A DNA stretch of 64,000 bases, taken from positions 121,705 through 185,704 of the forward strand of contig NZ_KE384013.1 of NCBI RefSeq assembly GCF_000423405.1, written 5' to 3'. The notes under the pieces were generated by a model. That model did no database searches, had not been told where the DNA came from, and saw only the letters and a program-made list of their open reading frames with translations. Origin of the DNA: Mesonia mobilis DSM 19841. GTDB lineage: Bacteria; Bacteroidota; Bacteroidia; Flavobacteriales; Flavobacteriaceae. Of this stretch, positions 1-64,000 are shown in pieces (the stretch's first letter is position 1; the number at the start of each line of letters is the position of its first letter). The translations under genes and the position numbers were made by a program.

Positions 1-2445
1 TTGATGGCACGCAAGTTACGTTCGATGCGAACACCGTTACTTATACCGATAATAATGACGGCAGTTATACTTTTACCAATGCTAACGGAGATAGTCTAAC
101 GATCGATGTTATTGGCGATGTAGTGACGAATATTCAGAATCAAGGTGATATTTATGATGAGATCATCAATATGCTGGATTCGAATAGTGATATTTTTGTG
201 GACAACGGCGACGGAACTTTTACGCACACGGCTGTTGATGGAACTCAAGTCACTTTTGATGCAAACACAGTCACGTATACTGATAACAATGACGGTAGTT
301 ACACTTTCACGAATGCTAACGGAGATAGTTTAATGATCGATGTCGTCGGCGATGTAGTGACGAATATTCAGAATCAAGGTGATATTTACGATGAGATCAT
401 TAATATGCTGGATTCGAATAGTGATATTTTTGTGGACAACGGCGACGGAACTTTTACGCACACGACTGTTGATGGAACCCAAGTTACTTTCGATGCGAAC
501 ACGGTAACGTATACAGATAATAATGACGGTAGTTATACTTTTACGAATGCTAACGGAGATAGTTTAACGATCGATGTTGTTGGTGATGTAGTGACGAACA
601 TTCAGAATCAAGGCGATATCTACGATGAGATCATCAATATGTTGGATTCGAATAGCGATATTTTTGTAGATAACGGAGATGGGACGTTTACCCACACGAC
701 TGTTGATGGAACTCAAGTTACTTTCAATGCCAACACGGTCACTTATACCGATAATAATGATGGCAGTTATACTTTTACGAATGCTAATGGAGATAGTTTA
801 ACAATCGATGTTGTTGGTGATGTGGTGACCAATATTCAGAACCAAGGAGATATTTACGATGAGATCATCAATATGCTGGATACGAACAGCGATATTTTTG
901 TAGATAACGGCGATGGAACTTTTACACATACGGCTGTTGATGGAACCCAAGTCACTTTTGATGCGAATACGGTCACTTATACTGATAACGGGAATGGCAG
1001 CTATACTTTTACGAATGCTAACGGAGATAGTTTAACGATCGATGTTGTCGGCGATGTAGCGACGAATATTCAGAATCAAGGCGATATTTACGATGAGATC
1101 ATCAATATGTTGGATTCGAACAGTGATATTTTTGTGGATAACGGCGATGGAACTTTTACGCATACAGCCGTTGATGGAACCCAAGTTACCTTCGATGCGA
1201 ACACGGTAACCTACACCGATAATAACGACGGTAGTTACACTTTTACTAATGCCAACGGACAAACATTAACGATCGATGTTGTTGGTGATGTGGTGACGAA
1301 TATTCAGAATCAAGGCGATATTTATGACGAGATCATCAATATGCTGGATTCGAACAGTGATATTTTTGTGGACAACGGCGATGGAACGTTTACGCACACA
1401 GCTGTTGATGGCACGCAAGTCACTTTCGATGCTAACAACGTAACGTATACCGATAACGGAAACGGCAGTTATACTTTTACCAATGCTAACGGAGATAGTT
1501 TGACGATCGATGTTGTTGGCGATGTGGTGACGAACATTCAGAATCAAGGCGATATCTACGATGAGATCATCAATATGTTAGATACGAACAGCGATGTCTT
1601 TGTCGACAATGGCGATGGAACGTTTACACACACGGCTGTTGATGGAACTCAAGTCACATTCGATGCGAACACAGTCACTTATACCGATAATAACGACGGC
1701 AGTTACACCTTCACGAATGCCAACGGACAAACCTTAACGGTTGATGTTGTTGGTGATGTAGTGACGAATATTCAGAATCAGGGAGATATTTACGATGAGA
1801 TCATCAATATGTTAGATACGAACAGTGATATTTTTGTCGATAATGGCGATGGAACGTTTACACACACGACTGTTGATGGAACTCAGGTCACTTTTGATGC
1901 CAACACCGTAACTTATACTGATAACAATGACGGCAGTTATACTTTTACGAATGCCAATGGACAAACATTAACGATCGATGTTGTTGGTGATGTAGTGACG
2001 AACATTCAGAATCAAGGTGATATTTATGATGAGATCATCAATATGTTAGATACGAACAGCGATGTTTTTGTTGACAATGGCGACGGAACCTTTACGCACA
2101 CAGCTGTTGATGGCACGCAAATTACTTTCGATGCGAACACGGTAACCTACACAGATAACGGCAACGGCAGTTATACTTTTACTAATGCCAATGGACAAAC
2201 ATTAACGGTCGATGTTGTCGGTGATGTGGTGACGAATATTCAAAATCAAGGCGATATCTATGATGAGATCATCAATATGTTGGATACGAACAGTGATATT
2301 TTTGTGGATAACGGCGATGGAACGTTTACGCACACGGCTGTTGATGGCACGCAAGTCACGTTCGATGCCAACACGGTAACCTACGCAGATAACGGAAATG
2401 GCAGTTATACTTTTACCAATGCCAACGGACAAACATTAACGGTTG
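1..2445 (+). repeat. 234-base in-frame tandem repeat, at least ten copies
   Basis: Unit starts fall at 123, 357, 591, 825, 1059, 1293, 1527, 1761, 1995 and 2229, exactly 234 bases apart, with a partial unit before 123. The copies differ at many third codon positions but very little in protein, so they have been kept apart by selection on the protein and are not a very recent expansion. Protein variants are mosaic: SNSD or TNSD, AVDG or TVDG, NNDG or NGNG, DSLTI or QTLTV, in changing combinations, which suggests recombination between units. Confidence 0.95.
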
Positions 2446-2975
2446 AATATTTTGCAGAAAACGGACTTTCGCAAACCAACAATACTTTTCAATTAGGCGG
2501 TAATTTAATTCAGCCTACTGCAATTACAACTACAGCTACTAACACGTTGGCAATAGAAGGTTTACAAGACGGGCATTCACCAACGCACGATGTCGTAGTA
2601 ATGGATGCGCAGGGTATTCTTAAAAAAGTAAAAGCTGCTATGCCAAAATTCTTTTATATGCCTTCTATTTTGGTTCCTACTTCATCAGATCAGGTGCCTG
2701 CGGGAGAAACTTATGGCGTGATCGATTTGTATGATAAATACCAAGATCAATTTGGTGGTACAGGAGCAGTTCCGTTGGTTACCAATACCAGTAACGCAGG
2801 TAATACTTTACCGGTTTTACCGGCAACAGAGCTCAATTATTATGTTACTTGGTATGATACCTCGGTTTTTTATAATGTTTCAATCTCTAATAATGGTGTC
2901 TTGAACTATAGTGTTTACAATACTTCCGCAGTGACAGAGTCTTCATTTATGAACATTGTTTTTGAAGTAAAATAA
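1..2975 (+). CDS. Surface repeat protein, 5' truncated by window edge
   Basis: The frame is open from base 3, so the GTG at 123 is an internal Val codon and the real start lies before the window. At least ten full 78-residue repeats and the end of an earlier one are visible, then a non-repetitive C-terminal part of about 175 residues. Each repeat has a probably helical segment (TNIQNQGDIYDEIINML) followed by two related hairpin-like halves, VDNGDGTFTHT and TDNNDGSYTFT. The Asp/Asn/Gly-rich turns could bind calcium but do not match a strict DxDxDG pattern. I do not recognise the repeat family and see no T9SS sorting domain at the C-terminus. Thirteen bases separate it from the next gene of a four-gene same-strand group ending in a PorP/SprF protein, so a surface or adhesive role is an inference from context. 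Confidence 0.8.
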   Translation, partial: DGTQVTFDANTVTYTDNNDGSYTFTNANGDSLTIDVIGDVVTNIQNQGDIYDEIINMLDSNSDIFVDNGDGTFTHTAVDGTQVTFDANTVTYTDNNDGSYTFTNANGDSLMIDVVGDVVTNIQNQGDIYDEIINMLDSNSDIFVDNGDGTFTHTTVDGTQVTFDANTVTYTDNNDGSYTFTNANGDSLTIDVVGDVVTNIQNQGDIYDEIINMLDSNSDIFVDNGDGTFTHTTVDGTQVTFNANTVTYTDNNDGSYTFTNANGDSLTIDVVGDVVTNIQNQGDIYDEIINMLDTNSDIFVDNGDGTFTHTAVDGTQVTFDANTVTYTDNGNGSYTFTNANGDSLTIDVVGDVATNIQNQGDIYDEIINMLDSNSDIFVDNGDGTFTHTAVDGTQVTFDANTVTYTDNNDGSYTFTNANGQTLTIDVVGDVVTNIQNQGDIYDEIINMLDSNSDIFVDNGDGTFTHTAVDGTQVTFDANNVTYTDNGNGSYTFTNANGDSLTIDVVGDVVTNIQNQGDIYDEIINMLDTNSDVFVDNGDGTFTHTAVDGTQVTFDANTVTYTDNNDGSYTFTNANGQTLTVDVVGDVVTNIQNQGDIYDEIINMLDTNSDIFVDNGDGTFTHTTVDGTQVTFDANTVTYTDNNDGSYTFTNANGQTLTIDVVGDVVTNIQNQGDIYDEIINMLDTNSDVFVDNGDGTFTHTAVDGTQITFDANTVTYTDNGNGSYTFTNANGQTLTVDVVGDVVTNIQNQGDIYDEIINMLDTNSDIFVDNGDGTFTHTAVDGTQVTFDANTVTYADNGNGSYTFTNANGQTLTVEYFAENGLSQTNNTFQLGGNLIQPTAITTTATNTLAIEGLQDGHSPTHDVVVMDAQGILKKVKAAMPKFFYMPSILVPTSSDQVPAGETYGVIDLYDKYQDQFGGTGAVPLVTNTSNAGNTLPVLPATELNYYVTWYDTSVFYNVSISNNGVLNYSVYNTSAVTESSFMNIVFEVK

Positions 2976-2988
2976 GTAATAGATTTCT

Positions 2989-4425
2989 ATGAGATTATTC
3001 AGCAAATATATAATGCTTGCTTTGTTACTTTTTGTGAGTTTTTCAAGTAATGCACAATGTTACCCTGGTAATATAGTTACATCAACTTTTGCTACCGGTG
3101 GAACAGGTAATTATTTAAATAGAATAATTTGGCTTACTTGGGGAGCGCAATCTTCAGCAGATACTTATGGGTTAACCAATCAGATTTTAAATGATGGTGA
3201 AACTTCTTATGCTTCAATTCAACTAAGTCAAAATAAATATTTCTGTTTGCAAGCGACGATCAATAATGTGTCTCCGGCTTCTTCCATTAGAAGTTATATC
3301 CCGGGAAATTATAACGGCGATTCTATGGATAATCTTTATAACATTGGTGGCGCCGGAAATAACAATCAAATGGTTGCCGGTATCATCAATGCCAACAGCG
3401 GAACGACCGTGCATTTTACGGTAAATTGTGAAGCTTCTTTAGATGGAAATCCGGTAAGAATTAAAGGTTTGGTCATTGCAGATGCAGAATCTTTGTCGTC
3501 TTCAGAAGAATTAAAAGTGAGCGCCGACGGAGATTGGAAGGTGATTGAAGTGAAAAAAAATATTGGAGCAGGAAGTTATGAAATAGAGAAAAATAACATT
3601 GCAGGAACCGTTCAGGAAGTTCATCTATTTAACGGAAACGATAATAATACGGCTGCCATTACCGTGCTTTCGTTTAATGAAAGTGCTTACGATACCGAGG
3701 CGAATAATTACGAGATCAGTTTTAATGTTGAAGTAAAAGGTGCCGGATTAACAGCAATTGCGTTAGGTTTATTAATGCCGGACCTCGATCGTGGTGATGC
3801 ACCAGAAAGTTATGGCGAAGCTTTACATATTATCGATAATACAGAGTTTTCTTCAGATCAAATTTCGTTAAGTACCACCGTTAATTTAAATACATCAACC
3901 TATACTCCGGCCACAGAAATACCGGCAACCAACATTAGTTACTTAGGTTCCACACCACCCGATCGCGATTTTAATACACAATATTCTGTAAATGCTTTAG
4001 GAGACGATAATGATGGCGGCCCAACGGCCGAAGAAGATGTTTTGCCTGCTAATTTAAAACGTTTTTATTACCGAAATTTTAATTATGTCGCCGGTGAGAC
4101 TTTTCAGATCGATGTGCCTTACACGACAGTAGATCCTTCCTATTTACAAGCCTGGATCGATTTTAATGTGAACGGAACTTTCGAAGCAGGAGAAGGAGTA
4201 ATGCAAGCACTAACTCCGGGAACGGGAACGGCCACCTTAAGCTGGACGGTGCCTAACGATGTAAAAATTCTTCCTACTTATTTGCGTTTGCGCTTGTCTG
4301 ATAATTATTACGGAATGCTCACGCCAGAGAATACTTTGCTTAAAGGTGAAGTGGAAGACCATCGAATGTATGTGGTAAAACCGGCAATGGTGAATCCGTT
4401 TATTCCATCTGTAACTCAAGAATAA
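2989..4425 (+). CDS. Secreted GEVED-domain protein
   Basis: 478 residues. The N-terminus is a clear signal peptide (basic start, LALLLFVSFS core, cut near SNA-QC). The middle carries RGDAPESYGEA and the C-terminal third a beta-rich domain ending in GEVEDHRMYV, the signature of the GEVED domain found in large secreted Bacteroidota proteins. The family is extracellular and of unknown biochemical role. There is no recognisable C-terminal sorting domain, so its export past the periplasm is uncertain. It lies 13 bases after the repeat protein and 6 bases before the T9SS type B gene, so one transcript is likely; no Shine-Dalgarno is seen, as expected for the phylum. Confidence 0.75.
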   Translation: MRLFSKYIMLALLLFVSFSSNAQCYPGNIVTSTFATGGTGNYLNRIIWLTWGAQSSADTYGLTNQILNDGETSYASIQLSQNKYFCLQATINNVSPASSIRSYIPGNYNGDSMDNLYNIGGAGNNNQMVAGIINANSGTTVHFTVNCEASLDGNPVRIKGLVIADAESLSSSEELKVSADGDWKVIEVKKNIGAGSYEIEKNNIAGTVQEVHLFNGNDNNTAAITVLSFNESAYDTEANNYEISFNVEVKGAGLTAIALGLLMPDLDRGDAPESYGEALHIIDNTEFSSDQISLSTTVNLNTSTYTPATEIPATNISYLGSTPPDRDFNTQYSVNALGDDNDGGPTAEEDVLPANLKRFYYRNFNYVAGETFQIDVPYTTVDPSYLQAWIDFNVNGTFEAGEGVMQALTPGTGTATLSWTVPNDVKILPTYLRLRLSDNYYGMLTPENTLLKGEVEDHRMYVVKPAMVNPFIPSVTQE

Positions 4426-4431
4426 TTTAGA

Positions 4432-5664
4432 TTGAAAAAAATACTTTACATAGCATTTTTTATATCCTTTTTCTGTGGAAGTGTTTCTGCACAAACCGTA
4501 AATACGGGAATGTTATATGTGAGTGAAAACACTAAGTTTTCAAGCGTTTCTAATTTCAATAACAAACCGAATTCAACCTTTTATAACGACGGAAGAACCA
4601 GTTTGTACGGCCATATTTTAAATGAAGGAACATTCGATTTTTATAATCAAACCGGAGTTTTACGTTTGGTGGGTAATCAATTACAAGACATTTCGGGACA
4701 AGAAATTTTCACGACAAATTTTTATTTAGAAAATTCGACCTCGCAAGTCGCATTTCAGTTAAAGACAACCCTTCATATTTATCGAGATGCCGATTTTAAT
4801 TTAGGGATCTTAGAAAACAGACTTAGCGGCGGAACGATCAATTTCTTAGACGAAGCTTGGGCTTATCAAGCTAATAATTTAAGTTTTGTAGACGGTCCAG
4901 TGGTAAAATTTGGCGATCATAATTTTATTTACCCTATCGGTCATCAAAACTATTATCGACCGGCAGGGATTTCGATGCTTACTTCAGAAAATATTATTGA
5001 AGCCATTTACTTTTTAGAAAATGCGGGTACCTTGTATGATCTTCAGCAAAAAGAAGGTTTGATCGAGCGAATAGATGATCGGGAATATTGGCAGATCGAT
5101 ATGGAAAATCGAGAAGAAACGATGTTAAGCCTAACTTGGAACTCGAACACCACGCCAAATTATATCTTGAATCAAACTTCAACAGCAGATGCTGTTCACA
5201 TAGTTTATTGGAATCCTATCATTCAACGTTGGGAAGATAAAGGCGGACTCACAAATACCGATGAAAATTCAGTAACCACCGCTATTAAGCGCTCCGGTAT
5301 TTACACTTTAGCGCTAATGAAGTATGATGAAGTTAATCCTTGCGAAATCGTGGTTTTTAATGCGGTAACTCCAAATGGTGACGGTTTTAACGATGTGTTA
5401 GAAATAAGTAATGAAGAAGCTTCTTGCGCACGAAATTTAGAAGTGAAAATCTTTAATCGTTGGGGCGTAAAAGTTTTTGAAACCGATAATTATGGCGCTC
5501 CGGGACAAGTTTTTGACGGTTACTCAAGCGGAAGGTTAACCGTGCAAGAACAATCACAATTACCTTCGGGAACTTATTTCTACGTGTTAGAATACGATTA
5601 TGAGCAAGGCGATGGCTTGAGAAAACATCAAAAAGCAGGATATATTCACTTAAGCACCGACTAA
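4432..5664 (+). CDS. T9SS type B sorting domain (gliding-motility C-terminal domain) protein
   Basis: 410 residues beginning at a TTG codon, chosen because it gives an intact signal peptide (MKKILYIAFFISFFCG, cut near VSAQ). The last ~90 residues match the gliding-motility-associated (type B) T9SS C-terminal domain: VTPNGDGFNDVL, then IFNRWGVKVFE, then LPSGTYFYVL and a final beta strand. Such domains direct transport across the outer membrane by the type IX system and usually depend on a PorP/SprF-family partner encoded next door, which is the next gene here. The central part is beta-rich without a domain I can name. Confidence 0.85.
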   Translation: MKKILYIAFFISFFCGSVSAQTVNTGMLYVSENTKFSSVSNFNNKPNSTFYNDGRTSLYGHILNEGTFDFYNQTGVLRLVGNQLQDISGQEIFTTNFYLENSTSQVAFQLKTTLHIYRDADFNLGILENRLSGGTINFLDEAWAYQANNLSFVDGPVVKFGDHNFIYPIGHQNYYRPAGISMLTSENIIEAIYFLENAGTLYDLQQKEGLIERIDDREYWQIDMENREETMLSLTWNSNTTPNYILNQTSTADAVHIVYWNPIIQRWEDKGGLTNTDENSVTTAIKRSGIYTLALMKYDEVNPCEIVVFNAVTPNGDGFNDVLEISNEEASCARNLEVKIFNRWGVKVFETDNYGAPGQVFDGYSSGRLTVQEQSQLPSGTYFYVLEYDYEQGDGLRKHQKAGYIHLSTD

Positions 5665-5675
5665 GTATTTAGAGA

Positions 5676-6587
5676 ATGAAGCAATTTTACCTTTACCTTT
5701 TATTATTCTTTTCGCTTAGCGTAGCTTTTGGGCAGCAAGATTCACAATACACGCAATATATGTATAATACGATGAGCGTGAATCCCGGCTATACCGGTAC
5801 TCGTGAAGTCTTGAGTGTCATTGGGCTCTACCGAGCGCAATGGGTAGGTTTAGAAGGCGCGCCACGCACATTTAATTTCGCAGCACACACGCCGGTAGGT
5901 GGCAGAAGTCTTGCGAATGTGGGTTTAGATGTGACGAGTGATAATATTGGTGCTTCTACTCAAAAATCGATCGCGGCAAATTTCTCTTATATTTTACCCT
6001 TAGACGGTAGGGAAGATACACGATTGTCTTTTGGGGTTCGAGCAGGAGTCGATAATTTAGATATCGACATTAATCGGTTAACCGTAGCCGACTTAAATGA
6101 TCCTAATTTAACGAATCTCAGTCATTTTTCTCCTGTAGTGGGTTTAGGTAGTTATTTATATACCGATAATTGGTATTTAGGTGTCTCTACGCCCAATTTA
6201 TTACAAACCAAACGTTATAACGATGTTACGGTAGCCACTTATACCAATAAAGCACATATTTATGTAATTGGCGGTTACGTGTACGAAATGAATAGAGATC
6301 TAAAATTTAAACCTGCTTTTATGCTGAAATCGGTAAGCGGTGCGCCGTTGGCGGTAGATCTTTCAGCAAATTTTTATTTCAACGATAAATTTACGCTAGG
6401 CGCTTCTTATAGATTAGGCTCAGCCGTTAGTGCTATCGCCGGTTTTCAAGCTTCAGATGAAATTACAATTGGTTATGCGTATGATTATGAAACCACGGAG
6501 CTTAGTAGATACAATAGCGGTTCGCATGAAATTTTTGTTCGTTTTGAATTATGGGCAAATTACAGAAACAGATTTCGTTGTTTTTAA
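5676..6587 (+). CDS. PorP/SprF family T9SS outer-membrane protein
   Basis: 303 residues with a signal peptide (cut near AFGQ) followed by the family hallmark QDSQYTQYMYNTMSVNPGYTG and repeated amphipathic strands of a small outer-membrane barrel ending in an aromatic-rich strand. The hallmark stretch, written here in two parts, is QDSQYTQYMY then NTMSVNPGYTG. Proteins of this family work with the T9SS to deliver or anchor one specific substrate carrying a type B C-terminal domain. The gene starts 11 bases after just such a substrate gene, so the pair very probably forms a functional unit. The four genes from the window start up to here appear to be one operon. Confidence 0.9.
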   Translation: MKQFYLYLLLFFSLSVAFGQQDSQYTQYMYNTMSVNPGYTGTREVLSVIGLYRAQWVGLEGAPRTFNFAAHTPVGGRSLANVGLDVTSDNIGASTQKSIAANFSYILPLDGREDTRLSFGVRAGVDNLDIDINRLTVADLNDPNLTNLSHFSPVVGLGSYLYTDNWYLGVSTPNLLQTKRYNDVTVATYTNKAHIYVIGGYVYEMNRDLKFKPAFMLKSVSGAPLAVDLSANFYFNDKFTLGASYRLGSAVSAIAGFQASDEITIGYAYDYETTELSRYNSGSHEIFVRFELWANYRNRFRCF

Positions 6588-6812
6588 ATATTAAGTTGAA
6601 TTTTTTTGTTGCTGAAGTAATCCTCCCTCTTACTACATCGGTAAAATTGAAATAGATAGGAGCAAACATATTCTATATTTCTCGTGAAAGCTCATTAATT
6701 GTTAGATTAAGCTTAAAACTTTGCGGTATGCTTAGTTTTTGCCTACTTTAGCTTGTAAATCAGTTATTTTGATTTATAATCTTATCTATACTAATGTAAA
6801 ACCCCCAATTTT

Positions 6813-7358
6813 ATGATTAGAGCATTAAAGAATGAAAAATGGAAAATCCTCGAGTTTGAAGACGATATTTCTGAAGATGAACATTTTAAAATTTCTACTT
6901 ACGGACGCATTTTAAACTGTAAAACCGATCAAGAATTTTTAGTAAAAAAATCTTTTATCCACGGTTATCAAGTTTTACGAGTCCGTAAAAAGAACGGAAA
7001 ACAATCTTCAAAATACGTTCACAAATTATTAGCGCAAAACTTTTTAGAGCAAGGCGATGGAGAGTTTGTTATTCATTTAAATTACGATAAAAAAGACAAT
7101 CATATCGATAACTTAAAATGGGCAACTCGTAGAGAGAAAGAAGTACACCAGTTCACTAATCCTGAGTATGTAAACAAAGAACACAAAAGATGTTATTCTA
7201 AACTTACCGAAGGACGTGTAAAATTAATCAAAAGAAAAATTCACGATCCTAATCGTAAAACCCGAATGAAGATGATCGCTAAGCAATTTGGTATTTCAGA
7301 AATGCAATTATACCGAATCAAAACCGGTGAGAATTGGGGATCGGTTACAGAATATTAA
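6813..7358 (+). CDS. NUMOD4/HNH-like DNA-binding protein
   Basis: 181 residues, no signal peptide. The N-terminal WKILEFEDDI...ISTYGRILN resembles the NUMOD4 motif of homing-type endonucleases. The middle (YVHKLLAQNFL, VIHLNYDKKDNHIDNLKWAT) follows the HNH pattern, with the first His and the Asn/Asp region kept. The last ~60 residues, ending MIAKQFGISEMQLYRIKTGENW, look like a helix-turn-helix. It stands alone between a 225-base upstream gap and its own terminator, with no intron or mobile gene nearby, so a resident regulatory or DNA-binding role is as likely as a nuclease. Family assignment is fairly secure, function is not. Confidence 0.65.
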   Translation: MIRALKNEKWKILEFEDDISEDEHFKISTYGRILNCKTDQEFLVKKSFIHGYQVLRVRKKNGKQSSKYVHKLLAQNFLEQGDGEFVIHLNYDKKDNHIDNLKWATRREKEVHQFTNPEYVNKEHKRCYSKLTEGRVKLIKRKIHDPNRKTRMKMIAKQFGISEMQLYRIKTGENWGSVTEY

Positions 7359-7374
7359 ATCGAAATGATATGAA

Positions 7375-7404
7375 AAGCTTCTTAAAAAGAAGCTTATTTT
7401 TTTT
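7375..7404 (+). terminator. Intrinsic terminator after the HNH-like gene
   Basis: A perfect 9-base stem AAGCTTCTT/AAGAAGCTT with a 3-base loop is followed by a run of eight T, 17 bases after the stop codon. Confidence 0.85.
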
Positions 7405-7513
7405 AACTAAAACATAAAAAATAAAATTTTTAATAATTTATTGAGATTAGATGAAACTATTTAGATTTTTTACAGTCTATATATTGAAAGCTTAACTACT
7501 TAATCTCAATTTT

Positions 7514-10303
7514 ATGAAAATTAACCTTAGAGCAATTTCTATTGCACTAATGGCCTTTTTCTGTTTTGCGTTTACTCAAGCGCAAGATTTTCAAGTTAAA
7601 GGTAAAGTTACAGACGGTCAAAATACTCCGCTAGAGTCTGCAACTGTTTATATAGAAACCGTACAAGATAGTACACTGGTAAATTATACAATTACAGATG
7701 TAGAAGGTAATTTTACAGTAGACGGTTCAACAGAAGAAGAACAGGTTAATATATTTATAAGTTATACGGGATTTAATACTTATAAAAAGCAACTTTCTTT
7801 AAAAGAAAATCCTTCGATAGATTTATCTACTGTAAAGCTTAACTTTTCGACTAACAATTTAGATGAAGTTTTAGTGACCGGTAATCGTGCGCCTGTAACC
7901 ATTAAAACAGATACCTTAGAGTTTAATGCTGCATCTTTTAAAACACGGCCCGATGCTAATTTAGAAGAAACTTTAAAGCAACTTCCTGGTGTAAATGTAG
8001 ATAGCGATGGTACGATCACGGTAAATGGTAAAGAAGTTTCAAGGGTTTTAGTAAACGGTAAAGAGTTTTTTGGCGATGATCCAAAAATTGCCACTAAGAA
8101 TTTGCCTAAAGAAATTATCGATAAAATTCAGGTGGTCGATACCAAGACAAAATCGGAAGAATTTACCGGTAAAGAAGGCGATTCTGAAAATAAGACGATT
8201 AATATTACCATTCAAGAAGATAAAAATAAAGGCTATTTCTCAAGATTAACTGCCGGTGGTGGTACCGATGAACGTTATGAACTAAGCGGAATTGCCAATT
8301 ATTTTAAAGATGAGTTGCGTGTAAGCATTTTAGGAAGTTCGAATAACATTAACTCTTCCGGATTTACGTTCGATGAGGTTTTTGATGCAATGGGAAGAAG
8401 CGCTTATTCTATTACTAGAAACAGTAATGGTAATTTCTCTATAAACGGAAATGGTTTTGGTAGCAACAGCGGTATTACAAAATCAGACAATGCCGGATTT
8501 AATTTTGCAAACGAATGGAATGAGAAAACCGAATTAAACGCAAACTATTTTTTTAATCGAGCAGATAATCGTACAGCAACTACCGTAGAAAGAGAGAATA
8601 TCTTACCGGATAGAACTTATTATAATAATTCAGAATCTACTTCAGAAAGACAAAATGATAACCACAGGGCAAGAGTTAGTTTTGAGTTTGAACCCGATAC
8701 TTTAACCAGAATATCCTTTAGACCAAACCTAAACGTTAACGATGGTTATTCTTCCAGTAATTCGTTTACAGAATCTTTTGAAGAAGACGGTACGCCAATT
8801 AATAACGCAACGACAGAACAATCTGGAGAAGTGTTCAATACAGATTTTAGCAATCGTTTAGATGTAACAAGAAAATTTGGAAATAAAGGAGCTTATGTGA
8901 GATTGGGTTTTAATAACTCTAATACTAAAAGTGAAGAAGATCAACTTTATTATTCTTCTAGAGAAATTTATGAAGACGGAACTTTAACAGAAACTCAAAT
9001 TCAAGATCAATACATCGATGAAGACAGCAAAGAAGATGAATATGAACTACAGTTCGATTCTCGTGTTCCTCTTTCAGAAAAATTATCGTTAGACCTAGAA
9101 TATTCTTATACCAAAGCTAACAGAAATAACACTCGATTAGTTTACGATAGAACAGAAAATTCAGATGAATTTGATCTGTTAAATGACGACTTAAGTAACG
9201 ATTTTGAATCAGAAACCTTCGATCATCGTCCCGAAGCAGGTTTAGTTTATGAAGATGATAAATTAAGAGCAAGTATTTCTGGAGGTTTACAGAGTATTCG
9301 CTTAAAAAATGAAGATTTATTCACTAATAATTCTTTTGATAATACTTATAATAACCTTTTTGTTGATTCGTACTTCAGGTATAGAATTACTAAAACAAAA
9401 TCTATCTATTTTAATTATAGAAATTCAAGAAGTGCGCCTTCTATTAATCAATTACAACCGGTTACAAATACAACTAACCCTTTAAATATTGTAACGGGTA
9501 ATCCTAACTTAGATCCTTCCCAAGAGCATAGTTTTTATTCAAACTTCAATAATTTCGACTTTAAGTCGCGTTCTGGTTTTTATATGTATTTAGGCGGAAG
9601 TTTTTACAACGATCAGGTAGTTTCTTTCACTACAACAGATGAAGATTTAGTAAGAACCACAACTTATACCAATGTTGATGGAGCTTATAATTTATTCGGA
9701 GGTTTTAGTATTAACAAGCGAATAGAATTAGAAAAAGGAGCAACTTTAAATCCAAGAGCAGGTTTAAGAGTCAGTGTAAATAGAAATGTAGGGTTTACTA
9801 ATGGAGTTCAATTTAATTCGAAAACATATAGTTTATCTCCACAGTTATCATTAAGGTATGAAATTGATGATTTAATCTCTATCGATCCTAATTACCAACT
9901 TACGTACAATATTGCTAATTACAGCTTAGATTCGAGTAGAGATCAAAATTTTATCAATCATAATTTAGGAGCAGAAATTACTACTTACTGGCCAAAGAAT
10001 TTCATTTTTGGTAACGATATTAGTTACCAGCACATTGGCAATATGTCACCCGGATTTAAAAACGATTTTGTCTTGTGGAATATGAGTTTAGGTTATAAAC
10101 TTTTAGGTGACGATGGGATCGTAAAAGTAAAAGTGTTTGATGTGTTAGATCAAAATATTTCAACTTCAAGATATACGGGTGAAGATTTTATACAAGATAC
10201 TCAGCAACTGGTGTTAGAGCAATATGTAATGTTCAGTTTTACCTATAAGTTCAGCAAGTTTGGCGGTAAAGACCCTAACGACAGAAGAAGAGGAAGATTT
10301 TAA
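7514..10303 (+). CDS. TonB-dependent-receptor-like outer-membrane beta-barrel protein
   Basis: 929 residues. A signal peptide (cut near FTQAQ) is followed by a carboxypeptidase-regulatory-like domain (FQVKGKVTDGQNTPLESATV, roughly residues 25-110), then a plug-like region (LEETLKQLPGVNVDSDGTI, VNGKEFFGDDP), then a long barrel of about 650 residues ending KFSKFGGKDPNDRRRGRF. This is the outer-membrane barrel family common in Flavobacteria beside GLPGLI proteins; no GLPGLI gene is present here. The substrate cannot be told from sequence. It is a single-gene transcript judging from the terminators on both sides. Confidence 0.85.
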   Translation: MKINLRAISIALMAFFCFAFTQAQDFQVKGKVTDGQNTPLESATVYIETVQDSTLVNYTITDVEGNFTVDGSTEEEQVNIFISYTGFNTYKKQLSLKENPSIDLSTVKLNFSTNNLDEVLVTGNRAPVTIKTDTLEFNAASFKTRPDANLEETLKQLPGVNVDSDGTITVNGKEVSRVLVNGKEFFGDDPKIATKNLPKEIIDKIQVVDTKTKSEEFTGKEGDSENKTINITIQEDKNKGYFSRLTAGGGTDERYELSGIANYFKDELRVSILGSSNNINSSGFTFDEVFDAMGRSAYSITRNSNGNFSINGNGFGSNSGITKSDNAGFNFANEWNEKTELNANYFFNRADNRTATTVERENILPDRTYYNNSESTSERQNDNHRARVSFEFEPDTLTRISFRPNLNVNDGYSSSNSFTESFEEDGTPINNATTEQSGEVFNTDFSNRLDVTRKFGNKGAYVRLGFNNSNTKSEEDQLYYSSREIYEDGTLTETQIQDQYIDEDSKEDEYELQFDSRVPLSEKLSLDLEYSYTKANRNNTRLVYDRTENSDEFDLLNDDLSNDFESETFDHRPEAGLVYEDDKLRASISGGLQSIRLKNEDLFTNNSFDNTYNNLFVDSYFRYRITKTKSIYFNYRNSRSAPSINQLQPVTNTTNPLNIVTGNPNLDPSQEHSFYSNFNNFDFKSRSGFYMYLGGSFYNDQVVSFTTTDEDLVRTTTYTNVDGAYNLFGGFSINKRIELEKGATLNPRAGLRVSVNRNVGFTNGVQFNSKTYSLSPQLSLRYEIDDLISIDPNYQLTYNIANYSLDSSRDQNFINHNLGAEITTYWPKNFIFGNDISYQHIGNMSPGFKNDFVLWNMSLGYKLLGDDGIVKVKVFDVLDQNISTSRYTGEDFIQDTQQLVLEQYVMFSFTYKFSKFGGKDPNDRRRGRF

Positions 10304-10328
10304 TTTGTGTTTTGTTTATATAGTTTGT

Positions 10329-10369
10329 AAAAGCCCCTTTTTGAAATTTCAAAAAAGGGGCTTTTTTTA
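10329..10369. terminator. Strong bidirectional terminator
   Basis: A long stem around AAAAGCCCC/GGGGCTTTT, extended by TTTTTGAAA/TTTCAAAAA with one bulged A, lies between two convergent genes with T-runs on both strands. Confidence 0.9.
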
Positions 10370-10390
10370 AGCGATTCTTAAATTTATTAT

Positions 10391-10798
10391 TTAATCTAAA
10401 GTTATTGTTTCAGAAATGTCGTCTCCTAATTCAAATGTAATAGGGAGTACTTTTGAGGTATCTGTTCCGTTTATAGAATAGTTTACCACAAATCTGTATG
10501 TATGAGTGTAATCTGTAAGTTCATTAAATTCTGTGTCGGTCGTAAGGTTACTAAACGTTGCAATTCCTTCACTATTTGAGGCAGCTTGAAAATCTGCAAA
10601 GAATGTATCATTGCCTATAACCTCCCAAGTACTCTCACTGTATGCATATACAGTCATACCTGATACTAAATCACTATTAGCATCTAATAAGGTGATTTCA
10701 GCAGAAGTTACATTGTCGTTTGAGCCAGAGCTGTCATCGTCTGAAGAACAGGCGGCCATTATTCCTATACTAAGGAATAGAAGTAAAAATTTTTTCAT
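10391..10798 (-). CDS. Small lipoprotein of unknown function
   Basis: 135 residues. An upstream in-frame ATG exists, but the start at 10798 is chosen because it gives a typical lipoprotein signal, MKKFLLLFLSIGIMAACSS, with the lipobox Cys followed by an Asp/Ser-rich linker. The Asp residues after the Cys fit the Bacteroidota pattern that can lead to surface exposure. The rest looks like a single Ig-like or carboxypeptidase-regulatory-like beta domain (AEITLLDANSDLVSGMTVYAY). I cannot name a family. It is convergent with the TonB-type gene. Confidence 0.6.
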   Translation of the reverse strand: MKKFLLLFLSIGIMAACSSDDDSSGSNDNVTSAEITLLDANSDLVSGMTVYAYSESTWEVIGNDTFFADFQAASNSEGIATFSNLTTDTEFNELTDYTHTYRFVVNYSINGTDTSKVLPITFELGDDISETITLD

Positions 10799-10959
10799 TT
10801 TAATATTTGAAGTTTTGAGAGAATCGCTCGATTTCAAATATATAATTATTTTACTTATTTAAAAGAGTTGTTTGTGAATTAAAAATTTAAAGTACATAAT
10901 TAACAGTAATTCCAATTTTAACTCCTACAACCTAACACCCAAAACCTATCATCTAAACA

Positions 10960-11784
10960 TTACCAGCTTCCTCCGGCACCACCGCCGCCAAAGCCGCCTC
11001 CGCCGAAGCCACCACCAAAGCCTCCACCTCCAAAACCGCCACCGCTGCTTCCTCCAAATCCTCCGGAAGAACCACCGCCAAACATTCCGCGACCAAGACT
11101 ACTTAAAATAATGGCATCAAAAAGCGTGTCGGCACCATTTCTACGACCGCCACGACCACCGCCGCCGCCATTATTCTTTTTAATAATAGAAATGATGATC
11201 ACAATAAAAATGATGAACACCACAATAATAGGAAACGGATTAAAACCTATATCTCTACCACTTTGGTTAGCGTTAAAAGTGCCGTTCATCACTTGCATAA
11301 TAGCTGTCGTCCCTTTGTCTAAACCTCGGTAGTAACTTCCGCTTCTAAATTCTGGTAAGATCACTTGGTCGACAATCGTTTTTGTCGTCGCATCGGTCAT
11401 AAACTCTTCGGTTCCGTAACCGGTAGCAATAAAAATCTGTCGGTCTTTTTTAGCGAGCAAGATTAAAAAACCATTGTCTTTCCCGTCTTGACCAATTCCC
11501 CAAGCTTGTGCCCATTCTGCAGCATACGTACCAATATGTTCACCGTTTAAAGTGGGTATCGTAGCAATTACAATTTGGGTTGAAGTCGTATCGGCATAGC
11601 GCACTAATTTTTGCGTTAACGCATTTTTTTCAGCAGGACTTAAAACATTTGCGCCATCGTAAACGCTGGTTTCTTTTGAAGGTTTATCGGGAATATTCAG
11701 TTGAGCAAAACCTAAGGTTCCGACCAATAGAAATAAAATTCCGAATAAAAATTTTTTACTGAATACTTGAGTTAGTTGTGGCAT
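10960..11784 (-). CDS. TPM-domain membrane protein with Gly-rich tail
   Basis: 274 residues. A signal peptide (cut near GFAQ) precedes a TPM domain (roughly residues 35-165; VYDGANVLSPAEKNALTQKL, GKDNGFLILLAKKDRQIFI), then one transmembrane helix (FPIIVVFIIFIVIIISII) and a cytoplasmic tail dominated by GGGFGG. This is the YgcG-like arrangement. TPM proteins are tied to envelope stress and photosystem repair in different lineages; the bacterial role is poorly known. Its ATG shares one base with the stop of the next TPM gene (TAATG), showing translational coupling. LemA follows in the usual order upstream. Confidence 0.85.
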   Translation of the reverse strand: MPQLTQVFSKKFLFGILFLLVGTLGFAQLNIPDKPSKETSVYDGANVLSPAEKNALTQKLVRYADTTSTQIVIATIPTLNGEHIGTYAAEWAQAWGIGQDGKDNGFLILLAKKDRQIFIATGYGTEEFMTDATTKTIVDQVILPEFRSGSYYRGLDKGTTAIMQVMNGTFNANQSGRDIGFNPFPIIVVFIIFIVIIISIIKKNNGGGGGRGGRRNGADTLFDAIILSSLGRGMFGGGSSGGFGGSSGGGFGGGGFGGGFGGGGFGGGGAGGSW

Positions 11785-12215
11785 TATCCTCTAGATATTT
11801 CGTCTGAAAGTTCGTTAATGTCGTCTTGTTGATAAGGAAAGTGATGTTTTAATTGCTCCCCGGCTTTTAAAATTCCGTCAACTAAACCTTGTTTAAAATT
11901 GCCTTTTCTAAAATGGTCTTGCATTACATTTTTGGTGCTTTCCCAAAAATCGTCAGGCACTTTTCTGTCGATACCTTTATCGCCCATAATGTAAAATTTG
12001 TGATCTTCGATCGCCAGATAGATAAGAACGCCATTTTCGAGTTTAGTGTTGTCCATCTTCAACTCGTGAAAAACAGCTTTGGCTCTTTCAAAAAGTTCGG
12101 TTGGGCATTTGTGTTCGATATGCACACGAATTTCTCCTGAAGTATTTTTTTCTGAAGTTCGAATTGCCGCTACAATTTCTTCTTCATCTTTTACTGAAAT
12201 AAATTCTTTAGCCAT
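11784..12215 (-). CDS. TPM-domain protein, soluble
   Basis: 143 residues, no signal peptide or membrane helix. It is an isolated TPM domain (IRTSEKNTSGEIRVHIEHKC, ENGVLIYLAIEDHKFYIMGD, FRKGNFKQGLVDGI). The TPM-TPM-LemA order is a conserved Bacteroidota group. It is the promoter-proximal TPM gene and is separated from lemA by a hairpin. Confidence 0.85.
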   Translation of the reverse strand: MAKEFISVKDEEEIVAAIRTSEKNTSGEIRVHIEHKCPTELFERAKAVFHELKMDNTKLENGVLIYLAIEDHKFYIMGDKGIDRKVPDDFWESTKNVMQDHFRKGNFKQGLVDGILKAGEQLKHHFPYQQDDINELSDEISRG

Positions 12216-12265
12216 TTTCTAAAAGTTTTAATGCTGAATTTTCTTTGTTGAATAAAACATTTATC

Positions 12266-12295
12266 ATAAAAAAATGCTGAAGTAATTCAGCATTT
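12266..12295 (-). terminator. Terminator-like hairpin between lemA and the TPM genes
   Basis: A perfect 10-base stem AAATGCTGAA/TTCAGCATTT with a GTAA loop has a seven-A run on the plus strand just left of it, which reads as a U-run in minus-strand transcripts. It lies right after lemA, so TPM genes may get only read-through or use their own promoter. Confidence 0.7.
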
Positions 12296-12304
12296 AATTC
12301 ATTT

Positions 12305-12895
12305 TTAAAATTCTACCGTTGGGGCATTTTCTGCTCCTGCTTGCGCTTCAAAAGGTGTCATTTTTTCAAAACCGAACATTCCTGCAAAAATATTATTTGG
12401 GAATTTTCTAATATAAGTATTGTAAGCTCTAACTTTCTCGTTAAAACGGTTACGCTCTACATTAATTCTATTTTCGGTGCCTTCTAATTGCGATTGTAAA
12501 TTACTGAAATTCTGTGTAGCTGTAAGTTGTGGGTAACGTTCTACGCTTACCATTAATTTTGATAACGCAGAAGAAAGTCCGCTTTGGGCTTCTTGAAATT
12601 TCTGTAAAGAAGCACTATCTAAATTATCGGCATTAATATTTACTGCAGTCGCTTTTGCACGCGCTTCAATTACTCCGGTTAAAGTTTCTTGCTCAAAATC
12701 TGCTGCTCCTTTTACCGTATTCACCAAATTTGGGATCAAGTCTGTTCGGCGTTGGTAAGCACTTTCTACATTGGCCCAAGAAGCTTTTACGTCTTCTTCT
12801 AATTCAACAGCTGTATTATTTACACCTGCGGTGAGGCTATAACCAATAATACCTAAGACTACAATTATAATAACGGGGATTAACCACTTTTTCAT
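12305..12895 (-). CDS. LemA family protein
   Basis: 196 residues. A single N-terminal membrane helix (IPVIIIVVLGIIGYSL) is followed by the long alpha-helical bundle typical of LemA, with the conserved VKASWANVESAYQRRTDLIP and LVNTVKGAADFE, VERYPQLTATQNF and RNRFNEKVRAYN stretches. The length is normal. The family's biochemical role is unsettled; it is repeatedly found next to TPM proteins, as here. It starts 11 bases after a MerR gene, suggesting co-transcription with it and the M23 peptidase. Confidence 0.92.
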   Translation of the reverse strand: MKKWLIPVIIIVVLGIIGYSLTAGVNNTAVELEEDVKASWANVESAYQRRTDLIPNLVNTVKGAADFEQETLTGVIEARAKATAVNINADNLDSASLQKFQEAQSGLSSALSKLMVSVERYPQLTATQNFSNLQSQLEGTENRINVERNRFNEKVRAYNTYIRKFPNNIFAGMFGFEKMTPFEAQAGAENAPTVEF

Positions 12896-12906
12896 TTTCT
12901 TTTTGT

Positions 12907-13236
12907 TTAAAGTTGATTTTTAATGTTGATCAATTCAGATTTAATATGTTCTAACTTTCTAATAATTTCAAAATTATTTAAAGTTTCGACCTTTTCTTCT
13001 TTTAAATGTGTTTTTGCACCTTCCAAAGTAAAACCACGTTCTTTCACCAAATGATAAATGAGCTCAAGATTTTTAATGTCTTCTTTGGTGAATTTTCGGT
13101 TTCCTTTTGCGTTTTTCTTAGGTTGAATCACATCAAATTCTTTCTCCCAAAAACGAATAAGCGAAGCATTCACTTTAAAAGCTTTGGCAACTTCGCCAAT
13201 GCTATAATAGAGTTTATCTGGGAGGTTAATGTGCAT
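12907..13236 (-). CDS. MerR family transcriptional regulator
   Basis: 109 residues. The N-terminal MerR helix-turn-helix is clear: LYYSIGEVAKAFKVNASLIR, FWEKEF, NRKFTKEDI. The C-terminal part is a short helix (YHLVKERGFTLEGAKTHLKE) and lacks the cysteines or ligand domain of metal- or drug-sensing MerR proteins. It overlaps the M23 peptidase stop by one base (TAATG) and precedes lemA, so it is embedded in an envelope-gene operon rather than in a detoxification locus. Target unknown. Confidence 0.88.
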   Translation of the reverse strand: MHINLPDKLYYSIGEVAKAFKVNASLIRFWEKEFDVIQPKKNAKGNRKFTKEDIKNLELIYHLVKERGFTLEGAKTHLKEEKVETLNNFEIIRKLEHIKSELINIKNQL

Positions 13237-14210
13237 TAATCTAAAGATTGATTTTCGAGTGCAGACTGGTTTAACATAATGTCGTATTCTTCTGCAGTTA
13301 GGTCTCCATGATAAAAATTAATAGGATTTACTACTTTACCGTTTTTATGTACTTCATAATGTAAATGCGGTGCAGTCGATAATCCGGTGCTTCCTACTTC
13401 AGCAATAATTTCCCCACGCTTTACTTTTTGTCCGCGACGTACTTTAAATTCACTTAAATGCGCATAATAAGTTTCGTAACCAAAACCATGATCTAAGACC
13501 ACTAAGTTACCAAAACCGGTGGTGCGTTGTGCTTTTTTAACCACAGCATCTCCTGTAGCGTAAACTAAAGATCCTGTTGGCGCACTAAAGTCCATCCCGT
13601 TGTGCATTTTTCGGTACTTTAAGATCGGGTGCATTCGCATACCGTAACCCGAAGCCATTCGCTTTAAATTTTCATTTTTCACCGGTTGAATGGCAGGAAT
13701 GGCGGTTAATAATTTTTCTTTTTCTTCGGCTAAATTGGCAATTTCATCTAGCGATTTAGATTGTACAACGATCTGTTTTTGTAAAATATCTAAACGCTTA
13801 GCGGTTTCCATAATTAATTCAGAATTATCGTAACCTTCTAGATCTTTATATCGGTTTATCCCACCAAAACCGGCTTTTCGTTGTTCTTCGGGGATGGGGT
13901 TTGCTTCAAAATAAACACGATAAATATTGTTATCTCTATTTTGTACTTCAGCTAAAACTTTTTGCGCTTGCGTCATTTTTTTGTTGAGTACTTCGTATTG
14001 CAATTCCATATTTTGCAATTCGCGACGCATCGCCTTTTCTTTGGGAGTTTCTATTTGCGGTAAGTTTAAATAAACCACCAATAAAAGAAAACCGGCCAAA
14101 ACAGAAGCGGTCACACCCAATAACGCGTAGCCTAATTTTCTACCTTTCTTATGTTCGATTTTTCGATAAGAAAGCGTTTCGCTATCGTAATAATATTTAA
14201 CCTTCGACAT
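13236..14210 (-). CDS. M23 family metallopeptidase, membrane anchored
   Basis: 324 residues. One N-terminal membrane helix (ALLGVTASVLAGFLLLVVYL), a coiled-coil region (roughly 60-160) and a C-terminal LytM/M23 domain are present. Zinc ligands are visible as HNGMDFSAPTG (H..D) and the APHLHYEVH motif, with HGFGYETYYAHL between them, so the enzyme should be active against peptidoglycan cross-links. It is divergent from alaS, the arrangement usual in Flavobacteriia, and heads a transcript with merR and lemA. Confidence 0.9.
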   Translation of the reverse strand: MSKVKYYYDSETLSYRKIEHKKGRKLGYALLGVTASVLAGFLLLVVYLNLPQIETPKEKAMRRELQNMELQYEVLNKKMTQAQKVLAEVQNRDNNIYRVYFEANPIPEEQRKAGFGGINRYKDLEGYDNSELIMETAKRLDILQKQIVVQSKSLDEIANLAEEKEKLLTAIPAIQPVKNENLKRMASGYGMRMHPILKYRKMHNGMDFSAPTGSLVYATGDAVVKKAQRTTGFGNLVVLDHGFGYETYYAHLSEFKVRRGQKVKRGEIIAEVGSTGLSTAPHLHYEVHKNGKVVNPINFYHGDLTAEEYDIMLNQSALENQSLD

Positions 14211-14225
14211 TGTCTTAAATTATGC

Positions 14226-14278
14226 TATTTTTGCCTTCAAAAATTAAGCGGTTTCGCTTAATAAGACGAACAAAGATA
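14226..14278. promoter_or_regulatory. Possible divergent -7 elements for alaS and the M23 operon
   Basis: In the 121-base divergent gap, TATTTTTG (14226-14233, plus strand) and TATCTTTG (14271-14278 read on the minus strand) both fit the Bacteroidota -7 consensus TAnnTTTG and point towards alaS and the M23 gene. No convincing TTG -33 element at the right distance is seen for either, so this is tentative. Confidence 0.3.
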
Positions 14279-14331
14279 AAAATTGTTTCACTAGTAACAT
14301 AATTTAACGTTTCAGTTACAAAAAATCGTGT

Positions 14332-16944
14332 ATGAAATCTAACGAAATACGCAGCAAATTTTTAGAGTTTTTTGAATCTAAAAAACATCAGATTGTTCCT
14401 TCGGCGCCAATGGTCATCAAAGACGATCCTACCTTGATGTTTACCAACGCAGGGATGAATCAGTTTAAAGAATATTTCTTAGGCAATGCCACGCCAAAAA
14501 ATACCAGAGCAACCGATACTCAAAAATGTTTGCGTGTTAGTGGGAAACACAACGATTTAGAAGAAGTAGGTAAAGATACTTACCACCACACGATGTTCGA
14601 GATGTTGGGGAACTGGAGTTTTGGCGATTACTTTAAAAAAGAAGCGATTGCTTGGGCTTGGGAATTACTAACGGAAGTTTTTAAAGTAAATCCCGAAATT
14701 CTTTACGTGACCATTTTTGAAGGCGATGAAGAAGACGGAATTGGTAAAGATGAAGAAGCTTATAATTTCTGGAAAGAAATCGTACCGGAAAAACGTATTT
14801 TACTAGGAAATAAAAAAGATAACTTCTGGGAAATGGGCGATCAAGGGCCTTGCGGACCTGCATCTGAAATTCATATCGATATTCGATCTGAAGAAGAAAA
14901 AGCCAAGATCTCAGGAAAAGAATTGGTGAACCAAGATCACCCGCAAGTCGTAGAGATCTGGAACCTGGTTTTTATTCAATTCAACAGAAAAGCAGATGGT
15001 TCTTTGGTTGAATTGCCAAATAAACACATCGATACCGGGATGGGCTTCGAGCGTTTGTGTATGGTTTTACAAGATGTGAAATCGAACTATGATACGGATG
15101 TTTTTACGCCGATTATTCGTGAAATACAAACCATAACCAACTCTTCTTATGGTAAATCTGAAGAGATCGATATCGCCATTCGCGTCATCGCCGATCACGT
15201 TCGTGCGGTTGCTTTTGCGATTGCCGACGGACAGTTACCGAGCAATAATGGAGCTGGTTATGTGATTCGTAGAATTTTACGTCGTGCGATTCGTTACGGT
15301 TTTACGTTCTTAGATCAAAAAAAACCTTTTATTTATAAATTGGTGGCGACGTTGAGTCAGCAAATGGGAGCAGCTTTCCCAGAATTAAAAAAGCAGAAAA
15401 ATCTATGTGAAAATGTGATTAAAGAAGAAGAAAACTCCTTCTTGAAAACATTAGATCAAGGCTTGGTGTTGTTAGATCAGATCATTGAAAATTCAGCTAC
15501 AAAAGAGATTTCCGGTAAAAAAGCTTTTGAACTTTACGACACTTTTGGTTTCCCGATCGATTTAACAGCGCTAATTTTAAACGAGCGCGGTTTTAAGTTG
15601 AATGAAACTGAATTTGAAGAAGAACTGCAAAAGCAAAAAGAGCGTTCGCGTTCTGCAGCACAAACCAAAGCAGAAGATTGGCAAATTTTGCGTGAAGATG
15701 ATGAGGAAGAATTTATTGGTTACGACAGCTTAGAGGCGCAAGTAAACATCACTAAATTCAGAAAAGTTGAAAGTAAAAAAGACGGTACGTTATACCAATT
15801 GGTTTTTAATTTAACACCGTTTTATCCAGAAGGAGGTGGTCAAGTTGGTGATAAAGGTTATTTAGAAAGCAGCAACGGTAACGTAACTTACATTGTTGAT
15901 ACCAAAAAAGAGAATAATCAGATAATTCATATTGCTAAAAACCTTCCCGAGAATTTAGACGGAAGTTTTAAAGCCGTTGTCGATGCAAAACAACGTGCAA
16001 GATCAGCTTCAAACCACTCGGCTACGCACTTATTACACCAAGCCTTACGAAGCATTTTAGGGACGCATGTCGAGCAAAAAGGATCGATGGTACACAGCGG
16101 TTATTTACGTTTCGATTTCTCACATTTTAGTAAAGTTTCTGCGGAAGAATTAAAGCAGGTAGAAAACTTTGTGAATGCAAGAATTCGAGAAAACCTACCA
16201 TTAGAAGAAAACCGAAAAATAGCTTACAACGAAGCGATCGAACAAGGAGCAATTGCTTTATTTGGAGAAAAATATGGCGATGCGGTAAGAACGATTCGTT
16301 TTGGAGATTCGATGGAATTATGTGGCGGAACGCACGTTAAGAATACTTCAGAAATCTGGCATTTTAAAATTATTTCTGAAGGTGCAGTAGCTTCAGGAGT
16401 TCGAAGAATTGAAGCGATTACCGGCGATGCAGCGAAAGATTTCTTAACGCAACAAAGTGAAAACTTTAATCAGATCAAGGCTTTATTCAAAAATGCTAAA
16501 GACCCGATTAAAGCAGTGAACGATTTACAGGATGAAAATTCAGCCTTAAAAAAGGAAATTGAAACCTTACTGAAAGAAAAAGCGAAAAACGTAAAAGGCG
16601 ATCTGAAAAATGAATTAACCGAAATTAACGGAGTTCAGTTTTTAGCCAAGCAAGTAGATTTAGACGGTGGTGCATTGAAAGATTTATCTTTTCAGTTAGG
16701 TGGTGAAGTGGAAAATTTGTTTTTACTTCTAGGTTCTGCGAACAACGGTAAAGCGATTATCTCTTGTTACATCTCTAAAGATCTAGCGGAAGAAAAAGGC
16801 TTAAACGCCGGACAAATCGTTCGTGAATTAGGAAAACACATTCAAGGCGGCGGCGGCGGACAAGCATTTTTTGCTACCGCAGGAGGTAAAAACCCTGACG
16901 GAATTGCCAAAGCTTTAGAAGAAGGGAAAAAGTTTGTTAGTTAG
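14332..16944 (+). CDS. alaS: Alanyl-tRNA synthetase
   Basis: 870 residues, the normal full length. It charges tRNA-Ala. The class II catalytic core ([56 protein letters not shown]) is followed by the tRNA-recognition region, the editing domain with [11 protein letters not shown] and CGGTHV zinc and editing motifs, and the C-Ala domain with [14 protein letters not shown]. All expected motifs are present. It is transcribed alone, divergent from the M23 peptidase. Confidence 0.98.
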
Positions 16945-17265
16945 TGAGTTGATGAGGTTTTTAAAATCGTCAACTAGTCAAACTGAGCTTGTCGAAGAAT
17001 AGTAAAAGCTTCCCTCCTTTAAAAGGAGGGATGTCAAAACTTGTTTTTGACAGGGTGGTTAAATAACACGATGCGATCCCGGATCAAGTCCGGGATGACG
17101 CTTTTAATATTAAATTACCGTCATGCTGAACTTGATTCAGCATCTCATTATCTTAGTAATTTTAGATTTTCACACCTAGACTTTCGACACGACTTAATGT
17201 AGATCCTGATCAAGGTGACTCAATTTAGATTTCGATGTCAGCTTCAATTTCAACTTTAAAAAAGT
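16945..17265. repeat. Gene-free gap packed with short palindromic repeats
   Basis: The gap holds, in order: GTCAAACTGAGCTTGTCGAAG (written as GTCAAACTGAG then CTTGTCGAAG, 16977-16997); a CTTCCCTCC...GGAGGG...GGGTGGTT element (17009-17060); a GATCCCGGA/TCCGGGATGAC palindrome (17075-17099); a CGTCATGCTGAA/TTCAGCAT palindrome (17119-17147); a period-7 tract beginning GATTTTC (from 17165); and a period-6 tract of inverted GAANNY units (about 17230-17257) ending at the next start codon. No ORF or RNA gene is seen. Confidence 0.75.
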
Positions 17266-18213
17266 ATGCAACTCCAAACCCAAATCAAAATTAAAAAAGA
17301 ACAACCACAAATAGATTATTCGTCTAAAGTGTTGTTGTTGGGTTCTTGTTTTGCAGAGAATATAGGGAAGAAGTTTTTGTACCATCAATTTCAGCAGTTG
17401 CAGAATCCGTTAGGAATTTTGTTTCACCCGTTTGCTATTGAACGCTTTTCGCAGCGTGTGGTTCAGCAAAATGAATTTACGCCAAAAGATATTTTTCAGT
17501 ATCAGGAAATCTTTAGTTGTTTTGAGGCGCATTCAAGAATGAATGCCTTGTCGGAAGAAAAAATTTTACAGCATCTCAATTCAGCTTTAACAGAAACCTT
17601 TCAGTTTTTAAAAGAAACTTCCCACGTCATTATCACGCTCGGAACTTCTTGGATTTATAGACACTTAGAGCAAGATAAATATGTTGCGAATTGCCATAAA
17701 ATCCCGCAGAAAAATTTCAGTAAAGAGCTTTCTTCTGTAAGTGAGATCGAAAAGAGTTTGCGAAATACGATCGGTTATATTCAGCAGCTCAATAAGAATT
17801 GTGAGTTTATTTTTACGGTTTCGCCGGTTCGGCACGCTAAAGATGGTTTTGTAGAAAACACAAGAAGTAAATCTCATTTAATCACCGCGCTTCATCAAAT
17901 TGTCGAAAAAGAAAATCAACTTCATTACTTTCCTTCATACGAGTTAATGATGGACGAGTTGCGCGATTACCGATTTTATGCCGATGATCTTTTGCATCCT
18001 AACCAAGTGGCGATCGATTATATTTGGGAACGCTTTCAAGAAACTTGGTTGGCAGAAGAATGCTTCCCGACGATGAAAAAAGTGCAGCAAATTCGACAAG
18101 GCTTGGCGCATCGACCTTTCAATCCAAATTCTGTAGCGCATCAAAAATTTCAGCAAAAACTTCAACAGCAAATAGAACTGCTTCAACAGCAATTTCCGTT
18201 GATGAAGTTTTAA
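17266..18213 (+). CDS. GSCFA domain protein
   Basis: 315 residues, cytosolic by sequence. The family-naming motif LLLGSCFAENIGKKF is near residue 25, and a C-terminal YADDLLHPNQVAIDYIWERF supplies the Asp-His pair of an SGNH-hydrolase-like active site (Ser and Cys in GSC region, D and H in DDLLHP). GSCFA proteins are common in Bacteroidota; their substrate is unknown. The C-terminus is very Gln-rich. In Flavobacteria the gene commonly follows alaS, as here, but the 321-base repeat-rich gap suggests its own promoter. Confidence 0.9.
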   Translation: MQLQTQIKIKKEQPQIDYSSKVLLLGSCFAENIGKKFLYHQFQQLQNPLGILFHPFAIERFSQRVVQQNEFTPKDIFQYQEIFSCFEAHSRMNALSEEKILQHLNSALTETFQFLKETSHVIITLGTSWIYRHLEQDKYVANCHKIPQKNFSKELSSVSEIEKSLRNTIGYIQQLNKNCEFIFTVSPVRHAKDGFVENTRSKSHLITALHQIVEKENQLHYFPSYELMMDELRDYRFYADDLLHPNQVAIDYIWERFQETWLAEECFPTMKKVQQIRQGLAHRPFNPNSVAHQKFQQKLQQQIELLQQQFPLMKF

Positions 18214-18218
18214 AAATA

Positions 18219-18251
18219 GGGCAATTGCCGTATTGAAGACAGTTGCCCTTT
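18219..18251 (+). terminator. Probable terminator after the GSCFA gene
   Basis: Stem GGGCAATTG/CAGTTGCCC (one G-U pair) is followed by a short TTTC run directly after the stop codon. The U-tract is short, so strength is uncertain. Confidence 0.5.
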
Positions 18252-18302
18252 CTTACATCTTTGTTCTCGTAATACTAATCAAACTATTTAATACGAAACA
18301 AG

Positions 18303-18812
18303 ATGAAAAAATTACTTTTTTTATGCCTGAGCATAGCTACGCTAGTAAGTTGTAGTAAAGATGACGATGGCGGTAATGGCGGAAGTGCTGCTGCCGGAAC
18401 CATTGAAGCTTCTGTAGACGGCAGTTCTTTTACCTCGATAGAAATGGCAACAACTGCTATAGAACAAGATGTAAACGGCTCGACGATGATTCGCGTGCAA
18501 GGATCAAACTCTGACAGAGAAGGAATGGTGCTAACCATTATGGGATTTGAAGGAACGGGAACTTACGAGCTTGGCGGTGAAATAAGCGTATTTACCAATG
18601 CCATTTATACAGAAACCGATTTAAGCAATCCGATGGATACACAAACTTGGTTAGCTCCTTATGATGAAACAATTGTTGGCGAAATTCAAGTAAGTGAAAA
18701 GACAGCTACTAATATTAAAGGAACCTTTTCTTTTAGCGGAAAAAATGAAGAAGGCGGTACGATTAAAGAAGTAACTAGCGGTTCGTTTAACGTAGCTATA
18801 TCTGAATTTTAA
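18303..18812 (+). CDS. DUF6252-like lipoprotein
   Basis: 169 residues. A lipoprotein signal (MKKLLFLCLSIATLVSC) is followed by an Asp/Gly-rich linker (SKDDDGGNGG) and a beta-sandwich-like domain with EASVDGSSFTS near the start and VTSGSFNVAISEF at the end. This pattern resembles the DUF6252 lipoproteins of Bacteroidota, though I judge that by memory of the motifs only. Function is unknown. It probably sits at the cell envelope. Confidence 0.6.
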   Translation: MKKLLFLCLSIATLVSCSKDDDGGNGGSAAAGTIEASVDGSSFTSIEMATTAIEQDVNGSTMIRVQGSNSDREGMVLTIMGFEGTGTYELGGEISVFTNAIYTETDLSNPMDTQTWLAPYDETIVGEIQVSEKTATNIKGTFSFSGKNEEGGTIKEVTSGSFNVAISEF

Positions 18813-18902
18813 TTCATTTTAAAATAAATTCTTGAAAGAGAGTTTTTTGTTAGTCGGGAGTTGAGTTTCGGCAAGATTCCCGACATTTTAAATACTTAAA
18901 TT

Positions 18903-20015
18903 ATGAAAAACACTAAAATTTATTCAATCACTTTCTTGCTTTTGTTTGTGGCAAGTTTCGGGTTTGCTCAGAGTTTAGGAGAGTTTAAACCTAAAAGCAA
19001 AGCCGGAGGAAAATTAAAATCGAAAGAAGTTTATATCGCTAATTTTTCTGTAAACTATCAGGTCTATAATCAAAAAGATGCAAGCACCGGCGGAGGTTTT
19101 ACAGGAAAAATGTTAACCGGTAAAACCAAAGCTACATTAGCCGTTGGGTTAAATAATATTACCACAGAAGATCTACAGCAATTGACCAACGAACTTTATC
19201 AAGATTTTATAAATGATCTTAAACAAAAAGGATTCACTATTTTAGAGGGTGATGCCGCTGCAAATACCAAATATTATGAAGATTATGAACGTTACGAAAA
19301 CTTAGAAATGAGTTTGTCTGAAGCTCCCGGTTTGGTAACTGTCTATCCTGAAAATCGAGTATTCTTTGTAAAAGGTTTTACTAAATCTGGCGAGAAAAAA
19401 CAAGGAGGTTTTTTTGGTGCAGTAAACAGAGCACAAGGCGGTAATGCAATAGCAGAAAGAACCCATGAGGTAATGAGTTACAGTAAGCTTTCATCAGAAT
19501 TAAACGATGCCAATGTGGTAAATGTCGATTTATATGTTTTGTTTTTAAACGATGAAAAAGCTTACCAAGGAAGAGGTGCAAAAATATCGGTAAGTACAAA
19601 TATGCACCTTCCGGCTATCGAAAATTACTCGTTTACCGAGAAAACTACCGGAGCGATGACGTTATTAAAAAGTAAGAAGAGAAAAGCTGTTGCGTGTGTA
19701 AATGCGATCGATTTTGTACAAGGAAAAAATAAAATAGGCGGTTCACCTTTAGGTCAGTATTCCGGCACATTAAAGAAAGAATTACCTATCGAAGGAGTGA
19801 TCGGAAAAGAAAAAATACAAAGTTTTGCAAAAGCAGATGTCGATAAATATGGTTTAGAAACGGTTTATGGTAAAGCATATCGTGTAGAAAATGAGTCGAT
19901 CGATAATTCTGCGTTTATTAATGTAGATCGAGCAAAATATATAGCCGGAGCTAAGCAGGCTTTAAGCAAATTTTTAAGTTATCATACGAGCGAGTTCGCT
20001 TCAGAAATTAAATAA
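18903..20015 (+). CDS. Secreted protein of unknown function
   Basis: 370 residues. A signal peptide (MKNTKIYSITFLLLFVASFG, cut near FAQ) leads into a mature protein rich in Lys and Gly (FKPKSKAGGKLKSKEVYIA). I recognise no domain. The layout, with alternating strands and helices and a DLYQDFINDL-like amphipathic helix, suggests a soluble periplasmic or surface protein. A GTCGGGA/TCCCGAC hairpin with an 18-base loop (18853-18884) lies in its leader; it has no T-run and may be a leader structure rather than a terminator. Confidence 0.6.
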   Translation: MKNTKIYSITFLLLFVASFGFAQSLGEFKPKSKAGGKLKSKEVYIANFSVNYQVYNQKDASTGGGFTGKMLTGKTKATLAVGLNNITTEDLQQLTNELYQDFINDLKQKGFTILEGDAAANTKYYEDYERYENLEMSLSEAPGLVTVYPENRVFFVKGFTKSGEKKQGGFFGAVNRAQGGNAIAERTHEVMSYSKLSSELNDANVVNVDLYVLFLNDEKAYQGRGAKISVSTNMHLPAIENYSFTEKTTGAMTLLKSKKRKAVACVNAIDFVQGKNKIGGSPLGQYSGTLKKELPIEGVIGKEKIQSFAKADVDKYGLETVYGKAYRVENESIDNSAFINVDRAKYIAGAKQALSKFLSYHTSEFASEIK

Positions 20016-20083
20016 TTAAAATGTGGTATGGCGAAGAATGGCAGGTGTAATTACTTGCTGTTCTTTTCTTTAATTAGAAATAG

Positions 20084-20326
20084 ATGAATTGGTGTATCTT
20101 ATTTTTTACTATTTTTATTGGCTTTGGGCTCATGATCTTATTTAATAAAAAGAAGAATTTGCAATTAACATGTCATCGAGAGAACGTTAAGAAATTTCAG
20201 AAACGAATGCGGGTGGCCAAACATCAAATCGCTAAAAGAGAACTCCGTTTAAGTGCTTATCATTTTCTAAGTTATAATTTAGAAGAAGCTTTAATGGCGC
20301 AAGAAAATATTCATCTTAATAAGTAG
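20084..20326 (+). CDS. Small membrane-anchored protein
   Basis: 80 residues. One N-terminal membrane helix (CILFFTIFIGFGLMILF) is followed by a strongly basic helical tail (ENVKKFQKRMRVAKHQIAKR). It ends 18 bases before the histidine kinase gene on the same strand and may be its operon partner. No family recognised; the start codon ATG and helix pattern support a real gene, but the evidence is modest. Confidence 0.5.
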   Translation: MNWCILFFTIFIGFGLMILFNKKKNLQLTCHRENVKKFQKRMRVAKHQIAKRELRLSAYHFLSYNLEEALMAQENIHLNK

Positions 20327-20344
20327 ATTTTTAAAAGTTTTAGA

Positions 20345-22243
20345 GTGAAGAAAATTTTTACTGTTCTAATTTTTCTTATTTCAATTTTAGGGATTGCTCA
20401 GGAAGAAAAGCTTTCTCAAAAAGAGATTTTATTAAAGGCCTATTTTTCTAAAGATTCCTCAGATTATTACTTTCAGCAAGCGAAAAATAAATTATTTAGT
20501 AAATCAGATTCTATACACTATCAATACTTTAAGTTCTTTAAAAATGATGAGCTTAGAAATAAAGACAGTACACTTTATTATGCTGAAAAAATTCTTCCGT
20601 TTTATTTGAAAAATGATTCAATACAAAACATAGAATATATCTACGAAAGGCTTCATTATTTATATAAAAGAGAAGGTGTTTACGAGAAAGCTTTGGTTTA
20701 CAATCAAAAATTACTAGACCTTTCAGAACAACAAAACAAGCTTGGTAAAACTTCAAAATATCTTACCGATAAATCAACTTTGAATCATGACTTTGAGAAT
20801 TTTGAAGAAGGCGTTGCAATAGGAAAAGATGCTTTTCTAACAGCGCTAAAAACAAAAGAAAATCAAAAAGAGAATATCATTTATGCAAATAATGCGATCG
20901 CTATAAATTTTGATGATTGGCATAAACCTGATAGTGCCATTTTTTATCATCAAAAAAATCTAGATCTCATAAAAAAGCAAGAAGATTCTCTAAACTACGG
21001 ATTTGTTTTCAATAATTTAGGAAACACTTTTTTAAAAGATAAAAAGTATCAAGAGGCCAAAAAAATGATTTCTTTAGCTTTAAAAAGAAATTTAGAAAAA
21101 GGAAATTCATATAATCTAGCGACTAACTATACTAATTTGGCGACCATTGCTTATCAAGAAAATAAGAATGATTTAGCTGAAGAATATTTTGAAGAGGCCA
21201 AAAAACATTCCGATTTAAGTAATAGTATCGAAAAAATTAGAGATGTAATTCAACAAGAAGCTTGGTACTATAAAAAGACAGGTAATTTTCAAAAGGCACT
21301 AGAACTTCAAGAAAAATTTTACGTTTTAAAAGATTCAGTTTTTCAAGAAGAGCGTTTAGCCAAGTTTGCAGAACTCGAAACCAAATACCAAACCGAAAAA
21401 AAAGAAGCAGAATTAGCAACTACGCGAGCCAATCTAGCTGAAAAAGAATTAGACTTAGAACGAAAAAATACGATCATTTATGGGAGTATTGCTACTGCTT
21501 TTATCATCGGTTTGTTGGGATATTTACTTTACAATCAGCAAAAATTAAAGAATAAACAACTGCACAAAGAAGCCGAATTAAAATCTGCTTTAGTTAAAAT
21601 TGAAACTCAAAACAAACTCCAAGAGCAGCGTTTAAGAATTTCTCGAGATCTACACGATAATATTGGCGCGCAACTCACTTTCATTATTTCGAGTATCGAT
21701 AATCTTCAGTTTGCTTTCCCAAATATGGAGCAAAATATTTCCCAAAAGCTTAAAAACATAAGTGAATTTACGAGCAAGACTATTTGCGAGTTGCGAGACA
21801 CCATTTGGGCAATGAATAAAGAAAAAATCTCTGTGGAAGATCTTCAAGCTCGAATTTCTAATTTTATCGAAAAAGCGAGAACAGCCTCACCAAACACGGT
21901 ATTTAGGTTTCAATTCGATTCAGAAAAAAATAAGCAATACGAATTTTCATCGGTAGTTGGGATGAATATTTACCGTATCATTCAAGAAGCGGTCAATAAT
22001 GCCTTAAAATATGCTGAAGCTTCAGAAATTAAAGTTCATATAGAAAAACTTCAGCAGCAATTTAAAATAGAAATCATAGATAACGGAAAAGGTTTTGTAC
22101 TTGCTGAAGTTGAGTTAGGCAATGGTATTAACAATATCAAGGAAAGAGCAAAAGAAATAGGAGGAGAGGCAGAGGTCAATACTATCATGAGGGAAGGGAC
22201 ACAAATTTTAATTCTTTTACCTGTGCTTGATGAGAATAGTTAA
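20345..22243 (+). CDS. TPR-containing sensor histidine kinase (HisKA_3 type)
   Basis: 632 residues from a GTG start that gives a complete signal peptide (MKKIFTVLIFLISILG). About 330 residues of TPR-like helical repeats (for example NYGFVFNNLGNTFLKDKKY) lie in the periplasm, followed by a coiled coil, a membrane helix (YGSIATAFIIGLLGYLLY), the HisKA_3 dimerisation motif with the phospho-acceptor His in RISRDLHDNIGAQL, and a HATPase_c domain (EAVNNALKYA, IIDNGKGF, GNGINNIKERA). It pairs with the NarL-type regulator that follows, 17 bases on. The signal sensed is unknown. Confidence 0.92.
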   Translation: MKKIFTVLIFLISILGIAQEEKLSQKEILLKAYFSKDSSDYYFQQAKNKLFSKSDSIHYQYFKFFKNDELRNKDSTLYYAEKILPFYLKNDSIQNIEYIYERLHYLYKREGVYEKALVYNQKLLDLSEQQNKLGKTSKYLTDKSTLNHDFENFEEGVAIGKDAFLTALKTKENQKENIIYANNAIAINFDDWHKPDSAIFYHQKNLDLIKKQEDSLNYGFVFNNLGNTFLKDKKYQEAKKMISLALKRNLEKGNSYNLATNYTNLATIAYQENKNDLAEEYFEEAKKHSDLSNSIEKIRDVIQQEAWYYKKTGNFQKALELQEKFYVLKDSVFQEERLAKFAELETKYQTEKKEAELATTRANLAEKELDLERKNTIIYGSIATAFIIGLLGYLLYNQQKLKNKQLHKEAELKSALVKIETQNKLQEQRLRISRDLHDNIGAQLTFIISSIDNLQFAFPNMEQNISQKLKNISEFTSKTICELRDTIWAMNKEKISVEDLQARISNFIEKARTASPNTVFRFQFDSEKNKQYEFSSVVGMNIYRIIQEAVNNALKYAEASEIKVHIEKLQQQFKIEIIDNGKGFVLAEVELGNGINNIKERAKEIGGEAEVNTIMREGTQILILLPVLDENS

Positions 22244-22260
22244 AAGGTAAATAATTGAAG

Positions 22261-22911
22261 ATGAATATAAAGATCGCCATTGTAGATGATAATACCTTTT
22301 TAATTCACGCCATTAAAGAGAAATTATCTTTTTTTGAAGAGTTGAAATTTAAATTTTCTGCCACTAACGGAAGCCAATTACTTCAGCAATTAGAAGATAA
22401 TTTTCATATCGATTTAATTTTAATGGATATTGAAATGCCGGTGTTAAATGGTATCGAAAGTACGCAGATCATCAAGCAAAAATATCCGCATATCAAGATC
22501 GTCATGTTAACCGCTTTCGATAATGATGAACATATTTTTAATGCCATAAAAGCCGGTGCCGATGGTTATTTGTTAAAAGAAACCAATCCGCAAGAACTCT
22601 ATAAAGGTATTTTAGAAACGCTAAACGGTGGCGCGGCGATGAATCCTTCCATTGCTTTAAAAACCTTGAAGTTATTAAGAAATCCAACCCATATTCAAAA
22701 CCAAAAAGATCAAGAAGAAATCTCTCTTTCTAAGCGTGAAGTTGAAGTTTTAGAAAACTTAAGTAAAGGTCATAGTTACACCGTGATTGCAGAATATTTG
22801 GTGCTTTCGCCAAGTACGGTAAGAAAACATATTGAAAATATCTACAAAAAATTACAAGTACACAGTAAAATTGAAGCGGTTCAAAAAGCAAAAAATAACA
22901 ATATTATTTAG
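22261..22911 (+). CDS. NarL/LuxR-type response regulator
   Basis: 216 residues. The ATG at 22261 is preferred over a TTG two codons upstream. The receiver domain has the acidic pair (IVDDN), the phospho-Asp in LILMDIEMPVLNG and the Lys in LLKETNP. The C-terminal LuxR-type helix-turn-helix is LSKREVEVLENLSKGHSY...SPSTVRKHIENIYKKL. It is the partner of the preceding TPR kinase; targets are not evident from this window. Confidence 0.93.
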   Translation: MNIKIAIVDDNTFLIHAIKEKLSFFEELKFKFSATNGSQLLQQLEDNFHIDLILMDIEMPVLNGIESTQIIKQKYPHIKIVMLTAFDNDEHIFNAIKAGADGYLLKETNPQELYKGILETLNGGAAMNPSIALKTLKLLRNPTHIQNQKDQEEISLSKREVEVLENLSKGHSYTVIAEYLVLSPSTVRKHIENIYKKLQVHSKIEAVQKAKNNNII

Positions 22912-22994
22912 CTGAAATCACGAAAATTGTTAATCTAATTTCAAAATTGATGCAGCCGATTTACTTTCTCGTAACTTAGAAACAAATTTTTAAG

Positions 22995-23609
22995 ATGAGA
23001 AAGTTTTTACTAGGAGTTATTGTGGCGTTAATCTGTTTTTGGGGATACCAATATGTAAAAGATCAATTTCAAGAAAAAGAGGATCTGCAACAAGCTTCTA
23101 ACTTAATTGAGCAAGAAATTAAAAACGTAAGTAAACTAGTGGTTTCTGAAGGGAGTTATGCCAAAGTTTACAACTACGAGAATACCGAAAGTTTTGTGTT
23201 TAAATTTCTTTCAGCTCGAAAAAAAGCTTTAATCGTGGTAAATGCGAAAGCAAATGTAAGTTACGATTTGAGAGAAATGAAGTACGAGGTCGATGCAGAA
23301 AATAAACTGTTGAAAATTACGCAAATCCCGGAGCCTGAACTCAATATTAATCCCGACATCAAATACTACGATGTGACGCAAGATTACCTCAATCAGTTCG
23401 AGGCGAAAGATTACAATAAAATAAAAAGCAGAATTCAAACCGATCTAGAAAAGCAGATCAAGAATTCTGTCTTAATGAAAAACGCTGAAAACCGACTCAT
23501 TTCTGAATTGCAAAAACTTTTTATACTCACCAATTCAATGGGGTGGACGCTGCAATACAATCAGCAAAACCTAAATTCTTCTGAAGAATTTCAAGATTTA
23601 AAATTGTAG
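22995..23609 (+). CDS. DUF4230 domain protein, membrane anchored
   Basis: 204 residues. A short N-terminal membrane helix (KFLLGVIVALICFWGYQYV) is followed by a soluble domain with the DUF4230 features SYAKVYNYENTESF, ALIVVNAKANVSYDLREMKY and QIPEPELNINPDI. The domain faces the periplasm. Function is unknown. It follows the two-component pair at 83 bases and may be read with it, but nothing shows it is a target. Confidence 0.8.
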   Translation: MRKFLLGVIVALICFWGYQYVKDQFQEKEDLQQASNLIEQEIKNVSKLVVSEGSYAKVYNYENTESFVFKFLSARKKALIVVNAKANVSYDLREMKYEVDAENKLLKITQIPEPELNINPDIKYYDVTQDYLNQFEAKDYNKIKSRIQTDLEKQIKNSVLMKNAENRLISELQKLFILTNSMGWTLQYNQQNLNSSEEFQDLKL

Positions 23610-23617
23610 CTTTCGAT

Positions 23618-23760
23618 TGTCACACTGAGCGGAGTCGAAGTGTTTTACGCGAGAAAATATTCCCGTCATTCCGGGCTTGACCCGGAATCTCATCTGGTTA
23701 AAAAAAGATTTTGGTTTAAGATTCTTAATTTGATTTAGAATCAAGAAAATTCAAAATAAT
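23618..23760. repeat. Short palindromic repeats between DUF4230 and tetR
   Basis: Two palindromes of the dispersed families are visible: TGTCACACTGAGC/GGAGTCGAAG (23618-23640) and CGTCATTCCGGGC/TTGACCCGGAATCT (23664-23690). They are followed by a hairpin of GATTCT/AGAATC with an AT-rich loop (about 23720-23745). No gene is seen in this 244-base gap. Confidence 0.7.
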
Positions 23761-23853
23761 CCTTCAGACCAGATTCATTTTTCTAACAGCGAAGCGGTCT
23801 ATATACTTACTTCTTTTTCTCCAAAAAATTAAAAACACTATCTTGCCGTTTCT

Positions 23854-24426
23854 ATGAAATTAACCCGCCGAAAATTAGAAATTGTTTCAACTGCAGCTAA
23901 ACTCTTTAGAAAAAAAGGATATAATTCTGTTTCTATGCGAGATTTGGCGCAAGCTTTAGATATAAAAGCGGCAAGTTTGTACAACCATATTAGCTCGAAA
24001 CAAGAGATTTTAGCGATCATCATTTTAGAAGTAGCAGAAAATTTTACCGAGCATATCAATACCGTTTTTCCGGAGTCTATAAATTCTGTCGAAAAATTAG
24101 AATCGGTTATCGAAAATCATATTCAGATCACGGTTGAAAAGACCAATGCGCTCGCTTGTTTAAATAACGATTGGATGCATTTAGAACAATCAGATCTAGA
24201 AAGTTATTTGGTTATGCGAAACGCATACGAAGCTAAAATGAGAAATATTATCGAGCAGGGTATTCAGCAAAAACAGCTTCAAGATCGTAATATAGATCTG
24301 GTTTTATTCTCATTGTTATCTACCTTAAGAACACTTCATTTGTGGTATTCAAAAAACAAAGAAACCTCTCCGCAGCTTATGTTCGAAGAGATGAAGCAAA
24401 ATTTACTTCACGGTATAATTAGGTAA
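23854..24426 (+). CDS. TetR family regulator, probable repressor of the paa operon (PaaR-like)
   Basis: 190 residues. The N-terminal TetR helix-turn-helix is clear (IVSTAAKLFRKKGYNSVSMR, DLAQALDIKAASLYNHISSK). The C-terminal ligand domain is of the TetR_C 33-like kind, helical with LACLNNDWMHLE. It lies 73 bases upstream of paaE on the same strand. TetR-type PaaR repressors that respond to phenylacetyl-CoA control paa genes in Thermus and several proteobacteria, and a matching palindrome sits on the paaE promoter. The regulatory link is inferred from position and operator. Confidence 0.82.
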   Translation: MKLTRRKLEIVSTAAKLFRKKGYNSVSMRDLAQALDIKAASLYNHISSKQEILAIIILEVAENFTEHINTVFPESINSVEKLESVIENHIQITVEKTNALACLNNDWMHLEQSDLESYLVMRNAYEAKMRNIIEQGIQQKQLQDRNIDLVLFSLLSTLRTLHLWYSKNKETSPQLMFEEMKQNLLHGIIR

Positions 24427-24446
24427 ACCGGCTTTAACATTCCTCA

Positions 24447-24478
24447 TTTGGATTTTAAACTAACAATCGTTAGTTTTG
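24447..24478 (+). promoter_or_regulatory. paa operon promoter with overlapping palindromic operator
   Basis: A -33 element TTTG (24447-24450) and a perfect -7 element TAGTTTTG (24471-24478, consensus TAnnTTTG) are separated by 20 bases, the spacing known for Bacteroidota. The palindrome AAACTAAC-AATC-GTTAGTTT (24457-24476) overlaps the -7 element, so a bound repressor would block it. The predicted transcript starts about 15 bases before the paaE ATG at 24500. Confidence 0.75.
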
Positions 24479-24499
24479 TTAGGTATCAAAAATGAATGA

Positions 24500-25573
24500 A
24501 TGGCAAAATTTCACGACATAACTGTAAAAAACGTTTATAAAGAAACCAACGATTGTACGGTTATCGAATTTGATGTTCCAGAAAATTTAAAAGAAGATTT
24601 TAAATATAGTCAGGGACAACATTTAACCTTGAAAAAAGATTTTAACGGAGAAGATGTAAGACGTTCTTATTCTTTATGTTCAAGTCCTGTAGAAAATAAA
24701 TGGCGCGTTGCGGTAAAGAAAATACCAACCGGTAAATTTTCCACCTTCGTAAATGAAGAATTGCAACTAGGTGACCATTTAGAAGTAATGGTGCCGAGTG
24801 GTAAATTTGGGGTTGAAGTTTCTTCTGAAGTGGCAAAAAACTATATCGTTTTCGCGGCAGGAAGCGGAATCACGCCAATTATCTCTATGATCAAAACGCA
24901 TTTGGCAATGGAGCCTGAAAGTAAATTTCAGCTTTTTTACCTCAATAAAAATGCAAAATCGATCATTTTTAAAGAGGAAATAGAACAACTGCGAAATAAA
25001 TATTTTGGTCGTTTCGAGATTTTCTATTTCCTAACGCGTGAGCAACGTGATATTCCTTTGTTTAACGGAAGGTTCGATGAAGAGAAAATTCAGCAACTTA
25101 CCACAAGTTTGATCGATGTAGATTCGGTAGATGAATGTTTTATCTGCGGTCCCGAACAAATGATTTTCTTGTTAAGAGATGAATTAGAAAAAGCCGGACT
25201 TACCCGAGAAAAAATTCATTATGAGTTGTTTGTGACCGGTATTTCAGAAGAAGATAAAAAGCGAGCAGCGCAAGCGATAGAACATAAATTTGATGGGACC
25301 GAAGTAACTATTCTTGACGGAGGTAAAGAGTTTCATTTCGGGATGACAGACGATTACGACAATGTACTCGATGCCGCTTTGGGAGCAGGAGCAGATTTAC
25401 CTTTTGCTTGTAAAGGTGGAGTTTGCAGTACGTGTAAATGTAAAGTATTGGAAGGTAGTGTAGAGATGAAAATTAATTATGCATTAGAAGACGATGAGGT
25501 GGCTAACAATTTTGTATTGAGCTGCCAGTCGGTACCAACTTCAGAAAAGCTGGTGGTCGATTTTGATGTATAA
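24500..25573 (+). CDS. paaE: Phenylacetyl-CoA epoxidase reductase subunit PaaE
   Basis: 357 residues. It passes electrons from NAD(P)H through FAD and a 2Fe-2S centre to the PaaA diiron site. The FAD-binding motif RRSYSLCSSP, the NAD-binding region (VFAAGSGITPIISMI, CFICGPEQM) and a C-terminal plant-type ferredoxin domain with cluster ligands CKGGVCSTCKCKVL and a distal LSCQS are all present. The length matches known PaaE. It is first in the operon here, ahead of paaA, whereas in E. coli it is the fifth epoxidase gene. Confidence 0.96.
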   Translation: MAKFHDITVKNVYKETNDCTVIEFDVPENLKEDFKYSQGQHLTLKKDFNGEDVRRSYSLCSSPVENKWRVAVKKIPTGKFSTFVNEELQLGDHLEVMVPSGKFGVEVSSEVAKNYIVFAAGSGITPIISMIKTHLAMEPESKFQLFYLNKNAKSIIFKEEIEQLRNKYFGRFEIFYFLTREQRDIPLFNGRFDEEKIQQLTTSLIDVDSVDECFICGPEQMIFLLRDELEKAGLTREKIHYELFVTGISEEDKKRAAQAIEHKFDGTEVTILDGGKEFHFGMTDDYDNVLDAALGAGADLPFACKGGVCSTCKCKVLEGSVEMKINYALEDDEVANNFVLSCQSVPTSEKLVVDFDV

Positions 25574-25593
25574 ATTCCTGCGTAGGCAGGAAT
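25574..25593 (+). repeat. Hairpin abutting the paaE stop codon
   Basis: ATTCCTGC/GCAGGAAT with a 4-base loop begins at the base after the TAA. The same hairpin follows paaC, and a weaker version follows paaB. Confidence 0.8.
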
Positions 25594-25714
25594 CTGAAAT
25601 AGAAACCTTAAATTAACTTTAAGTCTTTTATTTTCAGGGGTATAATTTTTATCTTTAAGAAAGTAGAGTTTTAATAGAAGTTGCATTTGAGTGTGATACT
25701 ACTATTTGTGAATA

Positions 25715-25736
25715 CTTATAGCTGAAAAGCTGTAAG
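25715..25736 (+). other. GAAA-tetraloop hairpin in front of paaA
   Basis: CTTATAGCT and AGCTGTAAG pair over 9 bases (one G-U) around a GAAA loop, 15 bases upstream of the paaA start. It could be an RNA processing or translation-control structure; it could also be one of the degenerate AGCT-rich tracts common in these gaps. Confidence 0.45.
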
Positions 25737-25751
25737 CTAAAAACTAAGATT

Positions 25752-26732
25752 ATGAGTGAGCAAGAAGTAAAGAATTCCTGGGCTGAGCACAGTCGAAGTC
25801 TAGAAGAAATATTTGAGGCGAAAATCGCTAGAGATGAAAAAATAGAGCCTAAAGATTGGATGCCCGAGAAATATAGAAAAACGCATATTCGTCAAATTTC
25901 TCAGCACGCACATTCAGAAATTGTGGGAATGTTGCCTGAAGGTAACTGGATCACACGCGCACCTTCTTTAAGAAGAAAAGTAGCGCTATTGGCAAAAGTT
26001 CAAGATGAAGCCGGTCACGGTTTATACTTGTATAGTGCTTGTGAAACTTTAGGGATTTCTCGAGAAGAACTATATGAGCAATTGCATTCGGGGAAAGCAA
26101 AATATTCAAGTATCTTTAATTATCCAACCGTAACTTGGGCAGATATGGGAGCTATTGGTTGGTTGGTAGATGGTGCAGCGATCATCAATCAAGTGCCTTT
26201 ATGCAATACTTCTTTTGGACCTTATGCTCGTGCCATGGTAAGAGTTTGTAAAGAAGAAAGTTTCCACCAACGTCAAGGTTACGAAATTATGCTCACACTC
26301 TGCCGCGGAACTGAAGAGCAAAAACAAATGGCACAAGATGCGCTAAATCGTTGGTGGTGGCCAAGTTTAATGATGTTTGGTCCAACAGATGCAGAATCTA
26401 CGCATACTGAACAATCGATGAAATGGAAACTGAAGCGTAAAACCAACGATGAATTACGTCAGCAATTTATCGATCAAACCGTTCCGCAAGCTGAAATTTT
26501 AGGATTAACCATTCCCGATGAAGATTTAAAATGGAATGAAGAAACAGGTCAATACGACTTCGGAAAAATTAATTGGGATGAATTTTGGCAAGTGGTAAAA
26601 GGTCACGGTCCTTGCAATAAAGAACGCTTGCAAACTCGTGTAGATGCTTGGGAGAATGGAGAATGGGTTCGCGATGCAGCCATGGCATACTCAGAAAAGC
26701 AAGCCGCTAAAAAAGTTCAAAAAGCAAGTTAG
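25752..26732 (+). CDS. paaA: Phenylacetyl-CoA epoxidase catalytic subunit PaaA
   Basis: 326 residues. This is the diiron oxygenase subunit that makes the ring-1,2-epoxide of phenylacetyl-CoA. The ferritin-like iron ligands appear as [18 protein letters not shown] and [15 protein letters not shown], and the N-terminal [20 protein letters not shown] is typical. The length matches the family. It acts with PaaC (structural partner), PaaB, PaaD and PaaE encoded around it. A four-helix-bundle element separates it from paaB, with which it is otherwise contiguous in other organisms. Confidence 0.97.
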
Positions 26733-26739
26733 ATAAAAA

Positions 26740-27187
26740 GAATTCGAAATCGAAAGTGAAGCTGAAATTGAAAGATGAATAATGGCAAGTTTGATTTAAG
26801 TGATCGTTTAGAAGATTTTGCAGCTAGTGTAATCATTAAATATGATAAAAAGCCCCTTAGCTATGCAGGAGATTACTTAGCGAAACAATTGATACGTTCA
26901 TCTTGTTCTGCGGCTTTAAACTATGGGGAAGTTTTAGGAGCAAGTGCTTCTAAAGATAAAATCAATAAGCTTAGAATTTGCTTAAAAGAACTTAGAGAAT
27001 GTTTGAGAAATTTAAATATTCAAGTTAAAGCTGATTTGATTTCAGAAGAAAATATTTCAGATTTAATTGATGAAAACGATCAGCTCATTAGAATTATAGT
27101 CACTAGAATAAAAAATATTAAATAATAAGTTGCTCTTGAATATGAGATGATAATTATCAATTTCGAATTCAATTTCAACTTCAATTT
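26740..27187 (+). repeat. Element A: period-6 inverted arms around a four-helix-bundle gene
   Basis: The left arm (26740-26774) reads as consecutive hexads GAATTC GAAATC GAAAGT GAAGCT GAAATT GAAAG. The right arm (27158-27187), read on the opposite strand, is GAAGTT GAAATT GAATTC GAAATT. Best pairing is TGAAGCTGAAATTGAA (26757-26772) with 27168-27183, 15 of 16 bases, and GAATTCGAAATCG (26740-26752) with 27158-27170, 12 of 13. The arms fill the whole space between paaA, the small gene and paaB. Confidence 0.8.
26775..27125 (+). CDS. Four-helix-bundle protein (23S rRNA intervening-sequence family), copy A
   Basis: 116 residues, all helical, with the subfamily motif YAGDYLAKQLIRSSCSAALN and LRICLKELRECLRNL. 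The family (TIGR02436/PF05635 type) is named for ORFs inside 23S rRNA intervening sequences; related proteins are accessory factors of diversity-generating retroelements. Neither rRNA nor a reverse transcriptase is present here. It lies between paaA and paaB in their orientation, inside inverted arms. It has no link to phenylacetate chemistry. Function unknown; nucleic-acid binding is plausible from the family. Confidence 0.85.
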   Translation: MNNGKFDLSDRLEDFAASVIIKYDKKPLSYAGDYLAKQLIRSSCSAALNYGEVLGASASKDKINKLRICLKELRECLRNLNIQVKADLISEENISDLIDENDQLIRIIVTRIKNIK

Positions 27188-27197
27188 AAAAAAGTTT

Positions 27198-27491
27198 ATG
27201 TCAGACAAGAAAAAAAACTGGCCACTTTGGGAAGTTTTCGTAAGAAGTAAAAACGGATTAGAACACCGTCATTTTGGTAGTTTACACGCTGCCGATGAAG
27301 AAATGGCGTTAGAAAACGCACGCGATGTTTACACCAGAAGAAGTGAGGGCGTAAGCATTTGGGTAGTAGAGTCAAAACATATCAAAGCTTCAAATCCCGA
27401 TGAAAACGGAGAAATGTTCGAACCGGCGGCAGATAAAGTTTATCGTCATCCAACATTTTACGATTTACCCGATGAGGTAAAACACATGTAA
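27198..27491 (+). CDS. paaB: Phenylacetyl-CoA epoxidase subunit PaaB
   Basis: 97 residues. The ATG at 27198 (MSDKKKNWPLWEVFVRSK) is chosen; the frame runs further upstream to an ATG at 27147, but those codons are only the repeat arm (repeated Phe/Asn) and do not belong to the family. PaaB is the small subunit that helps dock the reductase to the PaaAC core. Conserved HRHFGSLHAADEEMALENAR and VYRHPTFYDLPDEVKHM are present. Normal length. Confidence 0.95.
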   Translation: MSDKKKNWPLWEVFVRSKNGLEHRHFGSLHAADEEMALENARDVYTRRSEGVSIWVVESKHIKASNPDENGEMFEPAADKVYRHPTFYDLPDEVKHM

Positions 27492-27511
27492 ATTCCTGAA
27501 TTAGTAGGAAT
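27492..27511 (+). repeat. Hairpin abutting the paaB stop codon
   Basis: ATTCCT/AGGAAT around an 8-base loop starts right after the TAA. It looks like a decayed copy of the hairpins after paaE and paaC. Confidence 0.5.
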
Positions 27512-27566
27512 TTTTAAAACTATTTCAGTAAAAAATGAAGTAGTTTTTCAACTAAAATAAAATTCA

Positions 27567-28322
27567 ATGAATAAAGATAGTTTAATAAAATATATTCTTG
27601 GGATTGCCGATAATTCGCTCATTCTCGGTCAACGTTTGGGGGAATTAACCGGTCACGGCCCAACCTTGGAAGTAGATATTGCGATGACGAATATTTCACT
27701 CGATCTATTTGGTCAGGTGCGTAGCTATTTTCAATATGCGGCTCAACTTTCAGAAGATGATAAAACCGAAGACGATTTTGCATTTTTACGAACCGAGCGA
27801 GAATATGTAAATGTATTGTTGGTAGAACAGCCAAATCGTGATTTTGGGTATACAATCGCACGTCAATTTTTGTTCGATCATTTTCATTTTTTATTGCTGA
27901 ATGAAATGCAAAACAGCAAAGATGAAACCTTGGTAGCTATTGCGAAGAAAAGTTTAAAAGAGGTGAGCTATCACAGAAGATTCTCTTCAGACTGGGTGAA
28001 GCGTTTAGGCGACGGAACCGAAGAAAGCAAAAGAAAAATTCAGCTAGCCATTAACGATCTGTGGCGATTTACCGAAGAGCTTTTTCAAAAAACCGAAGCC
28101 GATCTAGAAGCGATAAAAGCAGGAATTGGTGTGGAAACCGATAAAATAAAAGGAAAATACCTAGAAAATGTTTCAGCAGTTTTAGAAGAAGCAACACTTC
28201 AAAAACCGAAATTAGAATTTTTTCAGGAAGGCGGCAAAAAAGGAATTCACTCAGAGCACATGGGTTATTTGTTAAGTGATATGCAATATATGCAACGCAC
28301 CTATCCCGGAATGAAGTGGTAA
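27567..28322 (+). CDS. paaC: Phenylacetyl-CoA epoxidase structural subunit PaaC
   Basis: 251 residues. This is the ferritin-like partner of PaaA that stabilises it without a functional iron site. Typical stretches are LADNSLILGQRLGELTGHGP (here IADNSLILGQRLGEL), EYVNVLLVEQPNRDFGYTIA, and LKEVSYHRRFSSDWVKRLGD. The C-terminal HSEHMGYLLSDMQYMQRTYP is also standard. Length is normal. Confidence 0.95.
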   Translation: MNKDSLIKYILGIADNSLILGQRLGELTGHGPTLEVDIAMTNISLDLFGQVRSYFQYAAQLSEDDKTEDDFAFLRTEREYVNVLLVEQPNRDFGYTIARQFLFDHFHFLLLNEMQNSKDETLVAIAKKSLKEVSYHRRFSSDWVKRLGDGTEESKRKIQLAINDLWRFTEELFQKTEADLEAIKAGIGVETDKIKGKYLENVSAVLEEATLQKPKLEFFQEGGKKGIHSEHMGYLLSDMQYMQRTYPGMKW

Positions 28323-28401
28323 ATTCCTGCGCAGGCAGGAATCTAAAAGTATGTAAGCAGAATGTCACACTGAGCTTGTCGAAGTGTTGATTCAGCATCA
28401 C
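28323..28401. repeat. Hairpin after paaC and a TGAGC..GTCGAAG palindrome
   Basis: ATTCCTGC/GCAGGAAT (28323-28342) begins at the base after the stop codon, identical in stem to the one after paaE. It is followed by GTCACACTGAGC/TTGTCGAAGTG (28364-28386) and a TTGATTCAGCATC remnant, both of the dispersed palindrome family. Confidence 0.75.
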
Positions 28402-28432
28402 ATCATAAGCTTAAATAGAATAGCAATATAAA

Positions 28433-28933
28433 ATGATCGAAGAAAAAGTACATATTTCAGAAGAATTAGAACCGATACTCAAGCAAGTTTCGGATCCTGA
28501 AATTCCCGTGCTTTCGATCATCGATTTGGGAGTTGTTCGTTCCGCAGAATTCAACAACGGAATTGCCGAAATAAAGATCACGCCAACCTACAGTGGTTGT
28601 CCTGCCATGGATGTAATTGGCGACGATATTAAAGCCGCACTTTTAGAAGCCGGTTATAAGGCAAAAGTCGATTTAATTTTATCGCCCGCTTGGTCAACCG
28701 ATTGGATTACCGAAGAGGGAAGACAAGCGTTAGAAGATTATGGTATTGCGGCTCCGTTAGAAGCCAGCGCCGATAAAAAAGCCTTGCTGGGAGAAACTCA
28801 AGTGGTAAAATGCACCAATTGTAAATCTAAAAATACACAAATGGTAAGTCAGTTTGGTTCCACAGCTTGCAAAGCCTTGTTTAAGTGTAACGATTGCCAA
28901 GAACCGTTTGACTATTTTAAATGTTTAATCTAA
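28433..28933 (+). CDS. paaD: Phenylacetyl-CoA epoxidase subunit PaaD
   Basis: 166 residues. The N-terminal MIP18/DUF59 domain (VSDPEIPVLSIIDLGVVR, PTYSGCPAMDVIGDDI) is followed by a C-terminal zinc-ribbon-like part with CTNCKSKN, ACKALFKCNDC and a terminal Cys. PaaD is required for the epoxidase and is thought to help mature its metal centres. The length is normal and the position in the operon is as expected. Confidence 0.93.
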   Translation: MIEEKVHISEELEPILKQVSDPEIPVLSIIDLGVVRSAEFNNGIAEIKITPTYSGCPAMDVIGDDIKAALLEAGYKAKVDLILSPAWSTDWITEEGRQALEDYGIAAPLEASADKKALLGETQVVKCTNCKSKNTQMVSQFGSTACKALFKCNDCQEPFDYFKCLI

Positions 28934-28934
28934 G

Positions 28935-29016
28935 GAAATTGAAACCGAATCTGAACTCGAAATTGAAAAGAGTTAGAAAACCTTCGACTTCAATTTCATT
29001 TTCAAATTCAAGTTCT
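28935..29016. repeat. ORF-less hairpin of period-6 units between paaD and paaG
   Basis: The left half reads as GAAATT GAAACC GAATCT GAACTC GAAATT GAAAAG; the right half is the inverted form (TTCGAC TTCAATTTC ATTTTC). GAACTCGAAATTGAAAA pairs with TTTTCAAATTCAAGTTC at 14 of 17 bases. It resembles the arms of element A brought together without the gene between them. Confidence 0.7.
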
Positions 29017-29023
29017 AATAAAT

Positions 29024-29806
29024 ATGAGCAAAAGCATTCAAGTTGAAATAAAAGATCAAGTAGCCAAAATAAGTCTCAACCGACCGGAAGTTTTCAATAG
29101 CTTTAATCGAGAAATGGCATTTGCACTTCAAGATGAATTGAAAAGTTGCGCATCCAATAAAGAAGTACGTGCCATTTTATTAACCGGAAATGGTAAAGCC
29201 TTTTGTGCGGGTCAAGATCTAAAAGAAGTAACCGATCCGGAGTTAAATCCCGGTTTCAAATCTATTCTAGAAGAGCATTACAATCCCATTATTCAGCTAA
29301 TAAGAAGTATTGAAAAACCAATTGTGGCAGCCGTTAATGGTGTTGCCGCTGGAGCCGGAGCAAACATTGCTTTGGCTTGCGATATTGTTGTTGCTTCAGA
29401 ACACGCGGCATTTATTCAAGCTTTTAGTAAAATAGGCTTAATTCCCGACAGTGCAGGGACTTTCTTTTTACCGCGTTTAATTGGTTTTCAAAAAGCATCA
29501 GCATTAGCGATGTTAGGCGATAAAGTTTCTGCGGAAGAAGCCGAACGCTTAGGGATGATCTACAACTATTTTTCAGCTGAATCTTTTGAAGAAGAAACCT
29601 GGAAAATGGCAACGCATTTAGCCAAAATGCCAACGAAAGCTTTGGCCTTGACCAAAGAAGCGCTCAATCAATCATTAACCAATAATTTGGAAGAGCAATT
29701 GGCATTAGAATCGAAAAATCAGATCGAAGCCGCTTCCACAGCAGATTACAAAGAAGGCGTAAACGCTTTCATCGAAAAAAGAAAACCAAATTTTAAAGGA
29801 GAATAG
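29024..29806 (+). CDS. paaG: Ring-1,2-epoxyphenylacetyl-CoA isomerase PaaG
   Basis: 260 residues of the crotonase fold. It turns the epoxide into oxepin-CoA and also shifts double bonds in the later beta-oxidation steps. Oxyanion-hole regions KAFCAGQDLKE and AGAGANIALACDIVVA are present. The stretch KIGLIPDSAGTFFLPRLIG carries the Asp typical of PaaG in place of the hydratase glutamates, which separates it from the PaaF-type gene further on. Confidence 0.92.
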   Translation: MSKSIQVEIKDQVAKISLNRPEVFNSFNREMAFALQDELKSCASNKEVRAILLTGNGKAFCAGQDLKEVTDPELNPGFKSILEEHYNPIIQLIRSIEKPIVAAVNGVAAGAGANIALACDIVVASEHAAFIQAFSKIGLIPDSAGTFFLPRLIGFQKASALAMLGDKVSAEEAERLGMIYNYFSAESFEEETWKMATHLAKMPTKALALTKEALNQSLTNNLEEQLALESKNQIEAASTADYKEGVNAFIEKRKPNFKGE

Positions 29807-30278
29807 ATTAACGATTATAGAATTTTGATTTTAGATTGTTGTTATGAATTAAGTGAAATAAGAAATTATGAAACCTATTGAATTAGAAGATAGACTCATT
29901 CAGTTTGCTATTGATACAATTATATTCTGTAAAACAATTGAAAAAAGTTTTGCCGGAGATTATTTATCTAAGCAGTTAATTAGATCTGCGAGTGCTTCCG
30001 CGTTAAATTATGGTGAAGCTAGAAGTGCCGAGTCTACTCGTGATTTCCTTCATAAAATGAAAATTTGCTTAAAAGAACTTAGAGAATGCTTGATCAATCT
30101 AAAAATTCAAAAAGGAGCAAAACTAGTCTCAAATGTAGAAAGTATTGATAAATTATTAAAAGAGAATAATGAGCTTATTTCAATTTTTGTGATTAGTGTA
30201 AAAACATCAACTTCTAAACTAAATGCAAAAAAATAATCAAAAATCGTTAATCCCTAATCTTATAAATCATAAATCAAT
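29806..30278 (+). repeat. Element B: period-7 inverted arms around a four-helix-bundle gene
   Basis: From the last base of the paaG stop the left arm reads as heptads GATTAAC GATTATA GAATTTT GATTTTA GATTGTT. The right arm on the opposite strand reads GATTTAT GATTTAT (AA) GATTAGG GATTAAC GATTTTT GATTATT. GATTAACGATT (29806-29816) pairs perfectly with 30242-30252. The arms occupy all space up to the paaH start. Confidence 0.8.
29868..30236 (+). CDS. Four-helix-bundle protein (23S rRNA intervening-sequence family), copy B
   Basis: 122 residues, helical. It belongs to the same subfamily as copy A: SFAGDYLSKQLIRSASASAL, NYGEARSAES, MKICLKELRECLINLKI. The two are clearly homologous but far from identical, so this is not a recent local duplication. 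It sits between paaG and paaH in their orientation, inside heptad arms. Function unknown. Confidence 0.85.
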   Translation: MKPIELEDRLIQFAIDTIIFCKTIEKSFAGDYLSKQLIRSASASALNYGEARSAESTRDFLHKMKICLKELRECLINLKIQKGAKLVSNVESIDKLLKENNELISIFVISVKTSTSKLNAKK

Positions 30279-31457
30279 ATGACCATCGGAATTATAGGTA
30301 GCGGAACAATGGGAAGTGGAATTGCACAAGTAGCAGCCACCGCCGGTTGTTTTGTGAAAGTTTATGATACCAATCAAGAAGCTTTAACTAAAAGTGAAGC
30401 GAAACTCAATAAAGTTTTACTACGTCTCATCGAAAAAGAACGAATTGATGAAGCTGAAAAAAACAGAATTCAAGGGAATATCAGCTATGTAAATTCAATT
30501 CAAGAATTAGCCGATGCCGATTTAACCATTGAAGCAATTATTGAAAATCTTGAGATCAAACAAAAAGTATTTCGTGAGTTAGAAGCTTGCCAAAAAGAAG
30601 ATGCTATTATTGCATCCAACACTAGTTCGTTATCGATTGCTTCGATAGCTTCTGCTTTACAAAAACCGGAGCGCGTGATCGGAATTCATTTCTTTAATCC
30701 GGCGCCATTAATGCCGTTGGTAGAAATTATTCCGGCCGTGCAAACTTCCGAAGCGGTCAAAGAAAAAGTAGTTCAAATTATAGCCGATTGGAAGAAAGTA
30801 GGCGTGCTTGCTAAAGATACACCGGGTTTCATTGTAAATCGTGTCGCCAGACCATTTTATGGAGAAGCTTTACGAATTTATGAAGAAGGAAAAGCCGATA
30901 TCCCGACGATCGATCAAGCATTAAAAGAACTCGGTGGCTTTAGAATGGGACCATTCGAGTTGATGGATTTTATTGGCCACGATGTCAATTACACCGTAAC
31001 CGAAACCGTATTTAGAGAATTTTATTACGATCCACGTTATAAACCCTCTTTTACTCAAAAACGCTTAAAAGAAGCCGGTTACTTAGGTCGCAAAACCGGA
31101 AAAGGGTTTTATGATTACCAAGACGGTAAAATTGATAAAAGCCGTCATCCTGAACTTGATTCAGGATCTCATCAAAATGAGCTTTCCCAGCAAATTCTTG
31201 ATCGCGTTTTAGTGATGCTCATCAACGAAGCTGCAGACGCATTATTTTTAAATATCGCCACCGCAAAAGATATCGATCTAGCAATGACTAAAGGCGTAAA
31301 TTATCCGAAAGGATTGTTAGCCTGGGCCAACGAAAAAGGAATCGATTGGTGTGTTGAAAATATGGATTTACTTTATCAAGAATATCACGAAGATCGTTAC
31401 CGTTGCAGTCCATTATTAAGAAAAATGGCGAGAGAAAATAAAGAATTTACGATATGA
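30279..31457 (+). CDS. paaH: 3-hydroxyacyl-CoA dehydrogenase PaaH
   Basis: 392 residues. It oxidises 3-hydroxyadipyl-CoA to 3-oxoadipyl-CoA with NAD. The Rossmann motif IGSGTMGSGIAQVAA, the HFFNPAPLMPLVEI segment and PGFIVNRVARPFYGEALRI are clear, and the C-terminal domain is complete. After TGKGFYDYQDGKIDK a stretch SRHPELDSGSHQ is inserted that is the in-frame translation of a dispersed palindromic repeat; it falls in a linker before the last helical part and keeps the frame. The stop overlaps the paaI start by four bases (ATGA). Confidence 0.94.
   Translation: MTIGIIGSGTMGSGIAQVAATAGCFVKVYDTNQEALTKSEAKLNKVLLRLIEKERIDEAEKNRIQGNISYVNSIQELADADLTIEAIIENLEIKQKVFRELEACQKEDAIIASNTSSLSIASIASALQKPERVIGIHFFNPAPLMPLVEIIPAVQTSEAVKEKVVQIIADWKKVGVLAKDTPGFIVNRVARPFYGEALRIYEEGKADIPTIDQALKELGGFRMGPFELMDFIGHDVNYTVTETVFREFYYDPRYKPSFTQKRLKEAGYLGRKTGKGFYDYQDGKIDKSRHPELDSGSHQNELSQQILDRVLVMLINEAADALFLNIATAKDIDLAMTKGVNYPKGLLAWANEKGIDWCVENMDLLYQEYHEDRYRCSPLLRKMARENKEFTI
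31142..31173 (+). repeat. Palindromic repeat inside the paaH coding sequence
   Basis: CCGTCATCCTGAAC/TTGATTCAGGATCTCATC is the same family as the intergenic palindromes at 17119, 23664 and 31951. Here it is translated in frame as SRHPELDSGSH, comparable in principle to the palindromic elements known inside Rickettsia genes. Confidence 0.85.
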
Positions 31458-31861
31458 TAAATGGTGCTGAAATCCCTAAAAAGATGCTCTCACTCGACGC
31501 TTTTAGTCAGTGGCTCGGTATCGAAATTGTAGAGGTTCGCGAAGGCTATTGCAAGGTGAAAATGACGGTAAGAAAAGAAATGCTCAATAGCATGAAAAAA
31601 GCGCACGGTGGGATCACGTATTCGCTGGCAGATACCGCGTTTGGCTTTGCGACCAACACATTCGGTAATAAAGCCGTTTCTATCGAAACTTCCATCAATC
31701 ACGTAGAAGCACTCGTAGAAGGCGATGTGATTGTGGCAGAATCAGACGTGAAAAGCCAAAAAAATAAACTTGGTTTTTACATTGTTGAGGTCAAAAAAGA
31801 AGATCAATTAGTCGCACTTTTTAAAGGCGTCACCTATAAAACGAGTGCAAAATGGGAATAA
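31454..31861 (+). CDS. paaI: Hotdog-fold acyl-CoA thioesterase PaaI
   Basis: 135 residues. The hotdog signature MKKAHGGITYSLADTAFGFA holds the catalytic region. PaaI clears ring-hydroxylated phenylacetyl-CoA and other dead-end esters that would trap CoA. The start overlaps the end of paaH by four bases, so the two are translationally coupled. Normal length. Confidence 0.93.
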   Translation: MINGAEIPKKMLSLDAFSQWLGIEIVEVREGYCKVKMTVRKEMLNSMKKAHGGITYSLADTAFGFATNTFGNKAVSIETSINHVEALVEGDVIVAESDVKSQKNKLGFYIVEVKKEDQLVALFKGVTYKTSAKWE

Positions 31862-31909
31862 ACAAATGCATTATTCAATCTGCTGAAGTGTAATTTTAAA
31901 ATAATAAGG

Positions 31910-32010
31910 GCGCAACCCTAGCGGGTCGGGCTATTCGCTATATCTTTTTTGTTGTCATGCTGAGCTTGTCGAAGCACAACAAAAAAGGATGCCGCTGCTA
32001 TCCCTTGCGC
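31910..32010. repeat. Nested repeat: palindrome inside a GCGCAA-ended element
   Basis: The outer element runs from GCGCAACCCTAGCGGGTCGG to GATGCCGCTGCTATCCCTTG-CGC, with GCGCAA/TTGCGC ends and TTTTTT/AAAAAA around its centre. Its centre is taken by GTTGTCATGCTGAGC/TTGTCGAAGCACAAC (31951-31980), a member of the other palindrome family. The related copy at 35898-35984 has a different centre. Confidence 0.75.
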
Positions 32011-32034
32011 AAAAACATAAAAAAGAAGAGAGAA

Positions 32035-33246
32035 ATGAATACATATATTATAGACGGAATCAGAACTCCGATAGGAAATTATAAAGGAACTTTATCTCCT
32101 GTAAGAACCGACGATTTAGGAGCTTTGGTCATCAAAGAAATCGTCAAAAGAAATCCGAACATTCCTAAAGAAGCTTACGACGATGTAATTTTAGGTTGTG
32201 CAAATCAAGCGGGAGAAGATAACAGAAATGTTGCCAGAATGTGTTCATTATTGGCAGGTTTACCACATTCCGTCCCTGGAGAAACGGTGAATCGACTTTG
32301 CAGTAGCGGACTTTCAGCTATCATTCACGCCAATCGTGCGATCAAAGCCGGTGACGGAGATCTGTTTATTTCCGGCGGTGTAGAACATATGACGCGCGGT
32401 CCTTACGCGATCGCTAAACCTTCCAGTGCTTTTGGGAACGATGCAAAAATGTACGATACCAGTTTTGGTTGGCGTTTTGTTAATCCAAAGATGCACGAAA
32501 TGTACGGCACCGATGGTATGGGGATGACCGCAGAAAATCTCGTCGATAAATATAAAATTTCAAGAGAAGATCAAGATGCTTTTGCGTATTGGAGTCAGAT
32601 GAAAGCTACCAAAGCCCAAGAAAATGGTCGCTTGGCAAAAGAAATCGTAACGGTAGAAATCCCGCAGCGAAAAAAAGACCCAGTCCAATTCAGTAACGAC
32701 GAGTTTATCAAACCCACTACTTCCAAAGAAATTCTAGCAAAATTACGTCCGGCCTTTCGTAAAGAAGGTGGTAGCGTAACCGCAGGAAATTCTTCAGGAT
32801 TAAATGATGGCGCAGCAGCAACGATTGTAGCTTCAGAAAAAGCAGTAGAAAAATACGGTCTAAAACCGATGGCAAAAATATTAAGTTCTGCTGTGGTTGG
32901 CGTAGAACCAAGAATTATGGGCATTGGTCCCGTGCAAGCTTCCAACAAAGCACTAGAAAAAGCAGGCTTAACGATGGACGATATGGATGTAATTGAACTT
33001 AACGAAGCTTTCGCAGCGCAAGCCTTAGCTTGTATTCGCGAATGGGGTTTAAAAGACGACGATCCAAGGTTAAACCCAAATGGAGGGGCAATTGCGATCG
33101 GGCATCCGCTGGGAGTTACCGGAGCAAGATTAGCACATTCAGCAGCTGTAGAACTACAATTAACCGGTAAAAAATACGCTTTAGTCACGATGTGTGTGGG
33201 CGTTGGTCAAGGTTATGCGGCAGTTATTGAAAATGTTTCTGCTTAG
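32035..33246 (+). CDS. paaJ: 3-oxoadipyl-CoA/3-oxo-5,6-dehydrosuberyl-CoA thiolase PaaJ
   Basis: 403 residues from the ATG at 32035 (MNTYIIDGIRTPIG). An in-frame ATG at 31957 would add 26 residues, but these come from the repeat element in front and are not thiolase sequence. The nucleophilic Cys in VNRLCSSGLSA, the His in AIGHPLGVTGARL and the second Cys in VTMCVGVGQG are all present. It cleaves two pathway intermediates, giving acetyl-CoA and finally succinyl-CoA. Confidence 0.95.
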   Translation: MNTYIIDGIRTPIGNYKGTLSPVRTDDLGALVIKEIVKRNPNIPKEAYDDVILGCANQAGEDNRNVARMCSLLAGLPHSVPGETVNRLCSSGLSAIIHANRAIKAGDGDLFISGGVEHMTRGPYAIAKPSSAFGNDAKMYDTSFGWRFVNPKMHEMYGTDGMGMTAENLVDKYKISREDQDAFAYWSQMKATKAQENGRLAKEIVTVEIPQRKKDPVQFSNDEFIKPTTSKEILAKLRPAFRKEGGSVTAGNSSGLNDGAAATIVASEKAVEKYGLKPMAKILSSAVVGVEPRIMGIGPVQASNKALEKAGLTMDDMDVIELNEAFAAQALACIREWGLKDDDPRLNPNGGAIAIGHPLGVTGARLAHSAAVELQLTGKKYALVTMCVGVGQGYAAVIENVSA

Positions 33247-33269
33247 TTAAGGATTTTGAAGTTTATAAT

Positions 33270-33298
33270 GTCACCTCGAGCGGAGTCGAGAGGTCAAC
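33270..33298. repeat. Short palindrome between paaJ and paaZ
   Basis: GTCACCTCGAGC/GGAGTCGAGAGGTC belongs to the dispersed TGAGC..GTCGAAG family in a CTCGA variant. Confidence 0.7.
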
Positions 33299-33316
33299 AA
33301 TAAAACACTAGAAAGA

Positions 33317-35833
33317 ATGCAAAAAACACAACACTATATTTTAGGGCAATGGGTCGATGGTCAAGGAGAAGGAACACCGATTCTAGATTCGGTAACCGGA
33401 GAACATTTTACCAACGTCACCACAGAAGGAATTGATGCTCCTGAAGTGCTTCAATACGGAAGAGTAAAAGGAGAAGCGCTTCGAAAAATGACTTTCCAAG
33501 AGCGTGGTAATATGTTGAAGAAGTTGGCTTTCCATCTTCAAAAACATAAACGTTCTTTTTACGAAATTAGTTACCGAAGTGGTTGTACCAAAATTGATAG
33601 CTGGATCGATATTGAAGGTGGTTTCGGGAATCTGTTCGCCAATGCTTCGCTTCGTAAATTATTCCCAAATCAGCCTTTTGATGTAGAAGGAGAACCAATC
33701 GATCTTTCACGCGGCGGTAAATTTATGGCGCATCATATTTTGGTGCCTAAAAATGGAGTTGCTGTGCATATCAACGCATTTAATTTCCCGGTTTGGGGAA
33801 TGTTAGAAAAATGTGCGGTCAATTGGATGGCAGGAATGCCGGCAGTTGTATTACCTGCACCGCAAAGTGCTTATTTAACAGAAGCGGTCGTGAAGGTAAT
33901 CATCGCTTCTGGAATTTTACCGGAAGGCGCTTTACAATTAATTAGCGGAACCAAAAAGGATATTTTCGATACCATAGAATCTCAAGATGTGGTAACTTTT
34001 ACCGGTTCTGCGGCAACAGGTCAACAACTAAAAACGCATCCACGATTAATTGAAGAGTCCGTTCCCTTTACGATGGAGGCCGATTCTCTTAACGCTTGTA
34101 TTTTAGGTGAAGATGCTGTTCCCGGAACACCGGAATTCAACCTCTTTATCAAAGAAGTTCGAAATGAAATGACGGTAAAGTGTGGACAAAAATGTACCGC
34201 CATTCGTAGAATTATTGTTCCTGAGAATTTAGTGGAAGACGTTCAAATTGCGTTAGGGCAAGCGCTCGATAAAGTTACTTATGGAGATCCTCGTTTAAAA
34301 GAAGTGAGAATGGGAACCTTGATCGATAAAAAACAAGTAGAAAGCGTAAAAAATCAAGTACAAGAAATAGCCAAAACAGCAAATATCGTGTATGGTGATT
34401 TTGAAGGCGGGAAAGCGGTTGGAGCCGATTTTGAAAAAGGTGCTTTCATTAAACCTATTCTACTTCGTGAAGATGATCCTTTCAGCAATGAAGCAGCACA
34501 TATTACTGAGGCTTTTGGTCCGGTAAGTACGATTATGCCGTATAAAGATTTAAATGAAGCGATCGAACTTTCCCGAAAAGGGAAAGGTTCGTTAGTAAGT
34601 TCCATCGCAACGAATGATAATAAAATTGCCGCGGAATATACGGTAAAAGCTGCCACGCATCACGGTCGTATTTTAGTATTAAATCGTGAAAGCGCGAAGC
34701 AAAGTACCGGTCACGGTTCGCCGTTGCCAAATCTTATTCACGGTGGTCCGGGACGTGCCGGTGGCGGAGAAGAAATGGGTGGTAAACGCGGTATCAAACA
34801 TTATATGCAGCGTTGCGCGATTCAAGGATCTCCAACGACTATTAGCGAAATTACAGGAATTTATCAACCCAATGCCGATTATAAAGAAGCTGAAAAACAT
34901 CCGTTTGCTTATCATTGGGAAGATATTAAACCGGGAATGTCACTGCAAACGCATAACCGAACGCTTACCGATACCGATATTATTAACTTCGGAAATTTAA
35001 CCTGGGATCATTTCTATGCGCATACCGATATCACTTCGTTAGAAGGAAGCATTTTCGAGCAGAGAACCGCTCACGGTTATTTTATCATTTCGGCAGCGGC
35101 AGGATTATTTGTCTATCCAAATAAAGGTCCGGTAGCGGCAAATTACGGTTTAGAGGAGATTCGATTTTTGCGTCCGCTATATCATAACGATACGATCAAT
35201 GTTCGATTAACGTGTAAGCAAAAAGTAAATCGAGATCAAAAAGGAAAAGAATTACCAAGCGGAATTGTAAAATGGTACGTTGAAGTTTTTGATGTAAATG
35301 CTACGGAAGAAGAGGAGAAGTTAGTAGCAATTGCTACTATTCTAACGATGGTGCAGAAAAAGCAAACCACGTTTACAGAAATTACCGATGCTGTTTTTGA
35401 AAAAGCGCTGAATGACTTAACGGAAGAAACTCAACCGGCTTGGGGAATTATGACACCACAACATATGGTAGAACATTTGGAGGATAGTTACCGAATTGCT
35501 GCCGGAGAAATTCAGGATTTTGAAATTGCTACTCCGGAAGATAAACTAGAAATGGTACAAGAAACTTTGTGGAACTACAAACCGATGCCTAAGAATTTCA
35601 ATTTCCCATTTTATAAAGAAGGTGAATTATTTAAGTTGAAACATGAAGATCTAGCAACTGCTAAACAAAAATTGAAAGAAGCCAAGGCACAATACGAAAA
35701 TTACTTTCACGAACATCCGGAAGCAATTACGAAAAATGCCGTGTTTGGTGAGCTGAACAAATTCGAATGGAAATTAATGCACCGAAAGCATATTAATCAC
35801 CATTTCGATCAGTTTGGATTATTAGAAAAATAA
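33317..35833 (+). CDS. paaZ: Bifunctional ring-opening enzyme PaaZ with extra C-terminal DinB/DUF1569-like domain
   Basis: 838 residues, about 155 longer than the E. coli enzyme. Residues ~1-515 are an aldehyde dehydrogenase with the Glu in PFTMEADSLNACIL and the Cys in KCGQKCTAIRRI. Residues ~540-680 are the MaoC-type hydratase that opens oxepin-CoA (LTWDHFYAHTDITSLEGSIF, TAHGYFIISAAAGLF). Residues ~686-838 form an added domain with MTPQHMVEHLEDSYRI and a His-rich end (KLMHRKHINHHFDQFG), which resembles the DUF1569/DinB fold. The first two domains are secure; the role of the third is unknown. It lies between repeat-filled gaps in the paa order. Confidence 0.94.
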   Translation: MQKTQHYILGQWVDGQGEGTPILDSVTGEHFTNVTTEGIDAPEVLQYGRVKGEALRKMTFQERGNMLKKLAFHLQKHKRSFYEISYRSGCTKIDSWIDIEGGFGNLFANASLRKLFPNQPFDVEGEPIDLSRGGKFMAHHILVPKNGVAVHINAFNFPVWGMLEKCAVNWMAGMPAVVLPAPQSAYLTEAVVKVIIASGILPEGALQLISGTKKDIFDTIESQDVVTFTGSAATGQQLKTHPRLIEESVPFTMEADSLNACILGEDAVPGTPEFNLFIKEVRNEMTVKCGQKCTAIRRIIVPENLVEDVQIALGQALDKVTYGDPRLKEVRMGTLIDKKQVESVKNQVQEIAKTANIVYGDFEGGKAVGADFEKGAFIKPILLREDDPFSNEAAHITEAFGPVSTIMPYKDLNEAIELSRKGKGSLVSSIATNDNKIAAEYTVKAATHHGRILVLNRESAKQSTGHGSPLPNLIHGGPGRAGGGEEMGGKRGIKHYMQRCAIQGSPTTISEITGIYQPNADYKEAEKHPFAYHWEDIKPGMSLQTHNRTLTDTDIINFGNLTWDHFYAHTDITSLEGSIFEQRTAHGYFIISAAAGLFVYPNKGPVAANYGLEEIRFLRPLYHNDTINVRLTCKQKVNRDQKGKELPSGIVKWYVEVFDVNATEEEEKLVAIATILTMVQKKQTTFTEITDAVFEKALNDLTEETQPAWGIMTPQHMVEHLEDSYRIAAGEIQDFEIATPEDKLEMVQETLWNYKPMPKNFNFPFYKEGELFKLKHEDLATAKQKLKEAKAQYENYFHEHPEAITKNAVFGELNKFEWKLMHRKHINHHFDQFGLLEK

Positions 35834-35852
35834 AAAGTATAAAAATAAAAGT

Positions 35853-35984
35853 TCCCCTCCTTAAAAAGGCGGGGTGCTCGATAGGGCGGGGTGGTTTGTG
35901 TTAGGGATAGCAGTGAAAATCCCGCAGACTTGCGATAGCAAGTTGAGGAATTGTAGCGAATAGCCCGACCCGAAGGGAAACACC
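35853..35984. repeat. Two adjoining repeat elements between paaZ and paaF
   Basis: The first part (35853-35895, CCCCTCC...GGCGGGG...GGGCGGGGTGGTT) matches the element type at 17009-17060. The second (35898-35984) runs from GTGTTAGGGATAGCAGTG to CCCGACCCGAAGGGAAACAC and is the opposite orientation of the outer element at 31910-32010, with a different centre (GCAGACTTGCGATAGCAAGT). Confidence 0.75.
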
Positions 35985-36012
35985 AAAAAATATAAATACA
36001 AAAAGCGATTTT

Positions 36013-36771
36013 ATGAGTACAGAAGAAGCATACGTAAAAAAGCATATTGAAAATAACGTAGCCACGATTGAGTTTTTTCATCCGGCGCATAACAGTTTGC
36101 CGGGAAAAATTTTGGCGCAATTAACCGATACGATTACAGAAGTTGGTCAAAATGATGAGATTTTAGTGATTATCTTAAAATCTGGCGGAAACCGTACATT
36201 TTGCGCAGGAGCAAGTTTTACAGAACTCATTTCGATCAATGATGAGCAAACGGGAGAAAAATTCTTTATGGGTTTTGCCAACGTGATCAATGCGATGCGT
36301 AAATGCCCAAAATTTATTATTGGTCGTGTGCAAGGGAAAACGGTTGGTGGCGGCGTTGGTTTGGCATCGGCAATGGATTATTGCATGGCAACCAAATTTG
36401 CAGCGATTAAATTAAGCGAATTGAATATTGGTATTGGTCCGTTTGTCGTTGGTCCGGCAGTAGAGCGTAAATTAGGCGTCAGCGGAATGTCGCAAATCGC
36501 TATCGATGCGAATTCGTTTTATTCGCCAGAATGGGCGCAACAAAAAGGTTTGTACGCGCAAGTTTACGATACTACAGAAGAATTAGATGAAGCGATTGAA
36601 GCCTTTGCTCAAAATTTATGTAATTACAATCCGGAAGCCGTTAAAGAAATGAAGCAAATGTTTTGGCGCGGCACCGAAGATTGGGACGAGTTACTTAACG
36701 AACGCGCAAAAATTAGCGGAAGATTGGTGTTAAGTGAATTTACGAAGAAGAAGTTAGAGAAGTATCAGTAG
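36013..36771 (+). CDS. paaF: Enoyl-CoA hydratase family protein, probable PaaF
   Basis: 252 residues of the crotonase fold. Oxyanion-hole regions RTFCAGASFTEL and GKTVGGGVGLASAMDYCMAT are visible. The catalytic-position Glu falls in IKLSELNIGIGP, as expected for a hydratase and unlike PaaG in this operon. It would hydrate 2,3-dehydroadipyl-CoA to 3-hydroxyadipyl-CoA before PaaH. Sequence alone cannot exclude a related isomerase, so the symbol rests on pathway completeness. Confidence 0.75.
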   Translation: MSTEEAYVKKHIENNVATIEFFHPAHNSLPGKILAQLTDTITEVGQNDEILVIILKSGGNRTFCAGASFTELISINDEQTGEKFFMGFANVINAMRKCPKFIIGRVQGKTVGGGVGLASAMDYCMATKFAAIKLSELNIGIGPFVVGPAVERKLGVSGMSQIAIDANSFYSPEWAQQKGLYAQVYDTTEELDEAIEAFAQNLCNYNPEAVKEMKQMFWRGTEDWDELLNERAKISGRLVLSEFTKKKLEKYQ

Positions 36772-37217
36772 ATTGGAGAAGGTAGAGATGAGAGGTGAGT
36801 CGTTCTAAGATTAGTGATTATGAAAAGTAACTATTATTTTAAATTTGAAGATTTAAAAGTTTATCAAAAAGCAATAGACTTTGGAGAACAAGTAAATCAT
36901 CAAATTGAAAAATTTCCAAATCACGAGACTTATAAATTAGCTACTCAATTTATAAGAGCAGCAGATTCTATTGCTTTAAATATAGCGGAAGGTTCTGCAA
37001 GTACAGATGCAAATTTTATTCGTTATCTAAAAATGGCTTGGGATAGTAGCCACGAATGCGTTGCAGCATCAACCAAAGCACGACTTCGAAATTATATAGG
37101 TTTTGATGAGGATGAAGCAAATAGAAAAGCGATTACAGAAATTTCTAAGATGATTTCATCTTTAATCAACCACTTGAAAAATAAATAAACTCACCACTCA
37201 TCTCTCAAAACTAAAAG
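36771..37217 (+). repeat. Element C: period-7 inverted arms around a four-helix-bundle gene
   Basis: Starting in the paaF stop codon the left arm reads as heptads GATTGGA GAAGGTA GAGATGA GAGGTGA GTCGTTC. The right arm on the opposite strand reads GTTTTGA GAGATGA GTGGTGA GT. AGAGATGAGAGGTGAGT (36784-36800) pairs with 37189-37205 at 16 of 17 bases, and the right arm starts at the base after the small gene's stop. Confidence 0.85.
36814..37188 (+). CDS. Four-helix-bundle protein (23S rRNA intervening-sequence family), copy C
   Basis: 124 residues, helical. It has the more usual family motif YKLATQFIRAADSIALNIAE followed by GSASTDANFIRYLKMA. It is of a different subfamily from copies A and B. 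It lies between paaF and paaY in the same orientation, with its stop codon touching the right inverted arm. Function unknown. Confidence 0.87.
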   Translation: MIMKSNYYFKFEDLKVYQKAIDFGEQVNHQIEKFPNHETYKLATQFIRAADSIALNIAEGSASTDANFIRYLKMAWDSSHECVAASTKARLRNYIGFDEDEANRKAITEISKMISSLINHLKNK

Positions 37218-37225
37218 TCTATAAA

Positions 37226-37822
37226 ATGATCTACAGTTTCAAAAACCACATTCCCGTCATTCACGAAAGCAGTTTTGTGCATCCGTTGGCGGCAGTAACC
37301 GGTAATGTAATAATCGGAAAAGACTGCTATATTGGTCCGGGAGCGGCAATTCGTGGCGATTGGGGAGAAATAATATTAGAAGATGGTGTTAACGTACAAG
37401 AAAATTGTACCGTTCATATGTTCCCCGGCAAAAGTATTGTGCTCAAAAAAGGAGCGCACGTAGGTCACGGAGCTATTATTCACGGTGCCAATTTAGGCGA
37501 AAACTGCTTGATCGGGATGAATTCAGTGATAATGGATGATGCTGAAATTGGTGATGAATGTATCGTTGGTGCGATGGCATTTGTAAAAGCAGAAACCCGC
37601 ATACCAAAACGAAGTTTAGTCGTTGGCAATCCGGCAAAAGTGATAAAAGAAATCTCTGATGATATGATCGCTTGGAAAACAGCCGGAACAAAACTTTATC
37701 AACGTTTACCGGCAGATTGCCACGAAAGTTTGCGTGAGGTTGAACCTTTACGAGAAATTCCTAAAGATCGTCCCGAGCAAGAGAACTTTTACCAAACCTT
37801 AAACGAGTTTAGGGAAAAATAA
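37226..37822 (+). CDS. paaY: PaaY, hexapeptide-repeat thioesterase/gamma-carbonic-anhydrase-like protein
   Basis: 198 residues. The left-handed beta-helix is evident from repeated I/V-G-x-x units (VIIGKDCYIGPGAAIRGDWG, GHGAIIHGANLGENCLIGMN). Metal-binding His residues occur in CTVHMFPGK and GAHVGHGAIIHGA. In other bacteria PaaY hydrolyses the CoA ester of a dead-end oxepin product, relieving CoA depletion. The length matches PaaY rather than short carbonic-anhydrase homologues. Confidence 0.9.
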   Translation: MIYSFKNHIPVIHESSFVHPLAAVTGNVIIGKDCYIGPGAAIRGDWGEIILEDGVNVQENCTVHMFPGKSIVLKKGAHVGHGAIIHGANLGENCLIGMNSVIMDDAEIGDECIVGAMAFVKAETRIPKRSLVVGNPAKVIKEISDDMIAWKTAGTKLYQRLPADCHESLREVEPLREIPKDRPEQENFYQTLNEFREK

Positions 37823-37865
37823 GATTAAATTTGAAGAGCAATTTCCAAAAAAGGAATATTCAGTA

Positions 37866-39176
37866 ATGAAAGAAATTGAAATTAAACTCCCCAAGATGGG
37901 AGAAAGTATAGAAGAAGGAACCATCATTAGTTGGTCGGTTGCGGTTGGAGATGAAGTAGAGCAAGACCAAACCATTCTTGAAGTAGCTACCGATAAAGTA
38001 GATTCTGAAGTTCCGGCGCCGGCAACAGGAACGATCACTCAGCTTTTAGTCGAGCCCGATCAAGTGGTAAAAGTTGGGCAGATAATTGCTAAGATGGAAG
38101 CAGGAGAGGTAAAAGCTTCTAAAGAAAAACCGACTCCTTCAGCATCAAAAGATGCAGCAAAAGAAACTTCTCAAAAACCGGCTCCGCAAGTTCCTAAAAA
38201 GCAAATTTCTTCTGCTTCGAATTCTGCTTCAAGTTATACGTTGAATTCAAATCAAAATACATTTTTTTCGCCTTTAGTGGTGAGTATTGCTAAGCAGCAT
38301 CACATTAGTTTTGAAGAGTTGGCAAGAATCCCGGCAACAGGAAATGACGGTCGATTACGAAAAAGCGATATTTTTAAATACATTGAAGAAGGTCGTCCGG
38401 CACAATTTGCACAACCTGTTCCTGAAGCTTCAGGATTTCAAGTGCCCAATTTGAAATTGGATAAAGAAAAAGGTAAAATTGTCGAGATGGATCGTATGCG
38501 CCAAATGATTGCCGATCATATGGTGTTTTCCAAACATACTTCGCCGCACGTAACCGCTTATGTGGAAGCCGATTTAACCGATATGGTGAATTGGCGAAAT
38601 GCGAATAAAAAAGCCTTTCAAGAAAAATACGGAGAAAAACTTACGTTTACGCCACTTTTTGTTGAAGCAGTAGCCAAAGCGGTGAAAGATTTTCCGATGA
38701 TCAATGTTTCGGTCGATGGGAAAAATATCATAGTAAAAGAAAATATCAATATCGGGATGGCAACAGCTTTACCTAGCGGAAATTTAATCGTTCCCGTGGT
38801 GAAAAATGCCGATCAAAAAGACTTAAAAACAATCGCTGCGGAAGTAAATGCGCTTGCCGAAAAAGCACGAAATAATAAACTAAAACACGACGAAACCAGC
38901 GGAAGCACCTTCACTATTTCTAATGTAGGAACTTTTGGAAGCTTAATGGGAACACCCATTATCAATCAGCCGGAAGTCGCTATTCTTGCTACGGGAATTA
39001 TCAAGAAACGAGCAGAAGTGATGGAGTATGAAGATGGCGATAAAATTGAGATCAGACAGATGATGTATTTGTCCTTATCGTTCGATCACCGCGTGGTCGA
39101 TGGCTTTCTAGGCGGAAGTTTCTTAAGACGAGTCGCTGATTATTTTGAAGATTTTGATGTCGAAAAGACTTTTTGA
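37866..39176 (+). CDS. 2-oxoacid dehydrogenase E2 (dihydrolipoyl acyltransferase)
   Basis: 436 residues. The order is lipoyl domain (LPKMGESIEEGTI, lipoyl Lys in VATDKVDSEV), a Ser/Pro/Ala linker, an E1/E3-binding domain (IPATGNDGRLRKSDIFKYI) and the catalytic domain with the DHRVVDG active-site motif. It transfers the acyl group made by E1 to CoA. Together with the fused E1 gene downstream it forms a branched-chain-type complex, but no E3 gene is in the window. Its place in the paa cluster suggests a link to phenylacetyl-CoA supply, as an inference. Confidence 0.92.
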   Translation: MKEIEIKLPKMGESIEEGTIISWSVAVGDEVEQDQTILEVATDKVDSEVPAPATGTITQLLVEPDQVVKVGQIIAKMEAGEVKASKEKPTPSASKDAAKETSQKPAPQVPKKQISSASNSASSYTLNSNQNTFFSPLVVSIAKQHHISFEELARIPATGNDGRLRKSDIFKYIEEGRPAQFAQPVPEASGFQVPNLKLDKEKGKIVEMDRMRQMIADHMVFSKHTSPHVTAYVEADLTDMVNWRNANKKAFQEKYGEKLTFTPLFVEAVAKAVKDFPMINVSVDGKNIIVKENINIGMATALPSGNLIVPVVKNADQKDLKTIAAEVNALAEKARNNKLKHDETSGSTFTISNVGTFGSLMGTPIINQPEVAILATGIIKKRAEVMEYEDGDKIEIRQMMYLSLSFDHRVVDGFLGGSFLRRVADYFEDFDVEKTF

Positions 39177-39640
39177 TTCAAGACGTGTTGAAACAAGATA
39201 TTTGAATTTTAATGAGAAGACATAATTTTAAAAAGTTACAAATTTGGATTGAAGCTATGGATTTAATAGATGAAAATTATCTCTTAACATCAGAACTGCC
39301 CGATTATGAAAAATTTGGTTTAAGAACACAGATGAATCGTTCTTCAGTCTCCATTGCTTCAAATATTTCTGAGGGTTCAAGCAAACGAACAAACAAGCAT
39401 TTTGTAAAATACTTAGACGATAGTTTAGGTTCAGCATGCGAATGGGAAACTCAATTAAATGTCTGTTTTCGACAAAATTTCATTTCAGAAGATAAGTTTC
39501 AAGATCTAGAAAAGAAAGTTCAAAAATTACAAAGTAAAATTTCAAATTTTATTGATTCATTAGATATGAATGAATGATTTTTTAAAAAAGCAGAAAGCAT
39601 CATATTTCAAAAAGTCATGCTTCCTGTTTCAAAACAAAAT
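39177..39640 (+). repeat. Element D: period-7 inverted arms around a four-helix-bundle gene
   Basis: The left arm reads GATTCAA GACGTGT (T) GAAACAA GATATTT GAATTTT from just before the E2 stop. The right arm on the opposite strand reads GAAACAG GAAGCAT GACTTTT (T) GAAATAT GATGCTT. TTGAAACA (39188-39195) pairs with TGTTTCAA (39625-39632). The pairing is shorter than in A, C or E but the heptad phase is kept in both arms. Confidence 0.65.
39212..39577 (+). CDS. Four-helix-bundle protein (23S rRNA intervening-sequence family), copy D
   Basis: 121 residues, helical. It carries FGLRTQMNRSSVSIASNISE and GSSKRTNKHFVKYLDDSLGS, the classic motif of the family. It is placed between the E2 and E1 genes of one enzyme complex, in their orientation, so it must be tolerated within a co-transcribed unit. 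Function unknown. Confidence 0.88.
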   Translation: MRRHNFKKLQIWIEAMDLIDENYLLTSELPDYEKFGLRTQMNRSSVSIASNISEGSSKRTNKHFVKYLDDSLGSACEWETQLNVCFRQNFISEDKFQDLEKKVQKLQSKISNFIDSLDMNE

Positions 39641-39643
39641 ATA

Positions 39644-41689
39644 ATGATAAATAAAGATATCCTTAAAAAAGCCTTTCGTCACCTTTGTACGGCGAAGGCG
39701 ATGACCGAGTTATACGAAGAGAACTTTAAGGTAGTTTCTAAATATGTACATGCAACCTCGCGCGGCCACGAAGTCATTCAAACTGCAGTGGGGATGCAAT
39801 TGTTGCCACAAGATTATGTGTTTCCGTATTACCGAGACGATTCCATTTTATTGTCGATCGGGATGGAACCAAAAGACTTGATGTTGCAGTTATTTGCCAA
39901 AAAAGACGATCCTTTTTCCGGTGGAAGAACCTATTATTCGCACCCGAGTTTGCGTGATGACGATAAACCTAAAGTTCCGCATCAAAGTTCAGCCACGGGA
40001 ATGCAAGCTATTCCGGCTACGGGAGTAGCGATGGGAATGTGGTACAAAGAAACCGAAGGAATTCAAGATACCGAAAAGCCAGTCGTGGTTTGCTCACTCG
40101 GTGACGCTTGTGTAACCGAAGGAGAAGTTGCAGAAGCTTTTCAAATGGCGGTGTTAAAGAAATTACCTATTCTTTACATCGTGCAAGATAACGGTTGGGA
40201 TATTTCTGCGAACGAGAAAGAAACACGAGCGCAAAACGCTGCAGAATATGCAAGAGGTTTTAATGGTTTAGAGGCAATTTCGATTGACGGAACTAATTTT
40301 GAAGAAAGTTATAGCACGGTCAAAAATGCGATTGAAACGATTCGGGAAGAACGAAGACCAATGCTTATTCACGCGAAAGTTCCGTTATTAAATCACCATA
40401 CTTCAGGAGTTCGAATGGAATTTTATCGCGACGATTTAGAAGAAGCAAAAACACGCGATCCTTTTCCGAAGATGAAAAAATATTTAGCTGAAAATGGTTT
40501 TTCCGAAGATGAATTGGAAGCGATTGAAGCTTTAGCTCGTGTGAAAGTAAAAGAAGATTATTTAGAAGCTGAAAAAGCCGAAGACCCTTCACCGGAAGAT
40601 TTATTTACACACGATTTTGCACCTACGACGGTTACCGAAGAAAAAGGAGAACGCTCTCCGGAAGGCGGCGAAAAAGTAGTGATGGTCGATTGTGCATTAC
40701 ACGCCATAGAAGAGATTATGCACAACGACAAAACCAGTTTGTTGTACGGTCAAGATGTTGGTGGTCGTTTGGGCGGTGTTTTTCGTGAAGCAGCAACCTT
40801 AGCTCAAAAATTCGGGGATAATCGAGTTTTTAATACGCCAATTCAAGAAGCATTCATTATTGGTTCAACGGTTGGGATGTCTGCCGTTGGTTTAAAACCT
40901 ATCGTTGAAGTTCAGTTTGCCGATTATATTTGGCCGGGTCTCAATCAATTATTTACCGAAGTAAGTAGAAGCTGCTATTTATCGAATGGTAAATGGCCGG
41001 TTTCAATGGTGCTGCGTGTACCGATTGGCGCTTACGGTAGCGGAGGTCCTTACCATTCTTCTTCCGTAGAAAGTGTAGTAACCAATATTCGCGGACTCAA
41101 AATAGCGTATCCAAGCAACGGAGCCGATTTAAAAGGATTATTGAAAGCTGCTTATCACGACCCAAATCCGGTGGTGATCTTTGAACATAAAGGTTTGTAT
41201 TGGAGCAAAGTTCCCGGTACTAAAGGTGCAACGTCTATCGAACCTGCAGCAGATTATGTATTGCCATTCGGTAAAGCTTGGGTTTTACAAGAGATCTGGA
41301 AACAAGAAGAGAAAGAAACCATTGCTATTGTAACTTATGGTATGGGCGTGCATTGGGCGATGAATGCTTCCGAAGAATTAGGAATGCAAGACCAAATTGA
41401 AGTGATCGATCTACGAACCCTTGCTCCGCTTGATGAAGAAACTGTGATGAAATCGGTAAAAAAATGTGGTAAATGTTTAGTAGTAACCGAAGAACCATCG
41501 AACAATACGTTTGCTAGAGCACTTTCAGGAAAAATTCAGGAAGAATGTTTTAAATATTTAGACGCTCCAGTGATGACAATCGGTTCAGAAAATATGCCGG
41601 CAATTCCGTTAAACTCAACTTTAGAAGAAACGATGATTCCTTCCACAGCAAAAGTGAAAAATAAAATTGAAGAACTTTTAGCTTATTAG
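39644..41689 (+). CDS. 2-oxoacid dehydrogenase E1, fused alpha and beta subunits
   Basis: 681 residues from the ATG at 39644 (MINKDILKKAFRHLC). An ATG nine codons earlier lies in the right arm of element D and is less likely. The alpha half holds the thiamine-diphosphate motif (VVCSLGDACVTEGEVAEAFQ ... VQDNGWDISAN), the beta half the DVGGRLGGVFREAATLAQKF and FADYIWPGLNQL segments. This fused arrangement is of the branched-chain 2-oxoacid dehydrogenase type. Substrate range cannot be read from sequence; branched-chain 2-oxoacids are the default, phenylpyruvate a context-based alternative. A terminator follows. Confidence 0.9.
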   Translation: MINKDILKKAFRHLCTAKAMTELYEENFKVVSKYVHATSRGHEVIQTAVGMQLLPQDYVFPYYRDDSILLSIGMEPKDLMLQLFAKKDDPFSGGRTYYSHPSLRDDDKPKVPHQSSATGMQAIPATGVAMGMWYKETEGIQDTEKPVVVCSLGDACVTEGEVAEAFQMAVLKKLPILYIVQDNGWDISANEKETRAQNAAEYARGFNGLEAISIDGTNFEESYSTVKNAIETIREERRPMLIHAKVPLLNHHTSGVRMEFYRDDLEEAKTRDPFPKMKKYLAENGFSEDELEAIEALARVKVKEDYLEAEKAEDPSPEDLFTHDFAPTTVTEEKGERSPEGGEKVVMVDCALHAIEEIMHNDKTSLLYGQDVGGRLGGVFREAATLAQKFGDNRVFNTPIQEAFIIGSTVGMSAVGLKPIVEVQFADYIWPGLNQLFTEVSRSCYLSNGKWPVSMVLRVPIGAYGSGGPYHSSSVESVVTNIRGLKIAYPSNGADLKGLLKAAYHDPNPVVIFEHKGLYWSKVPGTKGATSIEPAADYVLPFGKAWVLQEIWKQEEKETIAIVTYGMGVHWAMNASEELGMQDQIEVIDLRTLAPLDEETVMKSVKKCGKCLVVTEEPSNNTFARALSGKIQEECFKYLDAPVMTIGSENMPAIPLNSTLEETMIPSTAKVKNKIEELLAY

Positions 41690-41700
41690 TTATTGTGCGT

Positions 41701-41733
41701 GACCCTGTTAACAAAAACAGGGTCGGGCTTTTT
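41701..41733 (+). terminator. Terminator at the end of the paa/E1-E2 cluster
   Basis: A perfect 9-base stem GACCCTGTT/AACAGGGTC is followed by GGGC and five T. It lies 11 bases after the E1 stop codon and closes the long same-strand run. Confidence 0.75.
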
Positions 41734-41799
41734 GGTACAATCTTTTTAGGTTGTTTTCTCTACTATATCCTCAAGTGGCAACTCAAAAGAATTTCCCCT

Positions 41800-41807
41800 T
41801 AAATTTG
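41800..41807 (+). promoter_or_regulatory. Possible -7 element for the PPK2 gene
   Basis: TAAATTTG fits TAnnTTTG and lies 61 bases before the PPK2 start, after the preceding terminator. No clear -33 TTG is seen. Confidence 0.35.
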
Positions 41808-41868
41808 CCATTCAAAATCATCTAGTAGTTTGATTATTTTATTAACTTTAATAATCAATCCATTGTTT

Positions 41869-42750
41869 ATGCAACCAACAAAGACTTCCCCTTATCAAGT
41901 GAAGGGAACTGTTCAATTAGCCAAAAAATCGACGTTGGCCAAGTTAGAAACTTCAGATAAAAAATTAGAAAAACAACTTTCTCATCAACGAAAAAAACTA
42001 GCGGAATTTCAAGACCGTATGTATGCTCATGGAAAATATGCCGTACTAATCTGTATACAGGGTATGGATACTTCCGGCAAAGACAGTTTGATACGGGAAG
42101 TTTTTAAAGATCTAAATGCACGAGGAGTGGTGGTACATAGTTTTAAAACACCTTCAAAAAAAGAATTGCGACATGATTACCTGTGGCGGCATTATTTGGC
42201 TTTGCCCGAGAGGGGTAAATTTAGTGTTTTTAACCGTACCCATTATGAAAATGTATTGGTAACAAGGGTTCATCCAGAATATATTCTTTCAGAAAATATT
42301 CCCCATATAAATAAGGTCAGTGATATTTCTGAAAGATTTTGGAAACAGCGTTATCAAGAAATAAATAATTTTGAAGAGCACCTAACTCAAAATGGTACTT
42401 TGGTATTCAAATTTTTTCTGCATATTTCCAAAGAAGAACAACGGCAGCGATTATTGCGGAGATTGAATAAACCCAATAAAAATTGGAAATTTTCTTCTGG
42501 GGATTTAAAAGAACGGGCACTTTGGGAAAATTATCAAGAATGTTATGAAAAAGCTATTTCCCAAACCTCTACAGAAAATGCCCCCTGGTATATTATCCCT
42601 TCAGATAATAAAAAAGAAAGCAGGTTGATTTTAACCGAAATTCTTTTAGAAGAATTATCCAAACTTAAGGATGTTAAAGAACCCGAGTTGGACAAAGAAA
42701 CACAGATCAATCTTGATCTTTACAAGGAACAATTAAACAAAGAGTTGTAG
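41869..42750 (+). CDS. Polyphosphate kinase 2 family protein
   Basis: 293 residues from the ATG at 41869 (MQPTKTSPYQVKG). A TTG 13 codons upstream would add a hydrophobic stretch foreign to the family. PPK2 enzymes transfer phosphate between polyphosphate and nucleotides. The Walker A motif GMDTSGKDSLI and the lid and Walker B region (FNRTHYENVLVTRVHPEY) are present; the full P-loop kinase domain is intact. It is a single gene with its own flanking terminators. It uses CGG for Arg more than its neighbours, a weak hint of different origin. Confidence 0.92.
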   Translation: MQPTKTSPYQVKGTVQLAKKSTLAKLETSDKKLEKQLSHQRKKLAEFQDRMYAHGKYAVLICIQGMDTSGKDSLIREVFKDLNARGVVVHSFKTPSKKELRHDYLWRHYLALPERGKFSVFNRTHYENVLVTRVHPEYILSENIPHINKVSDISERFWKQRYQEINNFEEHLTQNGTLVFKFFLHISKEEQRQRLLRRLNKPNKNWKFSSGDLKERALWENYQECYEKAISQTSTENAPWYIIPSDNKKESRLILTEILLEELSKLKDVKEPELDKETQINLDLYKEQLNKEL

Positions 42751-42754
42751 AACA

Positions 42755-42783
42755 AAAAAACTCTTCGCTATGAAGAGTTTTTT
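42755..42783. terminator. Bidirectional terminator between PPK2 and the DUF4136 gene
   Basis: A perfect 12-base stem AAAAAACTCTTC/GAAGAGTTTTTT with a GCTAT loop lies between convergent genes. Confidence 0.9.
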
Positions 42784-42788
42784 ATCTG

Positions 42789-43328
42789 TTACTTTTTTTC
42801 ACCATCAGGGGGATAACGTTCTATAATTTTTTGAACCATTTCATTAATACGTTCAATTTTATCATCCATATCCATCGTTAGCGCTCCCGTTCCCATTCCT
42901 TGCCAAACCAATTCCATCGATTCTGCATCGATCAAATCAATGTACAAAGTACCTTCGGTAGTTCTCGAAACGGTGTTGTAACCATTACCCCAATACCAAG
43001 GGCTCCAGCCCCAACCGTACCCCCAACCAAAATTATTTTGGTAAATGTTTACGTTCTCTTTAGTCTTGGTAAAAATACTTACGAGCAAGTCAGGATTTTC
43101 CGACTTTGAGAATCCTTTTGCAGTCATTTCAGCTTCAATTGCACGTAAAATACGCTTCTTATCTAAATCTGAAACATCTGCTTTATCGATGCCCGGCTTG
43201 TAGAATGCAAAACTTTGGTATTGATTAAAGTTTGCTTCACGATCGTAGTCTGAAGCCACTCGTACCGAACTACATGAAGTTAGCACTAATAAAAAGGCTA
43301 ACGGAGCTAAAAAGTTTTTTATTTTCAT
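42789..43328 (-). CDS. DUF4136 lipoprotein
   Basis: 179 residues. The lipoprotein signal is MKIKNFLAPLAFLLVLTSC. The mature part matches DUF4136: VASDYDREANFNQYQSFAFY near the start, DLLVSIFTKTKENVN, an aromatic-rich loop (GWGYGWGWSPWYWG) and LYIDLIDAESMELVWQGMG. Outer-membrane or periplasmic anchoring is expected; the function is unknown. Confidence 0.88.
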   Translation of the reverse strand: MKIKNFLAPLAFLLVLTSCSSVRVASDYDREANFNQYQSFAFYKPGIDKADVSDLDKKRILRAIEAEMTAKGFSKSENPDLLVSIFTKTKENVNIYQNNFGWGYGWGWSPWYWGNGYNTVSRTTEGTLYIDLIDAESMELVWQGMGTGALTMDMDDKIERINEMVQKIIERYPPDGEKK

Positions 43329-43343
43329 AACAAATTGTTTTAG

Positions 43344-43438
43344 GACGTTCGGGCGGGCTCTCGCGAGTCGCTTTTTTATTTTGTTTAAATCAACGAAACA
43401 AAAAGAGCTTCAACAAATCGCTCCATCCCTAACGCAGG
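43344..43438. repeat. GCGTTAGGGAT-type repeat between DUF4136 and hutU
   Basis: Read on the minus strand it begins GCGTTAGGGATGGAGCG and ends GCGAGAGCCCGCCCGAACGTC (shown as GCGAGAGCCC then GCCCGAACGTC). The ends recall the elements at 31910 and 35898, but the centre differs. It fills almost the whole 111-base gap and touches the hutU stop codon. Confidence 0.65.
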
Positions 43439-43439
43439 G

Positions 43440-45419
43440 TTAACTTAGCAAGCTCGGGTCTACTTTGTTGGGCAGAGTTACTTTTAAATTAGGCTCGTTA
43501 TCCATCGCTCGTTTAATAGCAAAAATGGCTTCATCATTTCTAGCCCAAGATCTTCTGGAAATTCCGTTGTTTACATCCCAAAAAAGCATTGACTCTAAGC
43601 GTCTTGCAGCATCTATACTACCATCAAGAAGCATACCAAAACCACCATTAATCACTTCTCCCCAACCAACGCCGCCGCCGTTGTGAATACTTACCCAAGT
43701 TGCACCTCTAAAGCTATCACCAATCACATTTTGTATCGCCATATCTGCGGTAAAGCGACTACCATCGTAAATATTAGAAGTTTCACGATAAGGAGAATCT
43801 GTACCAGAAACATCGTGATGATCTCTACCTAACACTACCGGACCAATTTTACCGGTTTTAATCGCTTCGTTAAAAGCCTTGGCAATTTTTATTCTTCCTT
43901 CAGCATCTGCATATAAAATTCGCGCTTGAGAACCAACCACGAGTTTGTTTTCTTGTGCACCTTTGATCCAAGTGATATTATCCTGCATTTGCTGCTGAAT
44001 TTCTTCCGGAGCGTCTTTTTTCAATTCTTCTAGAACCGAAGTTGCAATTTCATCGGTTTTCAATAAATCTTCAGCTTTCCCTGAAGTACAAACCCATCTA
44101 AACGGCCCAAAACCATAATCGAAACACATAGGTCCCATAATGTCTTGCACGTAACTTGGGTATTTAAAGTTTTTGCCGTCTTTACTCATAATATCTGCTC
44201 CGGCGCGAGAGGCTTCTAGTAAGAACGCATTTCCGTAGTCAAAAAAGTAAGTTCCTTTAGCGGTATGCTTGTTAATTGCATCTGCCTGGCGTTTTAAACT
44301 GCGCTGCACTTCTTTTTTAAACTGCTCAGGATTGTTGGCCATCATTTCATTAGCTTCTTCATAAGAAAGGCCAACCGGATAATAACCACCCGCCCAAGGA
44401 TTGTGTAATGAAGTTTGATCGCTACCTAAGTCGATATGCAGGTTTTCTTCATCAAACTTTTCCCATACGTCAACGATATTTCCGGCATAGGCGATCGAAA
44501 TGGTTTCTTTATCTTCCTGTGCTTTTCGCACTCGAATCACCAAATCCTCTACATCTTCAATGACTTCTTTTACCCAACCTTGTGAATGTCTTGTTTGGGT
44601 AGCTTTTGGGTTTACTTCTGCACAAACCGTTACACAACCGGCAATATCACCGGCTTTAGGTTGCGCGCCACTCATCCCACCAAGTCCGGAGGTTACAAAA
44701 AGTCCGCCTTTAGGTTCTTTTTTAATTTTTCTAAATCCGTTAAGAACAGTGATCGTAGTTCCGTGAACAATACCTTGCGGACCGATATACATATAACTTC
44801 CAGCAGTCATTTGTCCGTACTGAGTCACGCCAAGCGCGTTGAATTTTTCCCAATCGTCGGGTTGTGAGTAATTTGGGATCATCATTCCGTTGGTAACGAC
44901 TACTCTTGGCGCATCTTTATGTGAAGGGAATAAGCCCAATGGGTGACCGCTGTACATCGCCAGCGTTTGCTCATCGGTCATCTCGGCTAAATATTTCATC
45001 GTTAATAAATACTGCGCCCAGTTCTGAAAAACTGCTCCGTTACCGCCATAAGTAATCAATTCGTGCGGATGTTGCGCTACCGCATAATCCAAGTTATTTT
45101 GGATCATTAGCATAATGGCTTTCGCCTGTTGACTTTCACCCGGATATTCATCGATAGGACGTGCGTACATTTTGTAATCGGGACGAAAGCGATACATGTA
45201 AATTCTTCCGTAGGTTTCTAATTCTTCTTTGAACTCAGGAAGTAAGGTGGCGTGATGTTGAGGTTCAAAATAGCGTAATGCGTTTTGCAGTGCCAATTTT
45301 TTCTCGTCTTCCGATAAGATTTCTTTTCGCTTCGGTGCGTGATTTATAGTGGTATCGAATTCTTTCTTAGGAGGTAATTCGTTGGGAATTCCTTGTAATA
45401 GGGTTTGTTTGAAATTCAT
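43440..45419 (-). CDS. hutU: Urocanate hydratase
   Basis: 659 residues, the long form usual in Bacteroidota. It converts urocanate to imidazolone propionate in histidine breakdown, using tightly bound NAD. The NAD-binding stretch LFVTSGLGGMSGAQPKAGDI, the SDQTSLHNPWAGGYYPVGLS segment and DHHDVSGTDSPYRETS are present. Other hut genes are absent from the window. The first codons are preceded by a 7-base tandem repeat tract that may affect its promoter or leader. Confidence 0.96.
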   Translation of the reverse strand: MNFKQTLLQGIPNELPPKKEFDTTINHAPKRKEILSEDEKKLALQNALRYFEPQHHATLLPEFKEELETYGRIYMYRFRPDYKMYARPIDEYPGESQQAKAIMLMIQNNLDYAVAQHPHELITYGGNGAVFQNWAQYLLTMKYLAEMTDEQTLAMYSGHPLGLFPSHKDAPRVVVTNGMMIPNYSQPDDWEKFNALGVTQYGQMTAGSYMYIGPQGIVHGTTITVLNGFRKIKKEPKGGLFVTSGLGGMSGAQPKAGDIAGCVTVCAEVNPKATQTRHSQGWVKEVIEDVEDLVIRVRKAQEDKETISIAYAGNIVDVWEKFDEENLHIDLGSDQTSLHNPWAGGYYPVGLSYEEANEMMANNPEQFKKEVQRSLKRQADAINKHTAKGTYFFDYGNAFLLEASRAGADIMSKDGKNFKYPSYVQDIMGPMCFDYGFGPFRWVCTSGKAEDLLKTDEIATSVLEELKKDAPEEIQQQMQDNITWIKGAQENKLVVGSQARILYADAEGRIKIAKAFNEAIKTGKIGPVVLGRDHHDVSGTDSPYRETSNIYDGSRFTADMAIQNVIGDSFRGATWVSIHNGGGVGWGEVINGGFGMLLDGSIDAARRLESMLFWDVNNGISRRSWARNDEAIFAIKRAMDNEPNLKVTLPNKVDPSLLS

Positions 45420-45430
45420 AACTTATTTTT

Positions 45431-45907
45431 CAGTGTTCAGTGTTCAGTGTTCAGTGTTCAGTGTTCAGTGTTCAGTGTTCAGTGAGGTGATTTTACGCCA
45501 AATTTGTATGGGTTAAGAATCATATAATTGATAAGTTTTCCAACTTCTTCACTTTTATTGAGTAACTCTTGATAAAGAGTTTCGTTGATATAATTACATC
45601 GATAGGCAAATTCTATCCAGACCTGTGTTTCTGCATTTTCAGCATCAGAATCTGTAAGCTTACTCTTAAAATATTTTGGGTAAGGTCGTTTACGATAAGC
45701 TTCAGCTAAATTTGCAGTAACGCTTCTAGAAGATCTTCTTACTTGATCTGTTAAAGAATAGACTTCTTCTTTTGGGAATTTTTTAGAGATTTCAAAAATT
45801 TTCATAGCTAAATCGATTGATTTTTTATAGGCCAATAAGTCCTGAAATTTCATAAATATTAATTTTATTGATAGAACATTTAACTGTTTACTGCCAACTG
45901 AATACTA
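45431..45907 (-). repeat. Element E: period-7 inverted arms, one arm a perfect 7-base tandem repeat
   Basis: The left arm (45431-45484) is CAGTGTT repeated 7.7 times without error. The right arm (45881-45907), read on the opposite strand, is AGTATTC AGTTGGC AGTAAAC AGTTA, keeping AGT and C at a 7-base period. Every AGT/C position can pair with the left arm. The left arm overlaps the end of the small gene; the right arm overlaps the stop codon of the next gene. Confidence 0.85.
45479..45853 (-). CDS. Four-helix-bundle protein (23S rRNA intervening-sequence family), copy E
   Basis: 124 residues, helical. It has YSLTDQVRRSSRSVTANLAE, very close to the family consensus, then AYRKRPYPKYFKSKL. It lies between the DUF5522 gene and hutU, in their orientation, and its last codons run into the CAGTGTT repeat. 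Its C-terminus may therefore vary with repeat number. Function unknown. Confidence 0.88.
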   Translation of the reverse strand: MKFQDLLAYKKSIDLAMKIFEISKKFPKEEVYSLTDQVRRSSRSVTANLAEAYRKRPYPKYFKSKLTDSDAENAETQVWIEFAYRCNYINETLYQELLNKSEEVGKLINYMILNPYKFGVKSPH

Positions 45908-46057
45908 TTCTCTATTCTTATCATAACCATAAGGGCAATGTCTGCAACCGCTTTTGCAGCAATAACCACGTTTTAAATGGTATTGCTCGGTGAAACAACG
46001 GTAACCCTCGGGGGTTAAGTAATAATCTCCTTCTTCTATGGGAATGCGTTTACTCAT
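45905..46057 (-). CDS. DUF5522-like small Cys-rich protein
   Basis: 50 residues. It has an ATG start and TAG stop with the sequence pattern GDYYLTPEGYRCFTEQYHLK then RGYCCKSGCRHCPYGYDK. The Cys arrangement (CC, C, C with a C earlier) suggests a small metal site. This matches the DUF5522 family of short proteins, many with a RGxCCxxxCRHCPY core. It is too conserved in pattern to be chance. The right arm of element E begins at its stop codon. Confidence 0.85.
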   Translation of the reverse strand: MSKRIPIEEGDYYLTPEGYRCFTEQYHLKRGYCCKSGCRHCPYGYDKNRE

Positions 46058-46097
46058 AATTATTCCCAAAAATAAGGATTAAATTTTGGAAATATGT

Positions 46098-46129
46098 AAA
46101 TAAAAAACCTTCCTGAGTGAGGAAGGTTT
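46098..46129 (-). terminator. Terminator after the PA14-type gene
   Basis: A perfect 10-base stem AAACCTTCCT/AGGAAGGTTT with a GAGTG loop has an A-rich run on its left that reads as a U-run for minus-strand transcripts. Confidence 0.85.
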
Positions 46130-46152
46130 GATTATTTGTAAAATTTATGTTT

Positions 46153-47568
46153 TTATTCAATTATAAAACTTTGCGCGTTGATCACACCAGAATTTCCGTC
46201 TGGGTTTGTTCCCCAAGAAAAAGAAAAGGTTTGGCTTCCTGCATTTTCGTAAAACCAAAACTCAAATTTATGTTTTCCTTTAGCTAGATTAGTTGCGCCA
46301 GATACAGCATTTGCAGAAGAATCATTCCAAGCACCTACTACCAAAGAACCATCTATATATAATCTAGAACCATCATCAGAGTTTAGATTGAAATTAAATG
46401 TACCGGAGGTTTTAACTTCATAAGTTCCGGTAATTTTAATGACGAAACCATTTTCAACTCCGGTAGGTTGCATAGTACTCATAGCATTTGCAGAATTTAA
46501 TAAGCCTGTATAATAACCAGATTTATCTATAGTTTCTGTATATCTTATTGTATTTATACTTGGTGATGCTTGCGGAGTTATATCGTAAGAGTAATATTGC
46601 ATTCCTGTATTGGCTACATCTTTGGTAGAATAAAGTCTGTTCCATTGACTATTGTCCCAAAAGTAAAAACCTTCGGTCACATTTTGTGGTGAAGTTCCTG
46701 CCGTTGCAGTATTGTAAACTAAAAGACCATCAGTTTCTGTTCCTGCAACAGTCGAAACATCTACTGTACTGGTAAGTGCCACTCGATTAATAAGTAAACC
46801 TTGATTGGTTGTGCCTAAATCTAATAAAGCACTTATGCTAGGGTTGGTATTATTAATACCTACAGAGTTCCCGGTTTTTAGATTAATATTATCTCTATCG
46901 CCAATATTACCGTTAGTAGCACCATCGTTAGCTACACCAATTTCTAATAAACCATTTTCACTAGTAGAACCTGTACCTCCGTCATCAGAATAAGCAATAT
47001 AACCGTAATCGGTAGGGTCGAAAGCACTTGGGAAAACAATAGAAGATGTTCCTGAGGTATTACCATGCTCAATATAAATGGTTCCGTTGGTTGCAGAAGC
47101 AGGAGTTCCTGTAGCTTCATAAATATGTAAAGTACCGTTAAGTGAACTCTGACTTTGACCAATACCAATACCTACCTTACCCTTAGTATAAATATTATCT
47201 GAAATGTTTGAAGCGCGAGAAGTTGAGTTTGTTTTCGCCCAATCTCTATCAAAATCTAATTCAGAATTAATACGAACCCATTGAGTATCTTGCCAATAGT
47301 AAAAACTTGGTTCTACGCCACTAGTTCCTGTAGTTGTTGCGGTATTATAAATTAAAGTACCGTTTGCTAAATTATTGTCTTGAGTATTTGGGTTTGTAAC
47401 CGGGGCAGCTTCAATTTTACTGGTAAGCGCAATACGAGGAATTAAAATTCCTGAATTTGAACTTGTAATGTCTAATGCAGCTTCAGGATTTTCTGTGTTT
47501 ATACCCACCTGAGCATTAATTAAATTCGTGAAACCTAAAATTAGGGTAATTATATAGAATTTTTTCAT
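46153..47568 (-). CDS. Secreted protein with tail-fibre-like repeats and C-terminal PA14-like domain
   Basis: 471 residues. A signal peptide (cut near LINAQ) is followed by VGINTENPEAALDI and two copies of a block with SGILIPRIALTS/QGLLINRVALTS and GTLIYNTATT/GLLVYNTATA, ending in FYYWQDTQWVRI/FYFWDNSQWNRL. This is the common Flavobacterial surface-protein block seen with phage-tail-like repeats. The last ~140 residues form a PA14-like domain (FNFNLNSDDGSRLYIDGSLV, GKHKFEFWFYE), probably carbohydrate binding. A homologous gene lies four bases upstream. Confidence 0.8.
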   Translation of the reverse strand: MKKFYIITLILGFTNLINAQVGINTENPEAALDITSSNSGILIPRIALTSKIEAAPVTNPNTQDNNLANGTLIYNTATTTGTSGVEPSFYYWQDTQWVRINSELDFDRDWAKTNSTSRASNISDNIYTKGKVGIGIGQSQSSLNGTLHIYEATGTPASATNGTIYIEHGNTSGTSSIVFPSAFDPTDYGYIAYSDDGGTGSTSENGLLEIGVANDGATNGNIGDRDNINLKTGNSVGINNTNPSISALLDLGTTNQGLLINRVALTSTVDVSTVAGTETDGLLVYNTATAGTSPQNVTEGFYFWDNSQWNRLYSTKDVANTGMQYYSYDITPQASPSINTIRYTETIDKSGYYTGLLNSANAMSTMQPTGVENGFVIKITGTYEVKTSGTFNFNLNSDDGSRLYIDGSLVVGAWNDSSANAVSGATNLAKGKHKFEFWFYENAGSQTFSFSWGTNPDGNSGVINAQSFIIE

Positions 47569-47571
47569 AGC

Positions 47572-49005
47572 TTATTTTTCGATTATAAATTGTTGAGCAT
47601 TGATGGTTCCGGTATTTCCGTCGGGATTAGAACCCCAAGAGAATGTGAAATTGTTAGGTCCATTATATTCAAAATACCAGAATTCAAAATCGTGTTTTCC
47701 TTTTGCAAGATAAACTGATCCTGAAGCATTAAGGCCTCCAGATCCGGCAACTTGCCAATTGCTTAAAACCAAAGCACCATCAACATATATTCTTGCTCCA
47801 TCGTCAGAATTTGAAGTGAAATTAAATGTGCCGGCATTATTAACAACATAGGTGCCGGAGATTTTTATTGTATATCCATTTCCATCGGAGCTAGGATTCA
47901 TAGTAGTTAGCGCAGCAGAAGAACTTAAATTTCCGGTATAGTTTCCAGATTTAGAGATTACATTATTTACCTCGATCGTACTCACATTAGGGTTAGTCAA
48001 CTCATCAGTGTCATAAGAATAATACTGCACACCTTTTTGATAATTTGTGCTCCCATAATTTGCTTGTAGGGCAACACGATTCCATTGGCTGTTATCCCAA
48101 TAATAAAATCCTTCGGTAACATTTTGGGGTGAAGTACCTGCGGTCGCTGTATTGTAAACAATTAATCCGTCGGGTTCTGTTCCAGCAATCGTATTGGTAT
48201 CTGTTCGACTCGTAAGACTAACCCGATTAATTAAAATACCTTGATTGGTAGTTCCTAGATCTAAAGAAGCACTTGAACTCGGGTTGGTAGTATTTATCCC
48301 AACAGAATTTGAAGATTTAAAATTAATATTGTCGCGGTATCCCGTATAGCCGTTACTGGCCCCATCGTTAAGGCCTGCAATTTCTAGCATACTATTTTCA
48401 TCTCCGCCAATAGAATTATTATCTATATAAGAGATATAAGCATAATCAGAATTGTAATTATTTATACTCTTAAATGCAATTGAAGAAGAACCGCCATCAT
48501 CTCCGTGTTCTAAATAAAGACTTCCTGCAGAGGCAGATGGAGTAGTACCGGTAGCTTCGTAAATATGCAATTTTCCTTTTAGATCTTAGGTATTTGCTCC
48601 TGTACCAATACCCACTTGCCCATTAGTAAAAATGTTGTTGGCTAAAGAGTTTGGTGATGTGCTTGAATTTAAATTATACCAATCTGCATTTGTAGGCGTA
48701 CTTGTACTAACTTTAATCCAATACCCAAAGAACCAGCTATAAATACCGGGAGATACAGCAGTTGTACCAGTTGTTGTTGAAGTATTATAAATTAAGGTCG
48801 TGTTAATTACAGATGATGTACCTGTATTAGGGTCAATTACCGGAGCTGCCAGATCATTTTGCGTTAAAGCAATACGAGGAAACAAAATTCCTGCATTTTG
48901 CGATTTCACATCTAATTCTGCCTCCGGTTCCGTTGTTCCAATTCCAATTTGAGCAACTACCGAAATTGAAAAAATGAATAAGAGAGTGGGTAAAATTTTA
49001 TGCAT
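47572..49005 (-). pseudogene. Paralogue of the PA14-type gene interrupted by an in-frame stop
   Basis: The frame encodes the same architecture as its downstream neighbour (signal peptide cut near SVVAQ, ALDV-type start, NRVSLTS block, C-terminal PA14-like domain with SDDGARIYVDGALV). A TAA at 48586-48588 interrupts it after VGIGTGANT. The frame is unchanged on both sides and the following KGKLHIYEATGT aligns with the paralogue, so only one codon differs. Without the stop it would be 477 codons against 471 in the neighbour. It could be a true nonsense mutation or a sequencing error; the C-terminal fragment alone has only a TTG start and no signal peptide. Confidence 0.8.
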
Positions 49006-49339
49006 AGTGGGGTAAAAAAATTAGGCGTCAAAAGTAGTTATCTAAAACGTTTAAATAGCTAATTATTAGTTTTTTTCGATTAAAAACTAAGCGTTTCGAT
49101 AAACGGTAATTTTTTATGCTGAAGGGGTAGTTTTATTGGTCTCAGAAATGGGTTTAAAACCCTGCAATTTTATTGCAGTACTTTAGTAATGCGAAAAAAT
49201 ATGTGTAATTTGCTTGAAATATTTCGTGTTGACAGTTTTTAAATAATAGGACTTTCAGTCCTTAGTCAGGACCAACCTCTGCACTTTTAGTGCAGAGTGA
49301 TTTAGTAAGAAATGATTTAATTTTGTTTGACTTAATGTT
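49006..49339. other. Gene-free gap with three short-loop hairpins
   Basis: In 334 bases without an ORF three perfect hairpins stand out: CTGCAAT/ATTGCAG with loop TTT (49162-49178), AGGACT/AGTCCT with loop TTC (49248-49262) and CTCTGCACT/AGTGCAGAG with loop TTT (49277-49297). None has a T-run. A possible minus-strand -7 element TACTTTTG lies at 49029-49036, 24 bases before the PA14 pseudogene start. Confidence 0.65.
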
Positions 49340-50248
49340 ATGATAAAAACACCTCAACAAAAACTTAATATCCAAAATGAATTTTCTGCAGAGCTTTACA
49401 TTAGGCGCGAAGATTTATTGCATCCGTTTGTGTCTGGAAATAAATTTAGAAAACTGAAATACAATTTACTTGAGGCTGAAAAAACTCAGAAAGAAACTAT
49501 CGTGACTTTTGGTGGAGCATTTTCAAACCATATTGCAGCAACAGCAGCAGCTTGCCAAGAACGAGGTTTAAAAAGCATCGGAATTATTCGTGGGGAAGAA
49601 TTAGCCGAAAATTTAGAGCAAACGCTTGCCGGAAATCCAACTTTACGATTTGCTCAACAATGCGGGATGCAGTTCAAATTTGTAAGTAGAACTGTTTATC
49701 GAGAAAAAAACAATGCACCATTTATTAACGAACTAGAAAGTGAGTTTCCTAATAGTTTTATTGTTCCCGAAGGCGGAACCAACGAGTTAGCGGTGAAAGG
49801 ATGTGAAGAAATTCTCACAGAACAAGACGAAAAATTCGATATAATTTGTTGCCCCGTCGGTACTGGCGGAACAATTTCAGGATTGATCAATGCTTCAAAA
49901 AAACATCAAAAAATTTTAGGTTTTCCTGCCTTAAAAGGTGATTTTTTACAAAAAGAAATCGATAAATTTGCTGAAAAAAACAATTACGAACTTATACTAG
50001 ATTATCATTTTGGCGGTTATGCAAAAGTAAATGTGGAGTTAATCGAATTTATTAATAAGTTTAACGAAGAAAATAACATTCCGTTAGATCCAATTTATAC
50101 CGGTAAAATGGTATTTGGGATTTTTGATCTATTGAAAAAAGGAAAATTTAATAACAAAAAAGTGCTAATGATTCATACCGGCGGTTTACAAGGAATCGAA
50201 GGCATGAATTTACAATTAGCCAAGAAAAATTTACCCCTTATTAAATGA
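49340..50248 (+). CDS. ACC deaminase/D-cysteine desulfhydrase family PLP enzyme
   Basis: 302 residues. The PLP lysine lies in HPFVSGNKFRKLKYNLLEAE; TFGGAFSNHIAATAAACQ and IVPEGGTNELAVKG complete the fold-type II site, and CCPVGTGGTISGLI binds the cofactor phosphate. Most bacterial members of this group act on D-cysteine; true ACC deaminases are fewer. The substrate is not settled here. It overlaps the following gene by four bases. Confidence 0.88.
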   Translation: MIKTPQQKLNIQNEFSAELYIRREDLLHPFVSGNKFRKLKYNLLEAEKTQKETIVTFGGAFSNHIAATAAACQERGLKSIGIIRGEELAENLEQTLAGNPTLRFAQQCGMQFKFVSRTVYREKNNAPFINELESEFPNSFIVPEGGTNELAVKGCEEILTEQDEKFDIICCPVGTGGTISGLINASKKHQKILGFPALKGDFLQKEIDKFAEKNNYELILDYHFGGYAKVNVELIEFINKFNEENNIPLDPIYTGKMVFGIFDLLKKGKFNNKKVLMIHTGGLQGIEGMNLQLAKKNLPLIK

Positions 50249-51120
50249 TGAAATATAAAGTAGTAATTAGTATTGTGGTGGTTGCCCTAATACTTTCAGC
50301 GTGTGGTTCTAAAAAGAAAGTAAACGGTTATAATAAGCGAAAAGGCGAAGTGAAAACCGAAGTCGTAGAACCGCCAAAACCCCCGAAACCAAATCCGGTA
50401 GATGAGGTTGCAGAAGAAACCGTTGAAGAAATTAACGAAACAGAAACTTCAGCAAAAGATAATACTCCGGTTTTCAAAGACAATGTCGAGCGTTACATCT
50501 ATAATTTTAATGCTATTGCTAAAGATGAAATGAAACTTTACGGGATTCCCGCAAGTATCACTTTGGCGCAAGGAGTTTTAGAGTCGAATGCCGGGCAGGG
50601 AGAATTAACTTTAAAGTCGAATAATCATTTCGGGATTAAATGTAATGGTTGGCAAGGCGAAAAAGTGTATCACGACGACGACGCGTTGGACGAATGTTTC
50701 AGAAAATATAATAATCCTAAATATTCATTTAGAGATCATTCCCTTTTCTTAACCGATCGTAGAAGATATGCCAAGTTATTTGAACTGAATAAAGACGATT
50801 ACGAATCTTGGGCTTACGGTTTAAAATCTGCCGGTTATGCAACCGATCCCAAATATCCCGATAAACTAATCAGCATTATTGAACGTTACGAGTTGTACAA
50901 ATACGACGATGAGGTTTTAGGTAATGGCGATCGTAAAGGCAAAGCGCAAAAAGAACTTAAAGTAGATTATACCAGTATTCGCTATACCGTAAAAAAAGGA
51001 GATACCTTGTATAGTATTTCTCAAAGTTACGACCTAACGATCGAAGAGTTAAAGAAGCTCAATAATTTAAAATCAGATAATCTTGCTATAGGGCAAAAAC
51101 TTTATGTAAAGTCCTTATAA
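50245..51120 (+). CDS. Glucosaminidase with LysM domain, lipoprotein
   Basis: 291 residues. Two ATG codons (50245, 50248) are possible and differ by one residue. The lipoprotein signal ends [12 protein letters not shown] Pro/Glu-rich linker precedes the glucosaminidase domain ([35 protein letters not shown]) with the catalytic Glu in the first motif, and a single C-terminal LysM ([20 protein letters not shown]). It cuts peptidoglycan glycan strands. It overlaps the upstream gene (ATGA) and lies 13 bases before hemL, so the three are probably co-transcribed. Confidence 0.93.
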
Positions 51121-51133
51121 CAAAAACACAATT

Positions 51134-52423
51134 ATGATATACCAAAGAAGCAGTCAACTTTTTCAAGAAGCAAAAAAATACATTCCCGGTGGTGTAAATT
51201 CGCCTGTTCGTGCATTTAGTGCCGTTGGTGGAGATCCGCTATTCATTAAAGAAGCTAAAGGAGCGTATTTATATGATGAAGACGATAATAAATTGATCGA
51301 TTACATTAACTCTTGGGGACCTATGATCTTAGGTCACGCTCACGAGCAGGTAATCAATGCTGTGATTGAAAAAACTAAAAAAGGAACTTCTTTTGGAACA
51401 CCCACCGAAATCGAAACAGAAATCGCTAAACTAGCGGTTTCGATGGTGCCAAATATTGATAAAATTAGAATGGTAAACAGCGGTACCGAAGCTTGTATGA
51501 GTGCGGTGCGCTTGGCAAGAGGTTTTACCAAAAAAGACAAGATCATCAAATTTGCCGGTTGTTATCACGGGCATAGCGATTCATTTTTAATTCAAGCGGG
51601 TAGTGGAGCCGTAACTTTTGGTACGCCAAACAGTCCCGGTGTAACTAAAGGAACCGCGCAAGACACTTTATTAGCGCAATACAATAATTTACTTTCTGTT
51701 GAAGAGTTGGTGAAAGCTAATCAAGGAGAAATTGCCTGTATTATTTTAGAACCGGTAGCTGGGAATATGGGATGTATTCCGCCGCAAAAAGGATTTTTGG
51801 AAGGTTTACGTAAACTTTGTAATGAAAATGATATCCTTTTAATTTTTGATGAAGTGATGACCGGTTTTCGTCTGGCTCCCGGTGGTGCGCAAGAATTATT
51901 AGGCGTGAATGCCGATATTGTTACCTTCGGAAAAGTGATCGGTGGTGGTTTACCGGTTGGGGCTTTTGCAGCTCGAAATGAAATTATGGATTACCTAGCA
52001 CCAAACGGACCTGTTTACCAAGCGGGAACTTTAAGTGGAAATCCGTTAGCAATGGCAGCCGGTTTGGCAATGCTTTCTGAGCTGAATGAAAAGCGTGAAA
52101 TTTTCGAGAGCATTAACGAAAAAACAGCTTACTTAAGAGACGGAATTAAAAATGTATTGAACCGAAATAAAATAGATCATACCATTAATCAATTAGGATC
52201 GATGATCTCGGTGCATTTTGCAAAAGAACCGGTGGTAGATTTTGAATCTGCCGCTTTAGGAAATAACGATCGCTTTAAAAAATTCTTTCACGGTATGATG
52301 AAAAACGGCGTTTACATTGCGCCAAGTTCTTTTGAAACCTGGTTTATTTCTGAAGCGCTTTCTACAGCAGATCTAGATGCAACTATCCAGGCGGTAGATA
52401 AAGTGACGTATAAAGATTTTTAA
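51134..52423 (+). CDS. hemL: Glutamate-1-semialdehyde 2,1-aminomutase
   Basis: 429 residues, normal length. It makes 5-aminolevulinate for haem. Motifs include [58 protein letters not shown] and the PLP lysine in [18 protein letters not shown]. The set is diagnostic. It is the last intact gene of a run with the ACC-deaminase-like and glucosaminidase genes. Confidence 0.97.
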
Positions 52424-52443
52424 AAAATTCTGAAAGACTAACG

Positions 52444-52878
52444 ATGAAAAATAGAGTTGAATTTTTTGAATTATCACAAGATGATTTTGCTGAAATTATT
52501 TCGTTAGCATAACAATTAAATCCCAAACTTTCTGAAGTAGAATTGAAAGATTTCCTGCTTCAGATGTTTGGGTTTTCTAATAATTATTGTTTTGGTTTAA
52601 GAGAAAACGGAAGCTTAATTGCTCTTTCAAGCGGATGGATAACCGTAAGATTTTATTCCGGGAAGCAGTTAGAAGTAGATAATGTAGTTGTAGATCAAAA
52701 AATTCAATCGAATGGTTACGGTAAAGTTTTATTTCAGCATATCGAAAAATGGGCGAAAGAAAACCAATGCAAATTTGTTGAATTAAATACGTATTTAGAA
52801 AATCGACGATCACATAAGTTTTATCATCAAAATGGTTTCTCTATATTAGGCTTTCACTTCTGTAAATTTTTGAAGTAA
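52444..52878 (+). pseudogene. GNAT acetyltransferase with an in-frame stop
   Basis: From ATG 52444 the frame reads MKNRVEFFELSQDDFAEIIS, LA, then TAA at 52510-52512, then continues in the same frame with QLNPKLSEVELKDFL up to a normal GNAT core (VVVDQKIQSNGYGKVLFQHI, LNTYLENRRSHKFYHQNGF). Only one codon breaks an otherwise complete 144-codon gene. The start after the stop would be a TTG lacking the first strand. It is either a recent nonsense mutation or a base-calling error. It lies 20 bases after hemL and is convergent with the GH3 gene, whose stop is adjacent. Confidence 0.75.
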
Positions 52879-54402
52879 CTATTCTAAGTGTTTATTGATC
52901 TCTAATAATTCTTCAATGTAATCTCGCTTGTTCGAGAGTCTTGGTATTTTATGTTGGCCACCTAATTTGCCGTGATTTTTAGACCATTGGTAAAACAAAC
53001 CACGTTTTGCCTGATTCACTTTTAATAAATTAAGCGTCGTGTTATTTTTACGTTTAGCTTCGTAATCGCTGTTTAAGGTTTGTAAAGTTTGGTCTAAAGT
53101 TTTTTGAAAATGCGCCAAATTATCTGGCGGAGTTTTAAACTCGATGATCCATTCGTGCGCTCCTTTTTGATTGCCTTCCATAAAAATAGGTCCGGCCGTG
53201 TAATCTACAATTTCGCAATCGGTGAGTTTAGAAACTTTTTTTAGAGCCTGTTCTGCATTTTCAATAATGAGTTCTTCGCCAAAAACGTTGATGTGATGTT
53301 TGGTGCGACCGGTAACTTTAATTCGGTAAGGATCTAAAGAAGTAAATCTAATCGTATCGCCAATTTTATAGCGCCATAAACCGGCATTGGTCGTAATTAC
53401 TACTGCGTAGTTTTTACCGAGTTCAACTTCATTTAACGGAATAATTTTCTCTTCGTGACTTTCGTAAGCATCCATCGGGATAAATTCATAGAAAATTCCG
53501 TAATCGAGCATTAGCAATAATTCGTTGCTGTAATTTTGATCTTGTACGGCAAAAAATCCTTCCGAAGCATTATAAATTTCATAATACTTAAAATTTTTAC
53601 ACGGAATAAGTTTTTGGTATTGTTCTTTATAAGGTTCAAAACTTACGCCACCGTGAAAATAGACTTCAAGATCTGGCCAAACTTCAGTTAAGCTTCGTTT
53701 TTGAGTGGTTTCCATCACGTTATTCAGCAAAACGAGCATCCATGAAGGTACGCCGGCAATACTGGTAACATTTTCTTTAATGGTAAAATCGACGACGGCT
53801 TGCATTTTCTTTTCAAAATCGCTCATCAGCGAAATTTCGTTGTTGGGCGTGCTGCTATACGTTGCCCAAAATGGCATGTTATCGATAAGAATGGCAGAAA
53901 GATCTCCGTAAGCTGTACCGTTTTCTTTGTATAGTTCTTTGCTTCCGCCCAAACGCAAACTCTTGCCTGTAAAGAGTTGTGATTCTTCATTATTGTTTAA
54001 ATACAAACAAAGTAAGTCTTTACTCGCCGCATAATGGCAATCTTCTAAAGACTCGGGACTTACCGGTATAAATTTGCTTTTTGCATTGGTGGTTCCGCTC
54101 GATTTGGCAAACCATTTAATGGGCGTTGGCCAAAATATATTGCTTTCTCCTAAACGCGCTCGCTCAATTAACGGCTCAACTTCTTCATAATTTTGAACAG
54201 GTAATCGCTCTGCAAAATCTCGATAGGTTTTAATCGAAGAAAAATCGTATTTTTTACCAATTTCGGTATTTTTTGCCTTTCCTGTTAAATGATGCAGAAG
54301 CTCGTTTTGAACTTCGTGCGGGTATTTAATAAAAAGTTCCATTTGATGAATGCGCTTCTTCAAAAACCAAGAAGCAATGGAGTTTACGATAGGAATTGGC
54401 AT
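52879..54402 (-). CDS. GH3 family protein
   Basis: 507 residues. The GH3 fold (plant auxin/jasmonate amido-synthetase relatives of the ANL superfamily) is indicated by AKSSGTTNAKSKFIPVSPES (ATP-binding motif 1), the YNASEGFFAVQD motif and LYRY-like GLWRYKIGDTIRFTSLDPYR. Bacterial members probably form acyl-adenylates and conjugates, but the substrates are unknown. It is not a PaaK-type ligase. It stands as a single minus-strand gene. Confidence 0.9.
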   Translation of the reverse strand: MPIPIVNSIASWFLKKRIHQMELFIKYPHEVQNELLHHLTGKAKNTEIGKKYDFSSIKTYRDFAERLPVQNYEEVEPLIERARLGESNIFWPTPIKWFAKSSGTTNAKSKFIPVSPESLEDCHYAASKDLLCLYLNNNEESQLFTGKSLRLGGSKELYKENGTAYGDLSAILIDNMPFWATYSSTPNNEISLMSDFEKKMQAVVDFTIKENVTSIAGVPSWMLVLLNNVMETTQKRSLTEVWPDLEVYFHGGVSFEPYKEQYQKLIPCKNFKYYEIYNASEGFFAVQDQNYSNELLLMLDYGIFYEFIPMDAYESHEEKIIPLNEVELGKNYAVVITTNAGLWRYKIGDTIRFTSLDPYRIKVTGRTKHHINVFGEELIIENAEQALKKVSKLTDCEIVDYTAGPIFMEGNQKGAHEWIIEFKTPPDNLAHFQKTLDQTLQTLNSDYEAKRKNNTTLNLLKVNQAKRGLFYQWSKNHGKLGGQHKIPRLSNKRDYIEELLEINKHLE

Positions 54403-54493
54403 TTAATTGAATATATTTAAACCTAATTGTCTAACTATAAAAATAAGATTAATTTAGGCTCCTGAAAAGCTTTCAAATAAAAAATTAACAATT

Positions 54494-55294
54494 ATGCAGT
54501 ATAAAGGTGTGCTTCGAAAAATGAAGACAGAATTAACTTCTCAAGTTCAGTATTTTATGGAGTTTGAAGATGATTTTATTCATATGAATCAATTGTTAAA
54601 TCGAGAAGTTGGCATCACTTTTATAGGCTATCAATGCTTAAACTGTGGAAAAGATAAAAAGATTTATCGCCAGGGTTTTTGCTATGATTGTTTTTACGAT
54701 ACGCCACGCGCCGGTGATTGGATCATGAAGCCGGAGTTAAGTAAAGCGCATTTAGATGAAGAAGATCGTGATTTGGAGTATGAGAAAAAAGTGCAGTTGC
54801 AGCCACATATTGTTTACTTGGCAAATTCGAGTAACGTGAAAGTTGGTGTCACCCGAAAATCACAAGTACCAACGCGTTGGATCGATCAAGGAGCGCACGA
54901 AGCGATTGAAATTGTAGAAGTGCCCAACCGTTACCTTGCCGGTATTGCTGAAGTAGCGTTGAAACCTCATATTTCTGATAAAACCAATTGGCGGACGATG
55001 CTGAAAAATGAAATTGAAGATGTTAACCTTGAAGAAAAGCGCGATGAGTTGAAACAATACTTGCCCGATGAAGTTCAGGAATATTTTTTGGCTTCAAATA
55101 AAGAAACCGAAATAGAATTTCCGGTATTGGAGTATCCTAAAAAGCTAAAAAGTTTGAATCTCGATAAAAAACCGGAGTACAAAGGAAAATTAAAAGGAAT
55201 AAAAGGGCAGTACCTAATTTTTGAAGATGATACTGTTTTTAATGTTCGAAGTAACGAAGGTTACAAAGTGAATTTAGAAGTATTAGTCGATTAA
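54494..55294 (+). CDS. DUF2797 domain protein
   Basis: 266 residues. A four-Cys site (YQCLNCGKDKKIYRQGFCYD, CF) that should bind zinc is followed by the conserved GDWIMKPELSKAHLDEEDRD, VYLANSSNVKVGVTRKSQVP and RWIDQGA region, which resembles a GIY-YIG-like fold. Its role is unknown; nucleic-acid binding is possible. Its end overlaps the convergent PLP gene by 12 bases. Confidence 0.85.
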   Translation: MQYKGVLRKMKTELTSQVQYFMEFEDDFIHMNQLLNREVGITFIGYQCLNCGKDKKIYRQGFCYDCFYDTPRAGDWIMKPELSKAHLDEEDRDLEYEKKVQLQPHIVYLANSSNVKVGVTRKSQVPTRWIDQGAHEAIEIVEVPNRYLAGIAEVALKPHISDKTNWRTMLKNEIEDVNLEEKRDELKQYLPDEVQEYFLASNKETEIEFPVLEYPKKLKSLNLDKKPEYKGKLKGIKGQYLIFEDDTVFNVRSNEGYKVNLEVLVD

Positions 55295-56359
55295 TTTTTT
55301 CTGAATATACTTAGAATTCATAACTCGAAGCGCGCCCATATACGTCATTTTAAAACTTATAGTGTCGCCAATTTTGTAATCTTTTTGAGATTGACTCACA
55401 TCGAGCACTAACATATCTGAACTTGCGCCAATAAATTCGAGAGTTTTATCGATAGGGAAGAGAAAATCTACTTTAGAAATATCGAGCAAGCCAATATCTA
55501 AAATGGCTCTTTTTTGGGTAGAACCATAATCGTCTTCGTTAATTTCTGTTTTTTCACCGGAAGGATTGTTTTCTATTCTTCCGTAAGGAACGACTGGCTT
55601 TTCGGTGATCTCAATAATTTCAGAATTCAATAAGAAAACATCATCTTTCATTCCGTCGATGGTTGAATTGTTGAATAAATCGCTTCCGAAGAAAAGCGTT
55701 TCTCCAATTCTGAAATGATTAACTCCTTTAGGGATTTGACCTTTTAACAATAACGGAACCATCACGGAAGAACCACCGGAAACACCGACAATTTTTTTAC
55801 CGAATTTTGCTTCGATCAACTGTTCATACAAACTCAATTGTATAAGCTTGTCTTTACTCGGCATCACGCCATTTAAGCAATTTAGATTAGCGCCAATCCC
55901 GACAACTTCGATGTTGGGCAAGTCGAATACTTTTTGATAAAAGTCGATAAGATGATCGCCCATAATGCCTTCGCGAAGATCGCCCAGCTCGATCATAATA
56001 ATAATTCGATGAGTTTTGTTCTGTTGTTTTGCTTCTTCAGAAAGCCATTTTATCGTAATATATTCGGTGTTAAAACTTACATCGGCATATTTTACGATGT
56101 CTTTAATACTATGTTTGGAAGGCGGTTTTATATAAATTGTTTCTTTTTCTGGCTTTAGCGATTTTATAGTCTTTAGGTTGCCTAAGCGGGCATCACAAAC
56201 TTGTTCTTCACCTAAATTCAATACAAAATCTAAATAGGTAGTGTTGCCGCAAAGCATTTTTAAAACCGGCGCCCAATTTATATCATGTTTACCAAATAGA
56301 TCTTTTAAATACGAATAATTATGTTGTAGAGAAGATTTACTTAGCGTGACGTAAGCCAT
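55283..56359 (-). CDS. Alanine/ornithine-racemase-like PLP enzyme
   Basis: 358 residues from the Met at 56359 (MAYVTLSKSSLQHNYSYLKD); a Met seven codons earlier is also possible. The N-terminal alanine-racemase barrel carries the PLP lysine in WAPVLKMLCGN, and IIIMIELGDLREGIMG, GIGANLNCLNGVMPS and GVSGGSSVMV resemble the ornithine racemase (Orr) group rather than Alr. The C-terminal beta domain is present. The substrate is not certain. Its 3' end overlaps the DUF2797 gene tail to tail. Confidence 0.8.
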   Translation of the reverse strand: MAYVTLSKSSLQHNYSYLKDLFGKHDINWAPVLKMLCGNTTYLDFVLNLGEEQVCDARLGNLKTIKSLKPEKETIYIKPPSKHSIKDIVKYADVSFNTEYITIKWLSEEAKQQNKTHRIIIMIELGDLREGIMGDHLIDFYQKVFDLPNIEVVGIGANLNCLNGVMPSKDKLIQLSLYEQLIEAKFGKKIVGVSGGSSVMVPLLLKGQIPKGVNHFRIGETLFFGSDLFNNSTIDGMKDDVFLLNSEIIEITEKPVVPYGRIENNPSGEKTEINEDDYGSTQKRAILDIGLLDISKVDFLFPIDKTLEFIGASSDMLVLDVSQSQKDYKIGDTISFKMTYMGALRVMNSKYIQKKLID

Positions 56360-56462
56360 AAATTTTAGCTTTTTCGTCAAGTTATCAAATACAATTTCAA
56401 ATTGAATTAAAAATAACTTAAAATTGGAAGAAGAAACTTTTGAATGTAGAAATGAAAGATGA

Positions 56463-56909
56463 TTATTTACTTAATCTCATCTCTAGGTATTTATTGGTAA
56501 AACCTAGCTTTTCGTAAAGTTTTCTGGCAGGATTGTCGGGTTCGACGTGAAGAGCAATATCACCTTCGGTAAGTTCGATGGCTTTTTGCATTAATTGTTT
56601 GCCAATGCCTTGCCCTCGAGAATCTTTATTCACTGCAATGTAAACCAGAATGTTCTCGGGTATATACCCAGACATTCCGGTTTCATTTATAATTGTAGCT
56701 CCTAAAATTTGATCTTCGCTATTTTTTATGGCTAATGCAAAACCACCGTTTTGAGTGGCAAGATTGCCAATAGCGTATTCTAAGCATTTTAGGATATGCT
56801 TTTTGGGATCTCCATATTCACCTAAATGAGTATAAAGAAAATTTACCATTTCTTCTTTCTCAACATCATTTGGTTTGATGTTAGAATTGTAAATGGTAAC
56901 CGTATTCAT
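56463..56909 (-). CDS. GNAT family N-acetyltransferase
   Basis: 148 residues. The acetyl-CoA motif VNKDSRGQGIGKQLMQKAIE and the C-terminal HVEPDNPARKLYEKLGFTNK give a clear RimI-like GNAT fold. It starts 5 bases after the rpsU stop, so it is read with ribosomal protein bS21. A link to ribosomal protein acetylation is only a guess from this position. Confidence 0.88.
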   Translation of the reverse strand: MNTVTIYNSNIKPNDVEKEEMVNFLYTHLGEYGDPKKHILKCLEYAIGNLATQNGGFALAIKNSEDQILGATIINETGMSGYIPENILVYIAVNKDSRGQGIGKQLMQKAIELTEGDIALHVEPDNPARKLYEKLGFTNKYLEMRLSK

Positions 56910-56914
56910 AAAGC

Positions 56915-57109
56915 TTATATTTCTTCTTGATCGCGAAGCGACTGAATATAAGCAGCTTTTTGAATTTGTTTTCTTCTTGCCACAGATGGCTTGGTGAAAT
57001 GCTTGTTATCTCTTAATTTTTGTAGGGTCTTAGTGTCTCTGTATTTTCTTTTTAATCTTTTTAGAGCACGTTCGATTTTTTCTCCGTCTTTTACTTTTAC
57101 TATAAGCAT
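56915..57109 (-). CDS. rpsU: 30S ribosomal protein bS21
   Basis: 64 residues, normal length and basic (GEKIERALKRLKRKYRDTKT, FTKPSVARRKQIQKAAYIQS). In Bacteroidota bS21 helps hide the 3' tail of 16S rRNA, which explains the lack of Shine-Dalgarno use, and in many Flavobacteriales rpsU itself is reported to carry an extended Shine-Dalgarno. I see no AGGAG-like sequence in the 30 bases before this start (the last bases read AAATGCGTATTA). Confidence 0.97.
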   Translation of the reverse strand: MLIVKVKDGEKIERALKRLKRKYRDTKTLQKLRDNKHFTKPSVARRKQIQKAAYIQSLRDQEEI

Positions 57110-57226
57110 TAATACGCATTTAAATGATTATCATTTCTCAGAACTTTTCTAAGAAATACTGAATGTTTACAATCTAATGAAAGGAAATTTGAGACTGCTC
57201 CCAAGTATTTGTCTAAATTCAGGTTG

Positions 57227-57234
57227 CAAACTTA
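57227..57234 (-). promoter_or_regulatory. Possible -7 element for rpsU
   Basis: Read on the minus strand it is TAAGTTTG, a match to TAnnTTTG, in the 174-base gap between rpoD and rpsU. It implies a leader of about 110 bases. No good -33 element is seen. Confidence 0.35.
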
Positions 57235-57283
57235 TTAAATTATAAAAGAAAATAAACTAAAATAAAAGGTTTTTAGTCAAAAT

Positions 57284-58150
57284 TTAACCCAAATAATTTT
57301 TTAGCACTTTATTTTTAGCGCTACTTCTTAGTTTTCGTATTCCTTTTTCTCGAATTTGGCGTACACGTTCTCTTGTTAAACCAAAGGTGCTGCCAATTTC
57401 TTCTAAACTCATTGGGCGTTCGCCGTTTAAGCCGTAAAATAGTTTTAATACATCGGCTTCTCTGGCGTTAAGCGTATCGAGTGCACGATTAATTTCGGTA
57501 TTTAGCGATTCTAAAATTAAGCTGTCGTCAGGATTTGGCGATTCACCAGATTTTACGACATCATATAAATTAGAGCTGTTTTCACCTTCTTTTAAAGGCG
57601 CATCCATCGATAAATGCTTCCCAGAGTTTTTTAAAGATTGCTTTACTTCAGAAACCGTCATATCTAACTCTGCAGAAATTTCTTCTGGAGTTGGTGGTCG
57701 TTGGTTTGCTTGCTCTAAAGTTGCAAAAGCTTTATTGATCTTGCTAATGCTTCCAATTTTATTAAGCGGTAAACGTACAATTCTAGATTGTTCTGCTAAT
57801 GCTTGTAAGATCGATTGTCTAATCCACCAAACGGCGTAAGAGATAAATTTAAATCCGCGGGTTTCGTCAAAACGTTTGGCAGCTTTTACCAAACCTACGT
57901 TACCTTCATTAATTAAATCGGGTAATTTTAAGCCTTGGTTTTGATATTGTTTCGCTACAGAAACGACAAAACGTAAATTGGCTTTGGTTAATTTTTCTAG
58001 CGCTAACTGATCTCCTTGTCTAATGCGCTGTGCTAATTCTACTTCTTCTTCTGCAGTAATTAACTCCTCCTTACTAATATCTTGTAAATACTTGTCTAAG
58101 GAGACAGATTCACGGTTGGTAACCTGTTTAGTTATTTTTAACTGTCTCAT
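57284..58150 (-). CDS. rpoD: Primary sigma factor RpoD
   Basis: 288 residues, the short form of Bacteroidota that lacks region 1.1 and the non-conserved insert. Region 2 (LIQEGNVGL-type [32 protein letters not shown]), region 3, and region 4 with [20 protein letters not shown] are complete. It directs recognition of TTTG/TAnnTTTG promoters such as the paa promoter in this window. It starts 15 bases after the AsmA gene stop. Confidence 0.97.
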
Positions 58151-58165
58151 TCACTAAAAATTAAA

Positions 58166-60808
58166 TTATTTTTTATCGTCTTTTTTCTTCCCAAATAACC
58201 CGTTTAATACTTTACCGGCGGCTTCTTTTACTTTGTCTTCATCACTTTTCTCTTCAGTACTGGTAGAGTCTTGAGTGGTTTGGGTATTTTCTTTATTACC
58301 TTCTAAAAGGTCTTTTAGTTTATTGCCAACTTCTTCTTTGGCTTTATCTTTTAATTCGTCTTTTTGCTTCGCTACAATTTGTTGCGTCAAATCGGTCACT
58401 GCTTGCTTCATATTTAATTGAATTTGCGGACTGTTAAAACTGCCCGATAACCCAATTGGTAATTGCACTTTCGTATTTTCTAGATCGGTTTTGGTTAAAC
58501 TCGCTAAACCATTACCTATTTCGCTACCTAAATATTTTGCAGGAATATCTAATTTTAAATTATAATTCATTTGGTTGTCGAAACTGTGAGAACCTCCTGC
58601 GGTAATATTTATGTCTTTAATATTGAAGTTAAACGGGTCTACTTCAATTTGACCATTGTTAAACTTTAAATTTGTAGCTAAATCTTTCAGCGCTAAATTA
58701 TCTAAATTTATAAAATTTAACTGGCCGTCTAATTTAGACAATAATGGGGTTTTTTCGGTATCAACTTGTGCATTTATTATTTGGGCGAAAGCTGTACCTC
58801 CTAAACTGGTTAAAATCGGCGTTAATTCGTTGGTTAAATTTCCGCTTAAATTAATGTTTGTATTTAACGAGCCTTGTAGCGCTTTCGCAAGCGGAGCAAG
58901 GTTTTGAATCAATTCTAAATTCTGAAAAGACTCTACAATATCAATCCTGTTTAAATTGAGTTGCATGTCGAATACAGGAGTCGCATTTTTTGTAGAAACA
59001 TTACCATTAATACCAATATTACCTCCAAAAATATCGGCAGATACATTTTCTAACGAAGTAGTTTCGTCGACAATCACTACTGCACCTTTCGTATTTTTTA
59101 AAGTTAAATTATCGTAGATCACGTTTTTTGCGTTAAAATCTAAACGAGCATCTAAGAACGATGGTATTTTAATCGCTTCTTCGCCGGTTGGAGTAGGAGG
59201 AGTATTTTCTTTTTCTTCGGAAGTGTTTTCTATTTCTTCCGTTTGAGCAACCATAAAATCATTAACAGAAAATGTGTTTGACTGCAAATTAAAACGCCCT
59301 TTTAACTGCTGGTCAGAAAATAAATAGCCCATTAAATTATCGAGCGTTCCGGTAATTTTAGCATCGGTTTGCCCAGATTTAATGTCCATTTCTTCTAGCG
59401 TAACTTTTTGCGTGTTGAAGTTTAAACTCGCTTTCGCAATATTTACATCATTCGGAATTTCAGGAGAAGTATATTTAAAGTTACTAATGCTGGCGCGACC
59501 ACTACTTTTTACATTTTGATATTGTTCTTTTTCAATAGAATTCATATCAAAATTAGTGGTAAGGTTGGCATTTAAAATTCCGTTGAGATCCATATCTAAA
59601 TCTAACGGATAAGCTTTTTCTAAATTCGCTAAATTTAAAGTACCGTTGGCTGTTAAGTCGATTAACGGATTATCCATTAAATTTTTAAAATTTCCTTTTG
59701 CTGAAAAACGATCTTGATCGATTCTAAAATCTAACTGATCTAAATTTACATACGTATCGGCTAAGAGTCCGGTTTCATTTTTCAACACCGCATCAATACT
59801 AATATCTTCAACTTTCTTCGGAAGGTCTGGGTATTTAAAAGAAGCATTATCACTTTTTATAGCAATATCCATCATTGGGATATGTTCTTCATCGACAATT
59901 CCTTTAATCATTCCGTTTACGGTAAAATCTCCTGTGGTTTCAACACCGTCTAGATTTTTAGCATACGTTTCCGGGATTACGGCTAAAAAGTTTTTAAAGT
60001 CAGATGAAGGAGTTTTGAAGGTTAAATCGAGTTCTTGATTTTCTTCGTTAATCTTTATAAAACCATCAAAAGTTAACGGAAGTTGATTAATTAAAGCCTC
60101 ATTTTCTAAGAAGGTATATTTTTGGTTAGCCAAATCCATTTCAAAATCGGCATCGAGTTTTAAACTGTTTTTGTTTAAATAATTAATGCTGTCAAATTCA
60201 AAAGAAACAATAGCTTCTGTATTGGTTTCAAGATTGGTTTTATCTGCCGTGAAATCACCATTTCCATAATGATTAAAATCGGTAATTCTTAAAAAAGTCT
60301 TCGTGCTTTCATCTAAATAATTAATGCGAGAATTATTGATCTCGTAATGTTGAATATCTAACGAAAGTGCGCTACCGCCATTTGAAGATTGCGCCGTGGT
60401 ATCTGCAGTCGTTTCTTTGGCAATATCGTAATTTGCGTTGCCTAAAGAATCTACTTTTATGTTTACGTATGCGCGGTTTAGAGCCAATTCGTTAATGCTG
60501 TACGGTCCGCCTTTAAATAATTGCGGAATTCCTAAACTTAAAGCTAGCTCTTCACTCGTTGCCAGCGTGTCACCTTCAAAAGGAGCTTTGTTAATTACGC
60601 TAAGATTTTTCAACTTTAATTCGGCATCAGGAAAACTGCTGAATAAACTTAAATCTAGATCTTCCCATTCTACCGTCGCATTTACGCTATTGTTAATCGA
60701 ATTTTTAACGGCTTTTTCAATCTGACCTTTAAATAAAATCGGCGTAAGGATCACCAAAAGAATAAGTACTAAAAGTACGATCCCTACAATTTTTAATATC
60801 TTTTTCAT
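58166..60808 (-). CDS. AsmA family protein
   Basis: 880 residues. An N-terminal membrane helix (KIVGIVLLVLILLVILTPIL) is followed by a long periplasmic beta-rich region with repeated L-x-I/N-G-N strands typical of AsmA-like lipid-transfer proteins, and an AsmA C-terminal region near VQLPIGLSGSFNSPQIQLNM. The C-terminus is highly charged (Lys/Asp/Glu, Gln). The family bridges inner and outer membranes. It overlaps the upstream transporter gene by four bases and precedes rpoD by 15. Confidence 0.88.
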   Translation of the reverse strand: MKKILKIVGIVLLVLILLVILTPILFKGQIEKAVKNSINNSVNATVEWEDLDLSLFSSFPDAELKLKNLSVINKAPFEGDTLATSEELALSLGIPQLFKGGPYSINELALNRAYVNIKVDSLGNANYDIAKETTADTTAQSSNGGSALSLDIQHYEINNSRINYLDESTKTFLRITDFNHYGNGDFTADKTNLETNTEAIVSFEFDSINYLNKNSLKLDADFEMDLANQKYTFLENEALINQLPLTFDGFIKINEENQELDLTFKTPSSDFKNFLAVIPETYAKNLDGVETTGDFTVNGMIKGIVDEEHIPMMDIAIKSDNASFKYPDLPKKVEDISIDAVLKNETGLLADTYVNLDQLDFRIDQDRFSAKGNFKNLMDNPLIDLTANGTLNLANLEKAYPLDLDMDLNGILNANLTTNFDMNSIEKEQYQNVKSSGRASISNFKYTSPEIPNDVNIAKASLNFNTQKVTLEEMDIKSGQTDAKITGTLDNLMGYLFSDQQLKGRFNLQSNTFSVNDFMVAQTEEIENTSEEKENTPPTPTGEEAIKIPSFLDARLDFNAKNVIYDNLTLKNTKGAVVIVDETTSLENVSADIFGGNIGINGNVSTKNATPVFDMQLNLNRIDIVESFQNLELIQNLAPLAKALQGSLNTNINLSGNLTNELTPILTSLGGTAFAQIINAQVDTEKTPLLSKLDGQLNFINLDNLALKDLATNLKFNNGQIEVDPFNFNIKDINITAGGSHSFDNQMNYNLKLDIPAKYLGSEIGNGLASLTKTDLENTKVQLPIGLSGSFNSPQIQLNMKQAVTDLTQQIVAKQKDELKDKAKEEVGNKLKDLLEGNKENTQTTQDSTSTEEKSDEDKVKEAAGKVLNGLFGKKKDDKK

Positions 60809-61500
60809 TGCTCTTCTAAAATTAATTCTTCGTTAGGTTGGAGTTTAAACCACTTCCTCATTATAAAAACTCCTAAATATAATAAAGGCGTATCGCAGGC
60901 AGCTACTAGAACTTTAAACAAAAAACCGCCTAAAAGTAAACCCCCAAAAAGCTCCCATTTTATCTGCCCAAAACTGCAAAGCAAAAAGAGAACGCTAAAG
61001 GTGTCTACAAATTGAGATAAAAATGTAGAAAAATTATTACGTAACCATAGGTGTTTACCTTTTGTTAACTTTTTCCAGAAATGATAAATCTGAATATCAA
61101 TATACTGCGCCAATAAATAAGCCATCATCGAGGCAAAAACAGCAATGGCCGTGTTGCCAAAAACTTTTGAAAATAAACTGTCACCAATCGGCGACCACTC
61201 GGTAGCCGGTACTGCGGCAGAAGTATAAACAATTAATAATGAAAAAACCGAAGCAAAAATACCGGTTGTTACGATTTGATTAGCTTTTTTCTTCCCATAA
61301 ATTTCACTCACCAGATCGGTAATTAAAAATGTTACCGGATAAGGCAAAATACCTACAGAGATTTCAAAACGATATAATCCGAAAAAATCCCAATAGAAAA
61401 ACTTCTGAAAAATTAAGTTAGAAACCACTAACGAAGTAATAAATAAAGCAGCTAAAATTAAATAAACGCGGTAAGCGGTAATTTTCCTCTCTAAATTCAA
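60805..61500 (-). CDS. Queuosine precursor transporter (VUT/YhhQ family)
   Basis: 231 residues with about six membrane helices (YLILAALFITSLVVSNLIF, LPYPVTFLITDLVSEIYGKK and others). LITDLVSEIYGKKKANQIV is the family hallmark; AYLLAQYIDIQIYHFWKKLT and FVDTFSVLFLLCSFG are also conserved. It takes up 7-cyano- or 7-aminomethyl-7-deazaguanine for tRNA queuosine. Its last four bases overlap the AsmA start (ATGA). Confidence 0.92.
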   Translation of the reverse strand: MNLERKITAYRVYLILAALFITSLVVSNLIFQKFFYWDFFGLYRFEISVGILPYPVTFLITDLVSEIYGKKKANQIVTTGIFASVFSLLIVYTSAAVPATEWSPIGDSLFSKVFGNTAIAVFASMMAYLLAQYIDIQIYHFWKKLTKGKHLWLRNNFSTFLSQFVDTFSVLFLLCSFGQIKWELFGGLLLGGFLFKVLVAACDTPLLYLGVFIMRKWFKLQPNEELILEEQ

Positions 61501-61529
61501 ACGGATAGATTTGTTAATACTCTTTTCGT

Positions 61530-61537
61530 CAAAAATA
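61530..61537 (-). promoter_or_regulatory. Possible -7 element for the transporter-asmA-rpoD run
   Basis: Read on the minus strand it is TATTTTTG (TAnnTTTG), 30 bases before the transporter start and in the divergent gap to folK. The -33 element is not clear. Confidence 0.35.
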
Positions 61538-61598
61538 AGTTTATATACTTTTCTTTTAGTTAATTTGCCGTGAAATTCTAATTTTTATTTTCTTTTTT

Positions 61599-62720
61599 TT
61601 GAAAAACCCTACCACCGCATACCTGGCTTTAGGAAGTAATCAAGGCGATAAATTACAGTTTCTGCAAAAAGCAGTTCACGCTATTTTTAAGCGAATAGGT
61701 GAGGTGAGCGCTGTTTCTGCGATTTACGAAACTCCTGCTTTTGGTTTTGAGGGTAACGATTTTCATAATGCCTGCATCCAAATTAAAACACGATTTTCTG
61801 CGGAAGAAACCTTAGATAAACTCCTGCAAATTGAAGATCTTTTAGGGCGGCAACGAACAAAAAGTGGCGTTTATGAAAATCGGGTGATCGATCTAGATCT
61901 CATTTTCTTCGGAAATGAAATTTTTTCTTCTGAAAAATTATCGATTCCGCATCCGAGATTACAAGATCGAAAGTTTGTCTTATTTCCTTTAAAAGATGTT
62001 GCGGAAGATTATTTGCATCCGGTGTTGAAGAAAACCGTAAAACAATTAACAGAAGAAACCAAAGACACTTCTGTAATTAAAAAAACTTCTAAAAAATTAG
62101 AAAAGCCGAAATTTAAACTACATCCGTTTAATTACCTGGCGATCGAAGGGAATATTGGTGCCGGTAAAACCAGTTTAGCTACGATGATCTCGCAAGATTT
62201 TAAAGCAAAGATCATTACCGAACGTTTTAAAGACAATCCTTTTTTACCAAAATTCTATAAAGATCAAGCGCGTTATGCGTTTCCTTTAGAAATGTCTTTT
62301 CTAGCCGATCGTTACCAGCAATTACTCGACGATATTTCGCAATACGATCTGTTTAGTGATTTTATGGTGGCCGATTACGATGTGTATAAATCGCTTATTT
62401 TTGCGAAAGTAACTTTGCAGGAAGAAGAATATTCGTTGTATAAAAAGTTATTCAACATTATGTATAAAGACTTGGCTAAGCCAGATTTATACGTTTATCT
62501 CTACCAAAACACCGATCGTTTGTTGCAGAATATTAAAAAACGTGGCAGAAATTACGAGCAAGATATTCCGGCAGATTATTTAGAGAACATCAATAAAGGT
62601 TATCTTGATTTTATTAAAAATCAGCATCATTTAAACGTGAAAATCATCGATATCTCTGAACTCGATTTTGTGAATTTCAGAGAAGATTACCTAAAAGTTC
62701 TAGAAGAAATTAATCGTTGA
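61599..62720 (+). CDS. folK: Fused HPPK (FolK) and deoxynucleoside kinase
   Basis: 373 residues from a TTG start (MKNPTTAYLALGSNQGDKLQ). Residues ~5-140 are 6-hydroxymethyl-7,8-dihydropterin pyrophosphokinase for folate synthesis: YLALGSNQGDK, RVIDLDLIFFGNE and IPHPRLQDRKFVLFPL. After a Lys-rich linker, residues ~170-373 form a deoxynucleoside kinase with the P-loop LAIEGNIGAGKTSLA, ERFKDNPFLPKFY and KRGRNYEQ. Both halves look intact. The fusion joins folate and nucleotide salvage and occurs in other Bacteroidota. Confidence 0.93.
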   Translation: MKNPTTAYLALGSNQGDKLQFLQKAVHAIFKRIGEVSAVSAIYETPAFGFEGNDFHNACIQIKTRFSAEETLDKLLQIEDLLGRQRTKSGVYENRVIDLDLIFFGNEIFSSEKLSIPHPRLQDRKFVLFPLKDVAEDYLHPVLKKTVKQLTEETKDTSVIKKTSKKLEKPKFKLHPFNYLAIEGNIGAGKTSLATMISQDFKAKIITERFKDNPFLPKFYKDQARYAFPLEMSFLADRYQQLLDDISQYDLFSDFMVADYDVYKSLIFAKVTLQEEEYSLYKKLFNIMYKDLAKPDLYVYLYQNTDRLLQNIKKRGRNYEQDIPADYLENINKGYLDFIKNQHHLNVKIIDISELDFVNFREDYLKVLEEINR

Positions 62721-62727
62721 TTTGCTT

Positions 62728-62950
62728 GAAATTGAAGTTGAAACTGAAACTGAATTCTCTTTCATTAAATCAATTTGTCATCTTGAACGGAGTCGAAAGG
62801 TTTTAATGAAAGTCAAGATGCTAGAACCTAGATTATAGACATTATTTACAATTAAAATTCCTTTCCTTAAGGGAAGGTGGCTTCTGTAGCCTTAGCGAAA
62901 GAAGTCGGAAGGGTGTTTTCTTGAAATTGAATTTGTAATCGAATCTCCTA
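62728..62950. repeat. Mixed repeat tracts between folK and the TrmH-type gene
   Basis: In the 267-base gap there are: hexads GAAATT GAAGTT GAAACT GAAACT GAATTC (62728-62757); a TGTCATCTTGAAC/GGAGTCGAAAGG palindrome (62776-62800); heptads GATGCTA GAACCTA GATTATA GACATTA (62817-62844); a TTTCCTTAAGGGAAGGTGG...GGAAGGGTG element (about 62858-62916); and hexads GAAATT GAATTT GTAATC GAATCT (62923-62946). No ORF is seen. Confidence 0.75.
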
Positions 62951-62987
62951 TTCCCTTAAACCCAAAACCTAACACCTACAACCTCAC

Positions 62988-63527
62988 TTACTGTTGTTTT
63001 ATTTTAGCAAACAAATCCCAAACCACAACGCCGGTACTTACCGAAATATTTAAAGAATGCTTACTTCCAAATTGCGGAATTTCAATAACTCGATCGCTTT
63101 TAGAGACCACTTCTTGTTGCACACCTTTAACTTCGTTGCCAAAAACTACAGCATACGTTTTTCCTGTTTCCGGAGAAAAATCATCAAGCATCGTGGCATT
63201 TTCAGCTTGTTCAATCGCGAGAATTTCAACGTTTTCTTGCTGAAGTTTTTTCATTACATCCAAGGTGTTTTCAGCATATTCCCAAGTCACGGTTTCGGTG
63301 GCGCCCAAAGCGGTTTTATGAATATCTTTATGTGGCGGAGTTGCGGTAATTCCGCAGAGGTAAATTTTTTCAATTAAAAAAGCATCGGCCGTTCTAAATA
63401 CCGAACCAATATTATTTAAACTTCTAATGTTGTCTAAAATAATAATGAGCGGAGTTTTAGCTGAATTTTTAAATTCTTCAACACTCTTACGCTCGAGTTC
63501 GCTGTTTTTTAATTTTCGATGTTCCAT
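62988..63527 (-). CDS. TrmH/SpoU family RNA 2'-O-methyltransferase
   Basis: 179 residues. The SPOUT motifs are complete: LDNIRSLNNIGSVFRTADAF, VVFGNEVKGV and IPQFGSKHSLNISVSTGVVV. The short length without an extra substrate-binding domain fits TrmL- or TrmH-like tRNA methylases, but the exact RNA target cannot be read. It is a single gene in repeat-rich surroundings. Confidence 0.92.
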   Translation of the reverse strand: MEHRKLKNSELERKSVEEFKNSAKTPLIIILDNIRSLNNIGSVFRTADAFLIEKIYLCGITATPPHKDIHKTALGATETVTWEYAENTLDVMKKLQQENVEILAIEQAENATMLDDFSPETGKTYAVVFGNEVKGVQQEVVSKSDRVIEIPQFGSKHSLNISVSTGVVVWDLFAKIKQQ

Positions 63528-63541
63528 AGCTGCAAAAATAT

Positions 63542-63578
63542 AAAAAAGAAAATGCAGCCCAACGAAAGCTGCATTTTT
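63542..63578 (-). terminator. Probable terminator of the aldo/keto reductase transcript
   Basis: AAAATGCAGC/GCTGCATTTT with a 9-base loop; the A-rich run on its left reads as U in minus-strand transcripts. It lies between the reductase end and the TrmH-type gene. Confidence 0.65.
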
Positions 63579-63602
63579 AGATTTTTGATCAGTAAGAAAT
63601 TA

Positions 63603-63767
63603 GATTTTAGAATCTAGACTTTAGACCTCTTTTTTTCAATAAACCGTTCCTTCCCTTAAGAGGGAAGGTGACTTTTGAAGCGATAGCGAAAAAAGTTGGA
63701 AGGGTGTTTTCTTGAAATTGAAATTGAAGTTGAAACTGAAATTGAAGTTGAAACTGAAACTGAAATC
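63603..63767. repeat. Period-7 and period-6 tracts next to the aldo/keto reductase
   Basis: Heptads GATTTTA GAATCTA GACTTTA GACCTCT (63603-63630) are followed by a CCTTCCCTTAAGAGGGAAGG...GGAAGGGTG element (about 63650-63706). Nine unbroken hexads follow at 63714-63767: GAAATT GAAATT GAAGTT GAAACT GAAATT GAAGTT GAAACT GAAACT GAAATC. The central element matches that at 62858. Confidence 0.8.
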
Positions 63768-63797
63768 AAAAAGTCTTGAGTCTTGTTTCAAAAAAAA

Positions 63798-64000
63798 CTA
63801 CAATTCCCGATCAACTTTAGTCACATCAAGCATCCAACCCGGGTATTCGCGTTCGAGCTTGCTTACTTTTTCTAATTTTTCAAAATCGTCTTTAGAGAAT
63901 TCAATTTTTGAAGCGTTTAGGTTCTCTTCGAGTTGTTCTGTTTTTTTAGCTCCGACAATCACGGTAGAAACGGCTTTTTGTTTTAAAAGCCAGGCAATAG
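63798..64000 (-). CDS. Aldo/keto reductase, C-terminal part (5' end outside the window)
   Basis: 67 codons are visible, ending in TAG at 63798. The translation includes IAWLLKQKAVSTVIVGAKKT, EQLEENLNA and EREYPGWMLDVTKV, the NADPH-binding and C-terminal region of an aldo/keto reductase of the larger YghZ-like kind. The substrate is not inferable from this part. Confidence 0.85.
   Translation of the reverse strand, partial: IAWLLKQKAVSTVIVGAKKTEQLEENLNASKIEFSKDDFEKLEKVSKLEREYPGWMLDVTKVDREL

What the first reader, a model, noticed from the sequence alone, without database searches (positions are those of the whole stretch)
26733..45907. Five hairpin-armed elements carrying four-helix-bundle genes inside the paa/hut region
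Five genes of the 23S-rRNA-intervening-sequence protein family (26775, 29868, 36814, 39212 and 45479) sit one by one between metabolic genes, always in host orientation. Each is flanked by inverted arms that fill the gap to the neighbouring genes. The arms are degenerate short repeats with strict period: GAANNY hexads in A, GATTNNN heptads in B, GAGNTGA-like in C, GANNNNN in D and AGTNNNC in E. Best pairings are 15/16, 11/11, 16/17, 8/8 and AGT/C positions across the arms. Classical members of this family lie in 23S rRNA inserts whose stems are cut out by RNase III. No rRNA is near here, so the inference is a related element living in mRNA spacers, possibly folding so that the ORF is in the loop. 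The proteins fall into at least two subfamilies, which argues for repeated insertion rather than local duplication. I know of no description of this arrangement.
Basis: partly seen in the sequence, partly recalled or inferred. Interest (0 to 1): 0.82.

Follow-up and report, generated by a model that had tools for sequence, protein, structure and literature searches.

The report
Heptad-flanked four-helix genes in operons
Small genes for a ring-forming four-helix protein, bracketed by usually mirror-image runs of a loose seven-base repeat that tends to match that particular protein, sit in gaps between genes in many bacterial groups and look like a widespread selfish element of which the inserts known from ribosomal RNA are one branch.

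Summary
All five genes pass the PF05635 and TIGR02436 cut-offs (FHB). I examined 177 FHB elements, mostly from Bacteroidota. Their flanks show a strict 7-nt period: lag-7 identity is 0.39-0.46, against 0.25-0.35 at lags 5, 6, 8 and 9, and 0.301 beside 335 control genes. Arms are inverted-complementary in 122 of 176 elements (69%), against 6-20% of mispaired arms. Heptads also flank FHB genes in CPR bacteria, Geobacter, Thiohalocapsa and cyanobacterial plasmids.

The arms fit the protein. At unrelated sites, 74% of pairs with at least 65% protein identity share similar arms, against 7% below 40%. Between co-directional neighbours, 156 elements lie sense and 3 antisense. At a shared fadB|fadA-type site FHB does not follow host genes (rho about 0.1, against 0.92 for the hosts' own pair), so copies are replaced. 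Median dN/dS is 0.10.

Best reading: an IVS-like selfish element carried in operon mRNA, its ORF looped out by a heptad stem that its own pentameric FHB recognises. The Coxiella 23S IVS has the same parts. RNase III cutting and the way it moves are inferred, not shown. Many heptad arrays also occur without any FHB gene.

The parts
26733..26774 (+). element A, left arm: degenerate GAANNY hexads directly after the paaA stop
   Evidence: I5, I10; lag-6 array
26775..27125 (+). element A, four-helix-bundle gene (116 aa)
   Evidence: 43.7 bits, cut-off 33.8; TIGR02436
27154..27190 (+). element A, right arm: hexads in reverse complement; part of the longest ORF that reads into paaB
   Evidence: (I2, I5)
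28932..29011 (+). hexad hairpin without a gene, same GAANNY motif as element A
   Evidence: I6, I16; -17.4 kcal/mol, z -2.45, 2 of 200 shuffles as good; the same junction carries similar hexads in G002, G004, G015
29802..29843 (+). element B, left arm: GATTNNN heptads
   Evidence: (I1)
29868..30236 (+). element B, four-helix-bundle gene (122 aa)
30237..30277 (+). element B, right arm: inverted GATTNNN heptads
   Evidence: (I1)
36772..36806 (+). element C, left arm: GAGGTGA-like heptads (17-nt core 36784-36800)
   Evidence: I14, 94%; MFE pairs the arms, z -4.34
36814..37188 (+). element C, four-helix-bundle gene (GTG at 36814 or ATG at 36820)
37189..37208 (+). element C, right arm
   Evidence: I14
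39177..39211 (+). element D, left arm (weak, CAAGA..TTGAA units)
   Evidence: inverted score 12
39212..39577 (+). element D, four-helix-bundle gene (121 aa)
39578..39635 (+). element D, right arm (weak), runs into the next ORF as listed
45429..45484 (-). element E, arm downstream of the gene: perfect heptads, (CACTGAA)n on the gene strand; overlaps the stop codon
   Evidence: (D1)
45479..45853 (-). element E, four-helix-bundle gene (124 aa); AlphaFold2 mean pLDDT 96.6
   Evidence: (also bAvd PF22296 45.5 bits, cut-off 40)
45882..45909 (-). element E, arm upstream of the gene: three AGTNNNC heptads, inverted relative to the downstream arm

Best explanation
Each element is an IVS-like selfish unit (about 440-480 bp in the window): one FHB (S23/IVP) gene between inverted arrays of a degenerate short repeat, usually 7 nt, that is cognate to that FHB. 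It sits in sense orientation in intercistronic gaps and is transcribed with the host operon. SHOWN by sequence: the heptads; the inverted arms; the fit of repeat motif and repeat period to protein subfamily; the sense bias; replacement of FHB at a shared site; loss by internal deletion; purifying selection on the protein. INFERRED: the arms pair in the RNA and hold the ORF in the loop, as in 23S IVSs; the pentameric FHB binds its own heptads through one end of the bundle (N-terminus, H2-H3 loop, second half of H4); the stem is cut by RNase III or shielded by FHB, so the operon mRNA is divided at little cost to the neighbouring cistrons; and FHB helps new copies take hold, often at spacers already occupied. 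How the DNA copy moves is unknown.
For: Period 7: and (arrays on 187 of 354 arms at lag 7; lag 4: 2, lag 5: 3, lag 6: 15, lag 8: 45, lag 9: 10, lag 10: 7); gene controls. Inverted arms: 122 of 176; RNA duplex mean -22.0 kcal/mol own, n=176, against -13.5 mispaired, n=1056, and -13.7 shuffled. Motif follows protein at unrelated sites. Period follows protein: 18 of 26 period-8 elements have a period-8 nearest relative at another site, permuted mean 4.7, maximum 14. Columns 103, 1 and 55 of protein E predict shared arms beyond the family-wise 95% level (0.192, 0.171, 0.154 against 0.144; only 103 exceeds the highest of 500 permutations, 0.179); 109, 105, 106 come next. With helices at 7-23, 28-54, 59-85, 91-113 these positions lie towards one end of the bundle. 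Sense bias 156:3. Replacement. Filled, empty and deleted junctions. dN/dS median 0.10. Kin 2gsc and 2rld, five chains each. Coxiella 23S IVS: heptamers, 28-bp stem, ORF in loop, RNase III.
Against: Unit-by-unit complementarity is modest, so part of the inverted signal is at motif level and would suit protein-binding sites as well as a stem. In some elements the arms run in the same direction (L052, L058; L233; L340); in the first set 17 of 67 also reach 12 in direct orientation. Only 103 of 177 elements pass the heptads-on-both-sides filter. Of nine cyanobacterial plasmid cases, one (L339) shows no heptads, only 5 of 9 have inverted arms (mispaired 30%), and two (L339, L341) lie opposed to both neighbours. 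Twelve of 13 ACTGNNN array places in the own genome do not adjoin an FHB gene. No RNA data, no target duplication defined. The Coxiella authors think S23p is probably not made there.
Confidence: 0.6

Rival explanations
1. DNA-level mobile element: the heptads are clustered binding sites at both ends (like the subterminal repeats of transposons), FHB is an accessory end-binding protein, and an unidentified nuclease in trans moves it; RNA pairing is incidental.
For: Arms are inverted at motif level more than unit by unit; motif and period are cognate to the protein; FHB is replaced at a shared site; many arrays lack a gene, as non-autonomous copies would.
Against: 156 sense to 3 antisense in co-directional gaps is not expected of a DNA transposon unless antisense copies are purged; Pfam finds no transposase or nuclease domain in the five proteins; no target duplication could be read at the one junction inspected for it.
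Confidence: 0.22
2. Regulatory module: FHB is an autoregulator that binds its heptads in the operon mRNA and tunes stability or translation of neighbouring catabolic genes; the element is kept because it is useful.
For: dN/dS about 0.1; 37 of 177 at one junction between a FadB-like gene and an acetyl-CoA acyltransferase, and 14 at the junction between an acyltransferase and an acyl-CoA dehydrogenase (names for the own genome).
Against: Of 20 relatives, FHB was found at site A in 2, B in 9, C in 5 and D in 3 (not every junction was covered); FHB at the shared site does not follow the host; decaying copies; G009 has no FHB at all. The sample was drawn by best HMM score, which may over-represent one site.
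Confidence: 0.1
3. Retroelement-like: FHB is an Avd-like helper of a reverse transcriptase in trans, and degenerate heptads come from error-prone copying.
For: Fold match to bAvd 4dwl (TM 0.77/0.88, E 0.013) and a bAvd Pfam hit for E; sense bias.
Against: No RVT_1 match in FHB-rich relatives G004 (9 FHB), G011 (11), G007 (8) and G010 (7, 90% complete), though past mobility with a lost RT is not excluded; E scores 36.7 against a cut-off of 80 for the DGR Avd equivalog. Template and variable repeats were not searched for.
Confidence: 0.05
4. Neutral by-product: intergenic hairpins of slipping heptads arise by replication error and a common small gene happens to be caught in them.
For: Perfect runs such as E downstream show slippage (D1); arrays without genes exist.
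Against: Control genes have no lag-7 signal; motif and period track the protein; counts of two heptad patterns follow FHB copy number over 16 congeners (rho 0.68 and 0.69).
Confidence: 0.03

Closest known systems
23S rRNA intervening sequences (IVS) with an S23p/IVP ORF (Coxiella; Leptospira and others as cited there)
   Same: Same protein family; ORF in sense orientation; terminal inverted arms with the ORF in the predicted loop; tandem heptamers upstream of the ORF in Coxiella (PMC4990558, passages and Discussion read).
   Different: These sit between protein-coding genes; no rRNA by Rfam in the window; the heptad motif differs from element to element and fits the protein; RNase III excision not tested.
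Degenerate heptad stem P6b of the Nostoc tRNALeu group I intron (class I TDNGATT, class II NNTGAGT)
   Same: Stems built from degenerate heptads; the two motifs match GATTNNN of element B and the AGTNNTG (TGAGTNN) arrays seen at some relatives' paaA|paaB junction; repeated replacement of one motif by the other (PMC4476775, passages read).
   Different: A stem of a group I intron; no FHB gene is mentioned in the passages I saw. Here the arms flank a gene.
TAACTGA heptamer repeats of Beggiatoaceae, Cyanobacteria and some Bacteroidetes
   Same: Intergenic heptad arrays, in the main genome mostly just upstream of start codons (PMC4679880, passages read).
   Different: The terms 'helix bundle' and 'intervening' do not occur in that paper's main text; here the arrays bracket FHB genes.
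Avd (bAvd) of diversity-generating retroelements
   Same: Four-helix fold (4dwl, TM 0.77/0.88); E passes the bAvd Pfam cut-off.
   Different: No RT on the window's contig; below the DGR Avd equivalog cut-off.
REPIN/RAYT systems (recalled; PMC3116915 seen only in a search listing)
   Same: Short palindromic elements maintained with a dedicated protein, gene-less copies in the genome.
   Different: The protein is an all-helical FHB, not a Y1 transposase; the repeats are degenerate heptads.

Membership tests
PF05635 / TIGR02436 protein family | score above the curated cut-off | tested here: met
   5 of 5 window proteins above both cut-offs
23S rRNA IVS | lies in 23S rRNA (helix 9, 25 or 45) | tested here: not met
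   no rRNA by Rfam in the window or in 10 FHB loci of other phyla; neighbours are long ORFs
23S rRNA IVS | terminal inverted repeats with the ORF between them | tested here: met
   122 of 176 usable elements; RNA duplex energies; element C MFE pairs its arms; D weak
23S rRNA IVS | ORF sense to the host transcript | tested here: met
   156 sense to 3 antisense among co-directional neighbours, 13 between divergent or convergent genes, 5 incomplete, 177 examined; 6 of 9 cyanobacterial plasmid cases same strand as both neighbours, 2 opposed to both
23S rRNA IVS | excised by RNase III, RNA left unspliced | not testable with these tools
   needs RNA data
23S rRNA IVS | heptamers beside the ORF (reported for Coxiella; not a defining feature of IVSs in general) | tested here: met
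   lag-7 signal; Coxiella report
Diversity-generating retroelement Avd | equivalog score and a neighbouring RT | tested here: not met
   best 36.7 bits against 80; the genome's only RVT_1 hit is on contig C4, the window on C2
REPIN/RAYT | RAYT tyrosine transposase in the element | tested here: not met
   the only Pfam hits of the five ORFs at E<=0.001 are IVP and bAvd; RAYT was not searched elsewhere in the genome
Group I intron with heptad P6b | group I intron core | tested here: not met
   no intron family hit in the window

The most novel reading that the evidence does not exclude
FHB-heptad elements are an unrecognised, bacteria-wide class of selfish RNA-borne elements with a protein-to-repeat recognition code. 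The 23S IVSs are the branch that lives in rRNA, and the long-noted abundance of 7-nt repeats in bacterial and cyanobacterial genomes (TAACTGA arrays, Nostoc P6b, and the cyanobacterial STRR repeats, the last recalled) is largely their footprint.
Probability: 0.5. Interest if true: 0.9.

Novelty: new variant of a known kind. Interest (0 to 1): 0.8.

Why it matters
S23/IVP proteins have no known function (PMC4990558), and the abundance of heptanucleotide repeats in bacteria has been put down to polymerase slippage (cited in PMC4679880). A match between FHB subfamily and the heptads around its gene, with heptads found from Flavobacteriia to CPR bacteria and cyanobacterial plasmids, makes both questions directly testable. 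It predicts which repeat each protein should bind and which end of the bundle should do it. It also suggests that FHB genes inside host operons, such as those between cas6 and cas4 in two cyanobacterial plasmids, may be passengers rather than parts of the host pathway.

Tried and rejected
Chance: rejected by mispaired, shuffled and gene controls. A hexad as the family's normal unit: rejected, 7 is dominant. Vertical inheritance at the shared site: rejected. RT in trans as a present requirement: disfavoured. Perfect unit-by-unit palindromes: only weakly supported. An own-against-cross test at shared sites gave own>cross in 130 of 204 pairs, own<cross in 67, equal in 7: real but not overwhelming, and the pairs are not independent.

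Density of heptad arrays (score>=11) in sampled stretches was thin. Away from FHB there were 5 in 864 kb of three FHB-rich congeners (G000 2, G008 0, G011 3) against 1 in 800 kb of three FHB-poor ones (G009 0, G006 0, G012 1); the G008 and G011 samples contained no FHB gene. Whole-genome pattern counts were clearer. In one search the backward-read control spells the same pattern and is no control; it is one (6 against 160 hits).

One FHB protein searched against phage records at E<=1e-5 found none. At hbd|paaI I looked for target duplications; element ends run into both ORFs and no clean duplication could be read. A paper on inserts in CPR rRNA genes was opened for S23, four-helix and heptamer terms and has none (PMC11270868).

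Weak points of my counts. L066 (short) was dropped, so 67 of 68 loci were used. ORF starts were assigned by rule, and at least L121, L184 and L238 look wrong, which can only blur the signal. L229 has a masked upstream flank that entered the other-groups mean (0.409; 0.393 without it) and gives the false period-5 entry. The 177 elements are best-scoring matches, so one site is over-represented, and they were not thinned for relatedness. The two specificity analyses share data. Several statements on individual arms (motif names, direction, remnants) are readings by eye of the printed sequences.


Full report
WHAT IS THERE. The window (contig C2 of G000, GC about 0.355 over 464 kb sampled) carries five genes of the family PF05635/TIGR02436, here called FHB, at the stated coordinates; the genome has eleven. 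Neighbours include PaaA, PaaB, PaaD and HutU by NCBIfam above cut-off; names such as paaG, hbd, paaY, E1 and E2 are labels. The arms are GAANNY hexads (A), GATTNNN heptads (B), GAGGTGA-like heptads (C), a weak repeat (D) and AGTNNNC heptads with a perfect run downstream (E). A hexad hairpin with A's motif but no gene lies at 28932-29011. Rfam finds no rRNA in the window.

IS IT MORE THAN CHANCE. I collected 68 FHB loci from the genome, genus and family and used 67. Mean identity in the 60-nt flanks is 0.462 at lag 7, 0.430 at lag 14, 0.299 at lag 6 and 0.331 at lag 8; at lag 7 inside the ORFs it is 0.291. The best local score between upstream flank and reverse-complemented downstream flank reaches 12 in 47 of 67, against 14.8% of 804 mispaired and 9.3% of 335 shuffled pairs. 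For 335 other genes of the same genome lag 7 is 0.301 and 12.2% reach that score. Thirty further elements from a search of 118 genomes of the phylum give 0.389 at lag 7. Eighty named loci (the best 80 of 585 confirmed) give 0.435 for 61 Bacteroidota-type records and 0.393 for 18 of other groups once a masked locus is left out, including CPR bacteria, Nitrospirales, Pyrinomonadaceae, Geobacter, Thiohalocapsa and a Methanophagales MAG (MAG assignments may be wrong). Inverted arms by the same threshold: 19 of 30, 43 of 61 and 13 of 18, against 9%, 20% and 6% of mispaired arms; in all 122 of 176. I read 9 of the 10 listed plasmid records with an FHB match, all cyanobacterial, of 25 records in all. 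Their flanks give 0.548 at lag 7, with heptads such as GGGAACA and AAAAGCT, but inverted arms in only 5 of 9 (mispaired 30%); L339 shows no heptads.

ANATOMY. Arrays with lag-7 score of at least 8 are on 187 of 354 arms, against 3, 15, 45 and 10 for lags 5, 6, 8 and 9; the commonest length is 4-5 units (97 of 187). The arms of one element form a better RNA duplex than mispaired arms (mean -22.0 against -13.5 kcal/mol, n=176 and 1056). Element C folds as RNA with its arms paired and the ORF enclosed (z -4.34). But when the order of heptads in one arm is shuffled the score falls only from 14.1 to 11.5, with p<=0.05 in 15 of 103 elements. The inverted signal is therefore partly at motif level.

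THE ARMS FIT THE PROTEIN. For pairs of elements at unrelated sites, the share with similar arms rises from 7% below 40% protein identity (250 pairs sampled) to 63% at 60-65% (n=75) and 74% at 65% and above (n=38). Examples are L189, L195 and L200 with TGTANNN heptads at three sites, and L058 and L233 with the same 8-nt repeat in the same unusual direct orientation. Repeat length follows the protein too: 18 of 26 period-8 elements have a period-8 nearest relative at another site (permuted mean 4.7, maximum 14). Residue columns that best predict shared arms beyond overall identity are 103, 1 and 55 of protein E (above the family-wise 95% level of 500 permutations; 184 elements, 8985 pairs), followed by 109, 105 and 106 (the same segments with another arm measure). 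In the AlphaFold2 model (pLDDT 96.6; helices 7-23, 28-54, 59-85, 91-113) these are the N-terminus, the H2-H3 loop and the second half of H4, which in an up-down-up-down bundle point to the same end. The model matches 2gsc (TM 0.86) and 2rld (TM 0.80), each entry with five chains, and bAvd 4dwl (TM 0.77); the Coxiella paper describes the Xanthomonas protein as a toroidal homopentamer. Median pI is 8.77.

ORIENTATION, REPLACEMENT AND LOSS. With both neighbours known (172 of 177), 156 elements are co-directional with both, 3 opposed to both and 13 lie between divergent or convergent genes. In the nine cyanobacterial plasmid cases 6 are co-directional with both, 2 opposed to both and 1 mixed. Thirty-seven sit at one junction, in the own genome between a FadB-like gene and an acetyl-CoA acyltransferase, yet FHB identity there is almost independent of host-gene identity (rho 0.08 and 0.11; the two host genes against each other 0.92; 666 pairs). 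In the paa regions of 20 relatives FHB genes occur at different junctions in different genomes, each hit in sense orientation; FHB was found at site A in 2, B in 9, C in 5 and D in 3 of them, with some junctions not covered. Elsewhere the two cistrons abut or overlap: hbd|paaI overlaps by 4 nt in G000 and is 418-438 nt apart with an FHB in G014, G002, G004 and G011. Two junctions show internally deleted copies that keep both arms (G002 at D, G004 at C). Gene-less hairpins share the motif of a gene-bearing element in the same operon (hexads at paaD|paaG1 in G000, G002 and G015; GATTNNN at hbd|paaI in G028), though G004 has the hexad hairpin without element A. The proteins are under purifying selection (21 same-site pairs, 17 with finite dS, median dN/dS 0.10).

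GENE-LESS ARRAYS. Over 16 congeners the number of ACTGNNN and TGAGTNN arrays rises with FHB copy number (rho 0.68 and 0.69). The four genomes with at most one FHB have no ACTGNNN array, but G003, G001 and G007, with 6, 4 and 8 FHB genes, have none either, and FHB-free G009 has one TGAGTNN array. In G000, 12 of 13 ACTGNNN places do not adjoin a PF05635 gene. Whether these are remnants, non-autonomous copies or independent repeats is open.

HOW IT PROBABLY WORKS. The closest parallel is the Coxiella 23S IVS: the same protein family, tandem heptamers upstream of the ORF, a 28-bp stem, the ORF in the loop and sense to the rRNA, cut by RNase III (PMC4990558, passages and Discussion read). I therefore favour an RNA-borne, IVS-like element: co-transcribed, folded by its arms, recognised by its own pentameric FHB, probably cut in the stem, and tolerated because cutting between cistrons costs little. 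Sense bias, purifying selection and the fit of arms to protein agree with this. The DNA-transposon-like rival explains motif-level inversion and spread but not the sense bias. RT-dependence is disfavoured because four FHB-rich congeners lack an RVT_1 match. The step that makes a new DNA copy is unknown.

KNOWN OR NEW. Heptad stems with two of these motifs (TDNGATT, NNTGAGT) are described for the Nostoc trnL intron, with repeated replacement of one class by the other (PMC4476775, passages read). TAACTGA arrays are described for Beggiatoaceae, Cyanobacteria and five Bacteroidetes (PMC4679880, passages read). None of the titles and abstract starts listed by my ten library searches (open-access papers only, no preprints, listings capped at 10-20) links FHB genes outside rRNA with flanking heptads. 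Because the rRNA-resident form is known, I file it as a new variant of a known kind, although its breadth and the protein-repeat match go well beyond what those papers describe.

Noticed in passing
window 31920-32015, minus strand: Rfam Flavo-1 RNA (RF01705, 60.9 bits) between the ORF ending at 31861 and the next thiolase-like ORF.
   Followed up: no
window 25571-25593, 27489-27511, 28320-28342: A second class of short intergenic palindrome (ATTCCTGCG.AGGCAGGAAT, D2), also seen at several relatives' junctions; REP-like to the eye, unlike the heptads.
   Followed up: no
window 62725-62767, 62943-62988, 63586-63631, 63703-63776: Hexad (GAANNY-type) and heptad arrays with no FHB gene found near them, around an ORF that was not examined, near the window's end.
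   Followed up: partly
L340 (Pseudanabaena galeata plasmid pPg_01) 1201-1560; L344 (Anabaena sp. 90 pANA02) 1204-1572: FHB genes with heptad arrays sit between cas6 and cas4 in two cyanobacterial plasmids; perhaps passengers rather than cas genes.
   Followed up: partly
L293, L295, L298, L299, L300, L301 (hbd|paaI junction): In six relatives the junction that elsewhere holds an FHB element is 457-479 nt long without an FHB hit and seems to hold another small ORF.
   Followed up: no
window 27147-27197; L289 hbd|paaI right end: Arms may be translated as N-terminal extensions of the next gene (NFEFNFNFN before paaB; a possible new N-terminus of paaI in G014), so annotated starts near such arrays may be unreliable.
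   Followed up: partly
G222 (genome of L226, Falkowbacteria MAG), G213 (L192, Pyrinomonadaceae MAG), G217 (L212, Clostridia MAG): High FHB copy numbers: 11 in about 1 Mb, 16 and 16 matches.
   Followed up: no
L332 (another FHB in the genome of L236, Geobacter sp. AOG1): Arms with a 6-nt repeat (GGTAAA / TTTACC), another hexad element like A.
   Followed up: no
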